Assembly (NCBI RefSeq): GCF_025144145.1
Contig: NZ_CP083546.1
Coordinates: 261,001 to 325,000 of the forward strand
Direction of reading: 5' to 3'
From: Leisingera sp. M658
GTDB lineage: Bacteria; Pseudomonadota; Alphaproteobacteria; Rhodobacterales; Rhodobacteraceae
Length of the DNA stretch: 64,000 nucleotides
Part shown: piece after piece, positions 1 to 64,000 of the stretch
How the letters are laid out: each line of letters opens with the position of its first letter
Position numbering within the stretch: position 1 is the first letter of the stretch
Notes under the pieces: model-generated
The model's database searches: none
What the model saw: the letters and a program-made list of their open reading frames with translations, nothing else
Told to the model about the DNA's origin: nothing
Made by a program: the position numbers and the translations under genes

Positions 1-75
1 CGCTGCGATGGCAAATCCCGGCAGGGCGGTGAGAGGGAGGGCGGCTGCGGCCAGCAGCAGGGTACGGCGGTGCAT
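1..75 (-). CDS. N-terminus of an exported protein (partial, runs off the window)
   Basis: The minus strand reads 25 codons from an ATG at 75 to the window edge. The peptide starts MHRRTLLLAAAALPLTALPG, a classical Sec signal peptide: two arginines after MH, a Leu/Ala hydrophobic core and small residues near a likely cleavage site. The mature protein lies outside the window, so no function can be given. It is separated from the SixA-like gene, on the same strand, by about 100 nt. Confidence 0.55.
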   Translation of the reverse strand, partial: MHRRTLLLAAAALPLTALPGFAIAA

Positions 76-174
76 GACGGTCTCCAGTCCGGTAATTGTC
101 GTTTGGCAGCCTAGGCGCCGGGCCGCTGGGCGGCCAGAGGACTCCCGCGCGGGATGCGCTGCCTTGCCGCAGGG

Positions 175-672
175 TTATTCGCCCAGCAGTTCGCGCGGAA
201 CGGCGAAATCGACCGCCTTACCGCTGCTCCAGCTTAGATCCTTCCAGCTGCTGATGTCGAATTCCGCCACCAGCGTTGCGCCGGTTGGGTAATCGTCGAA
301 CCGCGAATGATCCGGCGGGCTGGAGACGATCGAATGTGCAAAGGCGGCGATGCCGGGATTGTGCCCGATCAGCATGACCCGCGGCTGTTCCGCCTCAATC
401 AGCACCTTGAACATCATTTCCGAATTGGCGTGATACAGACGTTCGGTGAACCGCGCAGGCACGCCCAGCTCCATCAGTTCGCAGGTTTCGCGGGTGCGTT
501 GCGCAGACGATGAGATCACTTGATCCGGCACATATCCTTTGTCCCGCAACCAGGCGGCGATGGCCGGGGCAGACCGGCGTCCTCGTTTGTTCAGCGTTCG
601 GGCGTGGTCGCTGGGGACATTGGCGTCCCAGGCGGATTTTGCATGGCGGGTCAGGATCAGGGTGCAGGTCAT
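175..672 (-). CDS. sixA: SixA-type phosphohistidine phosphatase (histidine phosphatase superfamily)
   Basis: This 165-residue cytoplasmic protein opens with the RHAKS motif (residues 9-13), whose His10 would be the phosphorylated nucleophile of the histidine phosphatase superfamily. A second catalytic histidine is visible in LIGHNPGI (His104), and the arginine of SSAQRTRET fits the phosphate pocket. Length and motif order match SixA-like proteins, which remove phosphate from histidine on phosphotransfer domains; the real substrate in this organism is unknown. The start codon overlaps the stop of the upstream ferredoxin-like gene by 4 nt (ATGA), so the two are probably co-translated. Confidence 0.8.
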   Translation of the reverse strand: MTCTLILTRHAKSAWDANVPSDHARTLNKRGRRSAPAIAAWLRDKGYVPDQVISSSAQRTRETCELMELGVPARFTERLYHANSEMMFKVLIEAEQPRVMLIGHNPGIAAFAHSIVSSPPDHSRFDDYPTGATLVAEFDISSWKDLSWSSGKAVDFAVPRELLGE

Positions 673-1388
673 TGGGGGTGAAAATGCCTCATGTGATGTG
701 CGGTTTGTTCCGGGTCGCGGCCGGCGTTGCGGCTTAGCGGGCAGGCGCGGCGGGCCAGACAGCCGCCTGCCAAGCAGCCGGTGCCGGCGGGAGTGTCGAG
801 ATAGTCATGGCAGGCTGCCAGATCGTAGGGGCCGCCATCTGCCAATGCGCTGACGGGACAGGCGCTGAGACAGGGGCGGGAGTGGCAGCTGCGGCAGGGA
901 GACTCTGCCAAAGGCGGAGGGGGAATGTCAATTTCCTGTTTGAAATGAAGGCTCCCCCGCAAGGATATCAGCATGCCGGCGCGATCATGCACCATCATCT
1001 GTGACGGGGATGTGAAAAACCGGCCCGACGCCAGCGCCCAATTGATGAAAGGCGTGTAGGGCGGCCCGCCAAAGGGGAAATAGGCGCTGCCGCGCAAGTC
1101 CTGGGCCAGGGCGCTGACCACCCGCTCGGACCAGCGGTCCACCGGGTGCGGGGCACCGTCGCGGTACTCAGGACTGATCTTGAAGGCGGGCCAGAAAGCG
1201 GCAGCGGTTCCCAGCAGGATCAATGTGCCATCTTCCAGCGCTTTGACGGGCTGCCGCGCGGGATGCAGGGCACCGCAGACCGCAAGCCCGGCCTGCGCGG
1301 CGGCAGCTTCGATTTCAGGATAAGACAGCACCCCTTGGGCACCTTGGGCGCGGTGGTCTGGCAGGTCGGTCTGGGTCATATGCGGCAT
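669..1388 (-). CDS. 4Fe-4S ferredoxin-type protein
   Basis: The 239-residue protein has a cysteine-rich C-terminal half. ESPCRSCHSRPCLSACPVSA gives a C-x2-C-x4-C-x3-CP pattern like a 4Fe-4S ferredoxin site, and five more cysteines follow, ending in ARRACPLSR. The N-terminal half has no recognised catalytic motif. The shape recalls the iron-sulfur part of QueG-like or ferredoxin-domain proteins, but no corrinoid-binding region is seen, so only electron-transfer binding is claimed. It overlaps sixA by 4 nt and likely forms an operon with it. Start chosen at the first ATG (1388); an ATG at 1379 is possible, and neither has a strong ribosome site. Confidence 0.65.
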   Translation of the reverse strand: MPHMTQTDLPDHRAQGAQGVLSYPEIEAAAAQAGLAVCGALHPARQPVKALEDGTLILLGTAAAFWPAFKISPEYRDGAPHPVDRWSERVVSALAQDLRGSAYFPFGGPPYTPFINWALASGRFFTSPSQMMVHDRAGMLISLRGSLHFKQEIDIPPPPLAESPCRSCHSRPCLSACPVSALADGGPYDLAACHDYLDTPAGTGCLAGGCLARRACPLSRNAGRDPEQTAHHMRHFHPQ

Positions 1389-1692
1389 CCGTTCAGGGGC
1401 TTGGCGCGAGCCTAACAGCGCAAGCCTGCTTGCCAGAGTGCAAAAACGTCCCGCTCTGTTCTGCCGGCGTCTTCCCGCCGGCGCGGTCAGAAGCGGCGGA
1501 ACGGCAGCCGCTGGCTCCAGCCCAGCCCAGCCTTGCCGGGCGCCCGTCCTGCCAGTGCAGCCCTGCTGCCGGCCGCTCTCATATGCCGGAACGCCTGAAT
1601 GTGGTATGATCCGGCCACGGGGGAATGCGGGCCGGACTGTGCGGCATCGGGCCTATGGGCGGCTGGCAGGTTTCTCCCCAGGGAGAGTCAGA
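1389..1692. other. Intergenic, no gene seen
   Basis: Divergent spacer between the ferredoxin-like gene (minus) and the GYD gene (plus). An open frame runs through it in the GYD frame from 1438, but its residue use is non-protein-like and the GYD domain starts at 1693 behind a good ribosome site. It must hold both promoters; no clear boxes were identified. Confidence 0.5.
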
Positions 1693-2025
1693 ATGCCAAG
1701 ATTTATCGTAACCGGCTGCTATACGTTCTCTGCCATGAAAGCGATGGTTGAAAGCCCCAGTGACCGCGAGGCGGCAGCCCGCGCCCTTGTCGAAGCGGCA
1801 GGCGGGACTTTGGAGAGCTACTACGTGACCACCGGCGAAAGCGATTTTGCGATCCAAGTGACAATTGACGACGCATCGGGCCTGCTTGCGGGGCTGATGG
1901 CAACGGGCGCCAGCGGCGCCGTCAGCAACCTGAAAACCGTGCGGGCCTTCACCTCGGACGAGTTTACCGCCATTCAGAAGAAGGCCGGCGGCATCGCCAA
2001 AGCCTACAAAGCGCCAGGAAGTTAA
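1693..2025 (+). CDS. GYD domain-containing small protein
   Basis: The 110-residue protein begins MPRFIVTGCYTFSAMKAM and has the compact alpha/beta pattern of GYD-domain proteins, including the region around TTGESDFAIQV (family: G-[DE]-Y-D). Function of the family is not established; members resemble small ferredoxin-fold dimers. The start at 1693 was chosen because AGGGAG lies about 8 nt upstream and because homology begins exactly there, although the frame stays open upstream to 1438. Monocistronic and convergent with argB. Confidence 0.7.
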   Translation: MPRFIVTGCYTFSAMKAMVESPSDREAAARALVEAAGGTLESYYVTTGESDFAIQVTIDDASGLLAGLMATGASGAVSNLKTVRAFTSDEFTAIQKKAGGIAKAYKAPGS

Positions 2026-2039
2026 GGCAGCCAGCGGCC

Positions 2040-2054
2040 GGGCGGCAGCCGCCC
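2040..2054. terminator. GC-rich hairpin between convergent genes
   Basis: GGGCGGC-A-GCCGCCC forms a perfect 7-bp stem 15 nt after the GYD stop and upstream of the argB 3' end. There is no strong T-run, so it is only a possible transcription barrier. Confidence 0.35.
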
Positions 2055-2154
2055 GCTGCCATCCGGCTTCTTTCTGGTCAAAAATACCCCGGGGTGAATT
2101 GGCCCGGCAGGGTCAAGAGGGGCAGCGCCCCTCAGACACCCCCGCTGGCGCGCG

Positions 2155-3015
2155 TCAGGCGCGGATCATCGAACCGGCGCCGTGATCGGTAAACAGCTCC
2201 AGCAGCACCGAGTTCTGGACCCGCCCGTCAACGATGGTGCAGGCGCGCACGCCGTTGCGCACCGCATCCAGCGCGGTTTCGGTCTTGGGGATCATCCCGC
2301 CGGCAATCACGCCGCTGGCGGTCATTGCATCAACATCGGCGGCCTTCAGCTCGGTCACCACGTCGCCGTTGCCGTTTTTGACGCCCGCCACATCGGTCAG
2401 CAGCAACAGCCGATCAGCCTGCAGCGCCTTGGCGATGGCACCGGCTGCGGTGTCGCCATTGATGTTGAAGGTCTCTCCTTCCCGGCCCGCACCGATCGGG
2501 GCGATCACCGGGATCATGTCTTTTTCAAACAGACCGTACAGCACCTTGGGGTCCAATTCGGACGGGGCGCCGACAAAGCCCAGATCCGGGTCGGCCTGAT
2601 CGCAGGTTATCAGATTGGCGTCCTTGCCCGACAGGCCAACGGCGCGGCCGCCCTGGCGGTTGATCGCCTGCACGATGCGCTTGTTGACGACGCCGGACAG
2701 AACCATCTCCACCACCTCCATGGTGGCGGCATCGGTGACCCGCTTGCCGTTGACAAACTCAGACTGGATCTGCAGCTTTTCCAGCATCGCATTGATCATC
2801 GGCCCGCCGCCGTGGACGATCACCGGGTTCACGCCGACCTGGCGCATCAGCACGATATCGCGGGCAAAGGTCTCCATCGCTTCGTCGCTGCCCATGGCGT
2901 GGCCGCCCAGCTTGATGACAACAATGGCCCCGTCATAGCGCTGCAGATAGGGCAGGGCGCTTGAGAGGGTCTCGGCAGTGGCAATCCAGTCGCGGTTCAT
3001 CTTTTGTGTCTTCAT
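2155..3015 (-). CDS. argB: Acetylglutamate kinase
   Basis: ArgB phosphorylates N-acetyl-L-glutamate in the second step of arginine biosynthesis. The 286-residue product carries the amino-acid kinase signatures KLGGHAMG (35-42), VHGGGPMI (68-75), NINGDTAAG and LLLTDVAGV, and has the family's usual length. The start [10 protein letters not shown] was preferred because an AAGGA lies upstream and the family usually starts there; an in-frame ATG at 3024 and another at 3000 are alternatives. In related genomes argB often follows yihA closely; here four genes stand between them (two on the same strand, one SDR on the other). Convergent with the GYD gene. Confidence 0.95.
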
Positions 3016-3174
3016 CGCTGTCATCATTCCTTTGACAAAAGGGTGTAGGCGGTTCCGGGGCCGCTGCCAAGCGTTGCGTGCGGCACGCCGGGCGCCCGCC
3101 GCCGGCGGGAGGCCATTGCGGTTGCCTGTGCGGGTGGTAGGCTCAGCCTGGAAATCTCCTGTGAGGATCAACAG

Positions 3175-3903
3175 ATGCGTCAGAAGACCTTGCTATTGAC
3201 CGGCGCCAGCCGCGGCATCGGCCATGCGACGGTGCGCCGCTTCAACCGCGAAGGCTGGCGGGTTATCACCTGCTCGCGGCATCCGTTCCCGGCTGAATGC
3301 CCGTGGGGCGGCGGCCAGGAAAACCATGTGCAGCTGGACCTGTCAGACCCGTCGGACACGATCAACGCGGTGGGCCAGATCCAGGACCTGCTGGACGGCC
3401 GCTTGGACGCGCTGGTCAACAATGCCGGGATCTCGCCCAAGGGGCCGGACGGCGAGCGGCTCAGCACGCTGGACACCGATCTGATGGATTGGGGCAAAGT
3501 GTTCCACGTGAATTTCTTCAGCTCGGTTGTGCTGGCACGGGGGTTGAAGGAGGAACTGGCAGCCGCCAAAGGGTCCGTCGTCAACGTGACCTCTATTGCA
3601 GGCAGCCGGGTGCACCCCTTTGCTGGGGCTGCCTATGCCACCTCCAAGGCGGCACTGGCGGCGCTGACGCGGGAGATGGCGCATGACTTCGGCCCCTTGG
3701 GGGTGCGGGTCAATGCCATTGCGCCAGGCGAGGTGGAGACTGCTATCCTGTCGCCAGGCACCGACAAGATTGTCGAAAAGCTGCCGATGCAGCGGCTGGG
3801 CCAGCCCGAGGAGGTGGCCTCGGCGATCTATTTCCTGTGCTCTGAAGGCAGTTCCTATATCTCTGGTGCCGAGATTGAGGTGAACGGGGCGCAGCACGTT
3901 TAA
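3175..3903 (+). CDS. SDR family NAD(P)-dependent oxidoreductase
   Basis: A 242-residue classical short-chain dehydrogenase. The cofactor motif TGASRGIG is at residues 9-16, NNAG at 82-85, and the catalytic Ser140, Tyr154 and Lys158 are in VTSIAG and YATSKAAL. The C-terminus ([14 protein letters not shown]) matches the FabG-like subgroup ending. The substrate cannot be told from sequence. GTGAGGA about 8 nt upstream supports the ATG at 3175. The gene is divergent from argB, with about 160 nt between. Confidence 0.85.
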
Positions 3904-3913
3904 TGGCGGGCAT

Positions 3914-3939
3914 GCCGCCCGGCCTAAAGGCCGGGCGGC
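3914..3939. terminator. Bidirectional hairpin terminator
   Basis: GCCGCCCGGCC-TAAA-GGCCGGGCGGC is a perfect 11-bp stem with a 4-nt loop. It sits between the convergent SDR (ends 3903) and PepSY (ends 3946) genes. Confidence 0.65.
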
Positions 3940-3945
3940 GCTCTG

Positions 3946-5343
3946 TCAGCTTACCGCGCGTTTCAGCACCGGCAGGTTGCCCAGCAGCAGCACGTCAATC
4001 GCCAGCACCGCCAGCAGCAGCAGGCCGGTCAGCGGGAAGGCCAGCGAGACCAGCACCGCAATCAGCGCAGCCCCCTTCCAGAACGGCATCTCTGCTGGTT
4101 CCGGCGGTGCGGCCAGGCGGCTGGCACCTGCGGGGCGGCGTTTCATCCACATCACCAGGCCGGAGACGCAGACAAAGATCACTGCAAGGCAGAACACCAC
4201 GTTCAGAACGAAGCTCCAGGTGCCCATCAGACCCATGTGGAAGGGGATGCTGACGGCCATTGCCTTGCCGGCCAGGGAGTAGTCCTGGTATTTCACATCG
4301 GCGAGGATCTTGCCGCTGTACTGGTCGATATGAATGGTGCGGTCGATGAAAGGATCGTCGCCGTCGCCGCTCATGCTGTCGCGGTTGATGGTCCAGACGC
4401 CATTTTCGCCGCCGGGATAGGCCAGGCGGAAGCGGCCTTCCATCCCCAAAGCGCGGCCCAGGGCGATAATGTTGCCTGCGTCCACAGGCCGGCCTTCGGA
4501 AATGCCGGTAATCCCGGCCTCAGAGCCGGAAGCGGGCATCGGGGTCTGCTCCAGCGCCCAGGGCACATCATTGGTGGCGCCGTGGTTCATGCTGGCGTGG
4601 ATGTCGTCGGACAGGGGCACGTTGTCCCATTTTGCTGCCGGGAAGGTGCTCCAGGCCTGCATCATCTGGCCGCCCCAGATGCCGGTCCACGACAGGCCTG
4701 AGAGCAGGAAGATGACCAGCAGGGCCGACATCCAGAAGCCGGTGACCGCGTGCAGGTTCTTCCACAGGGCGCGGCCCTTGGCGCGGAAATTTGGGACAAA
4801 GGCACTGGCGGCATTGCCGCGCGGCCACCACAGGTACACCCCGGTGAGAACCAGCACGATGCCAAGGCCCGCGGCGATCTCGATCAGCCGGTCGCCAGTG
4901 TCGCCGATCAACAGGGTCGAGTGGATGTTGTCGGCCAGATCATACCAGCCTGCGCGGCGGTCCCATGTCTCGATCACTTCGCCGGTGTACTGGTTCAGTG
5001 CCACCAGACGCTGGCCAGCCTCGGTTTTGACGCGGAACACGGCGGCCAGATCCGGCGCCTTGGGGCCGATCCATTCGGCAATGGTGCCGGGCTGGGCGGC
5101 CAGCACGGCGGCGGATTGATCAGCGATGCTGAGTTCGGCGGCACCCTGGGTAACGGTGATGGTCTCGCCGTCGCGGCCGTCGAACTGGGTGATGAACATC
5201 ATCATCAGGCCAGTGACGGCCAGCATGATCAGGAACGGCACCACAAACAGGCCGGCATAGAAGTGCCAGCGCCAGGCGGCGAAGTAGAATTTCTCGGACA
5301 GCGGGCGCGATTGGCCCGCGGATTGCGGTTGGCTGGTCGCCAT
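3946..5343 (-). CDS. PepSY-associated transmembrane protein
   Basis: The 465-residue inner-membrane protein starts with a cytoplasmic tail followed by WRWHFYAGLFVVPFLIMLAV, the first membrane helix. Further helices follow near the middle (ALWKNLHAVTGFWMSALLVI region) and a pair near the C-terminus, giving four to five in all. This layout and the conserved histidines in the membrane segments match the PepSY-TM (PiuB-like) family, found with iron or copper uptake and thought to act as a heme/flavin-linked reductase. The start at 5343 has GGAGA 5 nt upstream; the open frame extends further but without support. It follows the DUF2946 gene on the same strand. Confidence 0.8.
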   Translation of the reverse strand: MATSQPQSAGQSRPLSEKFYFAAWRWHFYAGLFVVPFLIMLAVTGLMMMFITQFDGRDGETITVTQGAAELSIADQSAAVLAAQPGTIAEWIGPKAPDLAAVFRVKTEAGQRLVALNQYTGEVIETWDRRAGWYDLADNIHSTLLIGDTGDRLIEIAAGLGIVLVLTGVYLWWPRGNAASAFVPNFRAKGRALWKNLHAVTGFWMSALLVIFLLSGLSWTGIWGGQMMQAWSTFPAAKWDNVPLSDDIHASMNHGATNDVPWALEQTPMPASGSEAGITGISEGRPVDAGNIIALGRALGMEGRFRLAYPGGENGVWTINRDSMSGDGDDPFIDRTIHIDQYSGKILADVKYQDYSLAGKAMAVSIPFHMGLMGTWSFVLNVVFCLAVIFVCVSGLVMWMKRRPAGASRLAAPPEPAEMPFWKGAALIAVLVSLAFPLTGLLLLAVLAIDVLLLGNLPVLKRAVS

Positions 5344-5575
5344 GGGACTCTCCATGTCAGAATAGGCGGGCACAGATGTGCCGGCAGGTATGTTGGGGGA
5401 TTTGGGGGATGAAAGGGTCAGGACCCATTGATCCGGCCTGGTCCAGATATCGCTGCACGGGAGAACGCGCCGGGCGTTGCTCCAATTCAGCAAAGCAGAC
5501 GGGCGGCTGTCAGGTGGCGGGCAGGGGGATCTGCGCGCTCAGCCAGTGCCGGGCCCGGATGAAAGGGGGCTGACC

Positions 5576-5941
5576 CTAGGCCGCGGCGGGCGGGCCGCGG
5601 GCGTCATAGCGCCAGTGGAAACCGGCACTGTGATGAGTGAACACCTCGCGCGACCAGCGGTCGGCCAGCGGTGCGTCGAGGCTGAGGTTCAGCGTGCTGT
5701 CCGGCAGCAAAGCCGCCGTGGTAATCCCGGAGAAGGGGCAGCTGCGGTCGTCCATCGGTTCCGCAGGATCATGTGAACCTCCATTGCCCGGATCGACCCA
5801 GGCCTCCTGCACGCCATCAGTGGTGCAGATCACCAGCAGCACCTTGCCGTCCTGTGTGGTGCTTGGCATCCAGCCGGCCGGGATCAGCCCGGCAACGGCC
5901 AGGGCGATCACAACCAGAAAGGAGGACAAGCAGCGCAGCAT
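5576..5941 (-). CDS. DUF2946-like exported protein
   Basis: A 121-residue protein with a hydrophobic N-terminus (MLRCLSSFLVVIALAVAGLI) that reads as a signal anchor. It then shows an ICTTDG motif and a CPF motif, as in DUF2946 proteins, which are typically encoded beside metal-uptake or PepSY genes. The role is unknown; a link to copper or iron handling in the periplasm is inferred from context only. It lies 4 nt from the yihA stop and about 230 nt before the PepSY-TM gene, so it may be read with yihA. Confidence 0.65.
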   Translation of the reverse strand: MLRCLSSFLVVIALAVAGLIPAGWMPSTTQDGKVLLVICTTDGVQEAWVDPGNGGSHDPAEPMDDRSCPFSGITTAALLPDSTLNLSLDAPLADRWSREVFTHHSAGFHWRYDARGPPAAA

Positions 5942-5945
5942 GCGG

Positions 5946-6596
5946 TTACAGCCCGGCGATGATCGAGCGCAGGGTGGCGATGCCGTCGCCCTTCTCGGAC
6001 GAGGTCAGGACGATCTCAGGGTAAGCGGCGGGGTGTTTGGACAAGGCGTCCTTCACCTGCTCCAGCACCTTGGCGCGGTCCGTTTCCTTGACCTTGTCGG
6101 CCTTGGTCATGACGCATTGGAAGGTAACGGCAGAGCTGTCCAGCAGCTTCATGATCTCGGCGTCCACCGCCTTGATCCCGTGGCGGCTGTCGATCAGCAC
6201 AAAGGCGCGGCGCAGGTTCTGGCGGCCTGACAGGTAGCGTTTCAAGAGCTTCTGCCATTGCTCCACGATTTTCAGCGGCGCGTTGGCATAGCCATAGCCG
6301 GGCAGGTCGACCAGATACAGTTCTGGCCCTTGGGTGAAGAAGTTGATCTCTTGCGTGCGGCCCGGCGTGTTGGAGGCGCGCGCGATGCCCTTGGTGCCGG
6401 TCAGCGCGTTGATCAGGCTCGACTTGCCGACGTTGGAACGGCCGGCAAAGCAGACCTCCAGCCGGTCGGCATCGGGCAGGCCGTTCATCGCGACCACGCC
6501 CTTCAGGAACTCGGTCTCGCCCGCAAACAGCTTGCGGCCTTTTTCGGCAGAGATGTCATCCGGCGCCTCGGCCAGGGAGAATTGCATTTGCATCAC
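5946..6596 (-). CDS. yihA: Ribosome biogenesis GTP-binding protein YihA/YsxC/EngB
   Basis: A 216-residue TRAFAC GTPase with G1 GRSNVGKSS (52-60), G3 DLPGYG, G4 TKADK and the family-typical TNTPGRTQEINF-like switch region (seen as SNTPGRTQ). EngB assists assembly of the large ribosomal subunit. The start overlaps the stop of the MOSC gene by 4 nt, consistent with the conserved yidC-MOSC-yihA operon of Rhodobacteraceae. Confidence 0.93.
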   Translation of the reverse strand: MMQMQFSLAEAPDDISAEKGRKLFAGETEFLKGVVAMNGLPDADRLEVCFAGRSNVGKSSLINALTGTKGIARASNTPGRTQEINFFTQGPELYLVDLPGYGYANAPLKIVEQWQKLLKRYLSGRQNLRRAFVLIDSRHGIKAVDAEIMKLLDSSAVTFQCVMTKADKVKETDRAKVLEQVKDALSKHPAAYPEIVLTSSEKGDGIATLRSIIAGL

Positions 6597-7345
6597 AGCA
6601 CCTTTACCGCGTCGCCAAGACGGATTTCACCGCTGCGCACCACTTCGGCGTAGACAGAGAAATCCTGGTGGCCCCAGTTGTCTTTCAGGGTCTTGAGCGT
6701 ATCGGCGTCGCGTTCGCCGGTTTCGGGGTTGGCGGTGGTCGCCAGGCAGCGCACAACCCGTTCGCGTACCGCAAAAACAGCCTCGCCGATCTGCACCTCG
6801 CGGCCCAGCCAGTCGTTTTCGGCCCAAGGATCATCCAGATCGAACCAGATGTTGCCGCGCCAGCGCTTGGGCGACAGATCATGGCCGATGGCCTGTTCCA
6901 CAGCCCGGTGAGAGGCCCGGTTGCACAGGGTAACCGAGGGGAAAGGGGTATCGGTCATGCCGCGGCCCGGAACCCGGATGATACGGGCAGAGGCGGCACG
7001 GCCCGTCGGCGTCAGCGGCTTTTCCCAATCGAGGAAACGCTGCAGATCCGCAGGATTTTCCGGATCGAATGTCAGGTCAGGCTGCTGCGGGTGGGTCAGC
7101 GTCAGCTGGCCGCTGGCATCGTGCAGGCGGGCATTGATGGCCATCAGCCCGGGCGCCTTGGAGCCGCGGGTGAAGTTCTGGCAGGGCGCCCATTCGGAGC
7201 CGTCCGCCTTGGAGACCTCATGCGCGACCGCCCAAACGCGATCGCCGGGCATGGTTTGCCCGGCGGTCAGGGTTACATTTTCCAGCGCTTCACGCCCGTG
7301 GGATTTGAGCGGGTGGCGCCAGATGTCCGTAACTTGGTGCGTCAT
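6593..7345 (-). CDS. MOSC domain-containing protein
   Basis: A 250-residue protein with an N-terminal MOSC-N-like beta domain and a C-terminal MOSC domain containing RFLDWEKPL, FPSVTLCNRASHRAVE, WRGNIWFDL and RCLATTANPETGERD. The conserved cysteine of the MOSC domain is in VRCLATT. MOSC proteins bind molybdenum cofactor or carry sulfur; here the substrate is unknown. The stop and start codons overlap yihA (4 nt) and yidC (1 nt), so all three are translationally coupled. Confidence 0.85.
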   Translation of the reverse strand: MTHQVTDIWRHPLKSHGREALENVTLTAGQTMPGDRVWAVAHEVSKADGSEWAPCQNFTRGSKAPGLMAINARLHDASGQLTLTHPQQPDLTFDPENPADLQRFLDWEKPLTPTGRAASARIIRVPGRGMTDTPFPSVTLCNRASHRAVEQAIGHDLSPKRWRGNIWFDLDDPWAENDWLGREVQIGEAVFAVRERVVRCLATTANPETGERDADTLKTLKDNWGHQDFSVYAEVVRSGEIRLGDAVKVL

Positions 7346-9147
7346 CAGCTGTCAGCCTTGGGCTTTTTCTTGAAGCCCGACTTGATGTTGCCGAACACGT
7401 CCGGTTTGTAGCCGTGGCTGCGCATGATCAGATACTGCTGGCTGAAGGTGATCGTGTTGTTGGCAATCCAATAGACCACCAGGCCGGAGGCAAAGCCGCC
7501 GAGCATGAACATGAACACCCAGGGCATCCAGGCAAAGATCATCTGCTGGGTCGGGTCGGTGGGTGCCGGGTTCAGTTTCTGCTGCAGCCACATGGAGATG
7601 CCGAGCAGGATCGGCAGGATACCGATGAAAACCAGCGCCATGATGCTTTCCGGTGCCGGGGAGGCAAAGGGCAGCAGGCCGAACAGGTTCATGATCGAGG
7701 TCGGATCCGGCGCGCTGAGGTCCTGGAATGGGCCAAAGAAGGGCGCGTGGCGCAGTTCCAGGGTGACAAAGATCACCTTGTAGAGCGAGAAGAAAATGGG
7801 GATCTGGATCAGGATCGGCAAACAGCCCGCGGCGGGGTTCACCTTTTCCTTCTTGTAGAGCTCCATCATCTCCTTTTGCATCTTCTGGCGGTCGTCGCCG
7901 GTGCGCTCCTTAAGCTTCTCCATCTCTGGCTGAAGCTCTTTCATCTTGGCCATCGAGGCATAAGATTTATAGGCCAGCGGGAACACCAGGATCTTGATCA
8001 CCACGGTCAGGCCGATGATCGCCCAGCCCATGTTGCCGATCAGCACGTTCAGATTGTGCAACAGCCAGAACATCGGCTTGGTCAGGAAGAAGAACCAGCC
8101 CCAGTCGATGACATCCAGGAAGCCTTGGATGCCTGCGGATTGGTAGCCGCGGATGGCTTCCCATTCTTTGGCACCGGCAAACAGCCGGGTGGTGACCTCT
8201 GACGACTGGCCGTCGGCGACGGTCTGGGTCGGCAGAACGATGTCGGTCTGATAGATCTCGCGGCGCTCGTCGAATTTGGCGATCGAACGGAAGGCCTGGC
8301 CCGGTTCGGGGATCAGGGTCGACATCCAGTAGTGGTCGGTAAATCCGATCCAGCCGTTCTCTGCGACCTGTTTGACCTCGGCCCGGGAGCCGTCGCGCGG
8401 ATCCGGCTCGAAATCAGCCATGTCGTCATAGTCGGTTTCGGCCAGTTCGGCGTCCGACATGCCGACCAGGCCTTCGTGCAGGATGAAGAAGTTCTTCAGG
8501 TCCGCAGGCTGGCCATGGCGGGCCAAGGTGCCGTAGGGCGCCAGGGCGACGCTGCCGCCGGAGGCATTGGCCACCGACTGGGTGACCGAGAACATGTAAT
8601 CCTCATCCACCGCGATGGTGCGCGAGAATGTCAGGCCCTTGCCGTTGTCCCAGGTCAGGGTGACGGGGCTGTCCGTGGACAGGGCGGCGTTTGCCGGCGC
8701 GGTCCAGATGGTGTTGGCACCCGGCACATCGTCCAGCGACAGGCCCGCACCCGGCGCCCAGCCGTAAAGCGCGTAATAGGCGCCGGCATCGCCCACGGGC
8801 TTCAGCAGTTTGACGATCGGAGACCCTTCGTCCAGCGTCTCGCGGTAGTCCTTCAGCGACAGATCGTCGATCCGGCCGCCCTGCAGCGAGATGCTGCCGG
8901 CCAGGCGCGCAGTATCGATGGCAACGCGCGGCGCATCGGGGGCTTCGGCCTCTTCCGCGGCTGTCTCTGCCACCGCGTCTGCGGAGGCGCTGGGGGCCAG
9001 GGCGGTATCGCCTGCGGGCGCGGATTCGCTGACCGCGGTTTCCGGCGCCTGTTCCGGCTCTGGCGGCGGGAAAAAGGTGTACCACCCCAGGATCACCAGA
9101 AAGCTGAGTACGGTTGCGAGAATAAGATTTTTGTTCTGATCGTCCAT
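7345..9147 (-). CDS. yidC: Membrane protein insertase YidC
   Basis: The 600-residue protein has a first membrane helix at about residues 5-22 (NLILATVLSFLVILGWYTFF), an Ala/Glu-rich linker, a large periplasmic beta domain, and the conserved five-helix insertase core starting near WGWFFFLTKPMFWLLH. The core includes the cytoplasmic coiled coil MKELQPEMEKLKERTGDDRQ and the segment NPAAGCLPILIQIPIFFSLY. The length suits the Gram-negative type. YidC inserts proteins into the inner membrane alone or with SecYEG. The 1-nt overlap with the MOSC gene and the rnpA-yidD genes upstream fit the conserved block. Confidence 0.96.
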   Translation of the reverse strand: MDDQNKNLILATVLSFLVILGWYTFFPPPEPEQAPETAVSESAPAGDTALAPSASADAVAETAAEEAEAPDAPRVAIDTARLAGSISLQGGRIDDLSLKDYRETLDEGSPIVKLLKPVGDAGAYYALYGWAPGAGLSLDDVPGANTIWTAPANAALSTDSPVTLTWDNGKGLTFSRTIAVDEDYMFSVTQSVANASGGSVALAPYGTLARHGQPADLKNFFILHEGLVGMSDAELAETDYDDMADFEPDPRDGSRAEVKQVAENGWIGFTDHYWMSTLIPEPGQAFRSIAKFDERREIYQTDIVLPTQTVADGQSSEVTTRLFAGAKEWEAIRGYQSAGIQGFLDVIDWGWFFFLTKPMFWLLHNLNVLIGNMGWAIIGLTVVIKILVFPLAYKSYASMAKMKELQPEMEKLKERTGDDRQKMQKEMMELYKKEKVNPAAGCLPILIQIPIFFSLYKVIFVTLELRHAPFFGPFQDLSAPDPTSIMNLFGLLPFASPAPESIMALVFIGILPILLGISMWLQQKLNPAPTDPTQQMIFAWMPWVFMFMLGGFASGLVVYWIANNTITFSQQYLIMRSHGYKPDVFGNIKSGFKKKPKADS

Positions 9148-9280
9148 TGGGGACTGCCACCTCGTGTAGGGAAGGACACGTGGGGTTCAACAGAGGTGGG
9201 CCGCAAAGGTCAAGCAGAATCGCGGCGCGCCGGGGCGGCATAGCGCCCTGGTGCAGCAGAAAGTCAAAGGAATTGAGTAT

Positions 9281-10825
9281 TCAGGGGGTCTGGCGGCCGA
9301 TCACAGGCGTGTCCTGCAATTTGGCTTCATGGGACGTGATCCAGTCCAGCGTCTGGTCGAACGGCATCGGGCGGCCGATGCCGAAGCCCTGCACATGGCC
9401 GCAGCCCAGCTGCGCCAGCAGTGCGTGTTCGCCTGCGGTCTCAACCCCTTCGGCCAGGGTTTCCAGCTCCAGCCGTTCGGCCATGGTAAGGATCGCAGAG
9501 ATCAGTTTTTGCTGTTCCGGATCCTGATCCGCCTTCATCACAAAAGACCGGTCGATTTTGATGCGCGAGATGCTGAAACGGCGCACCGCGGCGATGGAGG
9601 CATGACCGGTTCCGAAGTCATCCAGGTCGATGTGGCAGCCCATTTCGCTGAGGGCGAGGATGTTGCGGGTGATCACGTCGTCGGGCTGATCGGTCATCAC
9701 GGTTTCCAGGATCTCCACACACAGGCGGCTGGGCGGCAACTCAAAACGTTCAAGCTCCCATTTGATGCGTCCCGCAAGCCCGGGGTTGCGCAGCTCCTGG
9801 GTGGCAAAGTTCACTCCGACGCAGGGCACCTGGACGCCGGCGGCATCCCAGGCCTTGATCGCCACCAGGGAATTGTAAAGCATCACCTGGCTCAGCCGGT
9901 CCATCAGCCCGGCTTCCTCCAGCGCGGGCAGGAAGGTCGAGGGCGGGATCAGCCCCTGCACCGGGTGCGACCAGCGGGCCAGCGCCTCGAACCCGGATAC
10001 CCGGCCGGTGTCGGTGCAGATCTGCGGCTGGAACCAAGCCTGAATCTGACCGGATTCCAGGGCCGAAGCAGCCTCTTCGCGCAGGTTGGAACGGGTTCCA
10101 CCGCGCCCGGACATATCCACCGAAAAGGCGCGGATGCCGCCCGGTCCATTGCTTTGCGCCTCGGCCAGGGCTGTCACGGCGGCACCGGTCCAGTCGGACC
10201 CGGCCTTGCCCGGAGCCCGGTTGCGCTGGCAAAAGCCGATGGAGCAGGTCACGTAGATGTTAGTGCCATCCAGCGGCACAGGTTCCTCGGCGGCGGTCTG
10301 CATCCGGCCGGCCAGCTGGATGCACAATTCCAGATCCAGCTGCAGGGTCGGGGCCAGGCAGATGGCAAAGCGGCTGTCGCCGATCCGGGCAATGGTATCG
10401 TGCTGGCGCAGGATCGAGGCGATCTGCGTGCCGCAGTGCTGAACGATACGGTCGCCGGCCTCAAGCCCGTGCCGGTCCGCCAGTTCTTTATACTCGTCCA
10501 GTTCCAGGATGAAGACCGCGGAGCGCAGATCCGTTTCCGCGCATTCGTCATAGATGCGGGCGGTCTCATGCTCGAACCCGTCGCGCAGCATCATGCCGGT
10601 GACACTGTCGCGCGGCAAGCCGCCGCCGCCGAGCTTGCTGAACCCGCCGACAACGGCAATCAGCACCGGCAGGCCAAGCGCCACTGACAGCAGCGCGGTT
10701 TCGCCGCCAAGCCAATAGGTGGCCAGGGTCAGGGCAGGCAGGAATGCGAGCACAGGCGGCCCGAAAAGTGCCGGGGCAAGGGTTTGCCGGAGCCGTGCCA
10801 GGAGACCTGATCCCGTGTTTGTCAT
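9281..10825 (-). CDS. EAL-domain cyclic-di-GMP phosphodiesterase with degenerate GGDEF domain
   Basis: The 514-residue protein has two membrane helices (about 20-61), a GGDEF-like domain whose active motif reads GDSRF at 149-153 instead of GGDEF, and an EAL domain with intact signature E280-A-L, DDFGTGHAS, KIDRSF and LAEGVET. The cyclase half should therefore be inactive, perhaps GTP-binding or regulatory, while the EAL half keeps the metal-ligand motifs for hydrolysis of cyclic-di-GMP. It lies alone between yidC and ttcA, interrupting the usual block. Confidence 0.85.
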   Translation of the reverse strand: MTNTGSGLLARLRQTLAPALFGPPVLAFLPALTLATYWLGGETALLSVALGLPVLIAVVGGFSKLGGGGLPRDSVTGMMLRDGFEHETARIYDECAETDLRSAVFILELDEYKELADRHGLEAGDRIVQHCGTQIASILRQHDTIARIGDSRFAICLAPTLQLDLELCIQLAGRMQTAAEEPVPLDGTNIYVTCSIGFCQRNRAPGKAGSDWTGAAVTALAEAQSNGPGGIRAFSVDMSGRGGTRSNLREEAASALESGQIQAWFQPQICTDTGRVSGFEALARWSHPVQGLIPPSTFLPALEEAGLMDRLSQVMLYNSLVAIKAWDAAGVQVPCVGVNFATQELRNPGLAGRIKWELERFELPPSRLCVEILETVMTDQPDDVITRNILALSEMGCHIDLDDFGTGHASIAAVRRFSISRIKIDRSFVMKADQDPEQQKLISAILTMAERLELETLAEGVETAGEHALLAQLGCGHVQGFGIGRPMPFDQTLDWITSHEAKLQDTPVIGRQTP

Positions 10826-10891
10826 TCTCAGACCTTTCGTCTGCAGCCAGTCGTTCCGGCATGAGACTAGGGTGCTGATCTAACCCGGGAG

Positions 10892-11779
10892 TTAACGCAG
10901 CTTGGGAATTTCCGGTATTTCCGGCCTGGAATCCGGGTTCTTCAGTTCCAAACCGGCAAAATCGAACAGTTTCGGATCCAGCAGGTGCGAAGGCCGGGCA
11001 TTCATCAGTGCGCGGAACATCACCTGGCGGCGGCCCGGGCTGTTTGATTCCCACTGATCCAGGATCTGTTTCACCTGCTGGCGCTGCAGCCCGTCCTGGC
11101 TGCCGCACAGGTCGCAGGGGATGATCGGATAGTTCATGGAACGGGCGAATTTTTCGCAATCGGCCTCGGCCACATGGGCCAGCGGACGGAACACGAACAA
11201 GTCGCCTTCTTCGTTGACCAGCTTAGGCGGCATGGTCGCGAGCCGCCCGCCGTGAAAGAGGTTCATGAAGAAGGTTTCCAGAATGTCATCCCGGTGATGG
11301 CCCAGCACAACTGCCGAGCAGCCCTCCTCCCGTGCAATGCGGTACAGGTTGCCGCGGCGCAGGCGCGAACAGAGCGCGCAAAAGGTCCGGCCCTGCGGAA
11401 CCTTGTCCATCACGATGGAATAGGTGTCCTGATATTCGATCCGGTGCGGCACGCGCATCTTTTTCAGGAACTCCGGCAGCACGGTGGCCGGAAAACCGGG
11501 CTGGCCCTGATCCAGATTGCAGGCAAGCAGATCGACGGGCAGCAGGCCGCGCCACTTCAGCTCATAAAGAACCGCCAGCAGGGTATAGCTGTCCTTGCCG
11601 CCCGACAGGCAGACCAGCCACTTGGGTGTGCTGCCGTCCGTGCGGCGCTCCACCATGCCGTATTGGTCGATCGCCTCGCGCGCGTAGCGCACGATACGCT
11701 TCCTGAGTTTCTTGAACTCGGTAGTCGAGGGGGCGCCGGCAAACAGCGGGTGGATTTCGTCCAGATCATCATCAAGCAT
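10892..11779 (-). CDS. ttcA: tRNA 2-thiocytidine(32) synthetase
   Basis: TtcA thiolates cytidine 32 of several tRNAs. The 295-residue product has the ATP pyrophosphatase PP-loop SGGKDS (59-64) and the iron-sulfur cysteine pair CALC, followed by SRLRRG, typical of the TtcA group. A further cysteine pair is in [10 protein letters not shown]. Length agrees with the family. It lies 54 nt downstream of yidD on the same strand. Confidence 0.92.
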
Positions 11780-11833
11780 GGGCGCGCCCTAGCTGAGGAA
11801 GTGCGTTTTGCCAAGAAAAAAGGTGTTCCGCCT

Positions 11834-12064
11834 TCAGTCCTTGCTGCCGGGCACCGGGTCATATCCATCGCCGCCGAAGGGGTGGCAGCGACCGATCCGG
11901 CGGGCAGTAAGCCAGGCGCCCTTGACCGCGCCATGCTTTTCCAGCGCTTCCAACGCGTAGGCAGAGCAGGTGGGCTGGTAGCGGCAGTTGAACCCGACCC
12001 AGGGGCTGAACAGCAGCCGGTAGGCACGCACGGGGAGCGCGAAGATATGGGCCAGCGGGGTCAT
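11834..12064 (-). CDS. yidD: Membrane protein insertion efficiency factor YidD
   Basis: A 76-residue protein with the diagnostic [15 protein letters not shown] block and [10 protein letters not shown] near the C-terminus. YidD is thought to help YidC-dependent insertion, acting at the inner face of the membrane. The position between rnpA and ttcA/yidC is the conserved one. Confidence 0.93.
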
Positions 12065-12127
12065 AGCGGATAGATAGGGGCAGGGCAGCCGGGTGGCAAT
12101 GCGGCCAATGGCCGGGTTTGCACGGCT

Positions 12128-12553
12128 TTACGGGGTGTGGATCTTCTTCAGCGCATAGATCAGGTCGCGCTTCAGCTCCTCGAACGGGCGCTGGGCGGTC
12201 TCAATTGCGCGGCCGATCAGCACGTAATCCCATCCCGGACGGCCATGCGCGGGGAGAATCATCCGCGCAGCCTCGCGCAAGCGGCGCTTGGCGCGGTTGC
12301 GGGCGACGGCATTGCCGACCTTTTTGGAACAGGTGAACCCCATGCGGATGCCGCCATTATCCTGGCGGTTGCGGCCCTGGACCATCATGCCCTTGGTGCC
12401 CTGCTTGCGGGCAGGGGGGCGGGCACAGGTAAGGAAATCACGGCGCTTGGCCATGACCTCAATCTTTGGCGCATCAGCTGCGCAAACGGACACCGCCGGA
12501 GGCGTGTCCCCTCGGGCAGCAGTGCCGTCCTTGGGGGCCTCCGGCGGTGTCAT
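12128..12553 (-). CDS. rnpA: Ribonuclease P protein component
   Basis: RnpA is the protein subunit of RNase P, which trims tRNA 5' leaders. The core has the ARNRAKRRLREA signature (RNR motif) and a typical beta-alpha fold. The 141-residue version starting at 12553 carries about 33 extra N-terminal residues before MAKRRDFL; such extensions are common in this family in Rhodobacteraceae, but a start at the internal Met is possible. It lies 23 nt downstream of rpmH, the usual arrangement. Confidence 0.93.
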   Translation of the reverse strand: MTPPEAPKDGTAARGDTPPAVSVCAADAPKIEVMAKRRDFLTCARPPARKQGTKGMMVQGRNRQDNGGIRMGFTCSKKVGNAVARNRAKRRLREAARMILPAHGRPGWDYVLIGRAIETAQRPFEELKRDLIYALKKIHTP

Positions 12554-12576
12554 GTCCGTCAGAACCGGAACTGAGC

Positions 12577-12711
12577 TTATGCGCTCAGTTCTTTGCGGCC
12601 GCGGGCGCGGCGTGCGTTCAGGATCTTGCGGCCAGCTTTGGTGGCCATGCGCGCACGGAAGCCGTGGCGGCGTTTACGAACCAGGTTCGAAGGCTGATAG
12701 GTGCGTTTCAT
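12577..12711 (-). CDS. rpmH: 50S ribosomal protein L34
   Basis: Read by eye from the minus strand, the 44-residue product starts [19 protein letters not shown] and ends RGRKELSA, the complete L34 sequence with its arginine- and lysine-rich body. It is too short for common ORF cut-offs. It heads the rpmH-rnpA-yidD block, so its promoter should lie in the spacer from 12712. Confidence 0.96.
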
Positions 12712-13076
12712 CGCTCCGGTCTCCACATTGTATCTTCGGGCAGGGCGCGGAATCGCCTCCCGGGGGTCTATCTCGAAGCCCGGTCTTTAGGAGGGAACGG
12801 CGGGTAAGTCAAACCCTGCGAGGTGAGAAAACACCTTTTAGGGTGAGAAAACCCCTGTAAGCATGGCGGCGCGGAACACTGGCGTGCAACATTTCTGTCA
12901 AAAACCGCACCGGAACAGCCTCCGGGCAGGGCGGATGTAACATCCGGGCAGTGATTCTGCCACAATCCTCACGAATCCGGGGGCAGGTGATCAAGCAGCC
13001 GTGAGGCAGGGCTGCCCACCCTCGCCTGCGGGCCATTTAACACGTAGCTACACTGCACTGACACAGAGACGGACGT
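12712..13076. promoter_or_regulatory. Divergent spacer upstream of rpmH with a tandem hairpin repeat
   Basis: No gene is seen. GGTGAGAAAAC occurs twice, at 12822-12832 and 12842-12852, exactly 20 nt apart. Each copy is flanked so that it can form a small hairpin (AGGTG...CACCT and AGGGT...ACCCCT). It could be a protein-binding repeat or part of the rpmH leader; nothing more can be said from the sequence. Confidence 0.4.
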
Positions 13077-13862
13077 ATGAGCGATATGAGCGAGACACCC
13101 AAGACCGATTCCGAGCCAAAGGATCAGCCTGCGGCCAAGCCGGGGATGGCCCGCCATCTGCCGCTGATTGCCGTCGCGGTGGTGGCACTGATCGGGGCGG
13201 TGACGCTGAAGGACTACCTGAGTTTTGACACGCTGCGCGACAACCGCGAGGCGCTGATGGCGTTCCGGGATCAGAATTACCTTGGTCTCGTGGCGCTGTT
13301 CATGGGACTTTATATCGTGATCGTGCTGTTTTCGCTGCCGGGTGCGGCGGTCGCCTCGGTCACCGGCGGGTTCCTGTTCGGGCTGGCGGCGGGCACCGCG
13401 GTTAACGTGATTTCGGCCACCATCGGTGCGGCGGGCATCTTTCTGGCGGCGCGCTGGGGGCTGGGGGCTGCGCTGACCGCCAGGATGGAAGCGGCAGAAG
13501 GCCGGGTGCAGATGCTGAAACAGGCGCTGCGCGAGAACGAGGTCGAGGTGCTGCTGCTGCTGCGGCTGGTGCCGGCGGTGCCGTTTTTTGTCGCCAACCT
13601 GCTGCCGGCACTGGTGGGCGTGAAATTCCGCAACTTCCTGTGGACGACGGCGGCGGGGATCATTCCGGGCGCCATCGTGTTTACCTGGATCGGGGTCGGG
13701 GTCGGGTCGGTGTTCGATCGCGGTGAAGACCCGGATCTGAGCCTGCTGTGGGAACCGCATGTGATCGGGCCGATTCTGGGCCTGTGCGTGCTGGCGGCAA
13801 TGCCGATCCTGGTCAAATCCGTCCGCGGCACCCTGCGCGGCAAGAACAGCAAGGATACCTGA
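13077..13862 (+). CDS. TVP38/TMEM64 family (DedA-like) membrane protein
   Basis: The 261-residue protein has a 20-residue polar start, then membrane helices near 27-45 and 75-95, the glycine-rich VTGGFLFGLAAGTAVNV, a RLVPAVPFFVANLLPALVGV segment and two more C-terminal helices. This pattern is that of SNARE-associated/DedA superfamily proteins, some of which act in membrane lipid transport. The stop is 2 nt before the next ATG. Pairing of a TVP38 protein with a mercuric-reductase-like flavoprotein is common in bacteria and suggests a shared but undefined function. Confidence 0.85.
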   Translation: MSDMSETPKTDSEPKDQPAAKPGMARHLPLIAVAVVALIGAVTLKDYLSFDTLRDNREALMAFRDQNYLGLVALFMGLYIVIVLFSLPGAAVASVTGGFLFGLAAGTAVNVISATIGAAGIFLAARWGLGAALTARMEAAEGRVQMLKQALRENEVEVLLLLRLVPAVPFFVANLLPALVGVKFRNFLWTTAAGIIPGAIVFTWIGVGVGSVFDRGEDPDLSLLWEPHVIGPILGLCVLAAMPILVKSVRGTLRGKNSKDT

Positions 13863-13864
13863 AC

Positions 13865-15283
13865 ATGAGCCGCATTGAATGTGATCTCCTGATTATCGGC
13901 GCCGGGTCGGGCGGGCTGTCGGCGGCTGCCGGTGCCAGCCAGATGGGGGCGTCGGTTGTATTGCTGGAAGGCCACAAGATGGGCGGCGACTGCCTGAACT
14001 ACGGTTGTGTGCCCTCCAAGGCGCTGCTGGCCAGCGGTAAGGCGGCGCATGCTCAGGCGCATGCCCAAGCCTTTGGTGTGGCGGATCAGCACCCGCGGCC
14101 CGACTATGCCGCGGCTAAAGATCATGTGCAGGCGGTGATTGAAACCATCGCCCCGGTCGACAGCCAGGAACGGTTCGAGGGCCTCGGCGTGCGGGTGATC
14201 CGCGAGTTCGGCCGCTTTGTTTCGCCAACAGAAGTCGAAGCAGGCCCGCACAGGATCATTGCGCGGCGGGTGGTGATCGCCACGGGGTCTTCGCCGCTGG
14301 TGCCGCCGATCCCAGGGTTGGACAAGGTGCCTTACGAGACCAACGAGACCCTGTTTGAACTGCGCGAGAAGCCCGAGCACTTGCTGATCATCGGCGGCGG
14401 CCCGATCGGCATGGAGATGGCGCAGGCGCATGTGCGCCTGGGCTGCAAGGTCACTGTGATCGAAGGGCTGAAGGCGCTGGGCAAGGATGATCCGGAGGCC
14501 GCAGCGCTGGTGCTTTACAGCTTGCGCGCAGAAGGCGTGGAGATCGCCGAGGGCGCCATGGTCTCGCGCATCACCGGCCAGGCAGGGGCCATTGAGGTCG
14601 AGACCAAGGATGGCAGCACCTTCAAGGGCAGCCACCTGCTGATGGCGGTGGGGCGTAAGGCCAATATGGAGCAGCTGAACCTCGCTGCCGCCGGGATTGA
14701 AACCAAAGGCAACGGCATCAAGGTCGATGAGAGCCTCTTGACCACCAACAGACGTGTTTATGCCATCGGCGACGTGGCCGGCGGGCTGCAGTTCACCCAT
14801 GTGGCGGGCTATCACGCCGGCATTGTCATACGCTCGGCCCTGTTCGGCCTGCCGTCCAAGGCCGGGATCAGCCATATCCCCTGGGCCACCTATACCGACC
14901 CGGAACTGGCACAGGTCGGCCTGACCGAGGCGCAAGCGCGGGATATCTACGGTGTCAAACTGGAGGTGGCACGGTTCGACTACCATCACAACGACCGTGC
15001 CATTGCCGAACGCAGGACCAAAGGCTTCATCAAGGTGATGGTGTTCAAGGGCCGTCCCGTGGGCGCCACCATCGCAGGCCATCAGGCGGGAGAATTGATC
15101 ACCCTGTGGTCGATGGCGCTGGCCAACCGTTTGAAAATGAGCCAGATTGCAGCCATGGTTGCGCCTTACCCCTCCATCAGCGAGATTAACAAACGGGTTT
15201 CCGGGGCCTATTTCACCCCGCGGCTGTTTGAGAGCGGTTTTGTCAAACGCGCTGTGCGCGTGGTGCAGCGCTGGATTCCTTGA
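13865..15283 (+). CDS. FAD-dependent pyridine nucleotide-disulfide oxidoreductase (mercuric reductase/Lpd-like)
   Basis: The 472-residue flavoprotein has the FAD motif GAGSGGLSAA (12-21), a redox-active disulfide in GGDCLNYGC (Cys43 and Cys48), an NAD(P)H motif IGGGPIGMEMA, the second FAD motif YAIGDVAGG and a dimerisation domain. The paired cysteines of a mercuric reductase C-terminus are absent; the C-terminus ends in VVQRWIP. So this is a Lpd/MerA-like disulfide reductase of unknown substrate. The start at 13865 is supported by AAGGA upstream and close coupling to the TVP38 gene. Confidence 0.85.
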   Translation: MSRIECDLLIIGAGSGGLSAAAGASQMGASVVLLEGHKMGGDCLNYGCVPSKALLASGKAAHAQAHAQAFGVADQHPRPDYAAAKDHVQAVIETIAPVDSQERFEGLGVRVIREFGRFVSPTEVEAGPHRIIARRVVIATGSSPLVPPIPGLDKVPYETNETLFELREKPEHLLIIGGGPIGMEMAQAHVRLGCKVTVIEGLKALGKDDPEAAALVLYSLRAEGVEIAEGAMVSRITGQAGAIEVETKDGSTFKGSHLLMAVGRKANMEQLNLAAAGIETKGNGIKVDESLLTTNRRVYAIGDVAGGLQFTHVAGYHAGIVIRSALFGLPSKAGISHIPWATYTDPELAQVGLTEAQARDIYGVKLEVARFDYHHNDRAIAERRTKGFIKVMVFKGRPVGATIAGHQAGELITLWSMALANRLKMSQIAAMVAPYPSISEINKRVSGAYFTPRLFESGFVKRAVRVVQRWIP

Positions 15284-15298
15284 GGTAAAGGCGGCGGG

Positions 15299-16684
15299 AT
15301 GCTCAACACGCTTTCGGGCAGATTTCTGATCCTGACAACTGTCTTTGTGATGCTGGCCGAGATCCTGATCTTTGTGCCTTCGATTGCGCGGTTCCGCGAG
15401 GATTTTCTGGCCGACCGGTTGCAGCGGGCGCAGATCGCGTCGCTGGCGCTGCTGGCTGATGACATGCTGGCGACGGAACTGGAAGCGGAGCTTTTGGAGA
15501 ACGCAGGTGTCTATAACGTCGTGCTGCGCCGCGACGAGATCCGCCAGCTGATGCTGGCCTCGCCGATTCCGCAGCAGATCACTGGCACCTATGATTTGCG
15601 GATGGCCGGGGCAATGACCCTGATCCGGGATGCAGTGCTGCGGCTGTCCCGGCCGGAAAACGAGATTATCCGGGTGATCGGCGCGCCGGTGCGCGATGCG
15701 GGAATATTGATCGAAGTCACCATGGAAACCGCGCCATTGCGCATGGCGATGATAGATTACGGGGTGCGGATCCTGGTTCTGTCGGCGGTGATTTCGGTTT
15801 TTACGGCGCTGTTGCTGTTTGTTGCGGTGCGGATTGTGCTGGTGAAACCGATCAAAAGCGTCGTCGGCTATATGCAGCGCTATGCGGCGGCGCCTGAGGA
15901 TGCGCGCGGCATCATCCACCCGAGTTCCAGCGTGGTGGAGCTGCGCGAGGCAGAAGAAGCGCTGATGCAGCTGCAAACTGAGCTGACGCACGCGCTGAAG
16001 CAGCGCGAGCGACTGGCCCAGCTGGGCGGTGCGGTGGCCAAGGTGAGCCATGATCTGCGCAACATCCTGACCTCGGCGCAGCTGTTCACCGACCGCATCG
16101 AGATGAGCGAGGATCCCCTGGTGCGCCGGCTGGCGCCGAAGCTGGTGAATTCGATCACCCGTGCGGTTTCCCTGTGCGAGGGAACTCTGGCGTTCGGGCG
16201 CGCCGAGGAGCCGTCGCCCACCTTTGCTGTGGTCTGCCTGCATGAAATCACAGCGGATATTGCCGAAAGCGAGCTGCTGGCTGCGGACAGCGCATTGGTC
16301 GGGATCGTCAATGCAGTGCCCAAACCGATGATGCTGCGCGCTGATTCCGAACAGCTGTTCCGCATTGTTATGAATCTGGTGCGCAACGCCCGTCAGGCGA
16401 TCACCGCCACCGGGAAACCGGGCAGGATCACGGTCGGCGCGTATGAGGAAGAAGACGCCTGGTATATCACCGTTTCCGACACCGGCCCCGGTTTGCCGAA
16501 AAAAGCGCAGGACAATCTGTTCACCCCGTTCCAGGGCGGTGCCCGCAAGGGCGGCACCGGGCTGGGATTGGCCATTGCGGGCGAGCTGGCCCGCGGCCAT
16601 GGCGGATCGGTCGTGCTGAAGGAAACCAGCCCGGACGGCACCGTTTTCGAGATCTGCCTGCCCAAGGGCGATGGCACGATTTGA
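15299..16684 (+). CDS. Sensor histidine kinase
   Basis: The 461-residue kinase has membrane helices at about 7-29 and 155-180 enclosing a periplasmic sensor region of about 125 residues. A HAMP-like linker follows, then an H-box KVSHDLRNILTSA (His251), an N-box MNLVRNARQA, a G1 box DTGPGLP and GGTGLGLAI. It is thus a membrane-bound orthodox kinase. No response regulator gene lies beside it, so its partner is elsewhere. It starts 15 nt after the flavoprotein gene and may be co-transcribed with it. Confidence 0.88.
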   Translation: MLNTLSGRFLILTTVFVMLAEILIFVPSIARFREDFLADRLQRAQIASLALLADDMLATELEAELLENAGVYNVVLRRDEIRQLMLASPIPQQITGTYDLRMAGAMTLIRDAVLRLSRPENEIIRVIGAPVRDAGILIEVTMETAPLRMAMIDYGVRILVLSAVISVFTALLLFVAVRIVLVKPIKSVVGYMQRYAAAPEDARGIIHPSSSVVELREAEEALMQLQTELTHALKQRERLAQLGGAVAKVSHDLRNILTSAQLFTDRIEMSEDPLVRRLAPKLVNSITRAVSLCEGTLAFGRAEEPSPTFAVVCLHEITADIAESELLAADSALVGIVNAVPKPMMLRADSEQLFRIVMNLVRNARQAITATGKPGRITVGAYEEEDAWYITVSDTGPGLPKKAQDNLFTPFQGGARKGGTGLGLAIAGELARGHGGSVVLKETSPDGTVFEICLPKGDGTI

Positions 16685-16784
16685 CCGCGGCAAGCAAGCT
16701 GACGGAATTATGCCGGCCGGAGGAAACTAATTTTGAGTTTTGGGGTTGCGACTCTCCAGCGCTATGATTACACCCCGCCGCAGT

Positions 16785-16861
16785 GGACCGATAGCTCAGC
16801 TGGATAGAGTACTTGACTACGAATCAAGGGGTCGGGGGTTCGAATCCTCCTCGGTCCGCCA
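16785..16861 (+). tRNA. tRNA-Arg (anticodon ACG)
   Basis: A 77-nt cloverleaf: acceptor GGACCGA pairs with TCGGTCC, the anticodon stem CTTGA/TCAAG encloses loop CTACGAA, the T-arm contains GGTTCGAATCC and CCA is encoded. Anticodon ACG gives tRNA-Arg. Core gene order ends here and accessory DNA begins on the 3' side, so this tRNA is a likely integration site. Confidence 0.95.
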
Positions 16862-17019
16862 CTTTTTACATTGTGTCAGATGCCAAGCAAAACCGACTTT
16901 TGTGACAGGTAACTGACCCAGTCGGCGAAATATCCTGAAATCATAGCGACGTTGCTCAGTTGAGCTGGTGATCGTAAGATCCAGCCAAACCAGCCCTTGT
17001 CTGATCCCGGAAGCCTCGC

Positions 17020-18578
17020 TTGGTCAAAAGCTTACCTGCCACTCCCGGAACGAACTTCCCGCAGTTACCGCTGACGGTGCCGCACGCCACGTGCGAGCCG
17101 GCATCTTCCTTGTTGTCGCGGCTTGCGGCCAGGAACGGCGCCATTTCGATGCAGAGGTTTTGCGGCGACATTGCCTTTCCGATCGACCCGTTCTTTCGTG
17201 GAGAGAAGGTAGCAATCAAGCAATTGGCTTAGCTGGCAGGGTGTGACGTGACCGCACTGGAGCGGGTTTCTATCCGCCAACTCGGTAAGGGCCATTTTCG
17301 ACTTCGGGATGAATTTGCCTCTCTTCAGAGCTTTCAGCGCTCGCGCATCCGCGTCTGCCCGGAGTGCATACGGAGCGAAATGCCGTCAGCAGCAGAGTCC
17401 TGGCGTGTGCCGCGTCGCCCCAGTGGAAATTCTCGTCTATCAGGAGCTGCCCGAAACACAGCAGCATGCTCGCATGCCTTCCAGCCGAGAAATTCAACAA
17501 GGACGCCAGAGATTTCGCGGCGCAGCTGCAAAAACACCATGGTTGGATTTTGGATCAGCCGGTGGTCCAGGCAAATTCCAGCCCTTTCGAGGCGTACCTC
17601 ACGAACCGCATCCTGAGCGGGCGGGGAGACCGATGGATCGACCGTCTTGAACTCAACGTGGCGTCTCGCGCATGCGAGGTGCTGGGCCTGCGTATTGCAA
17701 AGGGGCCAGATGCTGCGCTGGCGGGGCACAGCGAGCCAGACTGGAGGAGCTATGGTGTCTTGGGCTACCACGTACTGAAAGACGGTCCTGCAGCTCTTTC
17801 CGACTGTCTTGCCGCTTTGGCTCGCGAGGACGGCGCGGACAGCAGGTTCTTCGGTCGACTCTTTGGCCCCTGGATTGTGTGGCTGAAAAGCCGGAGCCTC
17901 GGCGATGAGTTCGAGCCCCTTCGTGACGTTGTGCGGCGACACGTCTTCGGCAATTTTTCCGTCAGAAAAGGCGTGCTGGTGCTGGGCGTGCCTTCGGAAG
18001 GAACAGCTTCTTCGAACCCACAGAAGTCGGTTTCGCTGACTGGGTTCGCCAAGCGCAATGCCGAAGACCTGATTTGCCGAGGTCTCGCAACGCGTGACGA
18101 TGGCGGCAGTATCGCACCGATGAATTTTGTAACTCAGCAAATGTTCGACGCCTACGAGCGCGAGAAGAAGTTCTTTCGAGCCGGGCAAAGTTCGTATGAA
18201 AAAGCTGAAAGTAGCGTATATGGTGCCGATAACGCTAGGGCGTCGGGAGAGAGCCGCCTTTCCTTCGGTGACGCCGCCCGGCAGTTAAAAGTGACGGTCA
18301 AAACAGCAGGGTATTTGATCCAGCATGGAATGCTGTGCGGTGTGGATACCTCAGAGCTCTACCGCCGGGGGGCGACTGTTGTCACCGCTGATAGTCTGAC
18401 GCAGTTTCAGAAGAGCTTCACTTCCTTGGGCGAGCTCGCCGAGATCACGCAGCGCCCACAAGGTGCATTTTCGATGAAACTTAGAAATGCCAACGTGGCC
18501 CTGTTGGCGATGCCCCATGATCTAAGCCGGATCTACTGGCGCGAGGATGTGAGTGCCGACGTAACAACCGAAAAATGA
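17020..18578 (+). pseudogene. tniQ: TniQ family transposition protein, broken by an internal stop and a frameshift
   Basis: A TniQ-like protein can be read from a TTG at 17020: HATCEPASSLLSRLAARNG, then FCGDIAFPID, then LRDEFASLQ and RVCPECIRSE, the zinc-finger-like CPxC of TniQ. An amber TAG at 17230-17232 interrupts this frame. Between about 17376 and 17425 the reading moves to another frame, in which QWKFSSIRSCPKHSSML continues the family pattern (W...R.CP.H...L) and runs to 18578, with a helix-turn-helix-like SFGDAARQLKVTVKTAGYLI near the C-terminus. TniQ/TnsD proteins select target sites in Tn7- and Tn5053-like transposons. No TniA, TniB or resolvase is seen nearby. It lies 158 nt past tRNA-Arg. 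Confidence 0.75.
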
Positions 18579-19025
18579 CCTTCTCGGTCCTTTGTTGCCT
18601 TTGGCCACTGCTTTCCTTCGCTGCACTGCGGCCCGTAATTGCGGACATTCGCTGCGACGCCGAAATCTGATTCTGGGTGAATTCACACACTGCGGGACTA
18701 TGCGGACATTGCCCTTCCAGGCGTTTGCTGACGCAGCATTCGCTTGCAGGTGCGGCAAGCTCATCGCTGCGTTGCAGCCGTTGTCGCGAAACCGGCTATT
18801 CAAAGCCACTCTGAGGTGCGGAATTCAAACCGTCCTTTCGCTGCAACCTGGTCAGACCATCTAAATGCGAACTTTTCTGTCGTTCGCCGCAGTCGCGAAC
18901 AAGACCGCGCCCATTGCCTTCTATCGGTGGTAAACCGCCAAAGCTCACCTTAGTTTACGGCATGTTCGAGCCAAATTCATCTGCTGTTGCGATGCGCTCG
19001 GATGCCGTCTCAGCAGATCATACAG
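18579..19025. other. Intergenic, no gene seen
   Basis: About 450 nt between the dead tniQ and the LysR gene. Short open frames here have no recognisable protein character. GCGGACATT occurs twice (near 18640 and 18700), which may be chance. Confidence 0.4.
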
Positions 19026-19910
19026 CTAGAAAACATCCATGTACTCATCACGAATTTTGGCGGTCGCGAATTCGAAGAATGCATGAACCCTGGCGCTTCG
19101 TCGAATATCGGGATGTGCCAGCATCCAGAGACTTGTGTTGTTTTTGGGGTCGGGCGCGTGCAGCCGCTGCAGTTCCGGGCAGCTTTGGCCAAGGTAGCAG
19201 GGCAACACAGCAATACCGAGGCTTGCCCGGGCAAGGTCGAACATCCCCATAACCGCACTGGTTAGTGTTATTGGCGCATGCTCCGCCTTGTGCACCGCTG
19301 TAATCCGGTTCATCGGTGATTGCCGCAAGGTATCGTCCAGCTGCAGCCAGCGGTGCTGCTCCGGCGGCAGGTCCCGCATAGCCTCCACGTAATCCGTATG
19401 GGCATAGACTGCATAGGAAACCGGCAGCAGGTTGCGCCCTATCCAATGTTCGGGAGGGTTCATTGTTGGCCGCAACGCAATATCAGCGTCACGCTGCATC
19501 AGGTCTAGTGGCCGGGTTCCGGAGAGCAGGCGCAGTTCAACATCAGGGTATTTTTGCTGAAAATACCGGAACACTGGCGAAAACATGTGCAGCAAAGAGT
19601 CTGTCGTCGTAACGGTAAGAATGCCCTCCAGGCGCAAATCCTGACCGCTCAGTTCGCGCTGAATAAGGGTCATGCGTTCCCGAAGCTTCAGCCCATGCTG
19701 AAGAAAATACTCACCCGCCGCAGTCATGACATAGCCGTGCGATTGGCGCTCGAACAGGGTGACGCCCAGCTTGCTTTCCACGTTTTCGATGCGCCGGAAA
19801 ACGGTGGAGTGGTTCACTCCTAACCTGCGGGCCGCGCCGGACAGGCTTCCGGTTTCGCAGACGGCCAGCACAAAAGGAACATCGCTCCATTCAAAGTTTT
19901 GTGCGTCCAT
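19026..19910 (-). CDS. LysR family transcriptional regulator
   Basis: The 294-residue protein begins MDAQNFEWSDVPFVLAVCET and has the LysR winged helix: SLSGAARRLGVNHSTVFRRI as recognition region and LGVTLFERQ as wing. The effector-binding domain follows. The upstream extension in the same frame is not typical of LysR N-termini, so 19910 was chosen. It is divergent from the luciferase-fold / binding-protein / SDR genes, which it may control; the 240-nt spacer between them would hold its operator. Confidence 0.85.
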   Translation of the reverse strand: MDAQNFEWSDVPFVLAVCETGSLSGAARRLGVNHSTVFRRIENVESKLGVTLFERQSHGYVMTAAGEYFLQHGLKLRERMTLIQRELSGQDLRLEGILTVTTTDSLLHMFSPVFRYFQQKYPDVELRLLSGTRPLDLMQRDADIALRPTMNPPEHWIGRNLLPVSYAVYAHTDYVEAMRDLPPEQHRWLQLDDTLRQSPMNRITAVHKAEHAPITLTSAVMGMFDLARASLGIAVLPCYLGQSCPELQRLHAPDPKNNTSLWMLAHPDIRRSARVHAFFEFATAKIRDEYMDVF

Positions 19911-20153
19911 GCAAGAAGCCTTTACGGTGATGCCAAATCTCCTTGCAAGTATTAACGCCTGAACGCCGCTCAGCAAGCATTTCGCCTGGCCAAAGGGAGG
20001 CCTGCTTTCTGGCGCAGCTTTCGAAATTCAGCCCGCATGGCCTGGTTGCGATTTTAATCTGTGCTTTTGTGCAAGCATGGCTTGTCTAGATCGCTAATTA
20101 CTATGCGCAGTTGCGCAGGCTATCTTCTGAGCACACCGAACTGGAGAAACGCC

Positions 20154-20636
20154 ATGAGCAAAACACTGAACCTCCCGAAGCGCGTTGGTCCGAAACCCGA
20201 CACCACCCACGGGCTGCCGCATTCCCAGGTCACTCACCACGGGCCTGACCACATCGTTGACCAGATGCGCGAATGGGCCTTTACCCTGCCGTGTGTCGAA
20301 AACCGCGACAGCCTTGTTTCCGTTCCCGGAGCCCGCGCCATGGTCATGCACGATGGAGCCGCCTGCAATCACGACGCCTTCATGATTGGCCGCGAGTTCG
20401 CCCACATCCACCCGCATCCGGACAATAGCAGCATGCACGTGCAACTGCCCCACGACGATGCCCTGGAAGTTGTCGAAAAAGGCTGGGGTGAGCACCACAC
20501 TCTGGTCCTGGCAGGCCGCCGTCCGGTCGGGCTGGTGATGGTGTTTTCACCCCGTGATGAGGTTGAGCTGGACATCATTAAAACGATCCTCAGCCGCTCC
20601 TACGAAGCGGTGACCGCTCAGAAAATCGCGGCGTAA
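20154..20636 (+). CDS. Luciferase-domain (DUF5519-like) protein
   Basis: The 160-residue protein starts MSKTLNLPKRVGPKP behind CTGGAGAA. It shows a GAACNHDAFMIGREFAHIHP-type core with several histidines and the HPHPDNSSMH segment seen in proteins annotated as luciferase-domain or DUF5519. In that group the biochemical role is not established. Length is as expected for stand-alone members. It is the first gene of a plus-strand operon (30 nt to the next gene) divergent from a LysR regulator. Confidence 0.6.
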   Translation: MSKTLNLPKRVGPKPDTTHGLPHSQVTHHGPDHIVDQMREWAFTLPCVENRDSLVSVPGARAMVMHDGAACNHDAFMIGREFAHIHPHPDNSSMHVQLPHDDALEVVEKGWGEHHTLVLAGRRPVGLVMVFSPRDEVELDIIKTILSRSYEAVTAQKIAA

Positions 20637-20666
20637 TCCCTCAACCCATACAGAAAGGATAATCCA

Positions 20667-21746
20667 ATGAAACACGCACTTATTGGTGCTGTTGCAGGAA
20701 TTCTCTTTGCCAGCTCGGCACTCGCAACCGAAATCGAAACCAAATCGCTCGAAGAGCTTTATGCCGAAGCCGTTGCGGAAGGCGGCGAGCTGGTCATCCG
20801 CGCGGGCGGTGATAAGGACGATCAGGCCGACTACTACCTGGATATGTTCAAAGAGCGTTTTCCGGAAATCAATGTCACGCACAGTGTTGACCTAAGTTTC
20901 TATCACGCATCCCGCTATGACAATGCGCGGGAAGATGACAGCAAAGCCGATGTGCCGGACATCATCCAGTTTCAAACCCTGCACGACTACGACTACTATG
21001 CTGAGCGCGGGTTACTGGAGCGATACAAGCCGAAGAACTGGGAGAAGGTCTACCCGGATTACAAAGATCCGCACGGGCGTTGGATCGGCCTGTTCGGCGT
21101 GGCCTTCACCAACGTATTCAATTCCGACCTGATTAATGAAGATGACGCTCCGCGCGATGCGCTGGATTACCTGGACCCGGCGCTGAAGGGCAAAGTCATC
21201 CTGACCTACCCGCACACCGATGACGCCGTTCTGTACCAGTTCTGGAATCTGAAAGAGCAATACGGCTGGGAGTATCTTGAACAGCTTGTTGCCACTGAAC
21301 CGACCTGGGTGCGCGGCACGTCGATGCCCTATGTCGCGATTGACAACGGATGGTATGGCGCGAGCTTCACGACCTCCTGGGCATTTGTGCCATTTGAAGG
21401 CAGCGATACACGGCTCGTACTGCCCGAAGAAGACTACTTCCTGAGTTGGTTTCAAACCGCAGCTATTCCGACGGATGCAAAACACAAAGCCGCGGCCAAA
21501 CTCTACCTGAACTGGATGCTCTCTGAGGAATTCCAAGGCAAGTGGCTGCAGTTCCCGGTGCGCATGGATGTTGAATCACCCGATGGCTACAAATCGCACC
21601 TGCACTACAACACCTCTCCTGCAGACTTCCACCGGTTCATGCTGAAACGCGATCAGGTCGAGCGTTTCCGCCTGCAGATCGAACAGCTCGTCGGTCCAGC
21701 TGAAGGTCCAGCCCCTCTCGAACTGGACTACAGCGTCAAACCATAA
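20667..21746 (+). CDS. ABC transporter substrate-binding protein (family 1, iron/polyamine-like)
   Basis: The 359-residue protein has a clear signal peptide (MKHALIGAVAGILFASSALA, cleaved about residue 20) and a periplasmic-binding fold of the extracellular solute-binding family 1 type, with VIRAGGDKDDQAD at the first strand. The tail LNWMLSEEFQGKWLQFPVR is typical of Fe(III)/polyamine-like binding proteins. AGAAAGGATAA precedes the ATG. No permease or ATPase gene is nearby, so it is either served by a transporter elsewhere or acts as a sensor. The ligand is unknown. Confidence 0.75.
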   Translation: MKHALIGAVAGILFASSALATEIETKSLEELYAEAVAEGGELVIRAGGDKDDQADYYLDMFKERFPEINVTHSVDLSFYHASRYDNAREDDSKADVPDIIQFQTLHDYDYYAERGLLERYKPKNWEKVYPDYKDPHGRWIGLFGVAFTNVFNSDLINEDDAPRDALDYLDPALKGKVILTYPHTDDAVLYQFWNLKEQYGWEYLEQLVATEPTWVRGTSMPYVAIDNGWYGASFTTSWAFVPFEGSDTRLVLPEEDYFLSWFQTAAIPTDAKHKAAAKLYLNWMLSEEFQGKWLQFPVRMDVESPDGYKSHLHYNTSPADFHRFMLKRDQVERFRLQIEQLVGPAEGPAPLELDYSVKP

Positions 21747-21815
21747 CCCCGCTCACGGCTTCGCGTTGCGACTAGAACGCGGCAACGCGAAGCCCTTCAA
21801 TATCGGAGAAAATCC

Positions 21816-22418
21816 ATGAAAATCCTTATCGTAGGCGCAACCGGTCTCATCGGCGGCGCAGTCGCAAATGCCCTCTCGGCCAACCATGAAATCATCAGCG
21901 CCGGATACAGCGACGGTGATGTGAAGGTCGATCTCGGTTCCAAAGCCTCCATCGAGGCGATGTTCCAGGCCATCGGCACCGTTGACGCCGTGATCAGCAC
22001 CGCCGGGCTTGCCGGTTTTGCGCCCTTCAACGAGCTGGACGACGCAGCTTACGACCTTGCGCTTGGCAACAAGCTGATGGGCCAGATCAACCTTGTCCGC
22101 GTTGGGCAGAGTCATATCAGCGATGGTGGATCGTTCACGCTCACGGCTGGCATTCTGTCCCGCGATCCGATGCCGGGTTCTGTGGTGATCAGCATCGCCA
22201 ACGGCGCGCTGGAATCCTTTGCCAAGGCAGCAGCACTCGAACTTGATCGCGACCTACGGGTAAACACCGTCAGCCCCGTCTTCGTCAAGGAAACGATGGA
22301 GATGTTGGGCATGGACTCAAGTTCTGGCCTGTCAGCTGCAGATACTGCCAAAGCCTATGTCGCTGCTATCGAAGGCACTATGAGCGGTAAAACGTTGGAT
22401 GCACCTGACTACGTGTAG
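21816..22418 (+). CDS. Short-chain dehydrogenase
   Basis: The 200-residue protein has the cofactor motif GATGLIGGAVANAL (7-20) and a downstream SIANGALESFAKAAALELD in the region where classical SDRs have YxxxK. Here the tyrosine and lysine are replaced, so catalysis may differ; the same replacement is known in a small-SDR subgroup. It closes the three-gene operon started at 20154, with a 70-nt gap from the binding protein. Substrate unknown. Confidence 0.75.
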   Translation: MKILIVGATGLIGGAVANALSANHEIISAGYSDGDVKVDLGSKASIEAMFQAIGTVDAVISTAGLAGFAPFNELDDAAYDLALGNKLMGQINLVRVGQSHISDGGSFTLTAGILSRDPMPGSVVISIANGALESFAKAAALELDRDLRVNTVSPVFVKETMEMLGMDSSSGLSAADTAKAYVAAIEGTMSGKTLDAPDYV

Positions 22419-22436
22419 CCATTGAAACCAAAATGC

Positions 22437-22487
22437 CGGTTCCTTCCTGCCGTTGCGTTTCCAAAACGGAATGGCAGGAAGGAACCG
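22437..22487. repeat. 15-bp perfect inverted repeat downstream of the SDR gene
   Basis: CGGTTCCTTCCTGCC (22437-22451) is exactly complementary to GGCAGGAAGGAACCG (22473-22487), with a 21-nt loop. It starts 19 nt after the SDR stop. It lacks a following T-run, so it could be a factor-assisted terminator, an RNA stabiliser, or the end of a lost element. Confidence 0.7.
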
Positions 22488-22816
22488 ATTGCGACGTACT
22501 GCATGTGCAAAAGAATGCCATGGGACGAACGGCTGCAAAGGGCTCGTTGCCGCCTTTCGCCGACTTCTGCAGCCAGGAATCCAGAAAACGCCCGACACTA
22601 ACGGCTGTATCGCGGGACAAAGTTGCCGTTCAAGTCGTTTGTGCGAAGGTCCGGAACTGCGCGCATACTGGACCTACAGATTATTCTTCGTAACCATGCA
22701 GGCACGCCAGACGCCTCTTGCTAAATCCCAAAGGCACAGATGCAAGAGGAACTGCTTCGCTCACATAGCGGAACTACTGCAACGCTGAACATAGCTTGCT
22801 TTGTTTGCGCAGAAAA

Positions 22817-22833
22817 TGACATATATTCTGTCA
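22817..22833. promoter_or_regulatory. Palindrome TGACA-N7-TGTCA over a -10-like TATATT
   Basis: TGACATATATTCTGTCA lies 37 nt before the ATG at 22870. It contains TATATT, which could be the -10 box, so a bound repressor would block the promoter. The match is short and may be chance. The rest of the 22419-22869 spacer holds no gene. Confidence 0.35.
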
Positions 22834-22869
22834 AGATAGTAAAATGTAATGCAAGAAGGTGTTCACTCG

Positions 22870-23226
22870 ATGTCCAACCACATGCTCCATGAGCGGCTGC
22901 GGTACATAAACGAAAATATCATTCAGCTGAATTCATTCGCGAACGCCAGGCTTATAGCGTACATATCTATCTTAGCAGGTTGGATTGCTATATCTTCTGC
23001 TGCTGCTTCTCTCGCGGAGACTGGGTATATAATATGGGTAGTGTCGGCAGTTTTTTTTGTTCAGCAGATTGCAGATATCCTGTCATGGTGGGCATACCGG
23101 CGCGAACAACATTCATTGGATCCGACTCATAACAAGTGCCCGTCAATTTTACGAGTTTACAGGTGGAAAGAGTTTTATATTCTGCTGATCTATTCTCTTG
23201 CTCCCTTTGTTTTGGAAATCAACTAA
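22870..23226 (+). CDS. Small multi-pass membrane protein, unknown function
   Basis: A 118-residue protein starting MSNHMLHERLRYINENIIQL, followed by about three membrane helices (approximately 24-45, 50-72 and 95-115). AGAAGG 10 nt upstream supports the ATG at 22870 over the one at 22849. No family was recognised. Its DNA is clearly more AT-rich than the flanks, matching the neighbouring HD/HSP90-like gene, with which it converges (63 nt between stops). Shared composition suggests joint acquisition; a membrane effector or anchor role is only a guess. Confidence 0.6.
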   Translation: MSNHMLHERLRYINENIIQLNSFANARLIAYISILAGWIAISSAAASLAETGYIIWVVSAVFFVQQIADILSWWAYRREQHSLDPTHNKCPSILRVYRWKEFYILLIYSLAPFVLEIN

Positions 23227-23289
23227 TTCAAAAATACCCATACTTTTAGATTGCATCGTTTCGCGATTCAATGCTTGGTCGCACAGCAT

Positions 23290-25842
23290 TCAGGAAATTT
23301 CCTCCCTCTTCGTACGAGGATCGATTACGATACCTTCTAGATGCACTGTTACACCAGCCTTTCGCATCTCTTCTAGGAATTGAACTTCGTCATCACCGTG
23401 AAAGCCCATCGAGAGCCCATAGATGAAACTCTGGAGTCGATCGAATCCATCATCTTTTTCATTGTTTCCCAATTTTAATTTCTGCAGGATCATGAGCACG
23501 CAGCGATCAAAGTGTCGAAACGGAAGTGCTTGAAAGTAAATAACTAGAGCGCACTCCGAATGCCTAAACTCGTCGATGTCTCCGATACTATCGAAACCAT
23601 CTTCGAATTCAAGCATGTGCAAATCCTGTAACAGTATTAATGGTCTACCACTTGAATAAATAGATATTGCTTCATCAATTGAAAGCGTTTTGCTCCCGGA
23701 AGAGATCAAACATTTCTCGTCGAGCACAACCGCATCATTAATACGGGCCCGAAGCCTCGCATAGGCAGTCCCCCATTCGACGTCTCGATGCTCGATCAGC
23801 CACTTACGAAAGCCATCATCCCGGCAAAGTAGTTCATCAATCTCATACTTGTCCTCCCGACGGGCACTCATGGGCTCCATCTCAATGACACCGTTCCATC
23901 CGGCAGCTCTGCCAACTCTAAACCCATTCCAAAGGACAATCGCTGAACCGTGCGTCGAAGGCTGAAGGTATGCTGCCCGTGCCGTCTTTGACAACTTCTC
24001 GGAGAAGAATACCGGCGCTGAAGGATCAAATTTTAGCCGCGGTGTCGCATACGTGTCCCAACCCCGCTCATCATGTTCTCGTGTATCAGTCGGTTTTCTC
24101 CAGTCCTCCGCTGGAATTAGCTTTTCCTCTCTACCAAGGATTATTCTGATATCCACTAGTGGGAATGGGCAGATCTGACGAATCGAGTTTCGAAAATACT
24201 CAATCGAGAATCCACCTCGATTGTCGTGAAATGTGGACCCTCTAACCCAATCGAAGCGATTGAACGTAAGCGAAATCGTCGTGCCGTGAAGCGCAAAGTG
24301 CGCATCATTTAAGTTAAGAATCGGAGGGGATCTCAATCCGTCATTAAACTCTAAATGTACTTCGTCTACACTTCCAAAGGACTGGCTCCGAATACCAATA
24401 TTGTCAGACCACATAAAAACACTCAAGAATCCAATACCAAACTTCGCAATATGGTTTGACGTATCGTGTACAACCCTTTCTTTATAATCGGACACAGCAG
24501 CAGTTTCAGACCAATGACTCTTGTTCACTGATAAAAGACCTGATTGCACATCTAGTAATGACATACCGATGCCTGAGTCCTTTACTTCTAAGGTATAGTC
24601 ACCTACGAAGCTTCGGATCTCGTCCTTCGAAAGTTCTTCCGGATAGTCTGGTTGTACAGTGATCACGACTTCTTGCTTGCTGACCCTTCCAGCTACATCA
24701 GGTAGCATTAAAGTGGCTTGCACTGCATTCTGTAGCAACTCTCGAAGTGGTACTAACTGGGCGTCGCCATAGAGCGCTCGACCTCCGAGGGTCGAGACAA
24801 TCTCGGAGATACTATCTAGTCTGAAGCTCAAGTCGCTCGGGAGCCAGTCCACCGGCTTTAGTGTTTGGCTGGCGGCATCTTCGGGTGTTTCGACATCCGC
24901 AACTCCTTCTGCTTTCAAGGTAGTTCCATTATTGCTGCTGCGGAGAACTTTATTAGTATCTTTTATCTCTAAATCGACATCCTTTAGCATATGATATGAA
25001 GCCCACCACACTGGGCTTTCACTCCGCTCATAGCCCTCGCGAGAATTGTAAACAAGTTTTGACCCGGAGAGGCGTGGAGCCCTCAACTTTCCTTGCTTCT
25101 TCCAGTGGCTCAGTGAAACGGGATTCATCTTTGAGCGCACGTTAAACTGACTAAGTGGCGCTCGCCTCGCGTCACAGTGAGCGATATCCGCTATTCGAAG
25201 TAGTGAGGCCAAGTTTAGTGTATTGATTGTCCATTCACTTGGGCAGGCGGGCAAAATGTTTATTGGCGCGTTCACTAGTCTCCGATCGACGAGTCTCTGT
25301 TTGAGTTCTGGCGTGCTCCACCAGTGGGACGCACATATCTCAGATATTATGTCGGCAAACTCTGCTCTGAATTCGGGATCAGGAATTATGAAGTAAGAGG
25401 CAGATCCAACGCCTATCGGCTCGCGGATCAGATCTCTGACCTTCGCGGCATGGTTTTCTCTTAGAATTTCTGCGGCGTTTTTATGGTCTAGTTGGTTTTT
25501 GAATTCGTTCTCAAAATCTTTGTATGCTGCGCGTGACTGCGCTGAATCGTGAAGTACGAAGCAGCAACCAATGACGAATATTTCAACCGGATTCATTGGG
25601 TAATCATTATCAATCAATTGATCGACAACTTGCCATAAAGCGTCAACATGCTTTATTGAATGGTCTGTGTGTTCGGGTAAGTCGAGCACGATAGCATTAA
25701 GGAGCGGCTCGCAGTTTCGACGTATCTGTGAAAGGCTCTGTGCGAGAACATCCCAAGTCTTCAAATCACCGCCTGTCAGTGAAAGAATTCTTGAGCGATA
25801 AATGTTCGAGCTCGTGAATTCTATTGGAAGGTCGTACGGCAT
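23290..25842 (-). CDS. HD domain + HSP90-like ATPase fusion, candidate conflict/defence protein
   Basis: The 850-residue protein has two recognisable parts. The N-terminal region has a HD-like metal-site pattern: His58/His61/His65 around LPEHTDHSIKHVD, HD at 98-99 in FVLHDS, a further ASHWW at about 171-175, and LLRIADIAHCD. The second is a GHKL/HSP90-type ATPase: N-box PLRELLQNAVQA (365-376), DSGIGM (422-427), KFGIGFLS (467-474). HD domains fused to HSP90-like ATPases have been described computationally in bacterial conflict systems (HD-CE type); I assign that by motif recollection. AT-rich DNA and isolation from core genes suggest transfer. Substrate and activity unknown. Confidence 0.75.
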   Translation of the reverse strand: MPYDLPIEFTSSNIYRSRILSLTGGDLKTWDVLAQSLSQIRRNCEPLLNAIVLDLPEHTDHSIKHVDALWQVVDQLIDNDYPMNPVEIFVIGCCFVLHDSAQSRAAYKDFENEFKNQLDHKNAAEILRENHAAKVRDLIREPIGVGSASYFIIPDPEFRAEFADIISEICASHWWSTPELKQRLVDRRLVNAPINILPACPSEWTINTLNLASLLRIADIAHCDARRAPLSQFNVRSKMNPVSLSHWKKQGKLRAPRLSGSKLVYNSREGYERSESPVWWASYHMLKDVDLEIKDTNKVLRSSNNGTTLKAEGVADVETPEDAASQTLKPVDWLPSDLSFRLDSISEIVSTLGGRALYGDAQLVPLRELLQNAVQATLMLPDVAGRVSKQEVVITVQPDYPEELSKDEIRSFVGDYTLEVKDSGIGMSLLDVQSGLLSVNKSHWSETAAVSDYKERVVHDTSNHIAKFGIGFLSVFMWSDNIGIRSQSFGSVDEVHLEFNDGLRSPPILNLNDAHFALHGTTISLTFNRFDWVRGSTFHDNRGGFSIEYFRNSIRQICPFPLVDIRIILGREEKLIPAEDWRKPTDTREHDERGWDTYATPRLKFDPSAPVFFSEKLSKTARAAYLQPSTHGSAIVLWNGFRVGRAAGWNGVIEMEPMSARREDKYEIDELLCRDDGFRKWLIEHRDVEWGTAYARLRARINDAVVLDEKCLISSGSKTLSIDEAISIYSSGRPLILLQDLHMLEFEDGFDSIGDIDEFRHSECALVIYFQALPFRHFDRCVLMILQKLKLGNNEKDDGFDRLQSFIYGLSMGFHGDDEVQFLEEMRKAGVTVHLEGIVIDPRTKREEIS

Positions 25843-26213
25843 GGATTTTCACTACCTGATTAATCAACGAAAAACGTAAAGACTAGCACGATGCTAAACT
25901 TGCTGGGGTTTTGAGTCGATAGGATCACAACCTCATAAACCTTGCAAGCGAACGTCAGCTTTGGCGCTTTTTGCGGACGTAGGTGCTTCCTGCAGCATTT
26001 GTCAAATTTGGGCTCATAGCTGGCCTCGGGTGCAACGCAGCATCAGGGCAATAGAAACAACTTCCACCGGCGAGAACGGCCCATAGCAGCCGCTCCGTCC
26101 ATCGCCAAATTCTGCGGCGCAGCTTCACCACACCAGCCATTCGCCGCGACCGCACATTGCCTCGTGGTCATTAAATAATATGCGCGGTCATGGCGATCTC
26201 GGAATCCACGATG
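25843..26213. other. Intergenic, promoter side of the HD/HSP90-like gene
   Basis: No supportable gene. The first 70 nt are AT-rich and must carry the minus-strand promoter; the remainder is GC-richer with no feature recognised. A 66-residue minus-strand frame at 25955-26155 lacks protein character. Confidence 0.4.
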
Positions 26214-26558
26214 TCAGAAGGGCGGTTTCTTCGGCCAGGGGAAGCTCCAGACGTCACGAAGCGCGTGATCATATAGCTCGCCCCCCCTCGAACTGGCTAC
26301 GTATCCTGTTCCAGGAATACCGGTGTGTTTTGCGTATACTAGTGCCTGCATCGGCGGATATCCGTTCTCTCTGAACCAAGTCTGCATCACCCCAAGAAAC
26401 CAGCGGGCGCTGCGGTGGTGAAGTCCAAGCGGATCGGTGAGGTCCTTGTATGTAATCCGCTGCCCCTTCCGAGCGCATCGGCGCAGTATCTTGTAAGCGC
26501 GCCGGGCACGGGCCGTATGGTCAATCATATTTGGCATATGTCTTCTCCTGCGGCTCAT
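26214..26558 (-). CDS. Conserved hypothetical protein, possible winged-helix/alkyltransferase-like fold
   Basis: A 114-residue protein (or about 107 from MPNMIDHTARARRAYKIL). The segment QRITYKDLTDPLGLHHRSAR, followed by ALVYAKHTGIPGTGY, recalls proteins with an MGMT-like winged helix (ITY..LA..LG...RA...L, then a PPL.ALV...TG.PG.GY block). No catalytic PCHR cysteine is present. I have seen this pattern in uncharacterised accessory proteins, but cannot name a function. It stands alone between the HD/HSP90-like gene and the three-gene operon. Confidence 0.55.
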   Translation of the reverse strand: MSRRRRHMPNMIDHTARARRAYKILRRCARKGQRITYKDLTDPLGLHHRSARWFLGVMQTWFRENGYPPMQALVYAKHTGIPGTGYVASSRGGELYDHALRDVWSFPWPKKPPF

Positions 26559-27150
26559 GATGTGGACGGAGATCTCGTGAACCGCACGCCGAAGACCTCC
26601 TCCGCGAAAGCGGGGGTTGGGTCAGCGGCCATCGGTTGATCCGACGGTTCGGCTCCTGAGTGTACAGGCGGCTCTTTTTGCGATGCGGTATTTTGCATCG
26701 GCCCTGATGGTTCGCAGATATGACGCTTCGGCGAATATGCAAGAGCGGCAAGAGCAGTTCCAAGTAAAAAACCTTGGACCTACCCCCCCCTCATCAAAAA
26801 TAAGGAAGTAAGAAATGTCCGGGGTCTTTAGCCAGTAGACACCATGGCTATTGCCGACGGCCATGAACGGCAACCTCGGCCAACTGCCGTCGAAGCCGGT
26901 AATTGATGCTGCGGCGCAGCTTCCGCAAAGCGGTCATCCAAAAAGCGAGTAGAAATCAGAAGCAACCAACTTCTTCTTGGAAAACTTGGTTGAAATGTCC
27001 GATCCCTTCGGAAAACGGAAGTCCGCTCCGAGCGGTTTCGCTTCTGAAAGGCGACCAAGCCATGTAGCATGTGAGGCGAGGAAGTTAAATCTTGACGTAT
27101 TGACAGCGCCAAGAACATAGTGACGCAACCACTGCGAGTATCTCCGCAAC
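26559..27150. other. Intergenic, no gene seen
   Basis: About 590 nt without a supportable gene on either strand; short frames have no recognisable motif. It carries a C-run at 26782-26788 and presumably the promoter of the operon starting at 27151. Confidence 0.4.
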
Positions 27151-28077
27151 ATGATTGAAAAATATCCGCGTGACTGGGACGGAACCGAATGGGAGCAGTT
27201 CAGCTTACGGCTTGTCCGGGAACGTCATGGCGCTGAAAATGTGCAGCCGATACCGGCTCGCGTGAACGGTGATCTTGGCATCGAATGCATCACTACCGAC
27301 GGGTGCGTTTACCAGAGCTACGCACCTGAGGAGACCGGAGATACCAGCAAAGCAGCGAGCGCCATGCGTGCAAAAGCCAATCGTGATCTCAATAAGCTGA
27401 CAAAAAACCAAGACAAAATCTCGAAGCTACTGAGCGGTACCAAAGTGCGCCGTTGGATATTGTTGTGCCCGTTCTTGGATGACAAAGACGTCGTGACAAC
27501 GGTAGCAAACAAAGCACACGAAATTCATGAAACAGGTTTGCCCTTTCTGGACGCTGATTTCCGTGGGCTTGTTCACTGTCAGGAGGATTTCTCGAGGGAG
27601 ATTGAGAAGATCAGGTTGGAAGCGTGCGGTGCCAGCCTAGACCTGAAAACTCCGGACGCTGACGAAATAGCGGATACCGGCAATGCAATTGATGAGGTGC
27701 TGGATCAAAAAATTGGACGCGGGTTTCCGCAGCTCGAACCAGACCAAGCGGTTAGGAGGAAGCACCGATTCATTAGCACTCATATCAGAGCTGAGAATGC
27801 TCTCGAGAAATTGAAACGTGACGTACCCGAACTCTGGGAAAAGGCAACGACGGCCATCGTCCTGGAAGAAGACCGGCTCGAAACGTCCGGTACCGTATCA
27901 GGGCCAGCCGGGGATCTCCTGACCGGCGAGCAAGATCGATTGTATCAGGCACTTGTTTCTGCACTCCCAACTTTGGAGACGAATGCCATCCGCGCGATTG
28001 CGATGGGACAGATCGGAACGTGGCTTATCGAGTGCCCACTCGACTTCACAGCATCCGCGAAAGGTTCATCGCAATGA
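27151..28077 (+). CDS. Putative nuclease-fold component of a three-gene conflict operon
   Basis: The 308-residue protein opens with YPRDWDGTEWEQFSLRLVRE and then NGDLGIECITTDGCVYQSYA. This resembles the GD-x-GID...YQ.K layout of PD-(D/E)XK restriction-like proteins, except the final lysine position reads Y. A helical second half follows. Enzyme activity is therefore uncertain. The stop overlaps the next start by 4 nt, and that gene overlaps the ATPase start by 4 nt: a tightly coupled operon, as in ABC-ATPase three-component (ABC-3C) systems, in which an effector, a middle component and an SMC-like ATPase are encoded together. Assignment is from order and motifs, not from a search. Confidence 0.6.
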   Translation: MIEKYPRDWDGTEWEQFSLRLVRERHGAENVQPIPARVNGDLGIECITTDGCVYQSYAPEETGDTSKAASAMRAKANRDLNKLTKNQDKISKLLSGTKVRRWILLCPFLDDKDVVTTVANKAHEIHETGLPFLDADFRGLVHCQEDFSREIEKIRLEACGASLDLKTPDADEIADTGNAIDEVLDQKIGRGFPQLEPDQAVRRKHRFISTHIRAENALEKLKRDVPELWEKATTAIVLEEDRLETSGTVSGPAGDLLTGEQDRLYQALVSALPTLETNAIRAIAMGQIGTWLIECPLDFTASAKGSSQ

Positions 28078-28550
28078 ACGACCCTGACTCCAGCTTTGTC
28101 TTCAGGGAGCGTCCCAAACCCTGCGCGGGGGATATGCGGATATCTTGGCGTATATCTGTCACCCTTCTAGCCTTGTTTCATTCACGCGGGAAAAAAGCCT
28201 CATTTGCCAAACTGCATGTCCTTAACGACGCCCTTCGCTCACAGGCGTCGCGAGAAAAACTCGAGGCGATATTGGAAGAAAGAATACCAGCATACACGTG
28301 GCGTTTGCGCGTGGAGCCGGCATTTACACGCGCTCTCGACTTTCTCGTTGGAGAAGGCTTCGCTGATTGGTCTGTCAGCAGCAATCGGACAACACTCTCC
28401 CTGACCGAAAAAGGGATAGAAGCGGCAAAAGAAATTGATTCCATTGGCGATGTGCTGGTCGATGAAAGGCCTTTTATGAAAGGGCTAGCCGTGAAAATCA
28501 CCGAGGGAATTGTTCAGAAAATGTTATTGGTAGGAAAACGCCTTCTATGA
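28074..28550 (+). CDS. Putative winged-helix middle component of the three-gene operon
   Basis: The 158-residue protein reads as mainly helical: ISWRISVTLLALFHSRGKKA, AFTRALDFLVGEGFADW and TTLSLTEKGIEAAKEID form a winged-helix-like pattern (hydrophobic helix, recognition-like segment, wing ending LTEKG). Size and position between the nuclease-like gene and the SMC-type ATPase match the small middle components of ABC-3C systems. It is joined on both sides by ATGA overlaps. No catalytic residues are seen. Confidence 0.55.
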   Translation: MNDPDSSFVFRERPKPCAGDMRISWRISVTLLALFHSRGKKASFAKLHVLNDALRSQASREKLEAILEERIPAYTWRLRVEPAFTRALDFLVGEGFADWSVSSNRTTLSLTEKGIEAAKEIDSIGDVLVDERPFMKGLAVKITEGIVQKMLLVGKRLL

Positions 28551-28682
28551 TCCAAATCCGGCACATTAGGCTCCGGTCGATAACCGCTGAGAATACATAT
28601 GGTGTTGATGTCCCATTGTCGTCTGGCCTCAACGTCATTCAGGCTGACAATACATCAGGAAAATCTACTACCCTTGAGCCTC
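28547..28682 (+). pseudogene. N-terminal stump of an SMC/RecF-type ATPase, cut by an IS
   Basis: Only about 45 codons remain. They read MIQIRHIRLRSITAENTYGV, then GLNVIQADNTSGKST, the Walker A loop (33-41) in the usual position for SbcC/RecF-like ATPases that start with a beta strand and 'I...N.G.KST'. The frame then enters the IS3-family left end at 28683. The rest of the ATPase is absent; the other side of the IS is an unrelated serine hydrolase. The operon cannot work as encoded. Confidence 0.75.
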
Positions 28683-28730
28683 CCCCAAAGAAGTGGTCCG
28701 CCCCTATGATTAGGAAACGGAGGACCATAG

Positions 28731-29009
28731 ATGGCGACCAAGAGGCCCAAGCCTGAAGAGATTGTCGTGAAGTTACGGCAGGTTGAAGTCTTGATGGGGC
28801 AAGGCATGCCCCGCATAGACGCGATCCGTCAGATCGGCGTTACGGAACAGACCTACTATCGCTGGAAGAAGAAGTACGGCGGAATGGGCACGGAACAGCT
28901 TAAAGAACTAAAGCGGCTGCAGAAGGAAAACGAGCGGCTTCGCCGGGCGGTTTCGGACCTGACACTGGACAAATTGATCCTGTCCGAGGCCGCAAAGGGA
29001 AACTTCTGA
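28731..29009 (+). CDS. IS3-family transposase OrfA
   Basis: 92 residues, MATKRPKPEEIVVKLRQVEV, with a helix-turn-helix (IDAIRQIGVTEQTYYRWKKK) and a leucine-zipper-like helix (LKELKRLQKENERLRRAV). This is the standard IS3 DNA-binding protein, which with OrfB makes the transposase by programmed frameshifting. It looks intact. Confidence 0.9.
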   Translation: MATKRPKPEEIVVKLRQVEVLMGQGMPRIDAIRQIGVTEQTYYRWKKKYGGMGTEQLKELKRLQKENERLRRAVSDLTLDKLILSEAAKGNF

Positions 29010-29892
29010 GCCCCTCCCGCCGCCGGTCCTGCATTGATCATGTGCGCAGCCAAATGAAGGTTTCCGAGCGTCGCGTTTGCCGCGTTCTGGGCCAGCACCG
29101 GTCCACACAGCGGCAATTGCCTCAAGGGCGTGCTGATGAGGAACGCCTGGTCGCCGATATGATCGAGCTGACACGTCAATACGGCCGATACGGCTACCGC
29201 CGGGTTGCGGCCCTGCTGCGGGACGCTGGCTGGCCCCTCTCGGCGGTGTAAACACCGCCTGCCGGCAGCGGGTGAATGATAAACGTGTCGAACGTTTATG
29301 GCGGCGGGAGGGGCTGAAGGTTCCAATGAAGCAGCCCAGGAGGGGACGGCTCTGGCTCAACGACGGATCATGTGTCCGGCTGCGTCCCGAATATCGCAAC
29401 CACGTCTGGTCGTACGACTTTGTTCATCACCGAACGGATGATGGCAGGGCTTTCAGAACATTGAACATCCTGGACGAACACAGCCGGGAATGCCTTGCGA
29501 TCCGAGTGAAGCGGAAGCTGAATGCAAACGAGGTCATCGATGCACTGACGGACCTGTTTATCCTACGTGGCGTACCAGCATACATTCGGTCGGACAATGG
29601 CCCTGAGTTCATTGCTGAGGCCGTCAGAGGCTGGATCAAAGCTGTCGGGGCCAAAACCGCATACATCGAGCCTGGATCGCCCTGGGAGAACGGATACTGC
29701 GAGAGCTTCAATGGGCGGATGCGAGATGAATTGCTGAATGGTGAAATCTTCTATTCGCTACGCGAGGCCCAGATCATTATCGAAAGCTGGAGAAAACACT
29801 ACAACACCAAAAGGCCCCACAGTGCTCTGGGCTACCGCCCGCCTGCGCCAGAGGCCATCGTCCTGATAGACCAAAGGCCAACCATGCACTAA
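29010..29892 (+). pseudogene. IS3-family transposase OrfB, interrupted by a palindromic mini-insert
   Basis: The first part reads QMKVSERRVCRVLGQHRSTQ to [11 protein letters not shown]. Then PLSAV-stop is created by inserted DNA at 29234-29271, after which [18 protein letters not shown] resumes in another frame and continues through the DDE core ([43 protein letters not shown]) to [18 protein letters not shown]. Members of this IS read directly from AGW to QVNDKR, so the insert (net about 35 nt) breaks an otherwise sound gene. Confidence 0.8.
29234..29271 (+). repeat. Palindromic mini-element, copy A
   Basis: CCCCTCTCGGCGGTGTAAAC continues as ACCGCCTGCCGGCAGCGG. GGCGGTGT pairs with ACACCGCC around AA, and CTGCCGGCAG is self-complementary. 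It shares its outer blocks (CCCTCTCGG and CTGCCGG-CAG, followed by ATG) with copies B, C and D in the other IS3 element. Confidence 0.75.
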
Positions 29893-29924
29893 CTTTCAAT
29901 TTGGACCACTCAAGTGGGGCTAGG

Positions 29925-30662
29925 TCAGACCCTCCCGCACCGGCCGCTCATAAGGCCAGATGCATAGCCACATTTCGTCCAAGGCCGACCTTCAATAGCG
30001 CCGCCAAGAGGATGACGGATCAGCATCTGTTCAAGCGTAACCGCATTGAGCAACCTTCCCGTAAACAGAGCATGTAATAGCCGTGCAGCGTCTGCAGCAG
30101 TTCCAGTAAGACATCCATGATATACCCATCCTGGATGATACCTCTTTGCTCCATCCCAGTGAACGCGTGAGAGGTGTTTTCTAGCCGTCGCAAGCTCAAT
30201 GCTGTCCAGCCCGAGAGGGTCGCAGATCATCTCACTGACAAGGTTGGAGAATGACGAACCAGCGACGTCTTCAATTAAATCGCGGGCCAGCATGTAACCA
30301 AGGTTTGAATAGGCCCAGCCTTCACCCGGTGTAAACAAACTGCCTTGCGCCATCGTGGCATTGAACAGGTGCTCAGCAGGCCAAGGTTCTTCATCATTCG
30401 CAACCGCTTTCCTGTAGCCCGGCAGGGAATAGTAGTCCGGCAAGCCAGCGGTGTGATTCAGTAATTGGCGAAGCGAGAAGTCATGGTCTGCGAGATGTTC
30501 GTCCAGATCGAGCTTGCCCAGTTCCACGATCTTTAAGGCACAGATTGCGACTACGGTTTTGGTAAAACTCCAATAAGGAAAAACCTCTGCGCCCGAGCTT
30601 CGTTGAACACTCAAATTGGGGCCGGTTTCACGATGGGAGAAGATTTCTTGGTTCTTATTCAT
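29925..30662 (-). pseudogene. Serine hydrolase (beta-lactamase/class C-like), C-terminus lost
   Basis: From a start at 30662 (MNKNQEIFSHRETGP, AGGA upstream) the product has 245 residues with the penicillin-binding-like motifs SFTK (S-x-x-K nucleophile and base) and YSN, and NHTAGLPDYY, typical of beta-lactamase-family serine hydrolases. The stop at 29925 lies 5 nt from the IS end, after GYASGLMSG, where family members normally run on through a glycine-rich HSG/HTG motif. The IS or its deletion has therefore probably removed that motif, and the protein is likely inactive. Substrate unknown. Confidence 0.7.
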
Positions 30663-30850
30663 CGGTCCTAGTAACCTTGTTGGTGCAATCGCCACAATGG
30701 GCTCGATCCTGCCGCCCGCTGAAGTAGGCTTAGGCTGGTGGGAGCCCATTGCTGTCACGGCCACCTGGCAGACTTTTGCATGTGCGGCAGGGCGTGAACG
30801 GCGCTAAGCCGACGTCCACCGATCGTTAAGACACATCGCTAAGGACGTCG

Positions 30851-31942
30851 TTATCTGCCGACAAAGAAGCCGTATTGCTCTGCCAAGACATGCCGTGCCT
30901 CCGCTTCAAGCGCTTTGGCCGCGTGAAAGGGCCAATGCGGATTGCGCATCATCGCGCGGCCGAGCAGCACTATATCGGCGGTCTGGCTGGAGACCAGCGT
31001 TTCAGCCTGATGGGGATCGGAAATCCCGCCAACCGCCATTACCGGAAGGCCTGAGCCGCGCCGGATTTCCCCGGCCATCCCTGGCTGTTCCGCCGTACGG
31101 TTGCCAATTGCGCCGCGTGCTTCCGGGACAGCACCGCCGCCAGAACAGTCGAGGATATCCACGCCGCTCTCTTTCAGCCATTGCCCGACCTGCGAGACGT
31201 CTTCGGTTGTCAGGCCGCCCGCCGCAAAGTCATCCACCGAGAGCCGCACCGCCAGCACCCTGTCTTCTGGCCAAACGGCACGGACCTTTTCGACCGTTTC
31301 CAAAAGCAGCCGCGCCCTTCCGCGCAGGTCTCCGCCGTAAGCATCGCTGCGCTGGTTGACCAGGGGGGTGAGAAAGGAATGCAGCAAATAGCCATGCGCG
31401 CAGTGAACTTCGAGCAGATCATACCCAGCCAGCAGTGCCATTCTAGCGGAGTTGACGAACTGACCTTGAACCTCTTCAATTTCAGAGGCCTGGAGCGCGC
31501 GCGGGGCTTTCCAAAGGCGCGTGCCATCGGGATCGAAAGCGCTGTCAGTCGGGGCAACCGTTTCCCAGCCGCCCTCAGCCTCGCTGATATGGCTTCCCCC
31601 TTCCAACGCCGTCGCGGCGCTTCCTTTGCGCCCGGAATGCGAAATCTGGATGCCGGTGACCGCCCCAAAGGACTTTTGAAAGGCCACGATGGGTGCCAGG
31701 CGCTCCGCCTGCTGCTCATTCCAGAGGCCGGCGCAACCATTGGAAATCCGCCCCTCGGGAGAGACTGCGGTGCATTCGGCCATAATCAGCCCGGCACCGC
31801 CAACAGCACGCGCGCCCAGATGGACCATGTGCCAATCCGACGCCACCCCGTCCCTAGAGGAATACTGGCACATCGGCGACATGCCGATCCGGTTCTTGAA
31901 CTTAACGTTCTTGATTTCGAAGCTGGAAAACAGTGCGCTCAT
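30851..31942 (-). CDS. NADH:flavin oxidoreductase (old yellow enzyme, YqjM-like)
   Basis: A 363-residue FMN-binding TIM barrel. The YqjM-group cysteine is in MSPMCQYSS (about residue 26), the substrate-binding histidine pattern is in QISHSGRKGS, HCAHGYLLHSFLTP carries further barrel motifs, and VGGISDP the phosphate site. OYEs reduce activated C=C bonds of enones. The usual HxAH pair reads HCAH. Divergent from a LysR regulator that starts 99 nt away and probably controls it. Confidence 0.88.
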   Translation of the reverse strand: MSALFSSFEIKNVKFKNRIGMSPMCQYSSRDGVASDWHMVHLGARAVGGAGLIMAECTAVSPEGRISNGCAGLWNEQQAERLAPIVAFQKSFGAVTGIQISHSGRKGSAATALEGGSHISEAEGGWETVAPTDSAFDPDGTRLWKAPRALQASEIEEVQGQFVNSARMALLAGYDLLEVHCAHGYLLHSFLTPLVNQRSDAYGGDLRGRARLLLETVEKVRAVWPEDRVLAVRLSVDDFAAGGLTTEDVSQVGQWLKESGVDILDCSGGGAVPEARGAIGNRTAEQPGMAGEIRRGSGLPVMAVGGISDPHQAETLVSSQTADIVLLGRAMMRNPHWPFHAAKALEAEARHVLAEQYGFFVGR

Positions 31943-32040
31943 GATATGCCTCGCAGGTGCCGGAATTTCCGTCTTTATTGACGATTCCTGCTGCTGCGCC
32001 TAGTGAATTAGCCTGTCAAACAGGTTAGCTTTTCTATGCA

Positions 32041-32901
32041 ATGAAACATCTCCCGCCACTCAATACGCTCAAGGCCTTTGCGCAGCTTGCCGAAACCGGC
32101 AGCTTTGCGGAAGCTGCGCGCCGCCTTAACGTCACCTCTGCAGCGGTGTCCCAGCAGGTGAGGAAACTTGAGAAATACCTGAACAAGCCGCTGGTCCAGA
32201 AACATGGGCGCGGTGTTTTGCTGACCGAGGAAGGGCAGATCTTGTCGAGAGCGCTCAGTGAAGGCTTTTCCAGGATCCGCCGGGGAGTAGACCTGGTTGC
32301 AAAGCACAACCGCCCGCGGGTTATCAGGATAACCACATCCCCCAGCTTCGCGTCGCATTGGCTGATGCCGAAAATTTCCGAGTTCCAGCTCCTGCACCCT
32401 GACATTTCGTTTCAGCTGGATTTGTCCAGTATCGCCGTTCCGCTGAACCAATCCGATTTCGACGTCGCTATCCGGTTCTGCCACCGGAACGCACTTCCTG
32501 CTGGAATTGAACCGCTTCTGAACGTCTCGCTGAATGTGTTGGGCGCACCCGGGTTAAGCGGCGCGTTTCCTGCGGATATACCAGCGCTTGCTCAGCTCAA
32601 TTGGCTGCAAGAGGCCGGCACGTCAGATGCGCAGGATTGGTTCAACCGGCATGGGGCCGCCGGCCACAGCCCCGCACGCCTGTCCGAAATGCCGGGGAAT
32701 TTGATTATCGAGGCCCTTAAACGCGGAGAGGCGGTTGCCTATACCGTTTGCGACTGGGTGCAGGATGACATCGAACGCGGCGACCTGCAGGATCTCTGGC
32801 CCGACCGGGAGGAGGGCGCCTATTATGTGCTGTCGAATTCCGGTGATTTGGACGGCGGGAAGGCGGCGTTCCTGAATTGGCTGCACAGCGCCAGGGGCTA
32901 A
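32041..32901 (+). CDS. LysR family transcriptional regulator (GcvA-like)
   Basis: 286 residues starting MKHLPPLNTLKAFAQLAETG, with a winged helix SFAEAARRLNVTSAAVSQQV and LVQKHGRGVLLTEEG, as in the GcvA/AmpR branch of LysR. An effector domain follows. It is divergent from the OYE gene, the classical layout for a LysR-controlled enzyme. Confidence 0.88.
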   Translation: MKHLPPLNTLKAFAQLAETGSFAEAARRLNVTSAAVSQQVRKLEKYLNKPLVQKHGRGVLLTEEGQILSRALSEGFSRIRRGVDLVAKHNRPRVIRITTSPSFASHWLMPKISEFQLLHPDISFQLDLSSIAVPLNQSDFDVAIRFCHRNALPAGIEPLLNVSLNVLGAPGLSGAFPADIPALAQLNWLQEAGTSDAQDWFNRHGAAGHSPARLSEMPGNLIIEALKRGEAVAYTVCDWVQDDIERGDLQDLWPDREEGAYYVLSNSGDLDGGKAAFLNWLHSARG

Positions 32902-32945
32902 AGACTGTCTTCAGGCGCGCGGGCGAGCCGCTGAAGCCCATTAGC

Positions 32946-32999
32946 CTACCATTGCAGTCCGCCATACTTCGATCGCCACTTGTAGAAGGTCGCATTGCA
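32946..32999 (-). mobile_element. IS3-type OrfA fragment
   Basis: The minus strand reads CNATFYKWRSKYGGLQW then stop. The FYKWRSKYGG motif is characteristic of IS3-family OrfA helix-turn-helix ends. Only about 18 codons remain. Confidence 0.55.
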
Positions 33000-33030
33000 G
33001 AAGCATTGCGTGCGGCACAACTCTTTCGCG

Positions 33031-33321
33031 CCCAAGATGTCTGAGCTGGAGGGAGAGAAGGTCCGCCTGGAGGCGGTCATCGCGGACACCCCGGAACCCT
33101 CAGCCCTGCGGCTGCATCCGAGACTGCCGGCGCGGTGCCGGGTGCTGATCGAAGATCTTGCCGGCGCCCTGAACGCGCCAGAAGTGCGGCGGGAGGCGAC
33201 GGCGTCGCTGCAGGCGCTGATTTCGGAGGTGCGGATGGTTCCGGACGGTACTGCGCCAGGCGGGCATCAGCTTGAACTTGTTGGGGAATTGGCAGGGCTG
33301 ATGGCTTTGGGGCAGCCGTAA
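33031..33321 (+). pseudogene. C-terminal remnant of a large serine recombinase
   Basis: PKMSELEGEKVRLEAVIADT, then LHPRLPARCRVLIEDLAGAL, RREATASLQALISEVRMVPD and LELVGELAGLMAL match the coiled-coil and C-terminal tail of 'recombinase family' serine recombinases (typical ending ..EIRLVP....IELRGELAGIL). The catalytic and zinc-ribbon domains are missing upstream, where an IS3 scrap abuts. Confidence 0.65.
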
Positions 33322-33329
33322 TCGAAAAA

Positions 33330-33350
33330 GCCCCCGCATTTTGCGGAGGC
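33330..33350 (+). terminator. Weak hairpin after the recombinase remnant
   Basis: GCCCCCGCA-TTT-TGCGGAGGC forms a stem with one mismatch 8 nt after the remnant's stop. No T-run follows. The following DNA to 33690 has no gene. Confidence 0.4.
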
Positions 33351-33364
33351 TTGGTTGGAAACGT

Positions 33365-33385
33365 TGGTTGCGGGAGCAGGATTTG
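33365..33385 (-). other. 21-nt tRNA-fMet-like 3' end, possible attachment-site remnant
   Basis: TGGTTGCGGGAGCAGGATTTG is the reverse complement of an initiator-tRNA 3' end (T-loop part, acceptor strand, CCA). The sequence then departs from a tRNA. It lies 43 nt after the recombinase tail, where an att site would be expected, and near the border between accessory and operon DNA. Confidence 0.5.
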
Positions 33386-33690
33386 GACACTGTTTCATTC
33401 AAGTTCAATAACTTGTGGCTACGTTGCCAGCCGCCATCCTTGCAAGCTTTGCTTGAGTATCTTCCTACATCCGTTTTGCGCAGGAAGCTGCCGCTGCAAA
33501 GTTTCGAGCTGCCGGCGCCCTTCGAAACCTGGCCGGCCCCGAGCTATCGTTCACCTCACCTTTGGCCGCGGCCGTGCAGCTTCACTAGACCAGCCGCGCA
33601 AGTGCCACGCTGCATTTGCCAAGATCAAAGGTCTGCTCGCCGGGCAGACCCGCCGCTTTAACCACTTGCTCGGGAAACCCGCTCTGGTTC
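33386..33690. other. Intergenic, no gene seen
   Basis: Spacer between the recombinase scar and the 3' end of the Ehu-like operon. Plus-strand frames here lack protein character. Confidence 0.4.
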
Positions 33691-34506
33691 TCAGACCGCT
33701 TCCCGCACTGCGCTCAGGAATTGCTGTGTCCGCTCCCGCTGCGGGTTGCCGAACAGTTGCGCGGGCGGGCCCTGCTCCTCGATCTTGCCGCCATAAAAGA
33801 AGCATACCCGGTCCGAGATATCGCGGGCAAAACCCATCTGGTGAGTCACCATCAGCATGGTCAGGTTATGTTCCGATACCAGCTGGCGGATCACGTTGGT
33901 CACCTCGCCGATCACCTCCGGGTCTAAGGCCGAGGTGACCTCGTCGAACAGCATCACCTTGGGCCGCATCGCCAGTGCGCGGGCAATCGCCACCCGCTGC
34001 TGCTGGCCGCCCGACAGGCGCGAGGGATGCTGATCCTTCTTGGAGATCATGCCGACCAGTTCCAGCAATTCTTCTGAACGATCACGTGCCTCGGCCTTGG
34101 ACAGGCCCAGGACCTGCACCGGCCCTTCCATGCAGTTTTCCAACGCTGTCATATGCGGGAACAGGTTGAAGTGCTGAAAGCACATGCCGATGTCGGCGCG
34201 GCGGCTGCGCAGGTGGCGTTCGCTGGCAGGCACCAGCTGGCCGCCCTTGGGCATTTGCGTCAGCGGCTTGCCGTCCACATAGATCACCCCGCCGTTGATC
34301 TGCTCAAGCGTCATCAGCATCCGCAGCACGGTGGTCTTGCCCGAGCCGGAGGGACCGATGATCGAGACCATTTCCCCTGCCGCGACGTCGAGATCGAGGT
34401 CGTCCAGCACAGTGAGCGCCCCATAGGATTTGTTCACCTTGCGAAAGCTCACCATCGGCGTGTCTTCACCGGTGATTTCAAGCGGAAAGCCAGTATTGTC
34501 CAGCAT
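33691..34506 (-). CDS. ehuA: ABC transporter ATP-binding protein (EhuA-like, polar amino acid/ectoine type)
   Basis: The 271-residue ATPase has Walker A GPSGSGKTT, signature LSGGQQQRVAIARAL, Walker B MLFDEVTSALD and the H-loop VTHQMGFA, all typical of polar amino-acid importers. It energises import by the EhuC/EhuD-like permeases encoded just upstream. The start at 34506 is 2 nt past the permease stop, so translation is coupled; the upstream open frame is the permease gene read out of frame. Gene symbol is by similarity of the whole set to ehuABCD; the true ligand is not proven. Confidence 0.8.
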   Translation of the reverse strand: MLDNTGFPLEITGEDTPMVSFRKVNKSYGALTVLDDLDLDVAAGEMVSIIGPSGSGKTTVLRMLMTLEQINGGVIYVDGKPLTQMPKGGQLVPASERHLRSRRADIGMCFQHFNLFPHMTALENCMEGPVQVLGLSKAEARDRSEELLELVGMISKKDQHPSRLSGGQQQRVAIARALAMRPKVMLFDEVTSALDPEVIGEVTNVIRQLVSEHNLTMLMVTHQMGFARDISDRVCFFYGGKIEEQGPPAQLFGNPQRERTQQFLSAVREAV

Positions 34507-34508
34507 CG

Positions 34509-35174
34509 TTACAGTCCCAGTTTGCGGCGCACATACCCTTCGAACAGCCGGATCAGGCCCGCTGCCGGCAGGGAGATTGCCAGAAAGATGATGCCGACCA
34601 TCGTGTAAGGCTCCAGAAAGCGGTAGTTTTCCGAACCGATGGCATTGGCGGTATGGATAAGCTCGGCAACCCCGATCACCGACAGCATCGGCGTGTCCTT
34701 GAAGATGCCAACCAGGTAGTTGCCCATGCCCGACAGAGCGGGCGGGATGGCCTGCGGAATAATTACCCGGCGGTACTTCTGCGCGGTGGACATGTTGAGC
34801 GCGATTGCCGCCTCCCACTGGCCTTTCGGCACGCTTTCAATACCGCCGCGAAAGACCTCAGACAGGTAGCAGGCATAATGCAGGCCGATGGCGATCATGC
34901 CGGACATCCACGGGCTGAGCCGGATGCCGAACTGCGGTCCTACATAGAACACAAAGAAGATCTGCAGGATCAGCGGGGTAGAGCGGATGAACTCGACGAA
35001 TTCCCGCACCGCAAAGGTCACCGCTTTGGAGGGGGTCCGCTGCGCCAGTGCCAGGGCCATGCCCAGCACTACCGCAATCGCATAGCCCGCGAGGGCCGCA
35101 ACCAGCGTGTTGCCGGTGGCAGTGATCAGGCGGGGTAGAATCTCCCAGGTGAAATCCCATTGCCAGTCAAACAT
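34509..35174 (-). CDS. ehuD: ABC transporter permease (EhuD-like)
   Basis: The 221-residue inner-membrane permease starts MFDWQWDFTWEILPRLI and has about five helices with the His/Glu/Gln/Pro-type permease fold; the EAA-like loop is EVFRGGIESVPKGQWEAAIA. Together with the EhuC-like permease it forms a heterodimeric channel for polar amino acids or ectoines. Only 3 nt separate it from the preceding permease gene and 2 nt from the ATPase gene. Confidence 0.82.
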   Translation of the reverse strand: MFDWQWDFTWEILPRLITATGNTLVAALAGYAIAVVLGMALALAQRTPSKAVTFAVREFVEFIRSTPLILQIFFVFYVGPQFGIRLSPWMSGMIAIGLHYACYLSEVFRGGIESVPKGQWEAAIALNMSTAQKYRRVIIPQAIPPALSGMGNYLVGIFKDTPMLSVIGVAELIHTANAIGSENYRFLEPYTMVGIIFLAISLPAAGLIRLFEGYVRRKLGL

Positions 35175-35177
35175 GGC

Positions 35178-35885
35178 TTACGCCCTCCCCATCTTGCGCG
35201 CCATGTGGCGTTCCAGCCAGCGCATGAACGGCGTCACGAAAAAGCGGGCCAGGATGTAATAGATGACCAGTGCCGCGCCAAAGACTTGCGCCGACAGGAA
35301 GGTCGAGGCGTTGATCTGGCGGGATTCGAACATAAGGTCGGCAACCGAGATCAGCGAGACCAGCGCGGTGCCTTTCAACAGCTCGATCATCAGGTTGCCC
35401 CAGGGCGGCAGCATGCTGACAAGCGCCTGCGGCAGGATAATCCGCCGCATCCGCTGCGCCGGGCTCATGTTAATGGCAAGCGCCGCCTCCCACTGGCCCT
35501 TAGGTACCGACAGGATGCCGCCGCGCACCAGTTCCGCCCCGTAAGCGCCGATGTTCATGCCCACCGCCAGATAGCCGGCAGTGAATTTTTCAATCGTCAG
35601 GCCGAACAACGGCAGGACAAAGAAGATCCAGTAGAGCTGGACCACAAGCGAGGTGCCGCGGAAGATTTCGATATAGGTGACAGCTGCACCATGCAGCAAC
35701 CGGTTCTGCGAAAGCTTCATCAGGCCCATGCAGAGCGAGATCGCGATGCCGATTGCAGCAGCAAGCAGGAACTGTACCAAAGTAACGCCCGTTCCAGACA
35801 GGAGCCGCGGCCAGTACTGGACCAGGAATTCGTAAAAACCCATCAGTAATCCGTATTGCACGAGGAGAATTTCAGGCGGCGGCAC
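35178..35885 (-). CDS. ehuC: ABC transporter permease (EhuC-like)
   Basis: 235 residues with about five membrane helices. The coupling loop ELVRGGILSVPKGQWEAALA is nearly identical in design to that of the neighbouring permease, as expected for partner subunits of the polar amino-acid class. A few non-conserved residues precede the likely alternative start MGFYEFLVQYWPRLLSGTGV. It lies 24 nt after the binding-protein gene. Confidence 0.82.
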   Translation of the reverse strand: MPPPEILLVQYGLLMGFYEFLVQYWPRLLSGTGVTLVQFLLAAAIGIAISLCMGLMKLSQNRLLHGAAVTYIEIFRGTSLVVQLYWIFFVLPLFGLTIEKFTAGYLAVGMNIGAYGAELVRGGILSVPKGQWEAALAINMSPAQRMRRIILPQALVSMLPPWGNLMIELLKGTALVSLISVADLMFESRQINASTFLSAQVFGAALVIYYILARFFVTPFMRWLERHMARKMGRA

Positions 35886-35909
35886 CCAAGGCGCCGCCGC
35901 ACAGCCGGA

Positions 35910-36752
35910 TCAGCGGTTCGCGCAGGTCCATTCGGTGGTCTTGTCACCGGGCAGGGTGCTTTCGGTGTAGCCGTACTTAGCGACGGTCTGCATCATCTCC
36001 TCGGAACCGATGTAGCCTGCCAGCGCTTTGTTGAACTCGGCCAGGAAATCACTATCCGCATCACGGAAGCCAACGCCGACCCAGTTCAGCGTCCATTCCG
36101 GCAGCGCGCTGGGATCGGTCACATCGACGGCCTCGTCGCTATCGGCCAGATGCGCGGCTTCGAAATAGGTCATGCCGGCAGCATCCGCGCGGCCGGCCTT
36201 AACGGCTGCGAGCATTTCAGTGGGCCCTGGCACCTGCATGATCATCGCGTCGGTCAGTCCTTCCTTCTTGGCGGCCTCCACGGTGTTGTAGCCGGATCCG
36301 GCAGCCAGCACCGCTTCGGCGGACAGGATATCCTGATAGGTCTGGATCCCCTTGGGATTGCCGGCCGGAACGATGAAGGCGTCACCGGATTGTGCAATCG
36401 GCTCGGAGAAGGCAATGTTCTCGCAGCGGCTGTTGAGGATATAAAGACCGCCGGTGATCATGTCATAGCGGTTCGCCTGCAAGCCAGGGATCAGACCGCC
36501 CCAGTCGGTGACGGTGGCCTCGACGTTGTCGTGACCCATCTTTTCCAGGATGCCGACGGCAATCTCGTTCACAAACCCCTTGGCGTCGCCGTTCTCGTCC
36601 GGGTAGCCCCAGATTGGGATATTGGAGAAGCCGATGCGGAGCGGCTCACCCGCAGCAATCCGGTCATCAATCGGCCCGGCCAACGCCGCAATCGAGCTGA
36701 CCACGGTTGCAACTGCCGCTGCGCCCAGAGTGTTGAGTAGTTTGTAAGTCAT
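35910..36752 (-). CDS. ehuB: ABC transporter substrate-binding protein (EhuB-like)
   Basis: The 280-residue protein starts MTYKLLNTLGAAAVATVVSS with a signal peptide cleaved near ALA-GP. The family 3 binding fold is seen in RIGFSNIPIWGYPDENG, TVTDWGGLIPGLQANRYDMI and ENIAFSEPIAQSGDAF, close to the ectoine/hydroxyectoine receptor EhuB. AGGAAACC precedes the ATG at 36752. The catabolic genes beside it point to a nitrogen-containing solute; whether ectoine, a betaine or an amino acid is open. Confidence 0.82.
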   Translation of the reverse strand: MTYKLLNTLGAAAVATVVSSIAALAGPIDDRIAAGEPLRIGFSNIPIWGYPDENGDAKGFVNEIAVGILEKMGHDNVEATVTDWGGLIPGLQANRYDMITGGLYILNSRCENIAFSEPIAQSGDAFIVPAGNPKGIQTYQDILSAEAVLAAGSGYNTVEAAKKEGLTDAMIMQVPGPTEMLAAVKAGRADAAGMTYFEAAHLADSDEAVDVTDPSALPEWTLNWVGVGFRDADSDFLAEFNKALAGYIGSEEMMQTVAKYGYTESTLPGDKTTEWTCANR

Positions 36753-36916
36753 GGTTTCCTCCCAGAATTTAACCTGTCTTCGATATGGAACCCGCGCCTG
36801 TTGTTTGGCTGGGGCGGCATCTCCATTGCCACGGTCCTGAGCTTTAGCCGGTGATGAGAGCGGGACACCGGGGATGTGCATCAGGACCGTGAACTCCTCC
36901 TTGGTGCCGGGCGCCC

Positions 36917-39373
36917 TTAGGCGCCGGACAGCATCCGTTTGCTTTGCGGGTCATAGAACGGGGTCAGGCTGACATCAGCCTCGATGCTTTCGCCCTCCAC
37001 CAGGACCGTGAATTGGCCGTTCTCCACCGCTGCCTTGTCTGTTTCGCCGTCCGGCAGGTTCAGCAGGCACAGGCCGACAGCCGCCCCGACCGTCTGTCCC
37101 CAGGCGCCGGCGGTCACGTAGCCCGCAATCTTGCCGTCCCGTAGAACAGGTTCGTTGTGATGCAGCAGCGGTCCGGGATCGCGCAGTTTGACCGAGCACA
37201 GGAACGGCCCCTTGTTTTCCGCCTTGCGCGCCAGATAGGCATCGCGGCCGATAAACGGGATGGGCTTCTTGGCCTTGCAGACAAATTCCATGCCCATCTG
37301 ATGCGGTGCTTCGGTATAGGCCATATCGTGGCCCCAGTGGACAAAGCCCTTTTCCAGCCGCAGCGCATTCAGCGCCTCGCCGCCGATCAGGCGGAGGCCG
37401 AACTGTTCACCGGCCTGCATCAGAACTTCGAACACATGCTCAGCGAAATCCGGGGTGATGAAGATTTCCCAGCCCAACTCGCCGGAATAGGACAGACGCT
37501 GCGCAAACACCGACGCGTGGCCAATGTGGAAATGCTGCGAGCTGTTGAACGGGAACGCTTCGTGCGACACGTCGGCATCGCTGACGGCCTGCAGCAGTTC
37601 GCGGCTCTTCGGTCCCATGATCCCCAGCACGCCATAGGCAGTTGTCGCATCGCGCAGGCGCACATCTTCGTCCGGCTGGATCAGGTCGCGCAGATGCAGA
37701 TAGTCGCGCCGGGTGTGCGAGATTGAGCTCATCACCATAAAGCTGTCGCCGCCATGACGCGCAACCGTGACATCGCTTTCGATGCCGCCGCGTTCGTTCA
37801 GCATAAGCGTATAGGCAACCCGGCCATTGGCCATTGCCATGTTGTTGGTGCAGACCCGCTGCAGGAAGTTTTCGGCGTCGCGGCCCTCGACCATCAGCTT
37901 GCCCAGCATGGTGTAGTCGATCATCGCAACCGCTTCACGCGCGGCTTTCTGTTCCTCCTGCACATGCGGGAACCAGTTCTGGCGTCCAAAGCTGTATTCG
38001 TACTTCGGCTCAACCCCTTCGGGCGCGAACCAGCCGGGGCGTTCCCAGCCCTGGGCCTCGGTGAAACAGGCGCCGCGGGCCTTCATCGGGTGATAGAACG
38101 GCGTGCGGCGCAGGTTGCGGACGGTCTCGCGCTGGCGGTTCGGCCAATGCATCGCATAGGTCAGCACCAGCGTTTCCGGGCAGCGTTCCTGCAGATAAGG
38201 GTCACGCGCCTGGAACTCCTCGCAGCGCTTGGGGTCCATTTCGCTGAGGTCGATCGGCGGATGCCCGTCGATGATCCATTGCGCCAAGGCCCGGCCCGCG
38301 CCGGAACCCGACTGGATCCCGGTGGAGTTCACCCCGCCCAGCACAAAATAGTTCGGGATGTCCGGTGCCTGCCCCAGGATGAAACGGCCGTCATAGGAAT
38401 AGCTTTCCGGCCCGTTAAAGAAGGTGCGGATACCGGTTTCCTGCAGCAGCGGCACCCGGTTCATTGCCAGTTCCAGCACCTCCATCACATCGTCCTCGAC
38501 AAACGGCAGGCTGTCGAACTCGAAGTCCTCGGAAATGCCTTTCATGCCCCAGGGTTTGGCCTGGAAATGGGCAAAGCCGAACAGCAGCTTGCCGGCGTCT
38601 TCCTTCCAATATGTGCCGTCACAGTAGGAGCGCAGCACCGGCAGGTCGCTGGGCAGGTTTTCAATTGCTTCGGTTACCAGATAGTAATGCTCGCAGGCGT
38701 GCAGCGGCACGCCAACACCGTTCTGCCGGCCCAATTCCCGCGCCCACATGCCGCCGCAGTTCACCACGTAATCGGCGCTGGTCGTGCCCTGATCGGTGCG
38801 CACGCCAACGGCCTTGCTGTCACGGGTCAGAACTTCTTCGACTTTGATGTTCTCAAAGATCTTGGCACCGCGCATCCGCGCGCCCTTGGCCAGCGCCGTG
38901 GTCAGATCCACCGGGTTGGCAGAGCCGTCGCTGGGCATATAGATACCGCCCAGCACGCCGTCGGGGTTCATCAGCGGCCAGCGTTCCAGGATTTCGGCGG
39001 TTTCCAGATACTGCGCCTCGATCCCGAACAGCGCCGCAAAATCCGCCTTGCGCTTCAGCTCGGCCATCCGTTCATCGTTCACCGCAACCGAGATTGAGCC
39101 CGACCGCCGGTAGCCCGGGTTCTGACCGGTTTCCGCCTCGATCTCTTCCAGCAGCTCAATACCGTATTTGGCAAAGGCGGTGGTGGCATGGCTGCCCTGC
39201 AGCTGCCCCACAAGGCCAGCTGCGTGCCAAGTGGTGCCGCTGGTCAGCTGCTTGCGCTCCAGCAGCACAACATCGGTCAGCCCCTGTTTGGCCAGATGAT
39301 AGGCCACCGAGCAGCCGTGAATGCCGCCGCCGATGATGACAACCTGCGCGTGGGACGGGAGTTGTTTGGTCAT
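36917..39373 (-). CDS. FAD-dependent oxidoreductase with GcvT-type domain (dimethylglycine/sarcosine dehydrogenase-like)
   Basis: The 818-residue protein opens with a FAD-binding DAO domain: VIIGGGIHGCSVAYHLAKQG at about 12-31 and SGTTWHAAGLVG. It ends with a folate-binding aminomethyltransferase (GcvT) and GcvT-C barrel (about 440-818; ELGWEIFITPDF, LRLEKGFVHWGHDM). This is the two-domain layout of dimethylglycine and sarcosine dehydrogenases, which oxidise an N-methyl group and pass the carbon to tetrahydrofolate. The substrate is inferred to be an N-methylated compound. The gene sits between the binding-protein gene and the M24 hydrolase gene in one operon. Confidence 0.82.
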   Translation of the reverse strand: MTKQLPSHAQVVIIGGGIHGCSVAYHLAKQGLTDVVLLERKQLTSGTTWHAAGLVGQLQGSHATTAFAKYGIELLEEIEAETGQNPGYRRSGSISVAVNDERMAELKRKADFAALFGIEAQYLETAEILERWPLMNPDGVLGGIYMPSDGSANPVDLTTALAKGARMRGAKIFENIKVEEVLTRDSKAVGVRTDQGTTSADYVVNCGGMWARELGRQNGVGVPLHACEHYYLVTEAIENLPSDLPVLRSYCDGTYWKEDAGKLLFGFAHFQAKPWGMKGISEDFEFDSLPFVEDDVMEVLELAMNRVPLLQETGIRTFFNGPESYSYDGRFILGQAPDIPNYFVLGGVNSTGIQSGSGAGRALAQWIIDGHPPIDLSEMDPKRCEEFQARDPYLQERCPETLVLTYAMHWPNRQRETVRNLRRTPFYHPMKARGACFTEAQGWERPGWFAPEGVEPKYEYSFGRQNWFPHVQEEQKAAREAVAMIDYTMLGKLMVEGRDAENFLQRVCTNNMAMANGRVAYTLMLNERGGIESDVTVARHGGDSFMVMSSISHTRRDYLHLRDLIQPDEDVRLRDATTAYGVLGIMGPKSRELLQAVSDADVSHEAFPFNSSQHFHIGHASVFAQRLSYSGELGWEIFITPDFAEHVFEVLMQAGEQFGLRLIGGEALNALRLEKGFVHWGHDMAYTEAPHQMGMEFVCKAKKPIPFIGRDAYLARKAENKGPFLCSVKLRDPGPLLHHNEPVLRDGKIAGYVTAGAWGQTVGAAVGLCLLNLPDGETDKAAVENGQFTVLVEGESIEADVSLTPFYDPQSKRMLSGA

Positions 39374-39391
39374 TCTGGTGAAACCTGTGGC

Positions 39392-40573
39392 TTATGTGAT
39401 GATCGGAAGCTCGCGCGCAGCACGGCGCGACAGCAGTTCGGCGCCATCCTCATGGATGACAATGTTTTCCTCGTGCAGCATCATCTTGTTGCCGCCAAAG
39501 GCGAAACCGGGCTCAAGCGTCAGCACCATGCCCGCTTCGATAACGGTATCGTCGCCGGGCATCAGCGAGGGCCATTCGGTCACCTGCATCCCCAGCCCGT
39601 GGCCCATCCGGCCGATCTGATGGCCGCTGCAGCCGCCCGCCTCCAGCACCTTGGCCATCGCGCCCCACAGATCCGCGGTGGTGATGCCGGGGCGCGCCGC
39701 CTGCAGGCCGGCCTCGGTTGCGCGCCAAGCCAGATCATAGGCGGATTTGGCCGCGTCCGAGGCATGGCCAAAGGCATAATTCCGGTCAAAGTCGCAGCTG
39801 TAGCCACCCCAAAGGGAACCGGTATCCAGCAGCAGCATGTCGCCGTCTGCGATCACCCGGTCGGTGGGCCGGTTGATCACGTCCGAGAACCCGCCGGGGC
39901 CGGAGCTGCCGACCAGATACGGCACGTCATCGGCGCCTTGCTGGAGCAGATCGATCTTGAACTTGGCAAAGGCCTGGCGTTCGGTATCGCCTGCCCGGAT
40001 ATGGTTCCGCAGATCTTCAAAGGCCGAGGAGGCAATACTGCAGATGCGCGCAATCTTGGCGATTTCAGAGGGTGATTTCACCATCCGCAGGCTGCGCACC
40101 ACATCCGCGCCGTCAGCAATCGAAATGCCGTCCAGCCTGCCCAGTAGCCGCTGAAAGTCAGCGGCGGGCATCCGCACATGGGTTTCATGCCCCATCGGCA
40201 GACCCAGGGTGCCGCCGCCGGGCATCACCTCGCGCAGGGTATCGGCCAGCAGGGAAATGCCGTCATCTTCCGGCTGCGGTGCCAGCCAGGTGCGGATATC
40301 GGAAACCCAGGTCAGCGACATGCTGGGACCGCCGATTTCCGGGATCACCGCAATGGGTGCGCCGCTGGCCGGGATCACCACAAACCAGGGCCGTGTCGGG
40401 CTGAGCCAGAAAATCGTATCGAACCCAGTGAAATAGCGCACTTCCGGCTCGGTGGTCAGCAGCAGCGCATCCAGCCCAAGGCCCGCCATGATCTTCTGGG
40501 CGGCTTGCGTGCGCTGTTCGAATTCGCTGGTAGAGAAGCCGCGTTCGGCGGCGGGATGCACATCCGTCATCAT
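39392..40573 (-). CDS. M24 family metallopeptidase (creatinase/ectoine hydrolase-like)
   Basis: 393 residues with a creatinase-N domain and a pita-bread catalytic domain. The five metal ligands of M24 enzymes can be followed: Asp in LLLDTGSLWGG, Asp in CDFDRNYAFG, His in GHGLGM, Glu in LTLEPGF and Glu in EENIVIHE. Creatinase itself lacks metals, so this looks like a metal-dependent hydrolase such as DoeA/EutD-type ectoine hydrolase or a prolidase-like enzyme. It begins 2 nt from the stop of the EutA-like gene and lies 19 nt before the oxidoreductase gene. Confidence 0.8.
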   Translation of the reverse strand: MMTDVHPAAERGFSTSEFEQRTQAAQKIMAGLGLDALLLTTEPEVRYFTGFDTIFWLSPTRPWFVVIPASGAPIAVIPEIGGPSMSLTWVSDIRTWLAPQPEDDGISLLADTLREVMPGGGTLGLPMGHETHVRMPAADFQRLLGRLDGISIADGADVVRSLRMVKSPSEIAKIARICSIASSAFEDLRNHIRAGDTERQAFAKFKIDLLQQGADDVPYLVGSSGPGGFSDVINRPTDRVIADGDMLLLDTGSLWGGYSCDFDRNYAFGHASDAAKSAYDLAWRATEAGLQAARPGITTADLWGAMAKVLEAGGCSGHQIGRMGHGLGMQVTEWPSLMPGDDTVIEAGMVLTLEPGFAFGGNKMMLHEENIVIHEDGAELLSRRAARELPIIT

Positions 40574-40574
40574 T

Positions 40575-41357
40575 TTAATCCTGAGGCTTCAATTGGGTGT
40601 GAAAAAGCATGCCCGCACCGGCGACGCTGTCGCGCAGCCCTGCCAGCCGGGCAAGGTGCCAGGCGGTGACTTGATTGCTGGACAGAACCGGCTTGCCCAG
40701 GGCTTCTTCGGCTTCAGCGATAATGGGCAGCGCCCGCAGGCTGGTGCAGGACACAAATACGCCATCGCAATCATCGCGCCGGCCGACTTCCTTGACCGCA
40801 GCCAGAATGCTGTCCGAGGAAATCCGGGCGACCTTGAAATCATCCGATTGGTTGAAGGTTCCAATCGCATTCACCTCGAACCCTGCCGCAGCCAGATTGT
40901 CCCGCATTTCAGTGGTCACCTCGGGGGCGTAGGGGGTGATCAGTGCGATCTTTTTCACCTTCAGGGCTTGAAGCGCGGCCTTGCAGGCCGTCAGCGGATT
41001 GGTGATTTTTGCCTTCGGATGCGCTTTGCTCAGTATGCTGTCCACCCGTGCTTCGCCAATCATCGTAGCGCCGGATGTGCAGCAATACCCAATTGCGCCG
41101 AATTCAAACGCCGGCGGCAGCAGCTCAGCCGCAGCCGGAAGATCGGCCTCCATCTTGCGCAGCGTGCCACAGGTGACTTCCATCTCGTTCGGGATCCGCG
41201 CGTGATAGACAGCAACATCCTTGCGCCGCAGCAGCGTGGCAAACTCATGCTCAAGCGTCTGATCGGATTGCAGCACGATCAGTCCGATCCGCGCCCTTGC
41301 GCCCAGACCGCCGTCCGCTGTGAACCCCAGTGTCTGAATATCCGGCACCACGTTCAT
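40575..41357 (-). CDS. Asp/Glu racemase superfamily protein (maleate isomerase/EutA-like)
   Basis: 260 residues beginning MNVVPDIQTLGFTADGGLG; the two active-site cysteine regions of the superfamily appear as GYCCTSGATMIG (first) and VFVSCTSLRALP (second). It resembles arylmalonate decarboxylase/maleate isomerase and ectoine-utilisation EutA. In the ehu/eut clusters this protein accompanies the hydrolase. GGCAGG precedes the ATG at 41357. It is first in the seven-gene operon, 100 nt from the tandem operators. Confidence 0.78.
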   Translation of the reverse strand: MNVVPDIQTLGFTADGGLGARARIGLIVLQSDQTLEHEFATLLRRKDVAVYHARIPNEMEVTCGTLRKMEADLPAAAELLPPAFEFGAIGYCCTSGATMIGEARVDSILSKAHPKAKITNPLTACKAALQALKVKKIALITPYAPEVTTEMRDNLAAAGFEVNAIGTFNQSDDFKVARISSDSILAAVKEVGRRDDCDGVFVSCTSLRALPIIAEAEEALGKPVLSSNQVTAWHLARLAGLRDSVAGAGMLFHTQLKPQD

Positions 41358-41459
41358 AAACCTGCCTCTAGAAAAAACGGGCGTCAGCCCTTCCCCCTGC
41401 TCCATCGCCTTGCATTCCATGGGCACTCCATGCAGTCAGGAGATGAAACTCTCGCTTGC

Positions 41460-41489
41460 TGGTATATACCAATGATCTGGTATATACCA
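41460..41489. promoter_or_regulatory. Two identical 12-bp palindromic operators
   Basis: TGGTATATACCA is perfect at 41460-41471 and again at 41478-41489, 18 nt start to start, i.e. just under two helix turns. They lie between the divergent eutA-like gene and the GntR regulator, 27-56 nt before the regulator's ATG. This form (GGTATATACC-like) fits a HutC/GntR operator, so the regulator probably represses both itself and the operon. Confidence 0.8.
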
Positions 41490-41515
41490 AACATAAAGTT
41501 GTGGGAACTGGACAC

Positions 41516-42283
41516 ATGGGCGCTAATGATCTGACCTCGGAAAAGAAAATGCCTGCCTTTCAGAAGGTTATCGACCACCTGCGAGATCAGATCCGCAGTG
41601 GAAAGCTGCCTGAGCATAGCGCGCTGCCCTCTGAAAGAGCCATCGGCGAGCAATTCGGCATCAGCAGGATGACCGCCCGCCGCGCACTTTTAGCGGTTGA
41701 ACAGGAAGGTCTCGCCTACAGTTCCGGGCGCCGCGGCCGATTCGTCTCTCCGCAGCGGCTGACCTATGACATCAGCAAGACGGTCAGCTTCTTTGCCCAT
41801 GCAGAAAGCGGCGAACTTGGCCTTAAGATTGAACTGATCTCTAAACAGCTGACCCAAGCCGACGCCGCCCTGGCGGCCAAGCTTGCAGTGGCCGAGGGCG
41901 ACACCCTTTACAAGTACACACGGCTGTTTCTGCTCAAAGGGCATCCTGCCTTTGTAGAAGAGGAATTTGCCGTCGCGCATTTGTTTCCGGATCTTTTCAG
42001 CCACGACCTGCAGCAATCAACAACGCTGCTCATGGAGCGGGAATACGGTATGCCGCCTCATTCCGGCGACATTTCCATCCGAATGCGCGCATTGAATGAG
42101 GAGGAGGCAGGATTGCTCGGGTTGCCGACCTATAATGCAGGGATCGAGCTGGAACAGGTGATCTATGATGCGGGTGGCCGGCCGTTCTGCTTTGACCGCC
42201 AAATCTGGCGCGGCGAACTGGCCGAATTCACCGCCCATGCAATCGTGCGGGACCGCCATCTTCCAACTCCAGATATAGCTTAA
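41516..42283 (+). CDS. GntR family (HutC/UTRA) transcriptional regulator
   Basis: 255 residues from MGANDLTSEKKM. The N-terminal winged helix is FQKVIDHLRDQIRSG, LPSERAIGEQFGISRMTARR and GRRGRFVSP; the C-terminal UTRA ligand domain begins near SFFAHAESGELG and includes LFLLKGHPAFVEEEF. UTRA regulators are released from DNA by a small metabolite, usually of the controlled pathway. It is divergent from the uptake/catabolic operon, with the two palindromes in the shared spacer. The upstream in-frame extension contains the operators and is not coding. Confidence 0.9.
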   Translation: MGANDLTSEKKMPAFQKVIDHLRDQIRSGKLPEHSALPSERAIGEQFGISRMTARRALLAVEQEGLAYSSGRRGRFVSPQRLTYDISKTVSFFAHAESGELGLKIELISKQLTQADAALAAKLAVAEGDTLYKYTRLFLLKGHPAFVEEEFAVAHLFPDLFSHDLQQSTTLLMEREYGMPPHSGDISIRMRALNEEEAGLLGLPTYNAGIELEQVIYDAGGRPFCFDRQIWRGELAEFTAHAIVRDRHLPTPDIA

Positions 42284-42288
42284 ACAAT

Positions 42289-43540
42289 TCATCGCTTCTT
42301 GCGAGCACTGAATCGCATCAAAGGTGGGCCCGGAAGGTTATGTTTCCGCTTCCGGTTCGACGCGACATAGGCAACGGTCGCGGCGATTTCACGGGCCTTC
42401 TGTCGGGCTCTTTTGTGCTTGGATAGAGAGATCTTTCGAACAATCCGGCAGGGTGTGCATTTGGGCCTTGGCGGGCAAGCGGCACAGTCCTGTTTTCGGG
42501 CCTGATAACGTTTGACCCTATCCTTGTCGAATTTTGGCCTGCCTTGCGGGATGTCGCGCCAGTAGGGACGCAGTTCACGGCCGCCGGGGAATTGATAGGC
42601 ATCTGTGTCTGGATCATAGATGAACTCAGTGTATGGGAAAGCTCCATCCTTGCGGGCGGGTTTATCAAAAACAGGAATTTGCGGCTCGATACTTTGTTCC
42701 TTCATCAGCCAACCGGGCATCCCGGCGGTGCCTTAGGCCGTATCCGTTCAGGAAACAGATCGAAGCGCTCCCGCCTGCGCTCCAGCATCTGGCGTACGGA
42801 ACTTACTTCGGCCTGGCGGATGGGCACCGTGGCCTCAACATCGACGATGACTGCATGATCCAAGTCGACCAGATAGATTGTGCTGTATTTAAAAAAGGGT
42901 CAGTCGCCGTTTGCGCTGGTGTAACGTGAAGCGGGATCTGATGGCGAGATCGCATTGGGCTTCACTGGCGTTGCCGCGCCAAAAGCACTGTCATCGAGTG
43001 TATCAGGACATTCTTGGGTTGCTCGGGCAACCGCATCCGGGGCAGTTATTCCTTAAAATCAACCTTGCAGTAGCGGCTGGTATCTGCCTTGACGAGCGAT
43101 GCATCCGCCCCAATTGCTTCACCGCCGACAAGCCCTTCAGCGATACATCGCGCCACCACATCCTCGATCAGATGACGGGGCAGATCACTGTTGCGGAAAC
43201 GACCATGGCAGTTCTTGGAAAAGGTGGAATGGTCGGGCACACGATCGCTCAGATCCAGGCGGCAAAACCAGTGGCAAGCCAGGTTCAGATGCACCTCATC
43301 ACAAAGCCGCCTCTCTGACCGGATGCCAAAGCAATAGCCTACGATCAGCATCCGGATCATCAACTCGGGATCGATGGGTGGGCGGCCTGTATGGCTGTAG
43401 TGCTCCGAAAGACGTGAGCGGATGCTGGCCAGATCAACAAATGGATCAATTGCGCGCAGCAGGTGATCCCTGGGCACATGATCTTCCAGGGCGAACCCGT
43501 AAAACAACGCGCCTTGTGCCTCTTGTCGCTGCCCCATCAT
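42289..43540 (-). pseudogene. IS1182-family transposase, broken into three frames
   Basis: From 43540 the minus strand reads MMGQRQEAQGALFYGFALED, HYSHTGRPPIDPELMIRMLI and DHSTFSKNCHGRF, the N-terminal IS1182 transposase, ending at a stop near 43046. A middle part (VDLDHAVIVDVEATVPIRQA) follows in another frame, then FDKPARKDGAFPYTEFIYDP and CAACPPRPKCTPC in a third (42289-42720). At least two frameshifts and some missing sequence make it non-functional. It ends 6 nt from the GntR stop. Confidence 0.8.
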
Positions 43541-43890
43541 CGCCAAATCCCCCGCCCTATGCAGGAATTGCATCAATTACCTGCAGGCAGATCAAGGAAG
43601 ACTTTTTCAACGCAATCTGCGTGAAGCGGGCGCGCAAGACTGTTCTGGCTGCGCCTGCAGCGAATGACGGCTCCGTCCCGTAACCTGGGAGTTCGGGGGA
43701 CAGATCTCGCTGCAGCATGCTTGAACGGCTGGTTTTCACGCCGCGTAGCGGCGCTGAAAAGATGCGTTTGCGGCGATTTTCGTGCTGCGATCGCGCGCAG
43801 CAGAAAAATCTAAGGTACAAATAATGGGATGTACCGGCTGCTTCACCCAGCAGGTTCGGCTAGGCCTATTTCTGCACATGGAGAATTAGT

Positions 43891-44866
43891 ATGGCGAAGA
43901 ATGATCTTGATGAGCCGATGTCTGTCGGCATCGATATCGGTAAGGACGTGTTTCATCTGGTTGGTTTCGATCACGATGGTCAGCTTGTTCTCCGCAAGAA
44001 GATCAAACGGCTGGCTCTTGTGGCGGCCTTTGAGCAATTGCCACGCTGTATCGTTGGAATGGAAGCCTTTCAACAAGGGTCAAAAGAACGACTACAACGA
44101 TGCCGAGGCGATTGCAGAGGCCGCATTGCGCCGCAATCTTAAGACGGTTTTCTGAGAAGACGCAGGACCAGCTTGACCTGCAAGCTCTGCATCGCGTCCG
44201 GTCTCGCCTTGTGTCGCGGCGGACGGCCGCGATGAACCAGATCCGGGCCTTTCTGATCGAACAGGATATCACCGCCCGGCGCAGCGTGCCTGCCTTGCGC
44301 AACTCGCTTGAAGCTATCCTCGGCAATCGCAGCGGCGAGATGTCCCTGCGCATGCGCAACTGATCTTAGGCCTCCGGCAGGGCTGGATCTGGCTGGACAA
44401 ACGGATCGAGATGACCACGGCTGAAATCATGGAGGTCAGCGAAACTGAGCCGGGTTGCCAGCGGCTTATGACGATCCCAGGTATTTGGCCCGTTGATCTC
44501 AACGGCGATGGCTGCTGCCGTTGGCGAGGGCGAGGCCTATGACCGGGGACGCGACTTTGCAGCCTGGCTCGGATTGGTCCCGAGGCAAAGCAGCACCGGC
44601 GGGCGCACGATATTGGGGACATCACAAAACGGGGCAGTCGTTATCTGCGCATGCTCTTTGTGCAGGCCGCACAGGTCATCATGATGCGCCCCAAGAACTG
44701 GCACAAGTTCAGCTTTGGTCCGTGGCTGGAAGCAGCGTTAATGCGGATGCAGCACAACAAACTTGGTGCGGCACTGGCCAACAAGCTCGCCCGGATCGCC
44801 TGGAGCGTCCTCAGCTCCGGCAAGGACTTTGATTGGAAAGGACAAGAGATAGCGGCTGCGGTCTGA
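43891..44866 (+). pseudogene. IS110-family transposase, frameshifted and internally deleted
   Basis: MAKNDLDEPMSVGIDIGKDV is the DEDD catalytic start. After GMEAF the frame shifts and about 40 residues usually present are missing before GQKNDYNDAEAIAEAAL, where a shift again leads to EKTQDQLDLQALHRVRSRLV. The C-terminal part DRGRDFAAWLGLVPRQSSTG and KNWHKFSFGPWLEAALMRMQ is in two more frames. It is therefore a dead IS110 element. Confidence 0.8.
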
Positions 44867-45184
44867 TCAGGCCAATGCCGCAAACAACGTTCGTAAACCT
44901 CAACTGCATGGAACGGAATTAAGACGCACCCAAAGTCTGAGAGTCCAAATGGTCATCAATGATCTGGCAAGTAATGAGACAGCGGCGCGTGCGCACTCCC
45001 AACAGGGCCACGGCAAACAATGAAGCCGATACAAAGACCGGATGCATATCAGCGGCTTCCAGAAGACATGCGATTGATCACTTGCGAACAGCAGCCGGTA
45101 CATACATTGGGCTCAATGCTGACCTCGAATGCGCTGCAGCATCCACGGGCTCCAGATCGCCCGGCTAGGCGCGACCGGCCCAAC
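44867..45184 (+). other. Non-coding tail, probably the IS110 right-end region
   Basis: About 320 nt with no gene between the IS110 transposase and the next IS3 element. IS110-type elements carry a structured non-coding end that in some members encodes the bridge RNA guiding insertion; this stretch is in the right place. No structure was computed. Confidence 0.35.
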
Positions 45185-45251
45185 TAGAGGTGGTCGCGGG
45201 AATTCAGACCAGTTGCCAATATGGATCGCATGATGAAAGTGACGATCCAAA

Positions 45252-45533
45252 ATGACGGAACGCAAGAACCCTTCTCCCGCATTCAAAGCCCAAGTTGCGC
45301 TTGAGGCGATCCGCGAGGAGAGGGTACTGGCAGAGTTATCGAAGACGTCCGGCGCGCATCCGAACATGGCCAGCGGCTGGAAACGGGCGGCGATCAAGAA
45401 CATGGCCTGAGCCTTTTCCAAGAGGACCGGCGCTGCGGCTAAATCCAACGGGGCTGAGATCGGCAAGCTGCATTCCAAGACCGGCCAGCCTGTGGCTGAA
45501 CGCGGTTTTTTGAAACGCGCCCGGGATCGTTAA
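45252..45533 (+). pseudogene. IS3-family OrfA with an internal stop
   Basis: MTERKNPSPAFKAQVALEAI, RVLAELSKTSGAHPNMASGW and LHSKTGQPVAERGFLKRARD follow the OrfA pattern. An in-frame TGA at 45408-45410 splits it after KNMA. Confidence 0.75.
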
Positions 45534-45682
45534 GCAAGGATCACAGGCGGATGTGCATTGAAAAGGATCATCCGAAGATCAGCGTTCGCCGTCAGTGCCA
45601 GATACTGTCGCCGGCCTGTTCGAACCTTGTTCACACGCCAAAGGGCGAGAGCGCCGGGAACCTGCGGTTCATGACAATCATC

Positions 45683-45726
45683 CGCTGCCCGGCAGGCGGT
45701 TTGCTGCCGCAAATCCGCCGGGAGGG
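45683..45726 (-). repeat. Palindromic mini-element, copy D (reverse orientation)
   Basis: On the minus strand it reads CCCTCCCGGCGGATTTGC, GGCA, GCAAACCGCC, then TGCCGGGCAGCG followed by GATG. GGCGGATTTGC pairs with GCAAACCGCC with one bulge. It interrupts OrfB between the codons for MTII and the FLETP region. Confidence 0.7.
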
Positions 45727-45972
45727 ACAGGCCATTTCTTGAGACACCGTGGTACGGCTCCCGCCAGATGGCCCGCTATTTGCAGCGGCAGGGCCAATAA
45801 TGCGGCCGTCACCCTGCGCGCCGCCTGATGCGGCTCATGCGCCTTGCTCCGGTCTGTCAGACGCCGAAGACCAGCAGGAAACACCCGCAGCACAAGATCT
45901 GGCCGTAGCTTTTGAAGGCGCTGGCCATCAGCCGCCCCAGCCAGGTCTGGTGCGCCGGTATCAGCTGTATCC

Positions 45973-46013
45973 CCCTCTCGGCAGATTGCTTTGCAATCGC
46001 CTGCCGGGCAGTG
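45973..46013 (+). repeat. Palindromic mini-element, copy B
   Basis: CCCTCTCGGCAGATTGCTTT then GCAATCGCCTGCCGGGCAGTGG. GATTGC pairs with GCAATC around TTT. It separates codons for CI-P from ATGCGCTGGGGC of the transposase (normally continuous IPMRRGF). Confidence 0.75.
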
Positions 46014-46234
46014 GATGCGCTGGGGCTTTCTCGTATCTGGTAGCGGTCATGGGCTGGGTCAGCCGCAAGGTTCTGGCCTGGCGGCTCTCCAGCATGGAGG
46101 CTGGCTTCTGTGCCGGGGCTTTGAAAGAGGCGCTGGCCGGATATGGCGCCCGAGATCATGAACAGCGGCCAGGGCAGCCAGTTCACCGGCTTTGAGTGGA
46201 CGCAGGCACGGAAAGACGCCGATGTCCGTATCTG

Positions 46235-46271
46235 CCCTCTCGCGCATGTAAACATGCGCTGCCGGACAGTG
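46235..46271 (+). repeat. Palindromic mini-element, copy C
   Basis: CCCTCTCGCGCATGTAAACA then TGCGCTGCCGGACAGTG. GCGCATGT pairs with ACATGCGC around AA. It separates DVRI from MDGRGRW of the transposase. Confidence 0.75.
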
Positions 46272-46566
46272 AATGGATGGCCGGGGCCGTTGGATCGGCA
46301 ACCGGACGGTTGAGCGGTTGCGGCGGTCCCTGAAGGGCGAATGTGTCTGCCTAAACACTTTTGAAACCGGCTCTGAAGCCCGTGCGGGGATCAGTACACG
46401 GATGGCCTGTTACAACGCCGAACGCCGGCATTCGACCCATGGCATCTTGCCCCCCGGATGAGGCCTGTGAAAGCAAAATAGAACCCATGAGAATGGCAGC
46501 CTGATGTGAAACCCTGATCCACCTTAAACGGGCTGCAAACAGGTCAAAAAAGCGGGACCACCTCTA

Positions 46567-46978
46567 CTGATCATCACGGCACTGAAAAGCAAGCCAGACA
46601 TCGATAACAGCAATCCCGTAAAAAACGGGCAAAGCGGTTCAACAACAGCCGCCCGGCGTGATCATCCGTGCAATAAAAAATGACATCGCGTGCTTCCAAT
46701 GCGTCCCAGGTGCTGGACTCACCAGTCCAAGCATCGAGGTTCACCAACGACATGCCGAGACCGGCTTTCGCTACAGTGCGCGCATGAATTTCGGCCTTTG
46801 GTTCTTTGGCTGACACATCGTCGTATCGCGCACCGTGCAGCCTGTTGAGATTTGTATCTTCGACGCGATCTTTCTCGAACATGACAGCTTCGCGAACACC
46901 GAGGCGCATTAGAAGGGGTAACGCTGCGCTCCCGGTGGCCCCCCCACCTGCAATGCCGCACCGGAACTTCGTGATCAT
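46567..46978 (-). pseudogene. ThiF/E1-like adenylyltransferase fragment
   Basis: The minus strand reads MITKFRCGIAGGGATGSAAL (nucleotide motif GxGxxGS), FEKDRVEDTNLNRLHGARYD (acidic residue and NLNR of the E1/ThiF adenylation site) and VIFYCTDDHAGRLLLNRFAR. A run of six A (46620-46625) shifts the frame: with one base fewer the reading continues YGIAVIDVWLAF, the expected family strand. In-frame stops precede the first Met and the 3' end is cut by the IS3 element, so it is truncated on both sides. E1-like proteins occur in thiamine/Moco pathways and in bacterial ubiquitin-like conflict systems. Confidence 0.75.
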
Positions 46979-47020
46979 CGTCTGCTTCAGCCGTCAGCCT
47001 CAAACGCGGTCCCATATACA

Positions 47021-47120
47021 GAATACAGCCGGGAATGTCTTGCTGCCCGGGTAAAGCGCGAGCTGAACTCAACCGAAGTCGTTGATGCACTAACTTTCAA
47101 TTTGGACCACTCAAGTGGGG
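47021..47120 (+). mobile_element. Internally deleted remnant of the 28.7-kb-type IS3 element
   Basis: GAATACAGCCGGGAATGTCT to GAGCTGAACTCAACCGAAGT matches the intact OrfB (ACACAGCCGGGAATGCCTTG... region) with scattered changes, then jumps at GATGCACTAAC directly into the right end shared with the copy at 29880-29919. About 330 nt are missing, with ATGCACT-AC at both original positions. Confidence 0.75.
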
Positions 47121-47147
47121 ACGCTCACTTTTGCCCTGGGCATTGGT

Positions 47148-47228
47148 TTCGGGAGGCAGGGGCCGGAGGTTCAAACTCTCTCGCTCCGGCCAATATAACA
47201 AGGCGCCTTAGGGCGTCTTGTTATATTG
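47148..47228 (+). repeat. 3' half of tRNA-Pro with its hairpin, inverted copy
   Basis: From TTCGGGAGGCAGGGGCCGGA (anticodon loop onward) through the T-arm, CCA and the terminator this matches the intact tRNA-Pro at 55613-55689 with about five differences, but on the opposite strand. The 5' half is missing, so it is not a functional tRNA. The hairpin CAATATAACAAGGCGCC/GGCGTCTTGTTATATTG (47191-47228) is a 17-bp stem with one G-T pair and could stop transcription of the LysR gene on its right. Confidence 0.8.
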
Positions 47229-47260
47229 AAGCGGTGCTTAATGCTTCCGGGAAATGAGGG

Positions 47261-48181
47261 TCAAACCGTTTCCAGCGCCGACATCCGCAGCTTTTTCCAC
47301 AGAACATCCAGCGTAGGCTTGGTGCTGCGCGGATCGCGGTAAAGGCGGATTTCCAGATCTGTCGCCAGCCGGTCGTCCACCACCGCAAAGCGCCCCTGCT
47401 TGATTTCCTCACGGCACAGGCTTAGCGGCAGCCAGCCCATGCCAAAGCCCTCTTGGATCATCGCCTTGACGCTGTTTGCCAGCGCGTTCTGGTTGACGAC
47501 AAAGACTTTCTGGCCGGGCAACAGCTGCGCCAGCGCAAATTCCTGAACCGAGCGCAGCGCCGAGACCGCGCCATAAGACAACAGCGGCACCGCGTCCTTG
47601 CCGCCCTTGGGAAAGGAAAATTCCGGCACGCCGTCAGGGGTTGTGCGGGAAGCCGGCACATAACGGTCGGTGGACAGGGTCAGATGCTCGAAGTTGGCGA
47701 CCTCCAGAGGCCCAAGGAAATCCATCGACGGATGCCAGTAGGTCAGGATCACATCGCAATAGCCCTGCTGCAGCGCGCTGACGAACTGGTCGGCGGCCCA
47801 GGAGGTGGAATTTAGGTCGGTATCCACCCCGCCCTCGCTGGCCAGGGGCGCGATCAGCGTCTTGTAATGCGTCATGTAAAGCGACTGCGAGGCGGCAAAG
47901 CGGATCACGTTTTCGCCCGCCGCATCAATCGTTTGGCAGCGTTCGATGGTTTCCTCGTAGGTGCGCAGCATGATGCGGGACTGGGACAGGAACACCTCGC
48001 CCGCCGGGGTCAGGGTCAGCGGCAGGGTTTCGCGGTTGATCAGCCGCACGCCGATCTCATTCTCCAGCGCCCGGATGCGGCGGGAGAAGGCCGGCTGGCT
48101 GACATTGCGCTCCTCGGCCGCGCGCGAGAAATTCTTGCACGCGACCAAAGCCTCGAAATCCTTAAGCCAGATGATGTCCAA
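47261..48181 (-). CDS. LysR family transcriptional regulator
   Basis: 306 residues, MDIIWLKDFEALVACKNFSR, with LysR winged helix NFSRAAEERNVSQPAFSRRI and RLINRETLPLTLTPAG. It has an effector-binding domain of normal length. It is read in the same direction as, and 15 nt downstream of, the dppF-like gene, so it may be co-transcribed with the peptide transporter or have its own promoter in that gene. A role in controlling the transporter is an inference. Confidence 0.87.
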   Translation of the reverse strand: MDIIWLKDFEALVACKNFSRAAEERNVSQPAFSRRIRALENEIGVRLINRETLPLTLTPAGEVFLSQSRIMLRTYEETIERCQTIDAAGENVIRFAASQSLYMTHYKTLIAPLASEGGVDTDLNSTSWAADQFVSALQQGYCDVILTYWHPSMDFLGPLEVANFEHLTLSTDRYVPASRTTPDGVPEFSFPKGGKDAVPLLSYGAVSALRSVQEFALAQLLPGQKVFVVNQNALANSVKAMIQEGFGMGWLPLSLCREEIKQGRFAVVDDRLATDLEIRLYRDPRSTKPTLDVLWKKLRMSALETV

Positions 48182-48195
48182 CTGGGTGTCCCGTC

Positions 48196-49239
48196 TTAAC
48201 CGGCGGCCACCGCATCCAGCCTGTCTTCTTCGACAGCATGGCAGGCGACTGTGCTGCCATCGGGCTGGTGAATGGCTTTTGGCTGTTCACTCTTGCATCG
48301 TGCGTCCGCAAAGGCGCAGCGGCTTTGGAAGGGACAGCCTTGCGGCAGATTGATCGGCGTCGGGATCTCGCCCTTGAGGCGGATATGGTTCGGCCGGTCA
48401 TCCTTCAGCTGCGGTACTGCGGACAGCAAGGCCCGAGTATAGGGGTGTTTGGGGCTGGAGAACAGCGTTGCCGTATCCGCAACTTCGCAAACCGAGCCAA
48501 GGTACAGAACCGCAACACGGGTGCCGAAATGCTCCACCACGCTCAAATCATGGGTGATGAACAGATAGGTAAGGCCGCGGCTTTCCTTGGCTTCCAGCAT
48601 CAGGTTCAGCACCTGCGCCTGGATCGACACGTCCAGCGCGCTGATCGGCTCATCAGCGATGATGAATTCCGGGTCCACCGTCAGCGCACGGGCAATCGCG
48701 ATCCGCTGGCGCTGGCCACCGGAGAATTCATGCGGATAGCGCTTGGCCCAGCTGGGATCGACGCCCACCGACAGCATCACCTCGGTCACCTTGTCGCGCA
48801 CCTCGGCGGCCGAAGCATTGGGGTTGTGATGGCGCACCGGTTCTTCCAGCGCTTGCCGGATGGTCATGCGCGGGTTGAGCGAGGCATAGGGGTTCTGGAA
48901 GATCATTTGGATCTTCTTGCGCAAGGGCTGCATGGCGCCGCGCGACAGATCGTCAATGCGCTGGCCATCATAGTGGATTTCGCCTGCGGTGGGGGTCAGC
49001 AACCCCGCCACCAGCCGCGCCACAGTGGATTTACCGCAGCCCGACTCGCCAACCACACACAGCGCCTCGCCGCGGCCTACCTCCAGCGAGACATTGTTCA
49101 CCGCATGGACCGCACGGCTTTCCCGCACGATCTTGCCCTGTTTGAACTTCAGCGTCTCAAGGAAGCCCTGATCCAGATCGAACCGCTTTTCAAGGTTCTT
49201 GATCTGCAGCAGCGGGCGGTCAGTCTTTGCGTCTTTCAT
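48196..49239 (-). CDS. dppF: Dipeptide/oligopeptide ABC transporter ATP-binding protein (DppF/OppF-like)
   Basis: 347 residues with Walker A GESGCGKST, signature FSGGQRQRIAIARAL, Walker B IIADEPISALD and the C-terminal oligopeptide-transporter extension with four-cysteine iron-sulfur-like region (GCPFQSRCAFADARCKSEQ). Partner ATPase of DppD; the two power peptide import. It overlaps the dppD-like gene by 4 nt. The ligand may be di- or oligopeptides or another substrate of the family 5 binding protein. Confidence 0.88.
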   Translation of the reverse strand: MKDAKTDRPLLQIKNLEKRFDLDQGFLETLKFKQGKIVRESRAVHAVNNVSLEVGRGEALCVVGESGCGKSTVARLVAGLLTPTAGEIHYDGQRIDDLSRGAMQPLRKKIQMIFQNPYASLNPRMTIRQALEEPVRHHNPNASAAEVRDKVTEVMLSVGVDPSWAKRYPHEFSGGQRQRIAIARALTVDPEFIIADEPISALDVSIQAQVLNLMLEAKESRGLTYLFITHDLSVVEHFGTRVAVLYLGSVCEVADTATLFSSPKHPYTRALLSAVPQLKDDRPNHIRLKGEIPTPINLPQGCPFQSRCAFADARCKSEQPKAIHQPDGSTVACHAVEEDRLDAVAAG

Positions 49240-50231
49240 GCCCGTGCCTCCTTACGGTCTTCGTCGCTGTGCAGGCGCTGCACCTCGTGGCAGGCCACCG
49301 CGACATCGCCGTATTGCACGATGTCCGGCATCCGGCTGCGGCACAGGTCAGTGGCGTATTTGCAACGCGGATTAAAGGCACAGCCTGCGGGTGCATTGGC
49401 AAGCCCGGGCATGTTGCCGGGGATCTGCTTCAGCCGCTGGCCTGGCACAGTCTGCTGCGGCAGCGCGTTGATCAGCCCCTGAGTATAGGGGTGTTGCGGA
49501 TCATTGATGATTTCCCGCGTGCGCCCCGCCTCGATGATGCGGCCGGCATACATGACCAGCGTGCGCTCGGTCATCTGGCTGACCACGCCCAGATCATGGG
49601 TGATCAGGATCAGCCCCACCTGGTTCGACTGGCACAGTTCCAGCAGCAGCTCCATGATATCGGCCTGGATGGTCACATCCAGCGCCGTTGTCGGTTCATC
49701 CGCGATGATCAGCTGCGGGTCCAGCAGCAGTGCAATGGCAATGATGATCCGCTGGCGCATGCCACCCGACAGTTCGTGCGGGTATTGCTCCAGCCGTTCT
49801 TCCGGCGACGGGATATAGACCTCGCGCAGCTTGACGATGGCAATCTGGCGCGCTTCCTCGCGGCTCAGCTTGCGGTGCGCCAGCAGGGTCTCAACCATCT
49901 GCTGGCCGATGGTCAGCACCGGGTTCAGCGTCACCATCGGGTCCTGAAAGATCATCGCCATCCGGTTGCCGCGCATGGTGCGCAGGCGCTTGTCGTTCAT
50001 CTGCACGACGTCCTCGCCATCGAACAGGATCTGGCCGTTATCGATGTAACCGGGGCGGCTGAGCAGGTTCATCAGCGAAAACCCGGTGATCGACTTGCCC
50101 GCACCGCTTTCGCCGACAATGCCGAGGCGTTCGCCCTTGGCCAGGTCAAAGGAAATGCCGTTGAGGGCAGTGACCGTCTCGTCGCGCATGGCGAATTTCA
50201 CGGTCAGGTCGCGAACGGAAAGAAGGCTCAT
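49236..50231 (-). CDS. dppD: Dipeptide/oligopeptide ABC transporter ATP-binding protein (DppD/OppD-like)
   Basis: 331 residues with Walker A GESGAGKS, signature LSGGMRQRIIIAIAL, Walker B IIADEPTTALD and the cysteine-containing tail GCAFNPRCKYATDLCRSRMP. It starts 4 nt after the dppC-like stop and overlaps dppF, fitting the conserved A-B-C-D-F order. Confidence 0.88.
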   Translation of the reverse strand: MSLLSVRDLTVKFAMRDETVTALNGISFDLAKGERLGIVGESGAGKSITGFSLMNLLSRPGYIDNGQILFDGEDVVQMNDKRLRTMRGNRMAMIFQDPMVTLNPVLTIGQQMVETLLAHRKLSREEARQIAIVKLREVYIPSPEERLEQYPHELSGGMRQRIIIAIALLLDPQLIIADEPTTALDVTIQADIMELLLELCQSNQVGLILITHDLGVVSQMTERTLVMYAGRIIEAGRTREIINDPQHPYTQGLINALPQQTVPGQRLKQIPGNMPGLANAPAGCAFNPRCKYATDLCRSRMPDIVQYGDVAVACHEVQRLHSDEDRKEARA

Positions 50232-50235
50232 CGCG

Positions 50236-51186
50236 TCACCCCTTGTAAAGTTTTGGGTTCAGGACGTCGCGCATCCAGTCGCCCAGCAGGTTAATGACCA
50301 GGACCAGCACCACCAGCACCACGCCGGGGATGGCGGTGATCCACCAGCTGCCCGAAAAGATGTAATCAAACCCCGAGGAAATCAGCGAGCCCAGCGACGG
50401 CTGGCTGGGCGGCATCCCCAGCCCCAGGAAGGACAGCGAGGCCTCGGAAATGATCGCATTGGCGACCTGCACGGTGGAGATCACAAAAATCGGCGACAGC
50501 GAATTCGGCAGGATGTGCCGCACCATGATCCGCATCGGGCCAAAGCCCAGCACGCGGGCGCTGTCGACATATTCCTTTTTCTTCTCAGCCAGAACGGTGG
50601 CGCGCACGGTGCGGGCATATTGCGGCCATTCCGCGACGCCAATGACGGCAATCAGGAACACGACAGCATAGCGGTTGAAGGTGTCAGTCCCGAACATCGC
50701 CTGGGTCACGGCCAGAAAGATGATCGCAACCATCAAGGTCGAGAACGACAGCTGGATATCGGCCAGACGCATCAGCAGACTGTCCAGGCGGCCGCCGACA
50801 TAGCCGGCCACCAGCCCGATGGAGATGCCCAGAAAGGCCTGCAACGCAACCGCGCAGATGCCGATCAGCAACGACAGCCGGGTGCCATACAGGATGGTCG
50901 ACCACAGATCGCGGCCCTGATCATCGGTGCCCAGCATGAATTCCGGCAGTGAACCGCTGACCCAGGCCGGCGGATACTCCGAGTTCATGATATCAATGGA
51001 CCCCGGATCGTATGGGTCAAAGGGCGCGATCAGCGGTGCCAGAAAGGCGGCTCCGGCAATCAGCAGAAAGATGATCATGCTGACCATCGCCACCGGGTTG
51101 CGGCGGAAGCTGTAGCCCATGTTGGAATTCCAGGCCTTGGACCAGCGCGACGGTTCGGATTTCGGGGAAAGCGTTTCGGTGCTCAT
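50236..51186 (-). CDS. dppC: Dipeptide ABC transporter permease (DppC-like)
   Basis: 316 residues with an N-terminal cytoplasmic stretch (SEPSRWSKAWNSNMGYSFRR), a first membrane helix, a periplasmic loop holding LGTDDQGRDLWSTILYGTR (the OppC_N signature) and five further helices with the EAA loop around YVDSARVLGFGPMRIMVRHI. It overlaps dppB by 4 nt. Confidence 0.88.
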   Translation of the reverse strand: MSTETLSPKSEPSRWSKAWNSNMGYSFRRNPVAMVSMIIFLLIAGAAFLAPLIAPFDPYDPGSIDIMNSEYPPAWVSGSLPEFMLGTDDQGRDLWSTILYGTRLSLLIGICAVALQAFLGISIGLVAGYVGGRLDSLLMRLADIQLSFSTLMVAIIFLAVTQAMFGTDTFNRYAVVFLIAVIGVAEWPQYARTVRATVLAEKKKEYVDSARVLGFGPMRIMVRHILPNSLSPIFVISTVQVANAIISEASLSFLGLGMPPSQPSLGSLISSGFDYIFSGSWWITAIPGVVLVVLVLVINLLGDWMRDVLNPKLYKG

Positions 51187-52163
51187 GCGCCCATCCTCGC
51201 AATATTCACGGTCGGGTTCACCAGCCCATAGATCAGGTCAACGATGGTGTTGGTGACCACAAAGATAAAGCCGACAACAATCAGGTAGGCCACGATCAGC
51301 GGGGTATCGACGCGGTTTACCGCCTCAAGGAACATGAACCCCATGCCCGGCCACTGGAACACCGTCTCGGTCAGGATGGTATAGGCCACCATGGTACCGA
51401 TCTGCACACCGCCAACAGTGATCACCGGCAGCAGCGTGTTTTTCAGCGCGTGGACAAAATAGATGCGCCACGGGCTGATGCCCTTGGCCTTGGCGTATTT
51501 AACGTATTCGGATTGCAGCACTTCCATCATCTCGGCCCGGATCAGGCGGACAAACAGCGGCAGCATGATCGAGGCCAGCGCAATCGACGGCAGGATGATG
51601 TGCAGCCATCCGTCAGCAGTGGCAAAGTTGGTCTGCCAATAGCCCCAGACCTGCACGGTATCACCGCGCCCGTAGGAGGGCAGCCAGCCGTATTCCACCG
51701 AGAACACAAAGATCATCAGGATCGCGGTCAGGAACACCGGGATCGAAATGCCAATGATCGACAGGCCCATGATTATGCGGCTCAGGATCGAATTGGGCTT
51801 GATCGCGGTGTAGACACCCAGCGGCACCGACAGTCCGACGATGATCAGCGTGGCACCGAACACCAGCTCCAGCGTTGCCGGCAGTTTTTTCAGGATCACG
51901 TCCAGCGCCGGCTCCTTGAAGAAATAGGAGGTGCCCAGGTCACCCTGCAGCGCATTGCCCGCAAACCGCAGGTATTGCGTCACAAAGCTGTCGTTCAGAC
52001 CCAGCTCATCGCGCAGCTGCTGACGTACTTCTTCCGAGACCGACTGCCCGACCAGCTCGCGCAGCGGGTCGCCCAGGTTGCCCTGGATGGCAAAGGCAAT
52101 CAGCGAGATGACGAACATCACGGCAATCGCCTGGATCACTCGCTTGGCGAGATAGGCAAACAT
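51183..52163 (-). CDS. dppB: Dipeptide ABC transporter permease (DppB-like)
   Basis: 326 residues starting MFAYLAKRVIQAIAVMFVIS, the typical DppB first helix, with six helices and the EAA loop EVLQSEYVKYAKAKGISPWR. It pairs with DppC to form the channel. It lies 146 nt downstream of the binding-protein gene, a common gap in this type of operon where an intervening hairpin lowers permease expression. Confidence 0.88.
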   Translation of the reverse strand: MFAYLAKRVIQAIAVMFVISLIAFAIQGNLGDPLRELVGQSVSEEVRQQLRDELGLNDSFVTQYLRFAGNALQGDLGTSYFFKEPALDVILKKLPATLELVFGATLIIVGLSVPLGVYTAIKPNSILSRIIMGLSIIGISIPVFLTAILMIFVFSVEYGWLPSYGRGDTVQVWGYWQTNFATADGWLHIILPSIALASIMLPLFVRLIRAEMMEVLQSEYVKYAKAKGISPWRIYFVHALKNTLLPVITVGGVQIGTMVAYTILTETVFQWPGMGFMFLEAVNRVDTPLIVAYLIVVGFIFVVTNTIVDLIYGLVNPTVNIARMGA

Positions 52164-52309
52164 CGTCCTGACCTTTGTAGAGTTTGGTTACAGCGTAAAA
52201 CACCGTGTTCAAGGGAACCGCGGGTTCTGCATACACGGCTTTGGCGGCCGCTTGTTGTATTGGCGGCCCGGGCCGGCCGGAGGAGACCGGCCCGGGTTAG
52301 ATCAGCGGC

Positions 52310-53872
52310 TTAGCTGCCGGTTTCGACGATCAGGTCACCGAAATAGGGGAAGTTCAGCGCATTCACGATGTCGCCTGCGTTCATGCCGGACTTGGCGCCC
52401 CATGCCAGGTTCTGCCAGTGCAGCGGAATAAAGGCGGCCTCATCATACAGGATGCCTTCCAGCTTCTGCAGCAGTTCCGTACGCTTGGCCGGGTCTGTTT
52501 CCGCGTTGGCGGCGTTCATCAGCGCGTCGGCTTCCGGGTTGCAGTAGTTGCCGGAATTGTACTGGCCATTGCCGGTTGCTTCATCCGGGCAGGCGGTCAG
52601 GAACTGGTGGAAGTTGGCGGAATCTTCGGTATCCGCGTGCCAGCCGATCATCATCATGTCTGCTGCGCGCTCGTCAAACGTCGGCCAGTACTGCGCCTTG
52701 GGCATGGTTTGCAGGTCAACTTTGATGTTGATCTGCGCCAGCATCGAGGCAACAGCCTGGGCGATTTTGTCGTCGTTCACATAGCGGTTGTTCGGCGCCA
52801 TCATGGTGATCGAGAATCCGTCAGCATAGCCTGCTTCGGCCATCAGCGACTTGGCTTTTTCCAGGTCAAAGCGCGGCGCATAGCCTTCGCTGTAACCCAG
52901 ATAGCCGGCCGGGCTGGCCTGGCCGCCCACGGTGCCGAAGCCGCGCATGATGCGGTCAACGATACCTGCGTTGTTCACCGCATAGTCGATCGCCTGGCGG
53001 ACGCGGGCGTCCTTGAAGGCTTCGACACGGTTCTGGTTCATCTGAAAGGTGATGATACGGGTGCCGGGCATGGTGATCAGGTCAACGCCCTGGGCCTCAG
53101 CCACGCGCTTCAGGTCGGTCGGCGGAACCGGCGCAATGAAATCAACATCGCCGGACAGCAGCGCGGCCACGCGTGTCGGGTCTTCCTTGATCGGGGTCAG
53201 CACGATCTTGTCGACGTTGCCGGCATCAGTATCCCAGTAGTCGGCGTAGCGGTCGAACACCACGCGCACGCCCTGCTCACGCTCGGAGACGATGAAGGGG
53301 CCGGTGCCGGATACATTGCGCGAGGCAAAGCTGTCGCCATGCTTGACGATCTCGGCCTTTTCCTTGCCGTCGGCAGTGGTGCCGGAATAATAGGCGCTGT
53401 CCATCGGGAAGATGTAAGTCGCGGAGTGCAGGACCAGCGGATAGGGTTCCGATGTCTTAAGGTCGAAAGTCATCTCATCGACAACTTCAACGTCGGTGAA
53501 TGGCGCGAAAATCGCTTTGAAGTCGTCGCTTTCCTTCAGGCGGTCAAAGGTCCAGTCGACGTCCTTGGCGGTCAGCGCGTTGCCGCTGTGGAAGGTGACG
53601 CCGCTGCGCAGCTTGAAGCGCATGGTGGTGCCGTCGATCTGTTCCCAGCTTTCAGCCAGGCGCGGTTCGAACTGCAGGTCCTGGGTCCAGCGCACCAGCG
53701 GGTCAAAGACCATGTGCGACAGTTGCAGCGTGCCGCCGGACAGCTGTTCATGCGGATCCAGCGAGACCGGGTCAGCGTCATAGGCAACGCGTACTGTTGT
53801 TTCGGCATAGGCAACCGGTGCCATTGCCGCCACAACGGCCGCGGCCGCCAGGCTTCTGACAAATTTCGTCAT
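52310..53872 (-). CDS. dppA: Dipeptide/oligopeptide ABC transporter substrate-binding protein (family 5)
   Basis: 520 residues with signal peptide MTKFVRSLAAAAVVAAMAPV cleaved about AYA-ET. The mature protein shows the family 5 opening VRVAYDADPVSLDPHEQLSG and blocks such as WEQIDGTTMRFKLRSGVTFH. It delivers peptides or related solutes to DppBCDF. First gene of a minus-strand operon; the spacer 53873-54305 should hold its promoter. Confidence 0.88.
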   Translation of the reverse strand: MTKFVRSLAAAAVVAAMAPVAYAETTVRVAYDADPVSLDPHEQLSGGTLQLSHMVFDPLVRWTQDLQFEPRLAESWEQIDGTTMRFKLRSGVTFHSGNALTAKDVDWTFDRLKESDDFKAIFAPFTDVEVVDEMTFDLKTSEPYPLVLHSATYIFPMDSAYYSGTTADGKEKAEIVKHGDSFASRNVSGTGPFIVSEREQGVRVVFDRYADYWDTDAGNVDKIVLTPIKEDPTRVAALLSGDVDFIAPVPPTDLKRVAEAQGVDLITMPGTRIITFQMNQNRVEAFKDARVRQAIDYAVNNAGIVDRIMRGFGTVGGQASPAGYLGYSEGYAPRFDLEKAKSLMAEAGYADGFSITMMAPNNRYVNDDKIAQAVASMLAQINIKVDLQTMPKAQYWPTFDERAADMMMIGWHADTEDSANFHQFLTACPDEATGNGQYNSGNYCNPEADALMNAANAETDPAKRTELLQKLEGILYDEAAFIPLHWQNLAWGAKSGMNAGDIVNALNFPYFGDLIVETGS

Positions 53873-54305
53873 TAGGCATACTCCCCTGTGATTATGGCGT
53901 GAACGCTATCCGGTGGCGCGGCGTCTGTGAAATGCCGATATCGCATAGGGTATGCAGCTTGCACATTGGAGCTATGCGCATTTGGAATATCTGTTCCTTT
54001 GCAAACGCTTAAGGTCAGCAATCGGGCAAGGGCGCAGTGGAGGCCAGCACCTCCGGGGTCAGTTTTCAACGAATCTTGCGTGGTATTGCCCGGCGAAAAC
54101 GCCCCGAAATTGCTCTGCCCAGCCCGAGAGACCCAGCCTGACCGGCAGCTCCACGCTCTGAACCATACTCAAACGGCCAAGGATGCCACGTTGCAGATAC
54201 GTCCCTTCCATGTGCTGCCTTACCTTAGGCGCATGACCGCCTGGCCCCGCAGAACCTTGTCTGCCGCGGCTTGAAGGTCAGGCAGCCTTCCATATAACCC
54301 GCGCC
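53873..54305. other. Intergenic, promoter region of the dpp-like operon
   Basis: About 430 nt, divergent. No supportable gene on either strand. No clear promoter boxes were picked out. Confidence 0.4.
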
Positions 54306-54929
54306 ATGCCTGCACAGATTTTTTCAATGGAGGCGCGGGAGAACGGCGGTGCCCGGCTCGCGCTCAATTACAAGCATATTGGCCGTAGCGGCATCCAGCG
54401 CATTTCCTGCGACCTGCCGCAGGCCGGCCTTCTGCAGCTTGTGCTGTTCGCCGAAGCGCTCAGTCTGCGCAAACGCTTCGGGCGCCTAATTGCATCGGAT
54501 GTGTCAATCGACGGGCTCAAAATATCCTATGACCCGGCGCGGCGGGATCTCCACGTCGAGCGGCAGGCTGGCTACTCCAGGCAGACTGCTGGTTTGCCGA
54601 TTGCGGATTTTCACTTCGAGATGGCCGGCATGACCGACATCTGCATTGCCTGGGCCGAGGTGACAAAGAATGGACCGGCTCTGAAACGCCTGCTGGCCGA
54701 ATGCGCCGCGCCGGCTGAGCTTGAAGGGTTGCTGGGGCGGGACGAGGCTGATCTGGCCATGCATCAGCTGCGGGAAATTGCCCTGTTGCTGTTAGCGCAG
54801 GAAACCTCAACCCGTGGTTCAGCGCTGGCCCGCAAGCTGCGCGGGAAGAAATCCCAGGACCAAGCCCGGGAAGCGGTTAGCGGGTTTGTACTGGAGCTTG
54901 CCGCTGAACTCGTTCCGGTTTCTGCCTAA
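54306..54929 (+). CDS. Conserved-looking hypothetical protein
   Basis: A 207-residue soluble protein, MPAQIFSMEARENGGARLAL, with no signal peptide or membrane helix. The N-terminal half looks beta-rich (LNYKHIGRSGIQRISCDLP, RLIASDVSIDGLKISYDP) and the C-terminal half helical, with a basic segment ARKLRGKKSQDQAREAV. No family is recognised. Coding bias matches core genes and the frame is long, so it is probably real. It stands alone between the dpp promoter and the IS66 scrap. Confidence 0.55.
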   Translation: MPAQIFSMEARENGGARLALNYKHIGRSGIQRISCDLPQAGLLQLVLFAEALSLRKRFGRLIASDVSIDGLKISYDPARRDLHVERQAGYSRQTAGLPIADFHFEMAGMTDICIAWAEVTKNGPALKRLLAECAAPAELEGLLGRDEADLAMHQLREIALLLLAQETSTRGSALARKLRGKKSQDQAREAVSGFVLELAAELVPVSA

Positions 54930-55063
54930 TCCCGAACAGGTCGGCGCAGGGCACCACGGATTAAGGCTATGAAGACTGGCACGTTTCACTCAGAGACTGT
55001 CCGGACACGGTTCCGGCTGTGTGAAAATGCTCACCGCCCGGTTTTCGGGGCGGTGATAGCCTG

Positions 55064-55370
55064 TCAGCCGTCGATCCGGCTGACCGGGCCGTGCCAGGGC
55101 ATCAGCCGACCATAGTCGATCTCGCCGCGGTTGCGCTCGATTTCCAGCACCACCCAATTCAGATAGCTGCGCGGGTTGATCTTGTTCAGGCGCGCGCTTT
55201 CGATGAGCGAAGAGTAGGTTGCCCAGACTTCAGCCGCCTCATGGGACCCGGCGAAAAGGGAGTTCTTCTTCGTCCGAGCGATGCCGCGAATGCCGCGTGC
55301 GACTGCGTACAATCGATCTCAAGCCGGCCATCGAACACGAACTGCTGCAGCCCGTCAAAGGCGTTGGGCG
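55064..55370 (-). pseudogene. IS66-family transposase C-terminal remnant
   Basis: The minus strand reads FDGRLEIDCTQSHAAFA, then after a frameshift IRGIARTKKNSLFAGSHEAA, TYSSLIESARLNKINPRSYL and EIERNRGEIDYGRLMPWHG. This is the C-terminal DDE end of IS66 transposases (E-I-D-N...R.I...RKN.LFAGS). The rest of the element is missing. It lies next to the tRNA-Pro terminator. Confidence 0.75.
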
Positions 55371-55581
55371 TTCATGCGGGGCATGACGCTGGAGGATGCG
55401 ACAGCTTGCTTCGCTACCTCGCGCGAGACCCTGGAGAATGTCTGCCGATGCTGCAGTCCGGGTGCGCTGAAGAACGCCGCCGGGATCATGGGGTGGAAAA
55501 TTTGACGTGTCTCGGCAACAAAATATGCACATCCACCGCATGAAACGCCGCGAATAGCGTTGCGGCCGATATGCTGAAAAT

Positions 55582-55605
55582 AAAAAAGACGCCCTAAGGC
55601 GCCTT
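55582..55605 (-). terminator. tRNA-Pro terminator
   Basis: On the minus strand AAGGCGCC-TTAG-GGCGTCTT is an 8-bp stem (one G-T pair) followed by a T-run, directly after the tRNA 3' end. Confidence 0.75.
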
Positions 55606-55612
55606 GTTTTAT

Positions 55613-55689
55613 TGGTCGGAGCGAGAGGATTCGAACCTCCGGCCCCTGCCTCCCGAAGACAGTGCTCTACCAGGCTGAGCTACGCTCCG
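55613..55689 (-). tRNA. tRNA-Pro (anticodon CGG)
   Basis: Read on the minus strand: acceptor CGGAGCG pairs with CGCTCCG, anticodon stem CTGTC/GGCAG encloses TTCGGGA, T-arm GGTTCGAATCC, CCA encoded. Anticodon CGG gives proline. A diverged copy of its 3' half lies at 47148-47228 on the other strand. Confidence 0.95.
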
Positions 55690-55815
55690 ACCGTGGAGGG
55701 CGAAATAGCTCAGGGGGCGGGGTTTGACAAGGGCGATTCCGTAGAAAGCTGTGGTTTTCAGGAATTCTTTTTGCGGGCGCCGAAGGGGCCAGCGCGGTCA
55801 TAGGAGGGGCACAAA

Positions 55816-55847
55816 AAAGCCCCGCGCTGACAGTCAGGCGGGGCTTT
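55816..55847 (-). terminator. leuB terminator
   Basis: AAAGCCCCGC, a 12-nt loop, then GCGGGGCTTT form a 10-bp stem 27 nt past the leuB stop, with a T-run on the minus strand. Confidence 0.8.
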
Positions 55848-55873
55848 GAAATTTGCTTTGACCTGCCTCAATA

Positions 55874-56977
55874 TCAGAGGCTTGCCTCCAAGGCGGCAAG
55901 CACGGCATCGCCCATCTGGCTGGTGGAAACCGGCTCCACGCCGTCTTCGCCCAGCAGGTCAGCAGTGCGCACGCCATCGGCCAGGACCTTCTCAACCGCA
56001 GCTTCCAGGCGGTCGGCCTCGGCGCCCTGATCAAAGCTGTAGCGCAACGCCATCGCAAAGCTCAGGATGCAGGCGATCGGGTTGGCCTTGCCCTGGCCGG
56101 TGATGTCGGGGGCGGAGCCGTGCACCGGTTCGTACAGCGCCTTGGGGCGGCCGTTTTCCATCGGTGCGCCCAGGCTGGCGGAGGGCAGCATGCCCAAGCT
56201 GCCGGTCAGCATCGCCGCACAGTCGGACAGGATGTCGCCGAACAGGTTGTCGGTCAGGATCACGTCGAACTGTTTGGGCGCGCGCACCAGCTGCATCGCA
56301 CCGTTGTCGGCATACATATGGCTCAGCTCAACCTCGGGGTAGTCAGCCGAGACACGGGTCACCACTTCACGCCACAGAATGCCGGATTCCATCACATTGG
56401 CCTTCTCCATCGAGCAGACCTTCTTGTTCCGGCGCATTGCCAGTTCAAACGCGGAGCGGGCGGCGCGTTCGATCTCGCTCTCGGTGTAGCGCTGGGTGTT
56501 GATGCCGACGCGCTCGTTGCCTTCTTCAAAAATACCGCGCGGCTCGCCGAAATAGACGCCTGAGGTCAGCTCGCGCACGATCATGATGTCGAGGCCGGCC
56601 ACGATGTCCTTTTTCAGCGAGGAGAAATCCGCCAGCGCGTCAAAGCACTGCGCCGGGCGCAGGTTGGAATAAAGGTCCATTTCCTTGCGCAGACGCAACA
56701 GGCCGCGTTCGGGTTTGACCGAGAAATCCAGGTCGTCATAGGCAGGGCCGCCCACGGCGCCGAGCAGAACAGCGTCGGCTTCCTGGGCCTTGGCCATGGT
56801 TTCATCCGCCAGCGGTTTGCCGTGCTTGTCATAGGCCGCGCCGCCGACCAGATCCTCGCTCACATCGAACTGCAGGCCACGCTTGCCGCCGAACCAGGAG
56901 ATGATCTTGCGCACTTCGGCCATGACTTCGGGGCCGATCCCGTCGCCGGGCAGAATCAAAATCGATGGGTTGGGCAT
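55874..56977 (-). CDS. leuB: 3-isopropylmalate dehydrogenase
   Basis: LeuB oxidatively decarboxylates 3-isopropylmalate in leucine synthesis. 367 residues, the usual length, start [20 protein letters not shown] behind AGGAGG. Motifs include [14 protein letters not shown] (substrate), [10 protein letters not shown], and the NAD-site region [20 protein letters not shown] with Asp. The genes leuB, leuD and leuC are on one strand with other genes between them. Confidence 0.95.
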
Positions 56978-57097
56978 GGGAGTCCTCCTAAAAACAGCTG
57001 GCAAGGGCGTAGCGGGACAGCGGGGCAGGGTCAACAATAGGCCCTGAAATTAAAGGGGTTTGGTTGGGATTTGCGCAGGCCGGGCCGGGTCCTGGCC

Positions 57098-58144
57098 CTA
57101 GTCCAGCGCGATATCGGCCCAAACCAGCCGGTGGCGGCTGGCAATGGCGGCTGCTGCACCCGGAGCATCCGGCCAGACAACGCCGCTGCCGGTGACGGTC
57201 AGCCCGGCTGAGGGCAGCACATAATCCACCCGCATCCGCCCGGCGCCCTGCCACTCCACGGTTGCGGTTCCGGCTTGCGGGCTAAGCGGCTGCGGGTCCT
57301 GCAGCCGGGGATCGCCCAGCAGATGGCGGATGGCGTCCTTGCGGCCTTCACCGCGTTCGGGGTCGAGATTGGCGTCACCGGCAATTACAAAGGGCGCTTG
57401 GGGTGCGGCGCCCAGGCGGCCATCCAGCAGCAGCTGCCACAGGCGGATTTCATCGCGGTTGCGCAGCCCGTTGCGGTCTTCCGGCCCGTCAAACACTGGC
57501 GGCGTAGCGTGAAATGTCATCACGTTCAGCTGCCCGCCGCCGGGCAAATCCAGCGGCACCAGCCAATGCGCGGTGGCAGGCAGGCGCTGCACGGCCTGCA
57601 CGGCGCCGGACGGAAACGGGCGCCCGTCCGGGTGCTTGGGCAGCAGCGCGCCGGGCAGGTCCCTCCACAGCAGGGCCGAGAAATCGCGGATCCCGTTACG
57701 GTCAACCGGCAGCCGGGACAAAAGCGCAATGCCGCCTTGGCCGCGAAACCGGCCGTAGCCCTGATTGTCACGCGGCCCGCCGGTTCTGCCATTGCCATCC
57801 ATGTCCAGCAGGGCCGGGGGCGGCAGCCCGGTATTGGGCTGCAGAAAAACACGGTAAGGATAGGCGGCACCGGCCTCTGCCAGCAGCCCGGCCAGGGCGG
57901 CAAGGCTGCGGCCTTCATAGTCCCAATCAATCCCCTGCAGTGCCAGCACGTCCGGCTGTGCGGCAGAGATCACCTCCACCACCGCGGCAATTTGCGGATC
58001 GCTGCCGCGCTCAATGTCGCGCAGCAGCAGGCCAGGCCCGTCCCGTGACAGCTCTGTGTTGAAGGTCGCGATGCGCAGGGTGCCGGCCTGGCCTGCGCCG
58101 GCGGCAAGGATCAGAAGAAGGAGGCTCGCCGCCAGCCGCCTCAT
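57098..58144 (-). CDS. Exported endonuclease/exonuclease/phosphatase family protein
   Basis: 348 residues with signal peptide MRRLAASLLLLILAAGAGQA. The mature part has the EEP fold motifs RIATFNTELS (Asn), DVLALQGIDWD (the usual acidic residue is Q in LQGID), FVIAGDANLDPERGEG (D and N) and SRHRLVWADIALD (final D-H pair appears as R-H-R). Several catalytic positions thus deviate, so activity is uncertain. It overlaps the next gene by 4 nt. Confidence 0.75.
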   Translation of the reverse strand: MRRLAASLLLLILAAGAGQAGTLRIATFNTELSRDGPGLLLRDIERGSDPQIAAVVEVISAAQPDVLALQGIDWDYEGRSLAALAGLLAEAGAAYPYRVFLQPNTGLPPPALLDMDGNGRTGGPRDNQGYGRFRGQGGIALLSRLPVDRNGIRDFSALLWRDLPGALLPKHPDGRPFPSGAVQAVQRLPATAHWLVPLDLPGGGQLNVMTFHATPPVFDGPEDRNGLRNRDEIRLWQLLLDGRLGAAPQAPFVIAGDANLDPERGEGRKDAIRHLLGDPRLQDPQPLSPQAGTATVEWQGAGRMRVDYVLPSAGLTVTGSGVVWPDAPGAAAAIASRHRLVWADIALD

Positions 58145-58977
58145 GCGGTTTGCAGCGCTTCGTCCGCGGCGCTGCCGGCGGCGCGCCGTTTATGCATGAT
58201 CAGCCCGGCGATGCGCTGCATTGCCATGCCGCGCATGATCATTGAGGCAGGCACCAGCGCCCAGGCGCTGATCACCCAGATCAGCATATGCGGGGCTGCC
58301 AGAATTCCGGGATCGACCAGGCCCGAGGCCATCTTGACCGCGGCGGGCAGGACAAACGGCAGCAGCACGCCGCCGATGATATTGACCCGCGCGTCACGCT
58401 GCAGCCGCTGCACCACATCGCCGCCGGTGGTGGGGTCGAACAGCGGCAGGTTGACCCAGACATTAAAAGCGCCGCTGCCGACAGGCCAGTGGCCGACACG
58501 GATCACCAGCGCAAAGCCGGCAATCGCGGCGCCCGCGATCGCACAAACCAGCCCGGCGGCATCGCGCACTATCACCATTGTGGCTTCCGGAACCTGCGGC
58601 GGCAGCATCAGCACCGTCAGCTGCACCGGCGAATAGGCAAAGTCCAGCTGCCCGCCCAGCCAGCCGCCCAGGCGCTGCACCAGCGCGGTCAGCCCGGTCG
58701 GCTCCAGCGGATGCGCCGCCAGCAGGCTCAGCGCGCCGACAGACGCAGCACAGGCGGCAAAACGCATCCGGTTGATCGGCGGCGCATTGCGGAATTCCAC
58801 AAAGCTGGGGAAGTGCGAGTTGTATTCGGTGAAGGCCAGAGCAGAGCCCAATAGCGCAATGAACAGGATGATTTCCGGAGACTCGGTGGCCGATGCCGGC
58901 AGGATCAGCGTCGGCATGGCAAACAGCATAGCCACCAATATGCCGCGGAACGCCGCGCCTGTGATGCGTGCAAACAC
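58141..58977 (-). CDS. Multi-pass membrane protein, Yip1-like, unknown function
   Basis: About 278 residues from a GTG (VFARITGAAFRGILVAMLFA); a TTG at 58986 is an alternative. AAGGGA lies 10 nt before the GTG. It has five or six membrane segments, e.g. LFAMPTLILPA, IILFIALLGSALAF, FAACAASVGALSLLA, VCAIAGAAIAGFALV, GGVLLPFVLPAAVK and LIWVISAWALVPAS. Proteins of this shape in Rhodobacteraceae are annotated as Yip1-domain or hypothetical. Coupled to the nuclease-fold gene by a 4-nt overlap. Confidence 0.6.
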   Translation of the reverse strand: MFARITGAAFRGILVAMLFAMPTLILPASATESPEIILFIALLGSALAFTEYNSHFPSFVEFRNAPPINRMRFAACAASVGALSLLAAHPLEPTGLTALVQRLGGWLGGQLDFAYSPVQLTVLMLPPQVPEATMVIVRDAAGLVCAIAGAAIAGFALVIRVGHWPVGSGAFNVWVNLPLFDPTTGGDVVQRLQRDARVNIIGGVLLPFVLPAAVKMASGLVDPGILAAPHMLIWVISAWALVPASMIMRGMAMQRIAGLIMHKRRAAGSAADEALQTA

Positions 58978-59298
58978 GTCTCTCAATCCCTTCAAACTGG
59001 AACGGGCGTTTTCGCCTCTGGGTCCAGAATTGAAGCCCCCCGGGAATGGCCCAGGGCGCTCTGCCTCATTTTTGCCCCATTGTTGCCGGGCGGCGGCTTT
59101 CCGCTCAAGGCCCGGCGGCAGGGCAGGGGCCACTTTCCCCGCGGGACTGGTGCCCGATTGCATCAGGGATTTGGTGAAGAATGAGAGGGGTGGGGGGCGC
59201 CTACCAGATGCAGTGGCAGAGCGCGAGGGAAGCACAACGAGACAGCCCGTTCTGAATTGCGGCAGGAATGCGGCGCGAATCTGGCGGGCGAAAATAGA

Positions 59299-59323
59299 AG
59301 AGCCGCCCAGGCCGGGCGACTCT
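59299..59323 (-). terminator. leuD terminator
   Basis: AGAGCCGCCC-AGGCC-GGGCGACTCT, a 10-bp stem with one mismatch, 27 nt past the leuD stop, followed on the minus strand by a T-rich stretch. Confidence 0.65.
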
Positions 59324-59349
59324 GATGTGGTCTTGGCAGAACGCGGGGG

Positions 59350-59955
59350 TCAGACCCAGGGACGGGCCTGCGCGGTCTTGTCCTCAAATGTCTTGATGGA
59401 GTCCGCTTTCTCCATGGTCAGGCCGATATCGTCCAGACCGTTCAGCAGGCAGTGCTTCTTGAATGCATCCACTTCAAACGCGATCACCTCGCCGTCCGAG
59501 GTGGTGATCTCCTGTGCTTCCAGGTCCACGGTCATGCGGGCGTTGGCACCCTTTTCCGCATCGGCCATCAGAATGTCGACCTGCTCCTGCGGCAGCACGA
59601 TCGGCAGGATGCCGTTCTTGAAGCTGTTGTTGAAGAAGATGTCGGCAAAAGACGTCGACACGATGCATTTGATGCCGAAATCGGCAATTGCCCAGGGCGC
59701 GTGCTCGCGCGAGGAACCGCAGCCGAAGTTGTCGCCCGCCACCAGGATCTCGGCCTTGCGGTACTGCGGTTTGTTCAGCACGAAATCCTCAATCTCGGTG
59801 CCGTCGCGGTTAAAGCGCATTTCGTCGAACAGGTTCTTGCCGAAGCCGGTGCGCTGAATGGATTTCAGGAACACCTTGGGGATGATCATGTCGGTGTCGA
59901 TGTTCACCAGCGGCATCGGGGCGGCGATACCCTGCAGTTTCTGGAATTTTTCCAT
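59350..59955 (-). CDS. leuD: 3-isopropylmalate dehydratase small subunit
   Basis: 201 residues beginning [20 protein letters not shown], with [16 protein letters not shown], the signature of the aconitase-family small domain. With LeuC it isomerises 2- to 3-isopropylmalate. Its start codon shares its last base with the glycosyltransferase stop, so the two are coupled. Confidence 0.95.
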
Positions 59956-60782
59956 TACTCGTTTCCTTGTTTCTGGTGCTTCAAACCGCTGAGATCAAAG
60001 CCGATCTCTTGCGCGTGGCGTGCGATGAAGCTGTGTTTTTCGGGCCGGTGCGTCTTGTGATAGCGGCGCACCATGGATGCGTAGAGATGAACGGCCAGCG
60101 TGTTTTCGGTGAGCCAGCCATCTTCCTGGCAGTGGCCGCTGAACAGCACGTCGGTCAGAACTCCGCGGATCGGATAGAACACCTCCGGCTCGCGGACGTG
60201 TTCGACCTCGCCGGTCAGGGTCAGCGTGTAGTCCAGCGCCCGGGGGCCAAGCGACGGGCGCTGCAGCTCAAAAGCTGTCAGCAGGCGCTTGCCGGGCGGT
60301 GCGGCCTCCACCTCCTTGCGGATCTTGCGGCCCAGCCAGGGCGGCACGAACTCAGGGTCCTCGAACCAATCCAGCAGATGGTTCAGCGCAGCAGAGCCTT
60401 TCGGCAGCCGCAGCACCGCGCCGTTGATCGACCGTGTCGGCTCATAGCCGACGTGATAGCCCGCGTCCGGCAACGGCCGGCAGCAGAGCATATCAGTGTC
60501 GATCCAGATCATGTCCGTCTGCTTCAGCAGATACAGGCGGAACAGATCAGACAGCATCGAGGCAGGCGCCTCCCCGTGCCCCGCCTGGACCGGGTCCCAG
60601 ATTTCCGCTGCCGGGCAGGTGCGGACACCTGGCGGCACCGGCGGCGCTGCAGGCCCGGTGTGAAACAGCACAACCTCGTGGCCGCGCTGCACGAAACTGG
60701 CCAAAGACAGTTCGTGCAGCCAGTTCAGGCTGTCACCGATCCACAGGCTTGCAACTGCGGGAAGGGAAGGGCTGGATGGCAT
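59955..60782 (-). CDS. Glycosyltransferase with DXD motif, inserted between leuC and leuD
   Basis: 275 residues. The DXD motif is IWIDTDMLC (Asp95-Thr-Asp97) after a [12 protein letters not shown] helix, as in glycosyltransferase family 32/Gly_transf_sug proteins that use a sugar nucleotide and a divalent metal. The C-terminus ends in [14 protein letters not shown], a tyrosine/histidine-rich segment. No membrane helix. Likely adds a sugar to a cell-surface or other glycan; acceptor unknown. It sits 16 nt after leuC and overlaps leuD by 1 nt. Confidence 0.75.
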
Positions 60783-60798
60783 CGGAGGCCCCTCAGGC

Positions 60799-62202
60799 TC
60801 AGATCAGCTCACGCACATCCGTCAGCCTGCCGGTCAGCGCCGCAGCAGCTGCCATGGCAGGCGACACCAGATGGGTGCGGCCCTTATAGCCCTGGCGGCC
60901 CTCGAAATTCCGGTTCGAGGTTGCGGCGCAGCGCTCGCCCTCGGACAGCTGATCGGGGTTCATCGCCAGGCACATGGAGCAACCCGCAAGACGCCACTCG
61001 AAACCGGCGGCTTCAAAGATCCCGGCCAGGCCTTCTTCTTCGGCCTGGGCACGTACCAGGCCGGACCCGGGTACGATCATGGCGCGCATGCCGTCCTTGA
61101 TCTTCTTGCCTTTCACGATCTCGGCCACGGCACGAAGGTCTTCGATGCGGCCGTTGGTGCAGGAGCCGATGAACACGGTGTCGATCTCGATGTCGGTCAG
61201 TTTCTGACCGGGGGTCAGGCCCATGTATTCGATCGAACGGCGGGCCGCCTCAACCTTGCCGCCGGTGAAATCCTCAGGTGCAGGCACCACTCCGGTGATC
61301 GGCAGCACGTCCTCAGGGCTGGTGCCCCAGGTCACAACCGGCTGGATGTCTTCGCCCTTCAGGGTGACAACCTTGTCGAAATGTGCGCCTTCATCGGTGA
61401 ACAGGGTCTTCCACCAGGTCAGCGCGGCTTCCCACTGGGCGCCTTTGGGGGCGTGCGGGCGGCCTTTGACATAGTCATAGGTGGTCTGGTCCGGGGCAAT
61501 CAGGCCGGCGCGGGCGCCGCCTTCGATGGCCATGTTGCAGACCGTCATGCGGCCTTCCATCGTGAGATCCCGGATCGCTTCGCCGCAATACTCAATCACA
61601 TAGCCGGTGCCGCCGGCGGTGCCGGTCTCGCCGATCACTGCCAGGGTGATGTCCTTGGCGGTCACACCCGGCTTCAGCTTGCCGGTGATTTCCACCTTCA
61701 TGTTCTTGGATTTCTTCTGGATCAGCGTCTGGGTGGCCAGCACGTGCTCCACCTCCGAGGTGCCGATGCCGTGCGCCAGCGCGCCGAACGCACCGTGGGT
61801 GGCAGTGTGGCTGTCGCCGCAGACCACGGTCATGCCGGGCAGGGTCCAGCCCTGTTCCGGGCCGACGATATGCACGATACCCTGGCGGACGTCATCCACC
61901 GGGTAGTAATGCACGCCGAATTCGCGGGCGTTTTTGTCAAGCGCTTCGACCTGGATGCGGCTTTCCTCGTTCTCGATGCCTTTGGCACGGTCGAGCGTGG
62001 TCGGCACGTTGTGGTCCGGCACCGCGATGGTTTTATCCGGGGCATGCACGCCGCGGCCGGCCATGCGCAGGCCTTCGAACGCCTGCGGGCTGGTCACTTC
62101 GTGGACCAGGTGGCGGTCGATATAAAGCAGGCTGGTGCCATCCTCGGCTTCATGCGCAACATGCGCATCCCAGATTTTGTCATAGAGTGTTTTGGGGGAC
62201 AT
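60799..62202 (-). CDS. leuC: 3-isopropylmalate dehydratase large subunit
   Basis: 467 residues from [20 protein letters not shown]. Iron-sulfur ligands are visible in [13 protein letters not shown] and [13 protein letters not shown], the aconitase-family pattern. The length matches LeuC. The in-frame upstream extension has no ribosome site and is not coding. Forms a dimer with LeuD. Confidence 0.95.
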
Positions 62203-62255
62203 GGGTCCACTCCCGTATGTATTTGGGTATGCTGGCTTTGGGCTGGGCAACGGCC

Positions 62256-62354
62256 TTATAGGCGCGCCAGGACCGTGCGGGCGGCGCCATAGAACCGTTC
62301 GCGCAGCCGTGCGCGGTCTTGCAGTTCGATCTTTTGCGCCAATACGAGGGTCAT
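62256..62354 (-). CDS. Possible 32-residue leader/small protein
   Basis: On the minus strand an ATG at 62354 opens [20 protein letters not shown], ending TVLARL at a stop 53 nt before the leuC start. It contains no Leu-codon cluster such as classical leader peptides have (its leucines are scattered), and only a weak ribosome site. It may be noise; the rest of the 62203-62528 spacer holds nothing recognised. Confidence 0.25.
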
Positions 62355-62528
62355 GGCTGTCAGATACATCCGCAAGGGCCGGCAATCAAGATTCGTTCTA
62401 ACGCCGGGGCGAGCGGGTTCTGATCCGGAAATCTCGCGTCCGTCCGCCCCCATGGGCAGGCACTGCCCTTGTCTGTTCTTGATCAAAGCATTCAGGAGCG
62501 GCACACTGCCTGAAAAACGGGAGGCTTG

Positions 62529-63905
62529 ATGGAGCCGGAAGAGCAGACCCTGCCAAAAGACGCAATCGCGGAAAGCACCGCAGAGGCGCTGGAGTTCGGG
62601 CAGCAGATCTGGGACTTGCTGATGCAGGGGGGCGAGCTTCTGCTCAGGCCCTGGAACGCCTATCAGGTAGGCATTGCGCTGGCGGTGTTCGTGCTGGCTG
62701 CGCTGATCGCCAAGCCGTTGGGCAGCGCATTCCATGACTGGCTGCGCGGGCGCGAGGGCTGGCCGCGCTGGCGGATGCGGGTGGGGCTGGTGCTGCACAA
62801 GCGGATCCGCGGCATCCTGTTTGTGGTGCTGATCTGGCTGGTGGTGCTGATCATGCAGGAGGCGACCTGGCCCAGCCGCTCGCGGTTGCTCGAGCTGATC
62901 GCCAACCTGTCGCTGGCCTGGCTGATTGTCTCTTTTGCGACCAGACTGGTTGGCAATCCCTTGCTGCGGAACCTGGTGAAATACGGCGCCTGGATCTGGA
63001 TCACCCTGCGTATTCTGGGCATCACCCAAGAGGCAATCCATCTGCTGGACGGCGTCGCCATCGAATTCGGCGACCTTCGGATCTCGCTCTATCTGGTGGT
63101 TCAGGCGGCGGTCATTCTTGGCGTCATGCTGACGCTGGCGCGGGTGATTTCATCGGTGGCGGCCAATCGTATCCGCAGCAACGCCGATATCTCCCCGTCT
63201 ATGCAGGTTCTGGGCGCCAAGATGGCGCAGATCCTGCTGTTCGGCGGCGCCTTCTTCATTGGCCTTAAGGCCATCGGCATCGACCTGACCGGGCTGGCAG
63301 TGCTGTCCGGTGCCATCGGTGTGGGTCTTGGTTTCGGCCTGCAAAAAGTGGTGTCGAATCTGGTGTCGGGTCTCATCATCCTGTTGGACAAGTCAATCAA
63401 ACCCGGCGATGTGATCAGTCTCGGAGACACCTTCGGGTGGATCAATGCGCTGGGTGCGCGCTATGTCTCGGTCGTGACCCGCGACGGCCGGGAATACCTG
63501 ATTCCAAATGAGGACCTGATCACCTCTCAGGTGGTGAACTGGTCGCATTCCGATAAATTCGTGCGGCTGGATTTGACCTTTGGCACCGGTTACGGCGACG
63601 ACCCTCACAAGGTGCGCAAGATCGCGATTGACGCCGCATTAGGGGTGAACAGAGTGCTGAGCGCGGGCGGCAAGAAACCGGTCTGCCATATCACCGGTTT
63701 TGGCGACAGCAGCGTTGATTATGTTCTCAGAATCTGGATCGACGACCCCACCGGCGGCCTCACCAATATCCGCGGCAATGTCTATCTGGCGCTATGGGAT
63801 GCGTTCCAGGCTGAAGACATCTCAATCCCCTTCCCGCAGCGCGAGGTGCGGATGCTGAACGACCCGCTGCCGGTCAGGGTTGCACCTGCCGGAAATGAGG
63901 GATAA
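62529..63905 (+). CDS. Mechanosensitive ion channel, MscS family
   Basis: 458 residues. After a polar start there are about five membrane helices (approximately 39-62, 96-115, 125-145, 175-200 and 225-245). The MscS pore helix and beta domain follow: TGLAVLSGAIGVGLGFGLQK, then VSNLVSGLIILLDKSIKPGD and ISLGDTFGWINALGARYVSV, plus YLIPNEDLITSQVVNWSHSD. The channel opens under membrane tension to release osmolytes. GGGAGG 5 nt before the ATG at 62529 supports that start over TTG at 62526. Divergent from leuC. Confidence 0.88.
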   Translation: MEPEEQTLPKDAIAESTAEALEFGQQIWDLLMQGGELLLRPWNAYQVGIALAVFVLAALIAKPLGSAFHDWLRGREGWPRWRMRVGLVLHKRIRGILFVVLIWLVVLIMQEATWPSRSRLLELIANLSLAWLIVSFATRLVGNPLLRNLVKYGAWIWITLRILGITQEAIHLLDGVAIEFGDLRISLYLVVQAAVILGVMLTLARVISSVAANRIRSNADISPSMQVLGAKMAQILLFGGAFFIGLKAIGIDLTGLAVLSGAIGVGLGFGLQKVVSNLVSGLIILLDKSIKPGDVISLGDTFGWINALGARYVSVVTRDGREYLIPNEDLITSQVVNWSHSDKFVRLDLTFGTGYGDDPHKVRKIAIDAALGVNRVLSAGGKKPVCHITGFGDSSVDYVLRIWIDDPTGGLTNIRGNVYLALWDAFQAEDISIPFPQREVRMLNDPLPVRVAPAGNEG

Positions 63906-64000
63906 AGCACAGGGCTTGCATCGCCGGAGCGGGGTTTCATTGAAAATTCACCATCTGGTTGCTACATTATTAATAGGCCCGGCGCCGGGGCTTGGCGGCG
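63906..64000 (+). other. Spacer, no gene seen
   Basis: No gene. A TTGAAA near 63940 and TACATTAT 17-18 nt later resemble a promoter reading rightward out of the window. Confidence 0.3.

Follow-up and report, generated by a model that had tools for sequence, protein, structure and literature searches.

A large family of covarying hairpins of about 40 nt inserted near-exactly, mostly into insertion sequences, in marine Rhodobacterales

Introduction

The RUP repeat is about 107 bp long, has terminal inverted repeats, duplicates a TA and is linked to IS630. The palindromic elements of Rickettsia are in-frame, translated coding inserts. An unpaired T17 gripped by a transposase, referred to below, is presumably that of IS608. 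In the excerpted text of PMC2229807, RUP of pneumococcus is a small non-autonomous repeat that occurs within the transposase genes of over six IS families, and the Rickettsia elements measure 105-146 bp. REPs are hairpins of 20-50 nt at high copy number, with a stem bulge or mismatch in some groups, and the bulge of an E. coli REP is required for activity (excerpts of PMC8266576); they carry GTAG, or CGTC, at the foot of the hairpin and are mostly intergenic (excerpts of PMC3733652). IS608 inserts 3' to TTAC, which is retained in the left flank (excerpts of PMC5934647), and the excerpted PMC8266576 describes a transposase that grips an unpaired T17.

Hairpin inserts of about 40 letters form a large family in marine Rhodobacterales, the genome of Leisingera sp. 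M658 (G000, here the host genome) included. The family has apparently not been described before: no published description was found in the open-licence papers searched, and a search with four element sequences returned no paper. Its nearest precedents are RUP and the REPs. Like RUP, for which the excerpts of PMC2229807 provide the precedent, the inserts are mini-elements preferring IS DNA, as an earlier note on this DNA had proposed, and the preference holds in the host genome. They differ from RUP in being mostly 34-45 nt long and in having a covarying hairpin, and neither terminal inverted repeats nor a target duplication was seen at the elements examined. Although RUP, too, occupies several IS families (excerpts of PMC2229807), these two missing features make it scarcely credible that an ordinary DDE transposase moves the hairpins as a MITE of the RUP type. 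With REPs they share a short hairpin, a bulge and a high copy number; unlike REPs, they have no GTAG/CGTC foot (the arms being CCCTCTC and TGCCGGGCARYG) and are intragenic in ISs, and the host genome has no match to a REP transposase. An unpaired base in the hairpin, a one-sided short target and the absence of target duplication recall IS200/IS605 elements such as IS608 (excerpts of PMC5934647 and PMC8266576, and partly general background), but the inserts have no transposase gene, for which about 41 nt leaves no room, and a single main hairpin where those elements have one at each end, and no guide-target pairing was found in them by eye. A kinship with the Rickettsia palindromes, which likewise lie within genes, was also raised earlier but does not hold up, since the inserts are shorter (against the 105-146 bp in the excerpts of PMC2229807), break the frame and occur in both orientations.

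At about 40 nt, the elements would rank with the smallest known mobile elements. They are miniature parasites living on other parasites, and they land near-precisely at preferred sites common to diverged transposons. As such they offer a natural test of tiny-hairpin movement, of the trans-mobilisation of broken ISs and of parasitism on transposons.

Results

The window, by which we mean the whole 64-kb stretch of host DNA that was analysed, contains four elements in two ISs (IS ends as placed in the earlier note):

28683..29919, + strand: host IS, IS3 family, carrying element 1
29235..29271, + strand: element 1, 37 nt, straight stem GGCGGTGT/ACACCGCC, within orfB of the IS3-family IS
45185..46566, + strand: host IS, IS3 family, degenerate, holding elements 2, 3 and 4
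45683..45726, - strand: element 2, 44 nt, reversed, left arm CCCTCCC
45973..46013, + strand: element 3, 41 nt, bulged-A type GGC-A-GATTGC/GCAATC-GCC, 66.7 bits with model R1
46235..46271, + strand: element 4, 37 nt, straight stem GCGCATGT/ACATGCGC

The inserts noticed earlier in the bare sequence are real. Model R1, made from relatives that the same motif had turned up, detects all four in the window at E <= 0.0012, and its next match there has E 0.44. Rfam covariance models gave no match over the window elements, nor, at a lax threshold, over 45900-46300. The interrupted reading frames had been described as continuing cleanly on both sides. This is so for the IS at 28683-29919, whose frame is intact except for element 1 and which has an rve (integrase-core) match downstream of the insert, but not for the IS at 45185-46566, which is degenerate and has no long open frame, with HTH_21 and rve matches. 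Element 3 lies directly 5' of GATGCGC in the integrase-core region, the rve match around the site being below the Pfam cut-off, and element 2 is also carried by a second copy of its IS at C1:1118494.

The pattern search of the host genome returned 61 matches against one with the reversed control pattern, far more than chance would give and bearing out a multi-copy family, and the right end alone, TGCCGGGCARYGGA, gave 54 against none in the control. In the set of loci examined, a further 15 right ends had no standard left arm and do not enter the counts. A covariance model found 94 matches, a figure that may be a lower bound since 150 of 7491 first-look candidates were scored. The merged host-genome set comprises 102 copies in 53 site groups, or about 50 distinct sites, as the groups contain near-duplicates (groups 49 and 51 represent a single site, read with a shift of one base, and groups 32, 37 and 42 are a single IS5 site with different right flanks). 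In plan, the element begins with CCCTCTC and closes with TGCCGGGCARYG, and between these arms lies a covarying hairpin in which an A is usually bulged. The invariance of CCCTCTCG and CTGCCGG is partly by construction because both served as search criteria, a circularity that is relaxed in the right-arm-only search and model R1. The element ends six bases past CTGCCGG, and the ATG that follows, previously counted as part of the plan, is target sequence outside it. Most elements are 41 nt long and the majority fall within 34-45 nt, the common lengths of 34, 37, 41 and 43 nt showing no tie to multiples of three.

The structure of the hairpin is conserved while the sequence of its stem drifts. A stem filter, which 64 of 211 elements failed, left 147, in which a single main hairpin was parsed. 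In the stem alignment 97.4% of cells are paired, a percentage inflated by the pre-selection of rows for pairing. Double-change cells number 61 against 13.6 in shuffles, none of 500 shuffles reaching 61, which upholds the covariation first seen among the window stems, and slid-alignment controls were low; double changes occur in seven of the nine stem pairs, a spread also attained by 72 of the 500 shuffles. In 89 of the 147 elements the base at position 4 of the hairpin is an unpaired A, and 43 have no bulge. Both the covariation and the bulge imply that the short form itself is under selection, which argues against the inserts being scars from the precise loss of larger elements; conserved ends do flank a variable middle, as scars would, but in about 1.4 Mb of loci both ends at most 400 bases apart marked only neighbouring copies and no larger element, and this origin is extremely improbable. 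In a wobble test for the active strand the first set gave 36 A.C against 10 G.T, favouring the target-5' strand, but another 35 hairpins did not replicate this (4 against 6). The pooled counts are 40 against 16 (p 0.002, related hairpins counted separately), and no weight is placed on this test here. A 4-bp CTGC/GCAG mini-stem may form beside the main hairpin.

Insertion is near-exact and without target duplication. Of 136 representative sites, 79 have a homologue of >= 70% identity in which the site is empty, confirming that these are inserts and not ancestral IS sequence; 48 of the 79 junctions are gapless, 20 are without one target base and 11 otherwise differ by 1-4 bases. The set of 136 was obtained from 208 elements, 28 of which failed the stem filter (leaving 180), by removing 36 near-duplicates (144) and eight of GTATTT type. 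The preferred target is C^GATGR, the other strand reading YCATC^, 5' of the element; it is asymmetric, flanks one end and is weakly conserved (A/T at -5 in 88 of the 136 sites, C at -1 in 102, G at +1 in 99, A at +2 in 88, T at +3 in 80 and G at +4 in 80). Relative to the transposase, 29 elements are sense and 28 antisense (n=57), and since the orientations are about equal, a translational-bypass or splicing reading of the elements was dropped.

As to location, 43 of the 53 site groups match transposase profiles, several of them below curated cut-offs, four others belong to the same IS or to a relative of it, five were not assigned and one is intergenic. Groups 18, 35, 36 and 41, all of one IS, are assigned through the profile match of a single fragment. 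The profile search used 64 of 77 peptide fragments, those omitted being mostly antisense, and one extra, and sites unmatched at first were searched again. Transposase DNA therefore holds 47 of the 53 groups, or 44 of about 50 once near-duplicates are merged, against about 35% expected if only IS and intergenic DNA tolerated inserts (p about 1e-14); this baseline may be an underestimate, as its transposase library was drawn from these same sites, and of the 20 random stretches sampled, two show a slight overlap and two contain elements. The preference for IS DNA stands, and the restriction to the IS3 family given earlier proved too narrow, the hosts spanning at least eight IS families. Up to four elements lie within a single IS, one that still multiplies. 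In other genomes some elements were seen, by eye, in other dispensable or intergenic DNA. Several elements lie directly before the GAC codon of D-S-T or D-A-T motifs, a codon that we take to be catalytic. These codons may be hit for no other reason than that ATC|GAC agrees with the target motif.

It could be that the host inserts hairpins into transposase genes to silence transposons, a defence consistent with the enrichment just described, with the position before GAC codons and with the presence of four inserts in one IS. However, interrupted ISs still multiply, both orientations occur, elements are also found in other DNA, the GAC codons may simply fit the target motif, and the enrichment could also arise through selection and hitchhiking or from too low an IS baseline; no effector was found, and we regard host defence as very unlikely. 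Quite unlikely, too, is a dedicated Rhodobacterales system in which an enzyme of a novel kind writes hairpins into conserved, preferred sites of transposase genes, many of these being catalytic codons, whether to silence transposons or as a hyper-parasite homing to them.

The same nucleotide is occupied in diverged IS copies, in the same orientation and often by the same element. Among 17 related IS5-type copies, a GTGACATTGC-type element sits at one nucleotide in five and one column off in a sixth, and other sites are common to three, two and two copies. Two of these loci, L002 and L077, are 92% identical, and each is empty where the other is occupied. At the shared IS5-type site, the 41-nt elements of L001, L036, L077 and L166 are identical, and their flanks, compared without gaps, agree at 66-95 of 120 positions in the four pairs counted, which are not independent and were aligned in a frame chosen by the analyst; identical elements within diverged flanks point to recent separate insertion. 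One would also expect identical sites to recur if true transpositions were few and gene conversion spread the element among homologous IS copies. Recurrence in related copies fits this, but clearly different hairpins are found at one site (clusters 1, 2, 4, 6, 10, 13, 15 and 27), the same element is found across IS copies whose close flanks are about 20-45% different, and conversion cannot account for entry into eight IS families, so that we think it rather unlikely as the main route.

Discussion

We tentatively favour the possibility that the hairpins are non-autonomous, very small mobile elements that an HUH-type enzyme moves. The element would be processed as folded single-stranded DNA, in trans, by an HUH-type (Y1-like) transposase, which would pick out the bulged hairpin and attach the strand beside a short target in the manner of IS200/IS605 and REP transposases.

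Candidates for the enzyme were sought in 21 genomes of the genus. The host genome, 100% complete by estimate, has no match to Y1_Tnp (PF01797) or TnpB. Y1 is present in 6 of the 21 genomes, including the high-copy genomes G002 and G009 and excluding the high-copy genomes G000 and G019, and the REP tyrosine transposase (NF047646) exceeds its cut-off in none of the 21, with five weak matches, none of them in G000. A reverse transcriptase (PF00078) matched in the high-copy G009, and not in G000 or in the high-copy G002 and G019. The latter result speaks against another route, in which a short structured RNA would be reverse-transcribed into nicked targets, the preferred downstream GATG being the place at which the primer pairs with the RNA 3' end; stem covariation, the lack of target duplication and the small junction irregularities would suit such a route, which we nevertheless consider unlikely. 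Y1, TnpB, the REP transposase and reverse transcriptase show no clear tie to element copy number. An IS200-type element of relatives (four loci, L251-L254) has ends that differ from those of the hairpin elements. IS91, a Y2 HUH IS and a candidate mover, is present in G000, with ends not definable from the loci examined.

The HUH mechanism alone does not predict a preference for IS DNA. Under movement by an HUH-type enzyme, copies inside ISs would survive because no host gene is harmed, and the element would spread because an interrupted IS could still be moved by related transposases. Element 1 is found at the same site in three other near-identical IS copies, and the four copies of the IS at 28683-29919, in four genomic places with the same element, show 0-1 differences over 542 bases; in this comparison no near-identical copy reached the site without the element. 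Since interrupted ISs still multiply, the elements also hitchhike, and they may account for some of the apparent frameshifts in transposase annotations of Rhodobacterales.

Family structure and copy number

The earlier note had placed four palindromic inserts of about 40 nt in IS3-family copies of the window, and their positions were borne out. The elements share a plan in which CCCTCTC is followed by a hairpin of the form G-NN-(A)-NNNNNN-loop-NNNNNN-NN-C and then by TGCCGGGCARYG, the common lengths (clusters) being 41, 43, 37, 34 and 39 nt. A stem filter was passed by 147 of 211 motif matches; the stem is straight in 43 of these, and in 89 an A at hairpin position 4 is left unpaired. Double compensatory cells numbered 61 against 13.6 in shuffles for bulged elements (n = 42) and 18 against 5.3 for straight ones (n = 15). 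No Rfam family was matched by the elements of the window. Where the last base of the left flank is G (e.g. L006, L007, L011, L080), the 3′ end is often GTRAYA-like, not GCARYG, which is a flank-dependent end variant.

The pattern CCCTCTCGN{6,30}CTGCCGG gave 61 matches in the 4.89-Mb host genome (G000) versus one for the reversed control, and 46, 44 and 28 in the high-copy congeners G002, G009 and G019, being rare in others. At least one match was present in 52 of 101 genomes, but many of the lone matches in distant genomes lack structure; in unrelated taxa, matches of this kind appear coincidental. Among the matches listed, Leisingera, Ruegeria, Roseobacter, Sagittula, Jannaschia, Rhodobacter and Pseudophaeobacter are among the carriers of hairpin-bearing ones, and Labrenzia and Cohaesibacter have pattern matches too. 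The covariance model R1 of the family detected at least 94 host-genome copies at E <= 0.01, a figure that may be low, since scoring covered 150 of the 7491 candidates from the first look. Once eight more from the pattern list are added, the total is at least 102 copies in 53 groups sharing an insertion site, or about 50 sites once near-duplicate groups are merged.

Preference for IS DNA

In 43 of the 53 groups the site peptides matched transposase profiles, some below curated cut-offs and four groups resting on one fragment. Four further groups (13, 14, 34 and 50) share an IS with a matched group or sit in a close relative of such an IS, five (4, 27, 30, 45 and 46) have no assignment to transposase DNA, and group 52 is intergenic, adjoining an RmlD-like gene. 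By profile name the hosts are IS3, IS21, IS66, IS91, IS110, IS481 and IS1182, together with DDE_Tnp_1-type transposases, which we take to be IS5. Twenty random 10-kb stretches (200 kb) contained 6.8 kb of transposase DNA by match, or 14.4 kb with generous flanks, from a library drawn from the element sites themselves, so that other ISs may be missed, and 26.3 kb of crudely defined intergenic DNA. Were inserts tolerated in IS and intergenic DNA alone, the location of 47 of 53 groups in IS would still have p about 1e-15; after merging (44 of 50 sites) p is 1.7e-14 under the same assumption. Window positions 42289-44363 have the look of an IS graveyard, with broken IS1182-like and IS110-like transposase remnants (named by eye) adjoining inserts.

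Outside the host genome, the transposase library matched at 57 of 95 sites, 37 of them no more than 15 residues from the insertion point and 20 farther away, up to 450 bases; 29 elements are sense and 28 antisense to the transposase gene. Eight of the 38 unmatched sites are GTATTT-type intergenic or similar, and the remainder, by eye, include further likely ISs, intergenic DNA and the following genes with an element inside, the RelE-like gene and the methylase being other dispensable mobile genes hosting elements:

L105, L210: RelE-like gene
L201, L223: phage cytosine methylase
L162: RHS-like gene

In several congeners, short members with a straight stem (GGCGGCAAAGCCGCC and close variants of it) are apparently intergenic, lying just before a GGGACGGGAGTATTTT-like repeat, and possibly represent the ancestral form of the family or a separately used one:

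G000:C7:16238-16271; L069, L070, L075, L076, L078, L079, L095: short straight-stem members

Target sites and their repeated use

An unoccupied homologous site was found for 79 of 136 representative sites in the DNA examined. The junctions were without gap in 48 cases, one base short in 20 and otherwise different in 11; the absent base, often C, may be assignable to either side. No target duplication was seen in these comparisons. The target is thus asymmetric in its preferences, which are for A/T at -5, for C at -1 and, starting at +1, for GATGR.

Among 208 distinct flank sets, 27 clusters have a site in common; two of them, 3 and 8, represent conserved genes of an ordinary kind, and some others consist of near-identical copies. 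Clusters 1, 2, 4, 6, 10, 13, 15 and 27 carry clearly different hairpins at one nucleotide. Among 17 related IS5-type copies, one site is common to five (same element type, with 41 nt identical in four of the five) and a sixth lies one column away; a second site is common to three, and a third and fourth to two each. Two copies that are 92% identical overall are each empty where the other is occupied. Third codon positions account for 308 of 650 differences between occupied copies, more than expected by chance (the pairs are not independent), and much of the divergence would therefore be older than the insertions, if insertions kill the gene.

Multiplication with the host IS

Three sisters of the window IS3 copy differ from it by 0 or 1 base in 542; all carry its element and sit in different genomic contexts. 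Two more 100% matches end before the insertion site, and the next best are 72-75% identical. Of the eight copies of one IS5-type IS (97-100% identity across 301 bases), seven hold four elements and the last holds a single one of those four; the best other long match is 72% identical. Such element-carrying ISs are presumably moved in trans, a possible helper of the interrupted IS3 being L296, a 75%-identical relative with a long open frame. A second, unrelated palindromic insert of about 44 nt, GAGATGGGACCGT-GGCCCC..GGGGCC-GCGTAAGCCCAT, occurs in the same IS5-type transposase, with nine matches in G000 and none in 20 congeners:

L017:1402-1441 and eight other G000 copies: second palindromic insert

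Relation to known systems

No description of the family was found in the open-licence papers searched. RUP is an earlier example of a mini-element in many ISs (PMC2229807), and REPs are an earlier example of bulged hairpins thought to be mobile; by the defining features of each, the family belongs to neither. The short asymmetric target, bulged hairpin and lack of duplication recall IS200/IS605 and REP HUH transposases (PMC8266576, PMC5934647), and a HUH-like movement is plausible, at somewhat below an even chance. Profile searches of G000 gave no match to Y1_Tnp, REP transposase, TnpB or RVT_1; the mobilising enzyme may since have disappeared, be a distant relative or belong to a different class, and the IS91-type HUH enzymes that G000 does have may be candidates. 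In an IS200-type element of relatives (L251-L254), a long inverted repeat, CTTACCCTCCGGAAAATGAGCC...GGCTCATTTTCCGGAGGGTAAG, lies just upstream of the Y1 gene, reaching its start codon, and could mask translation.
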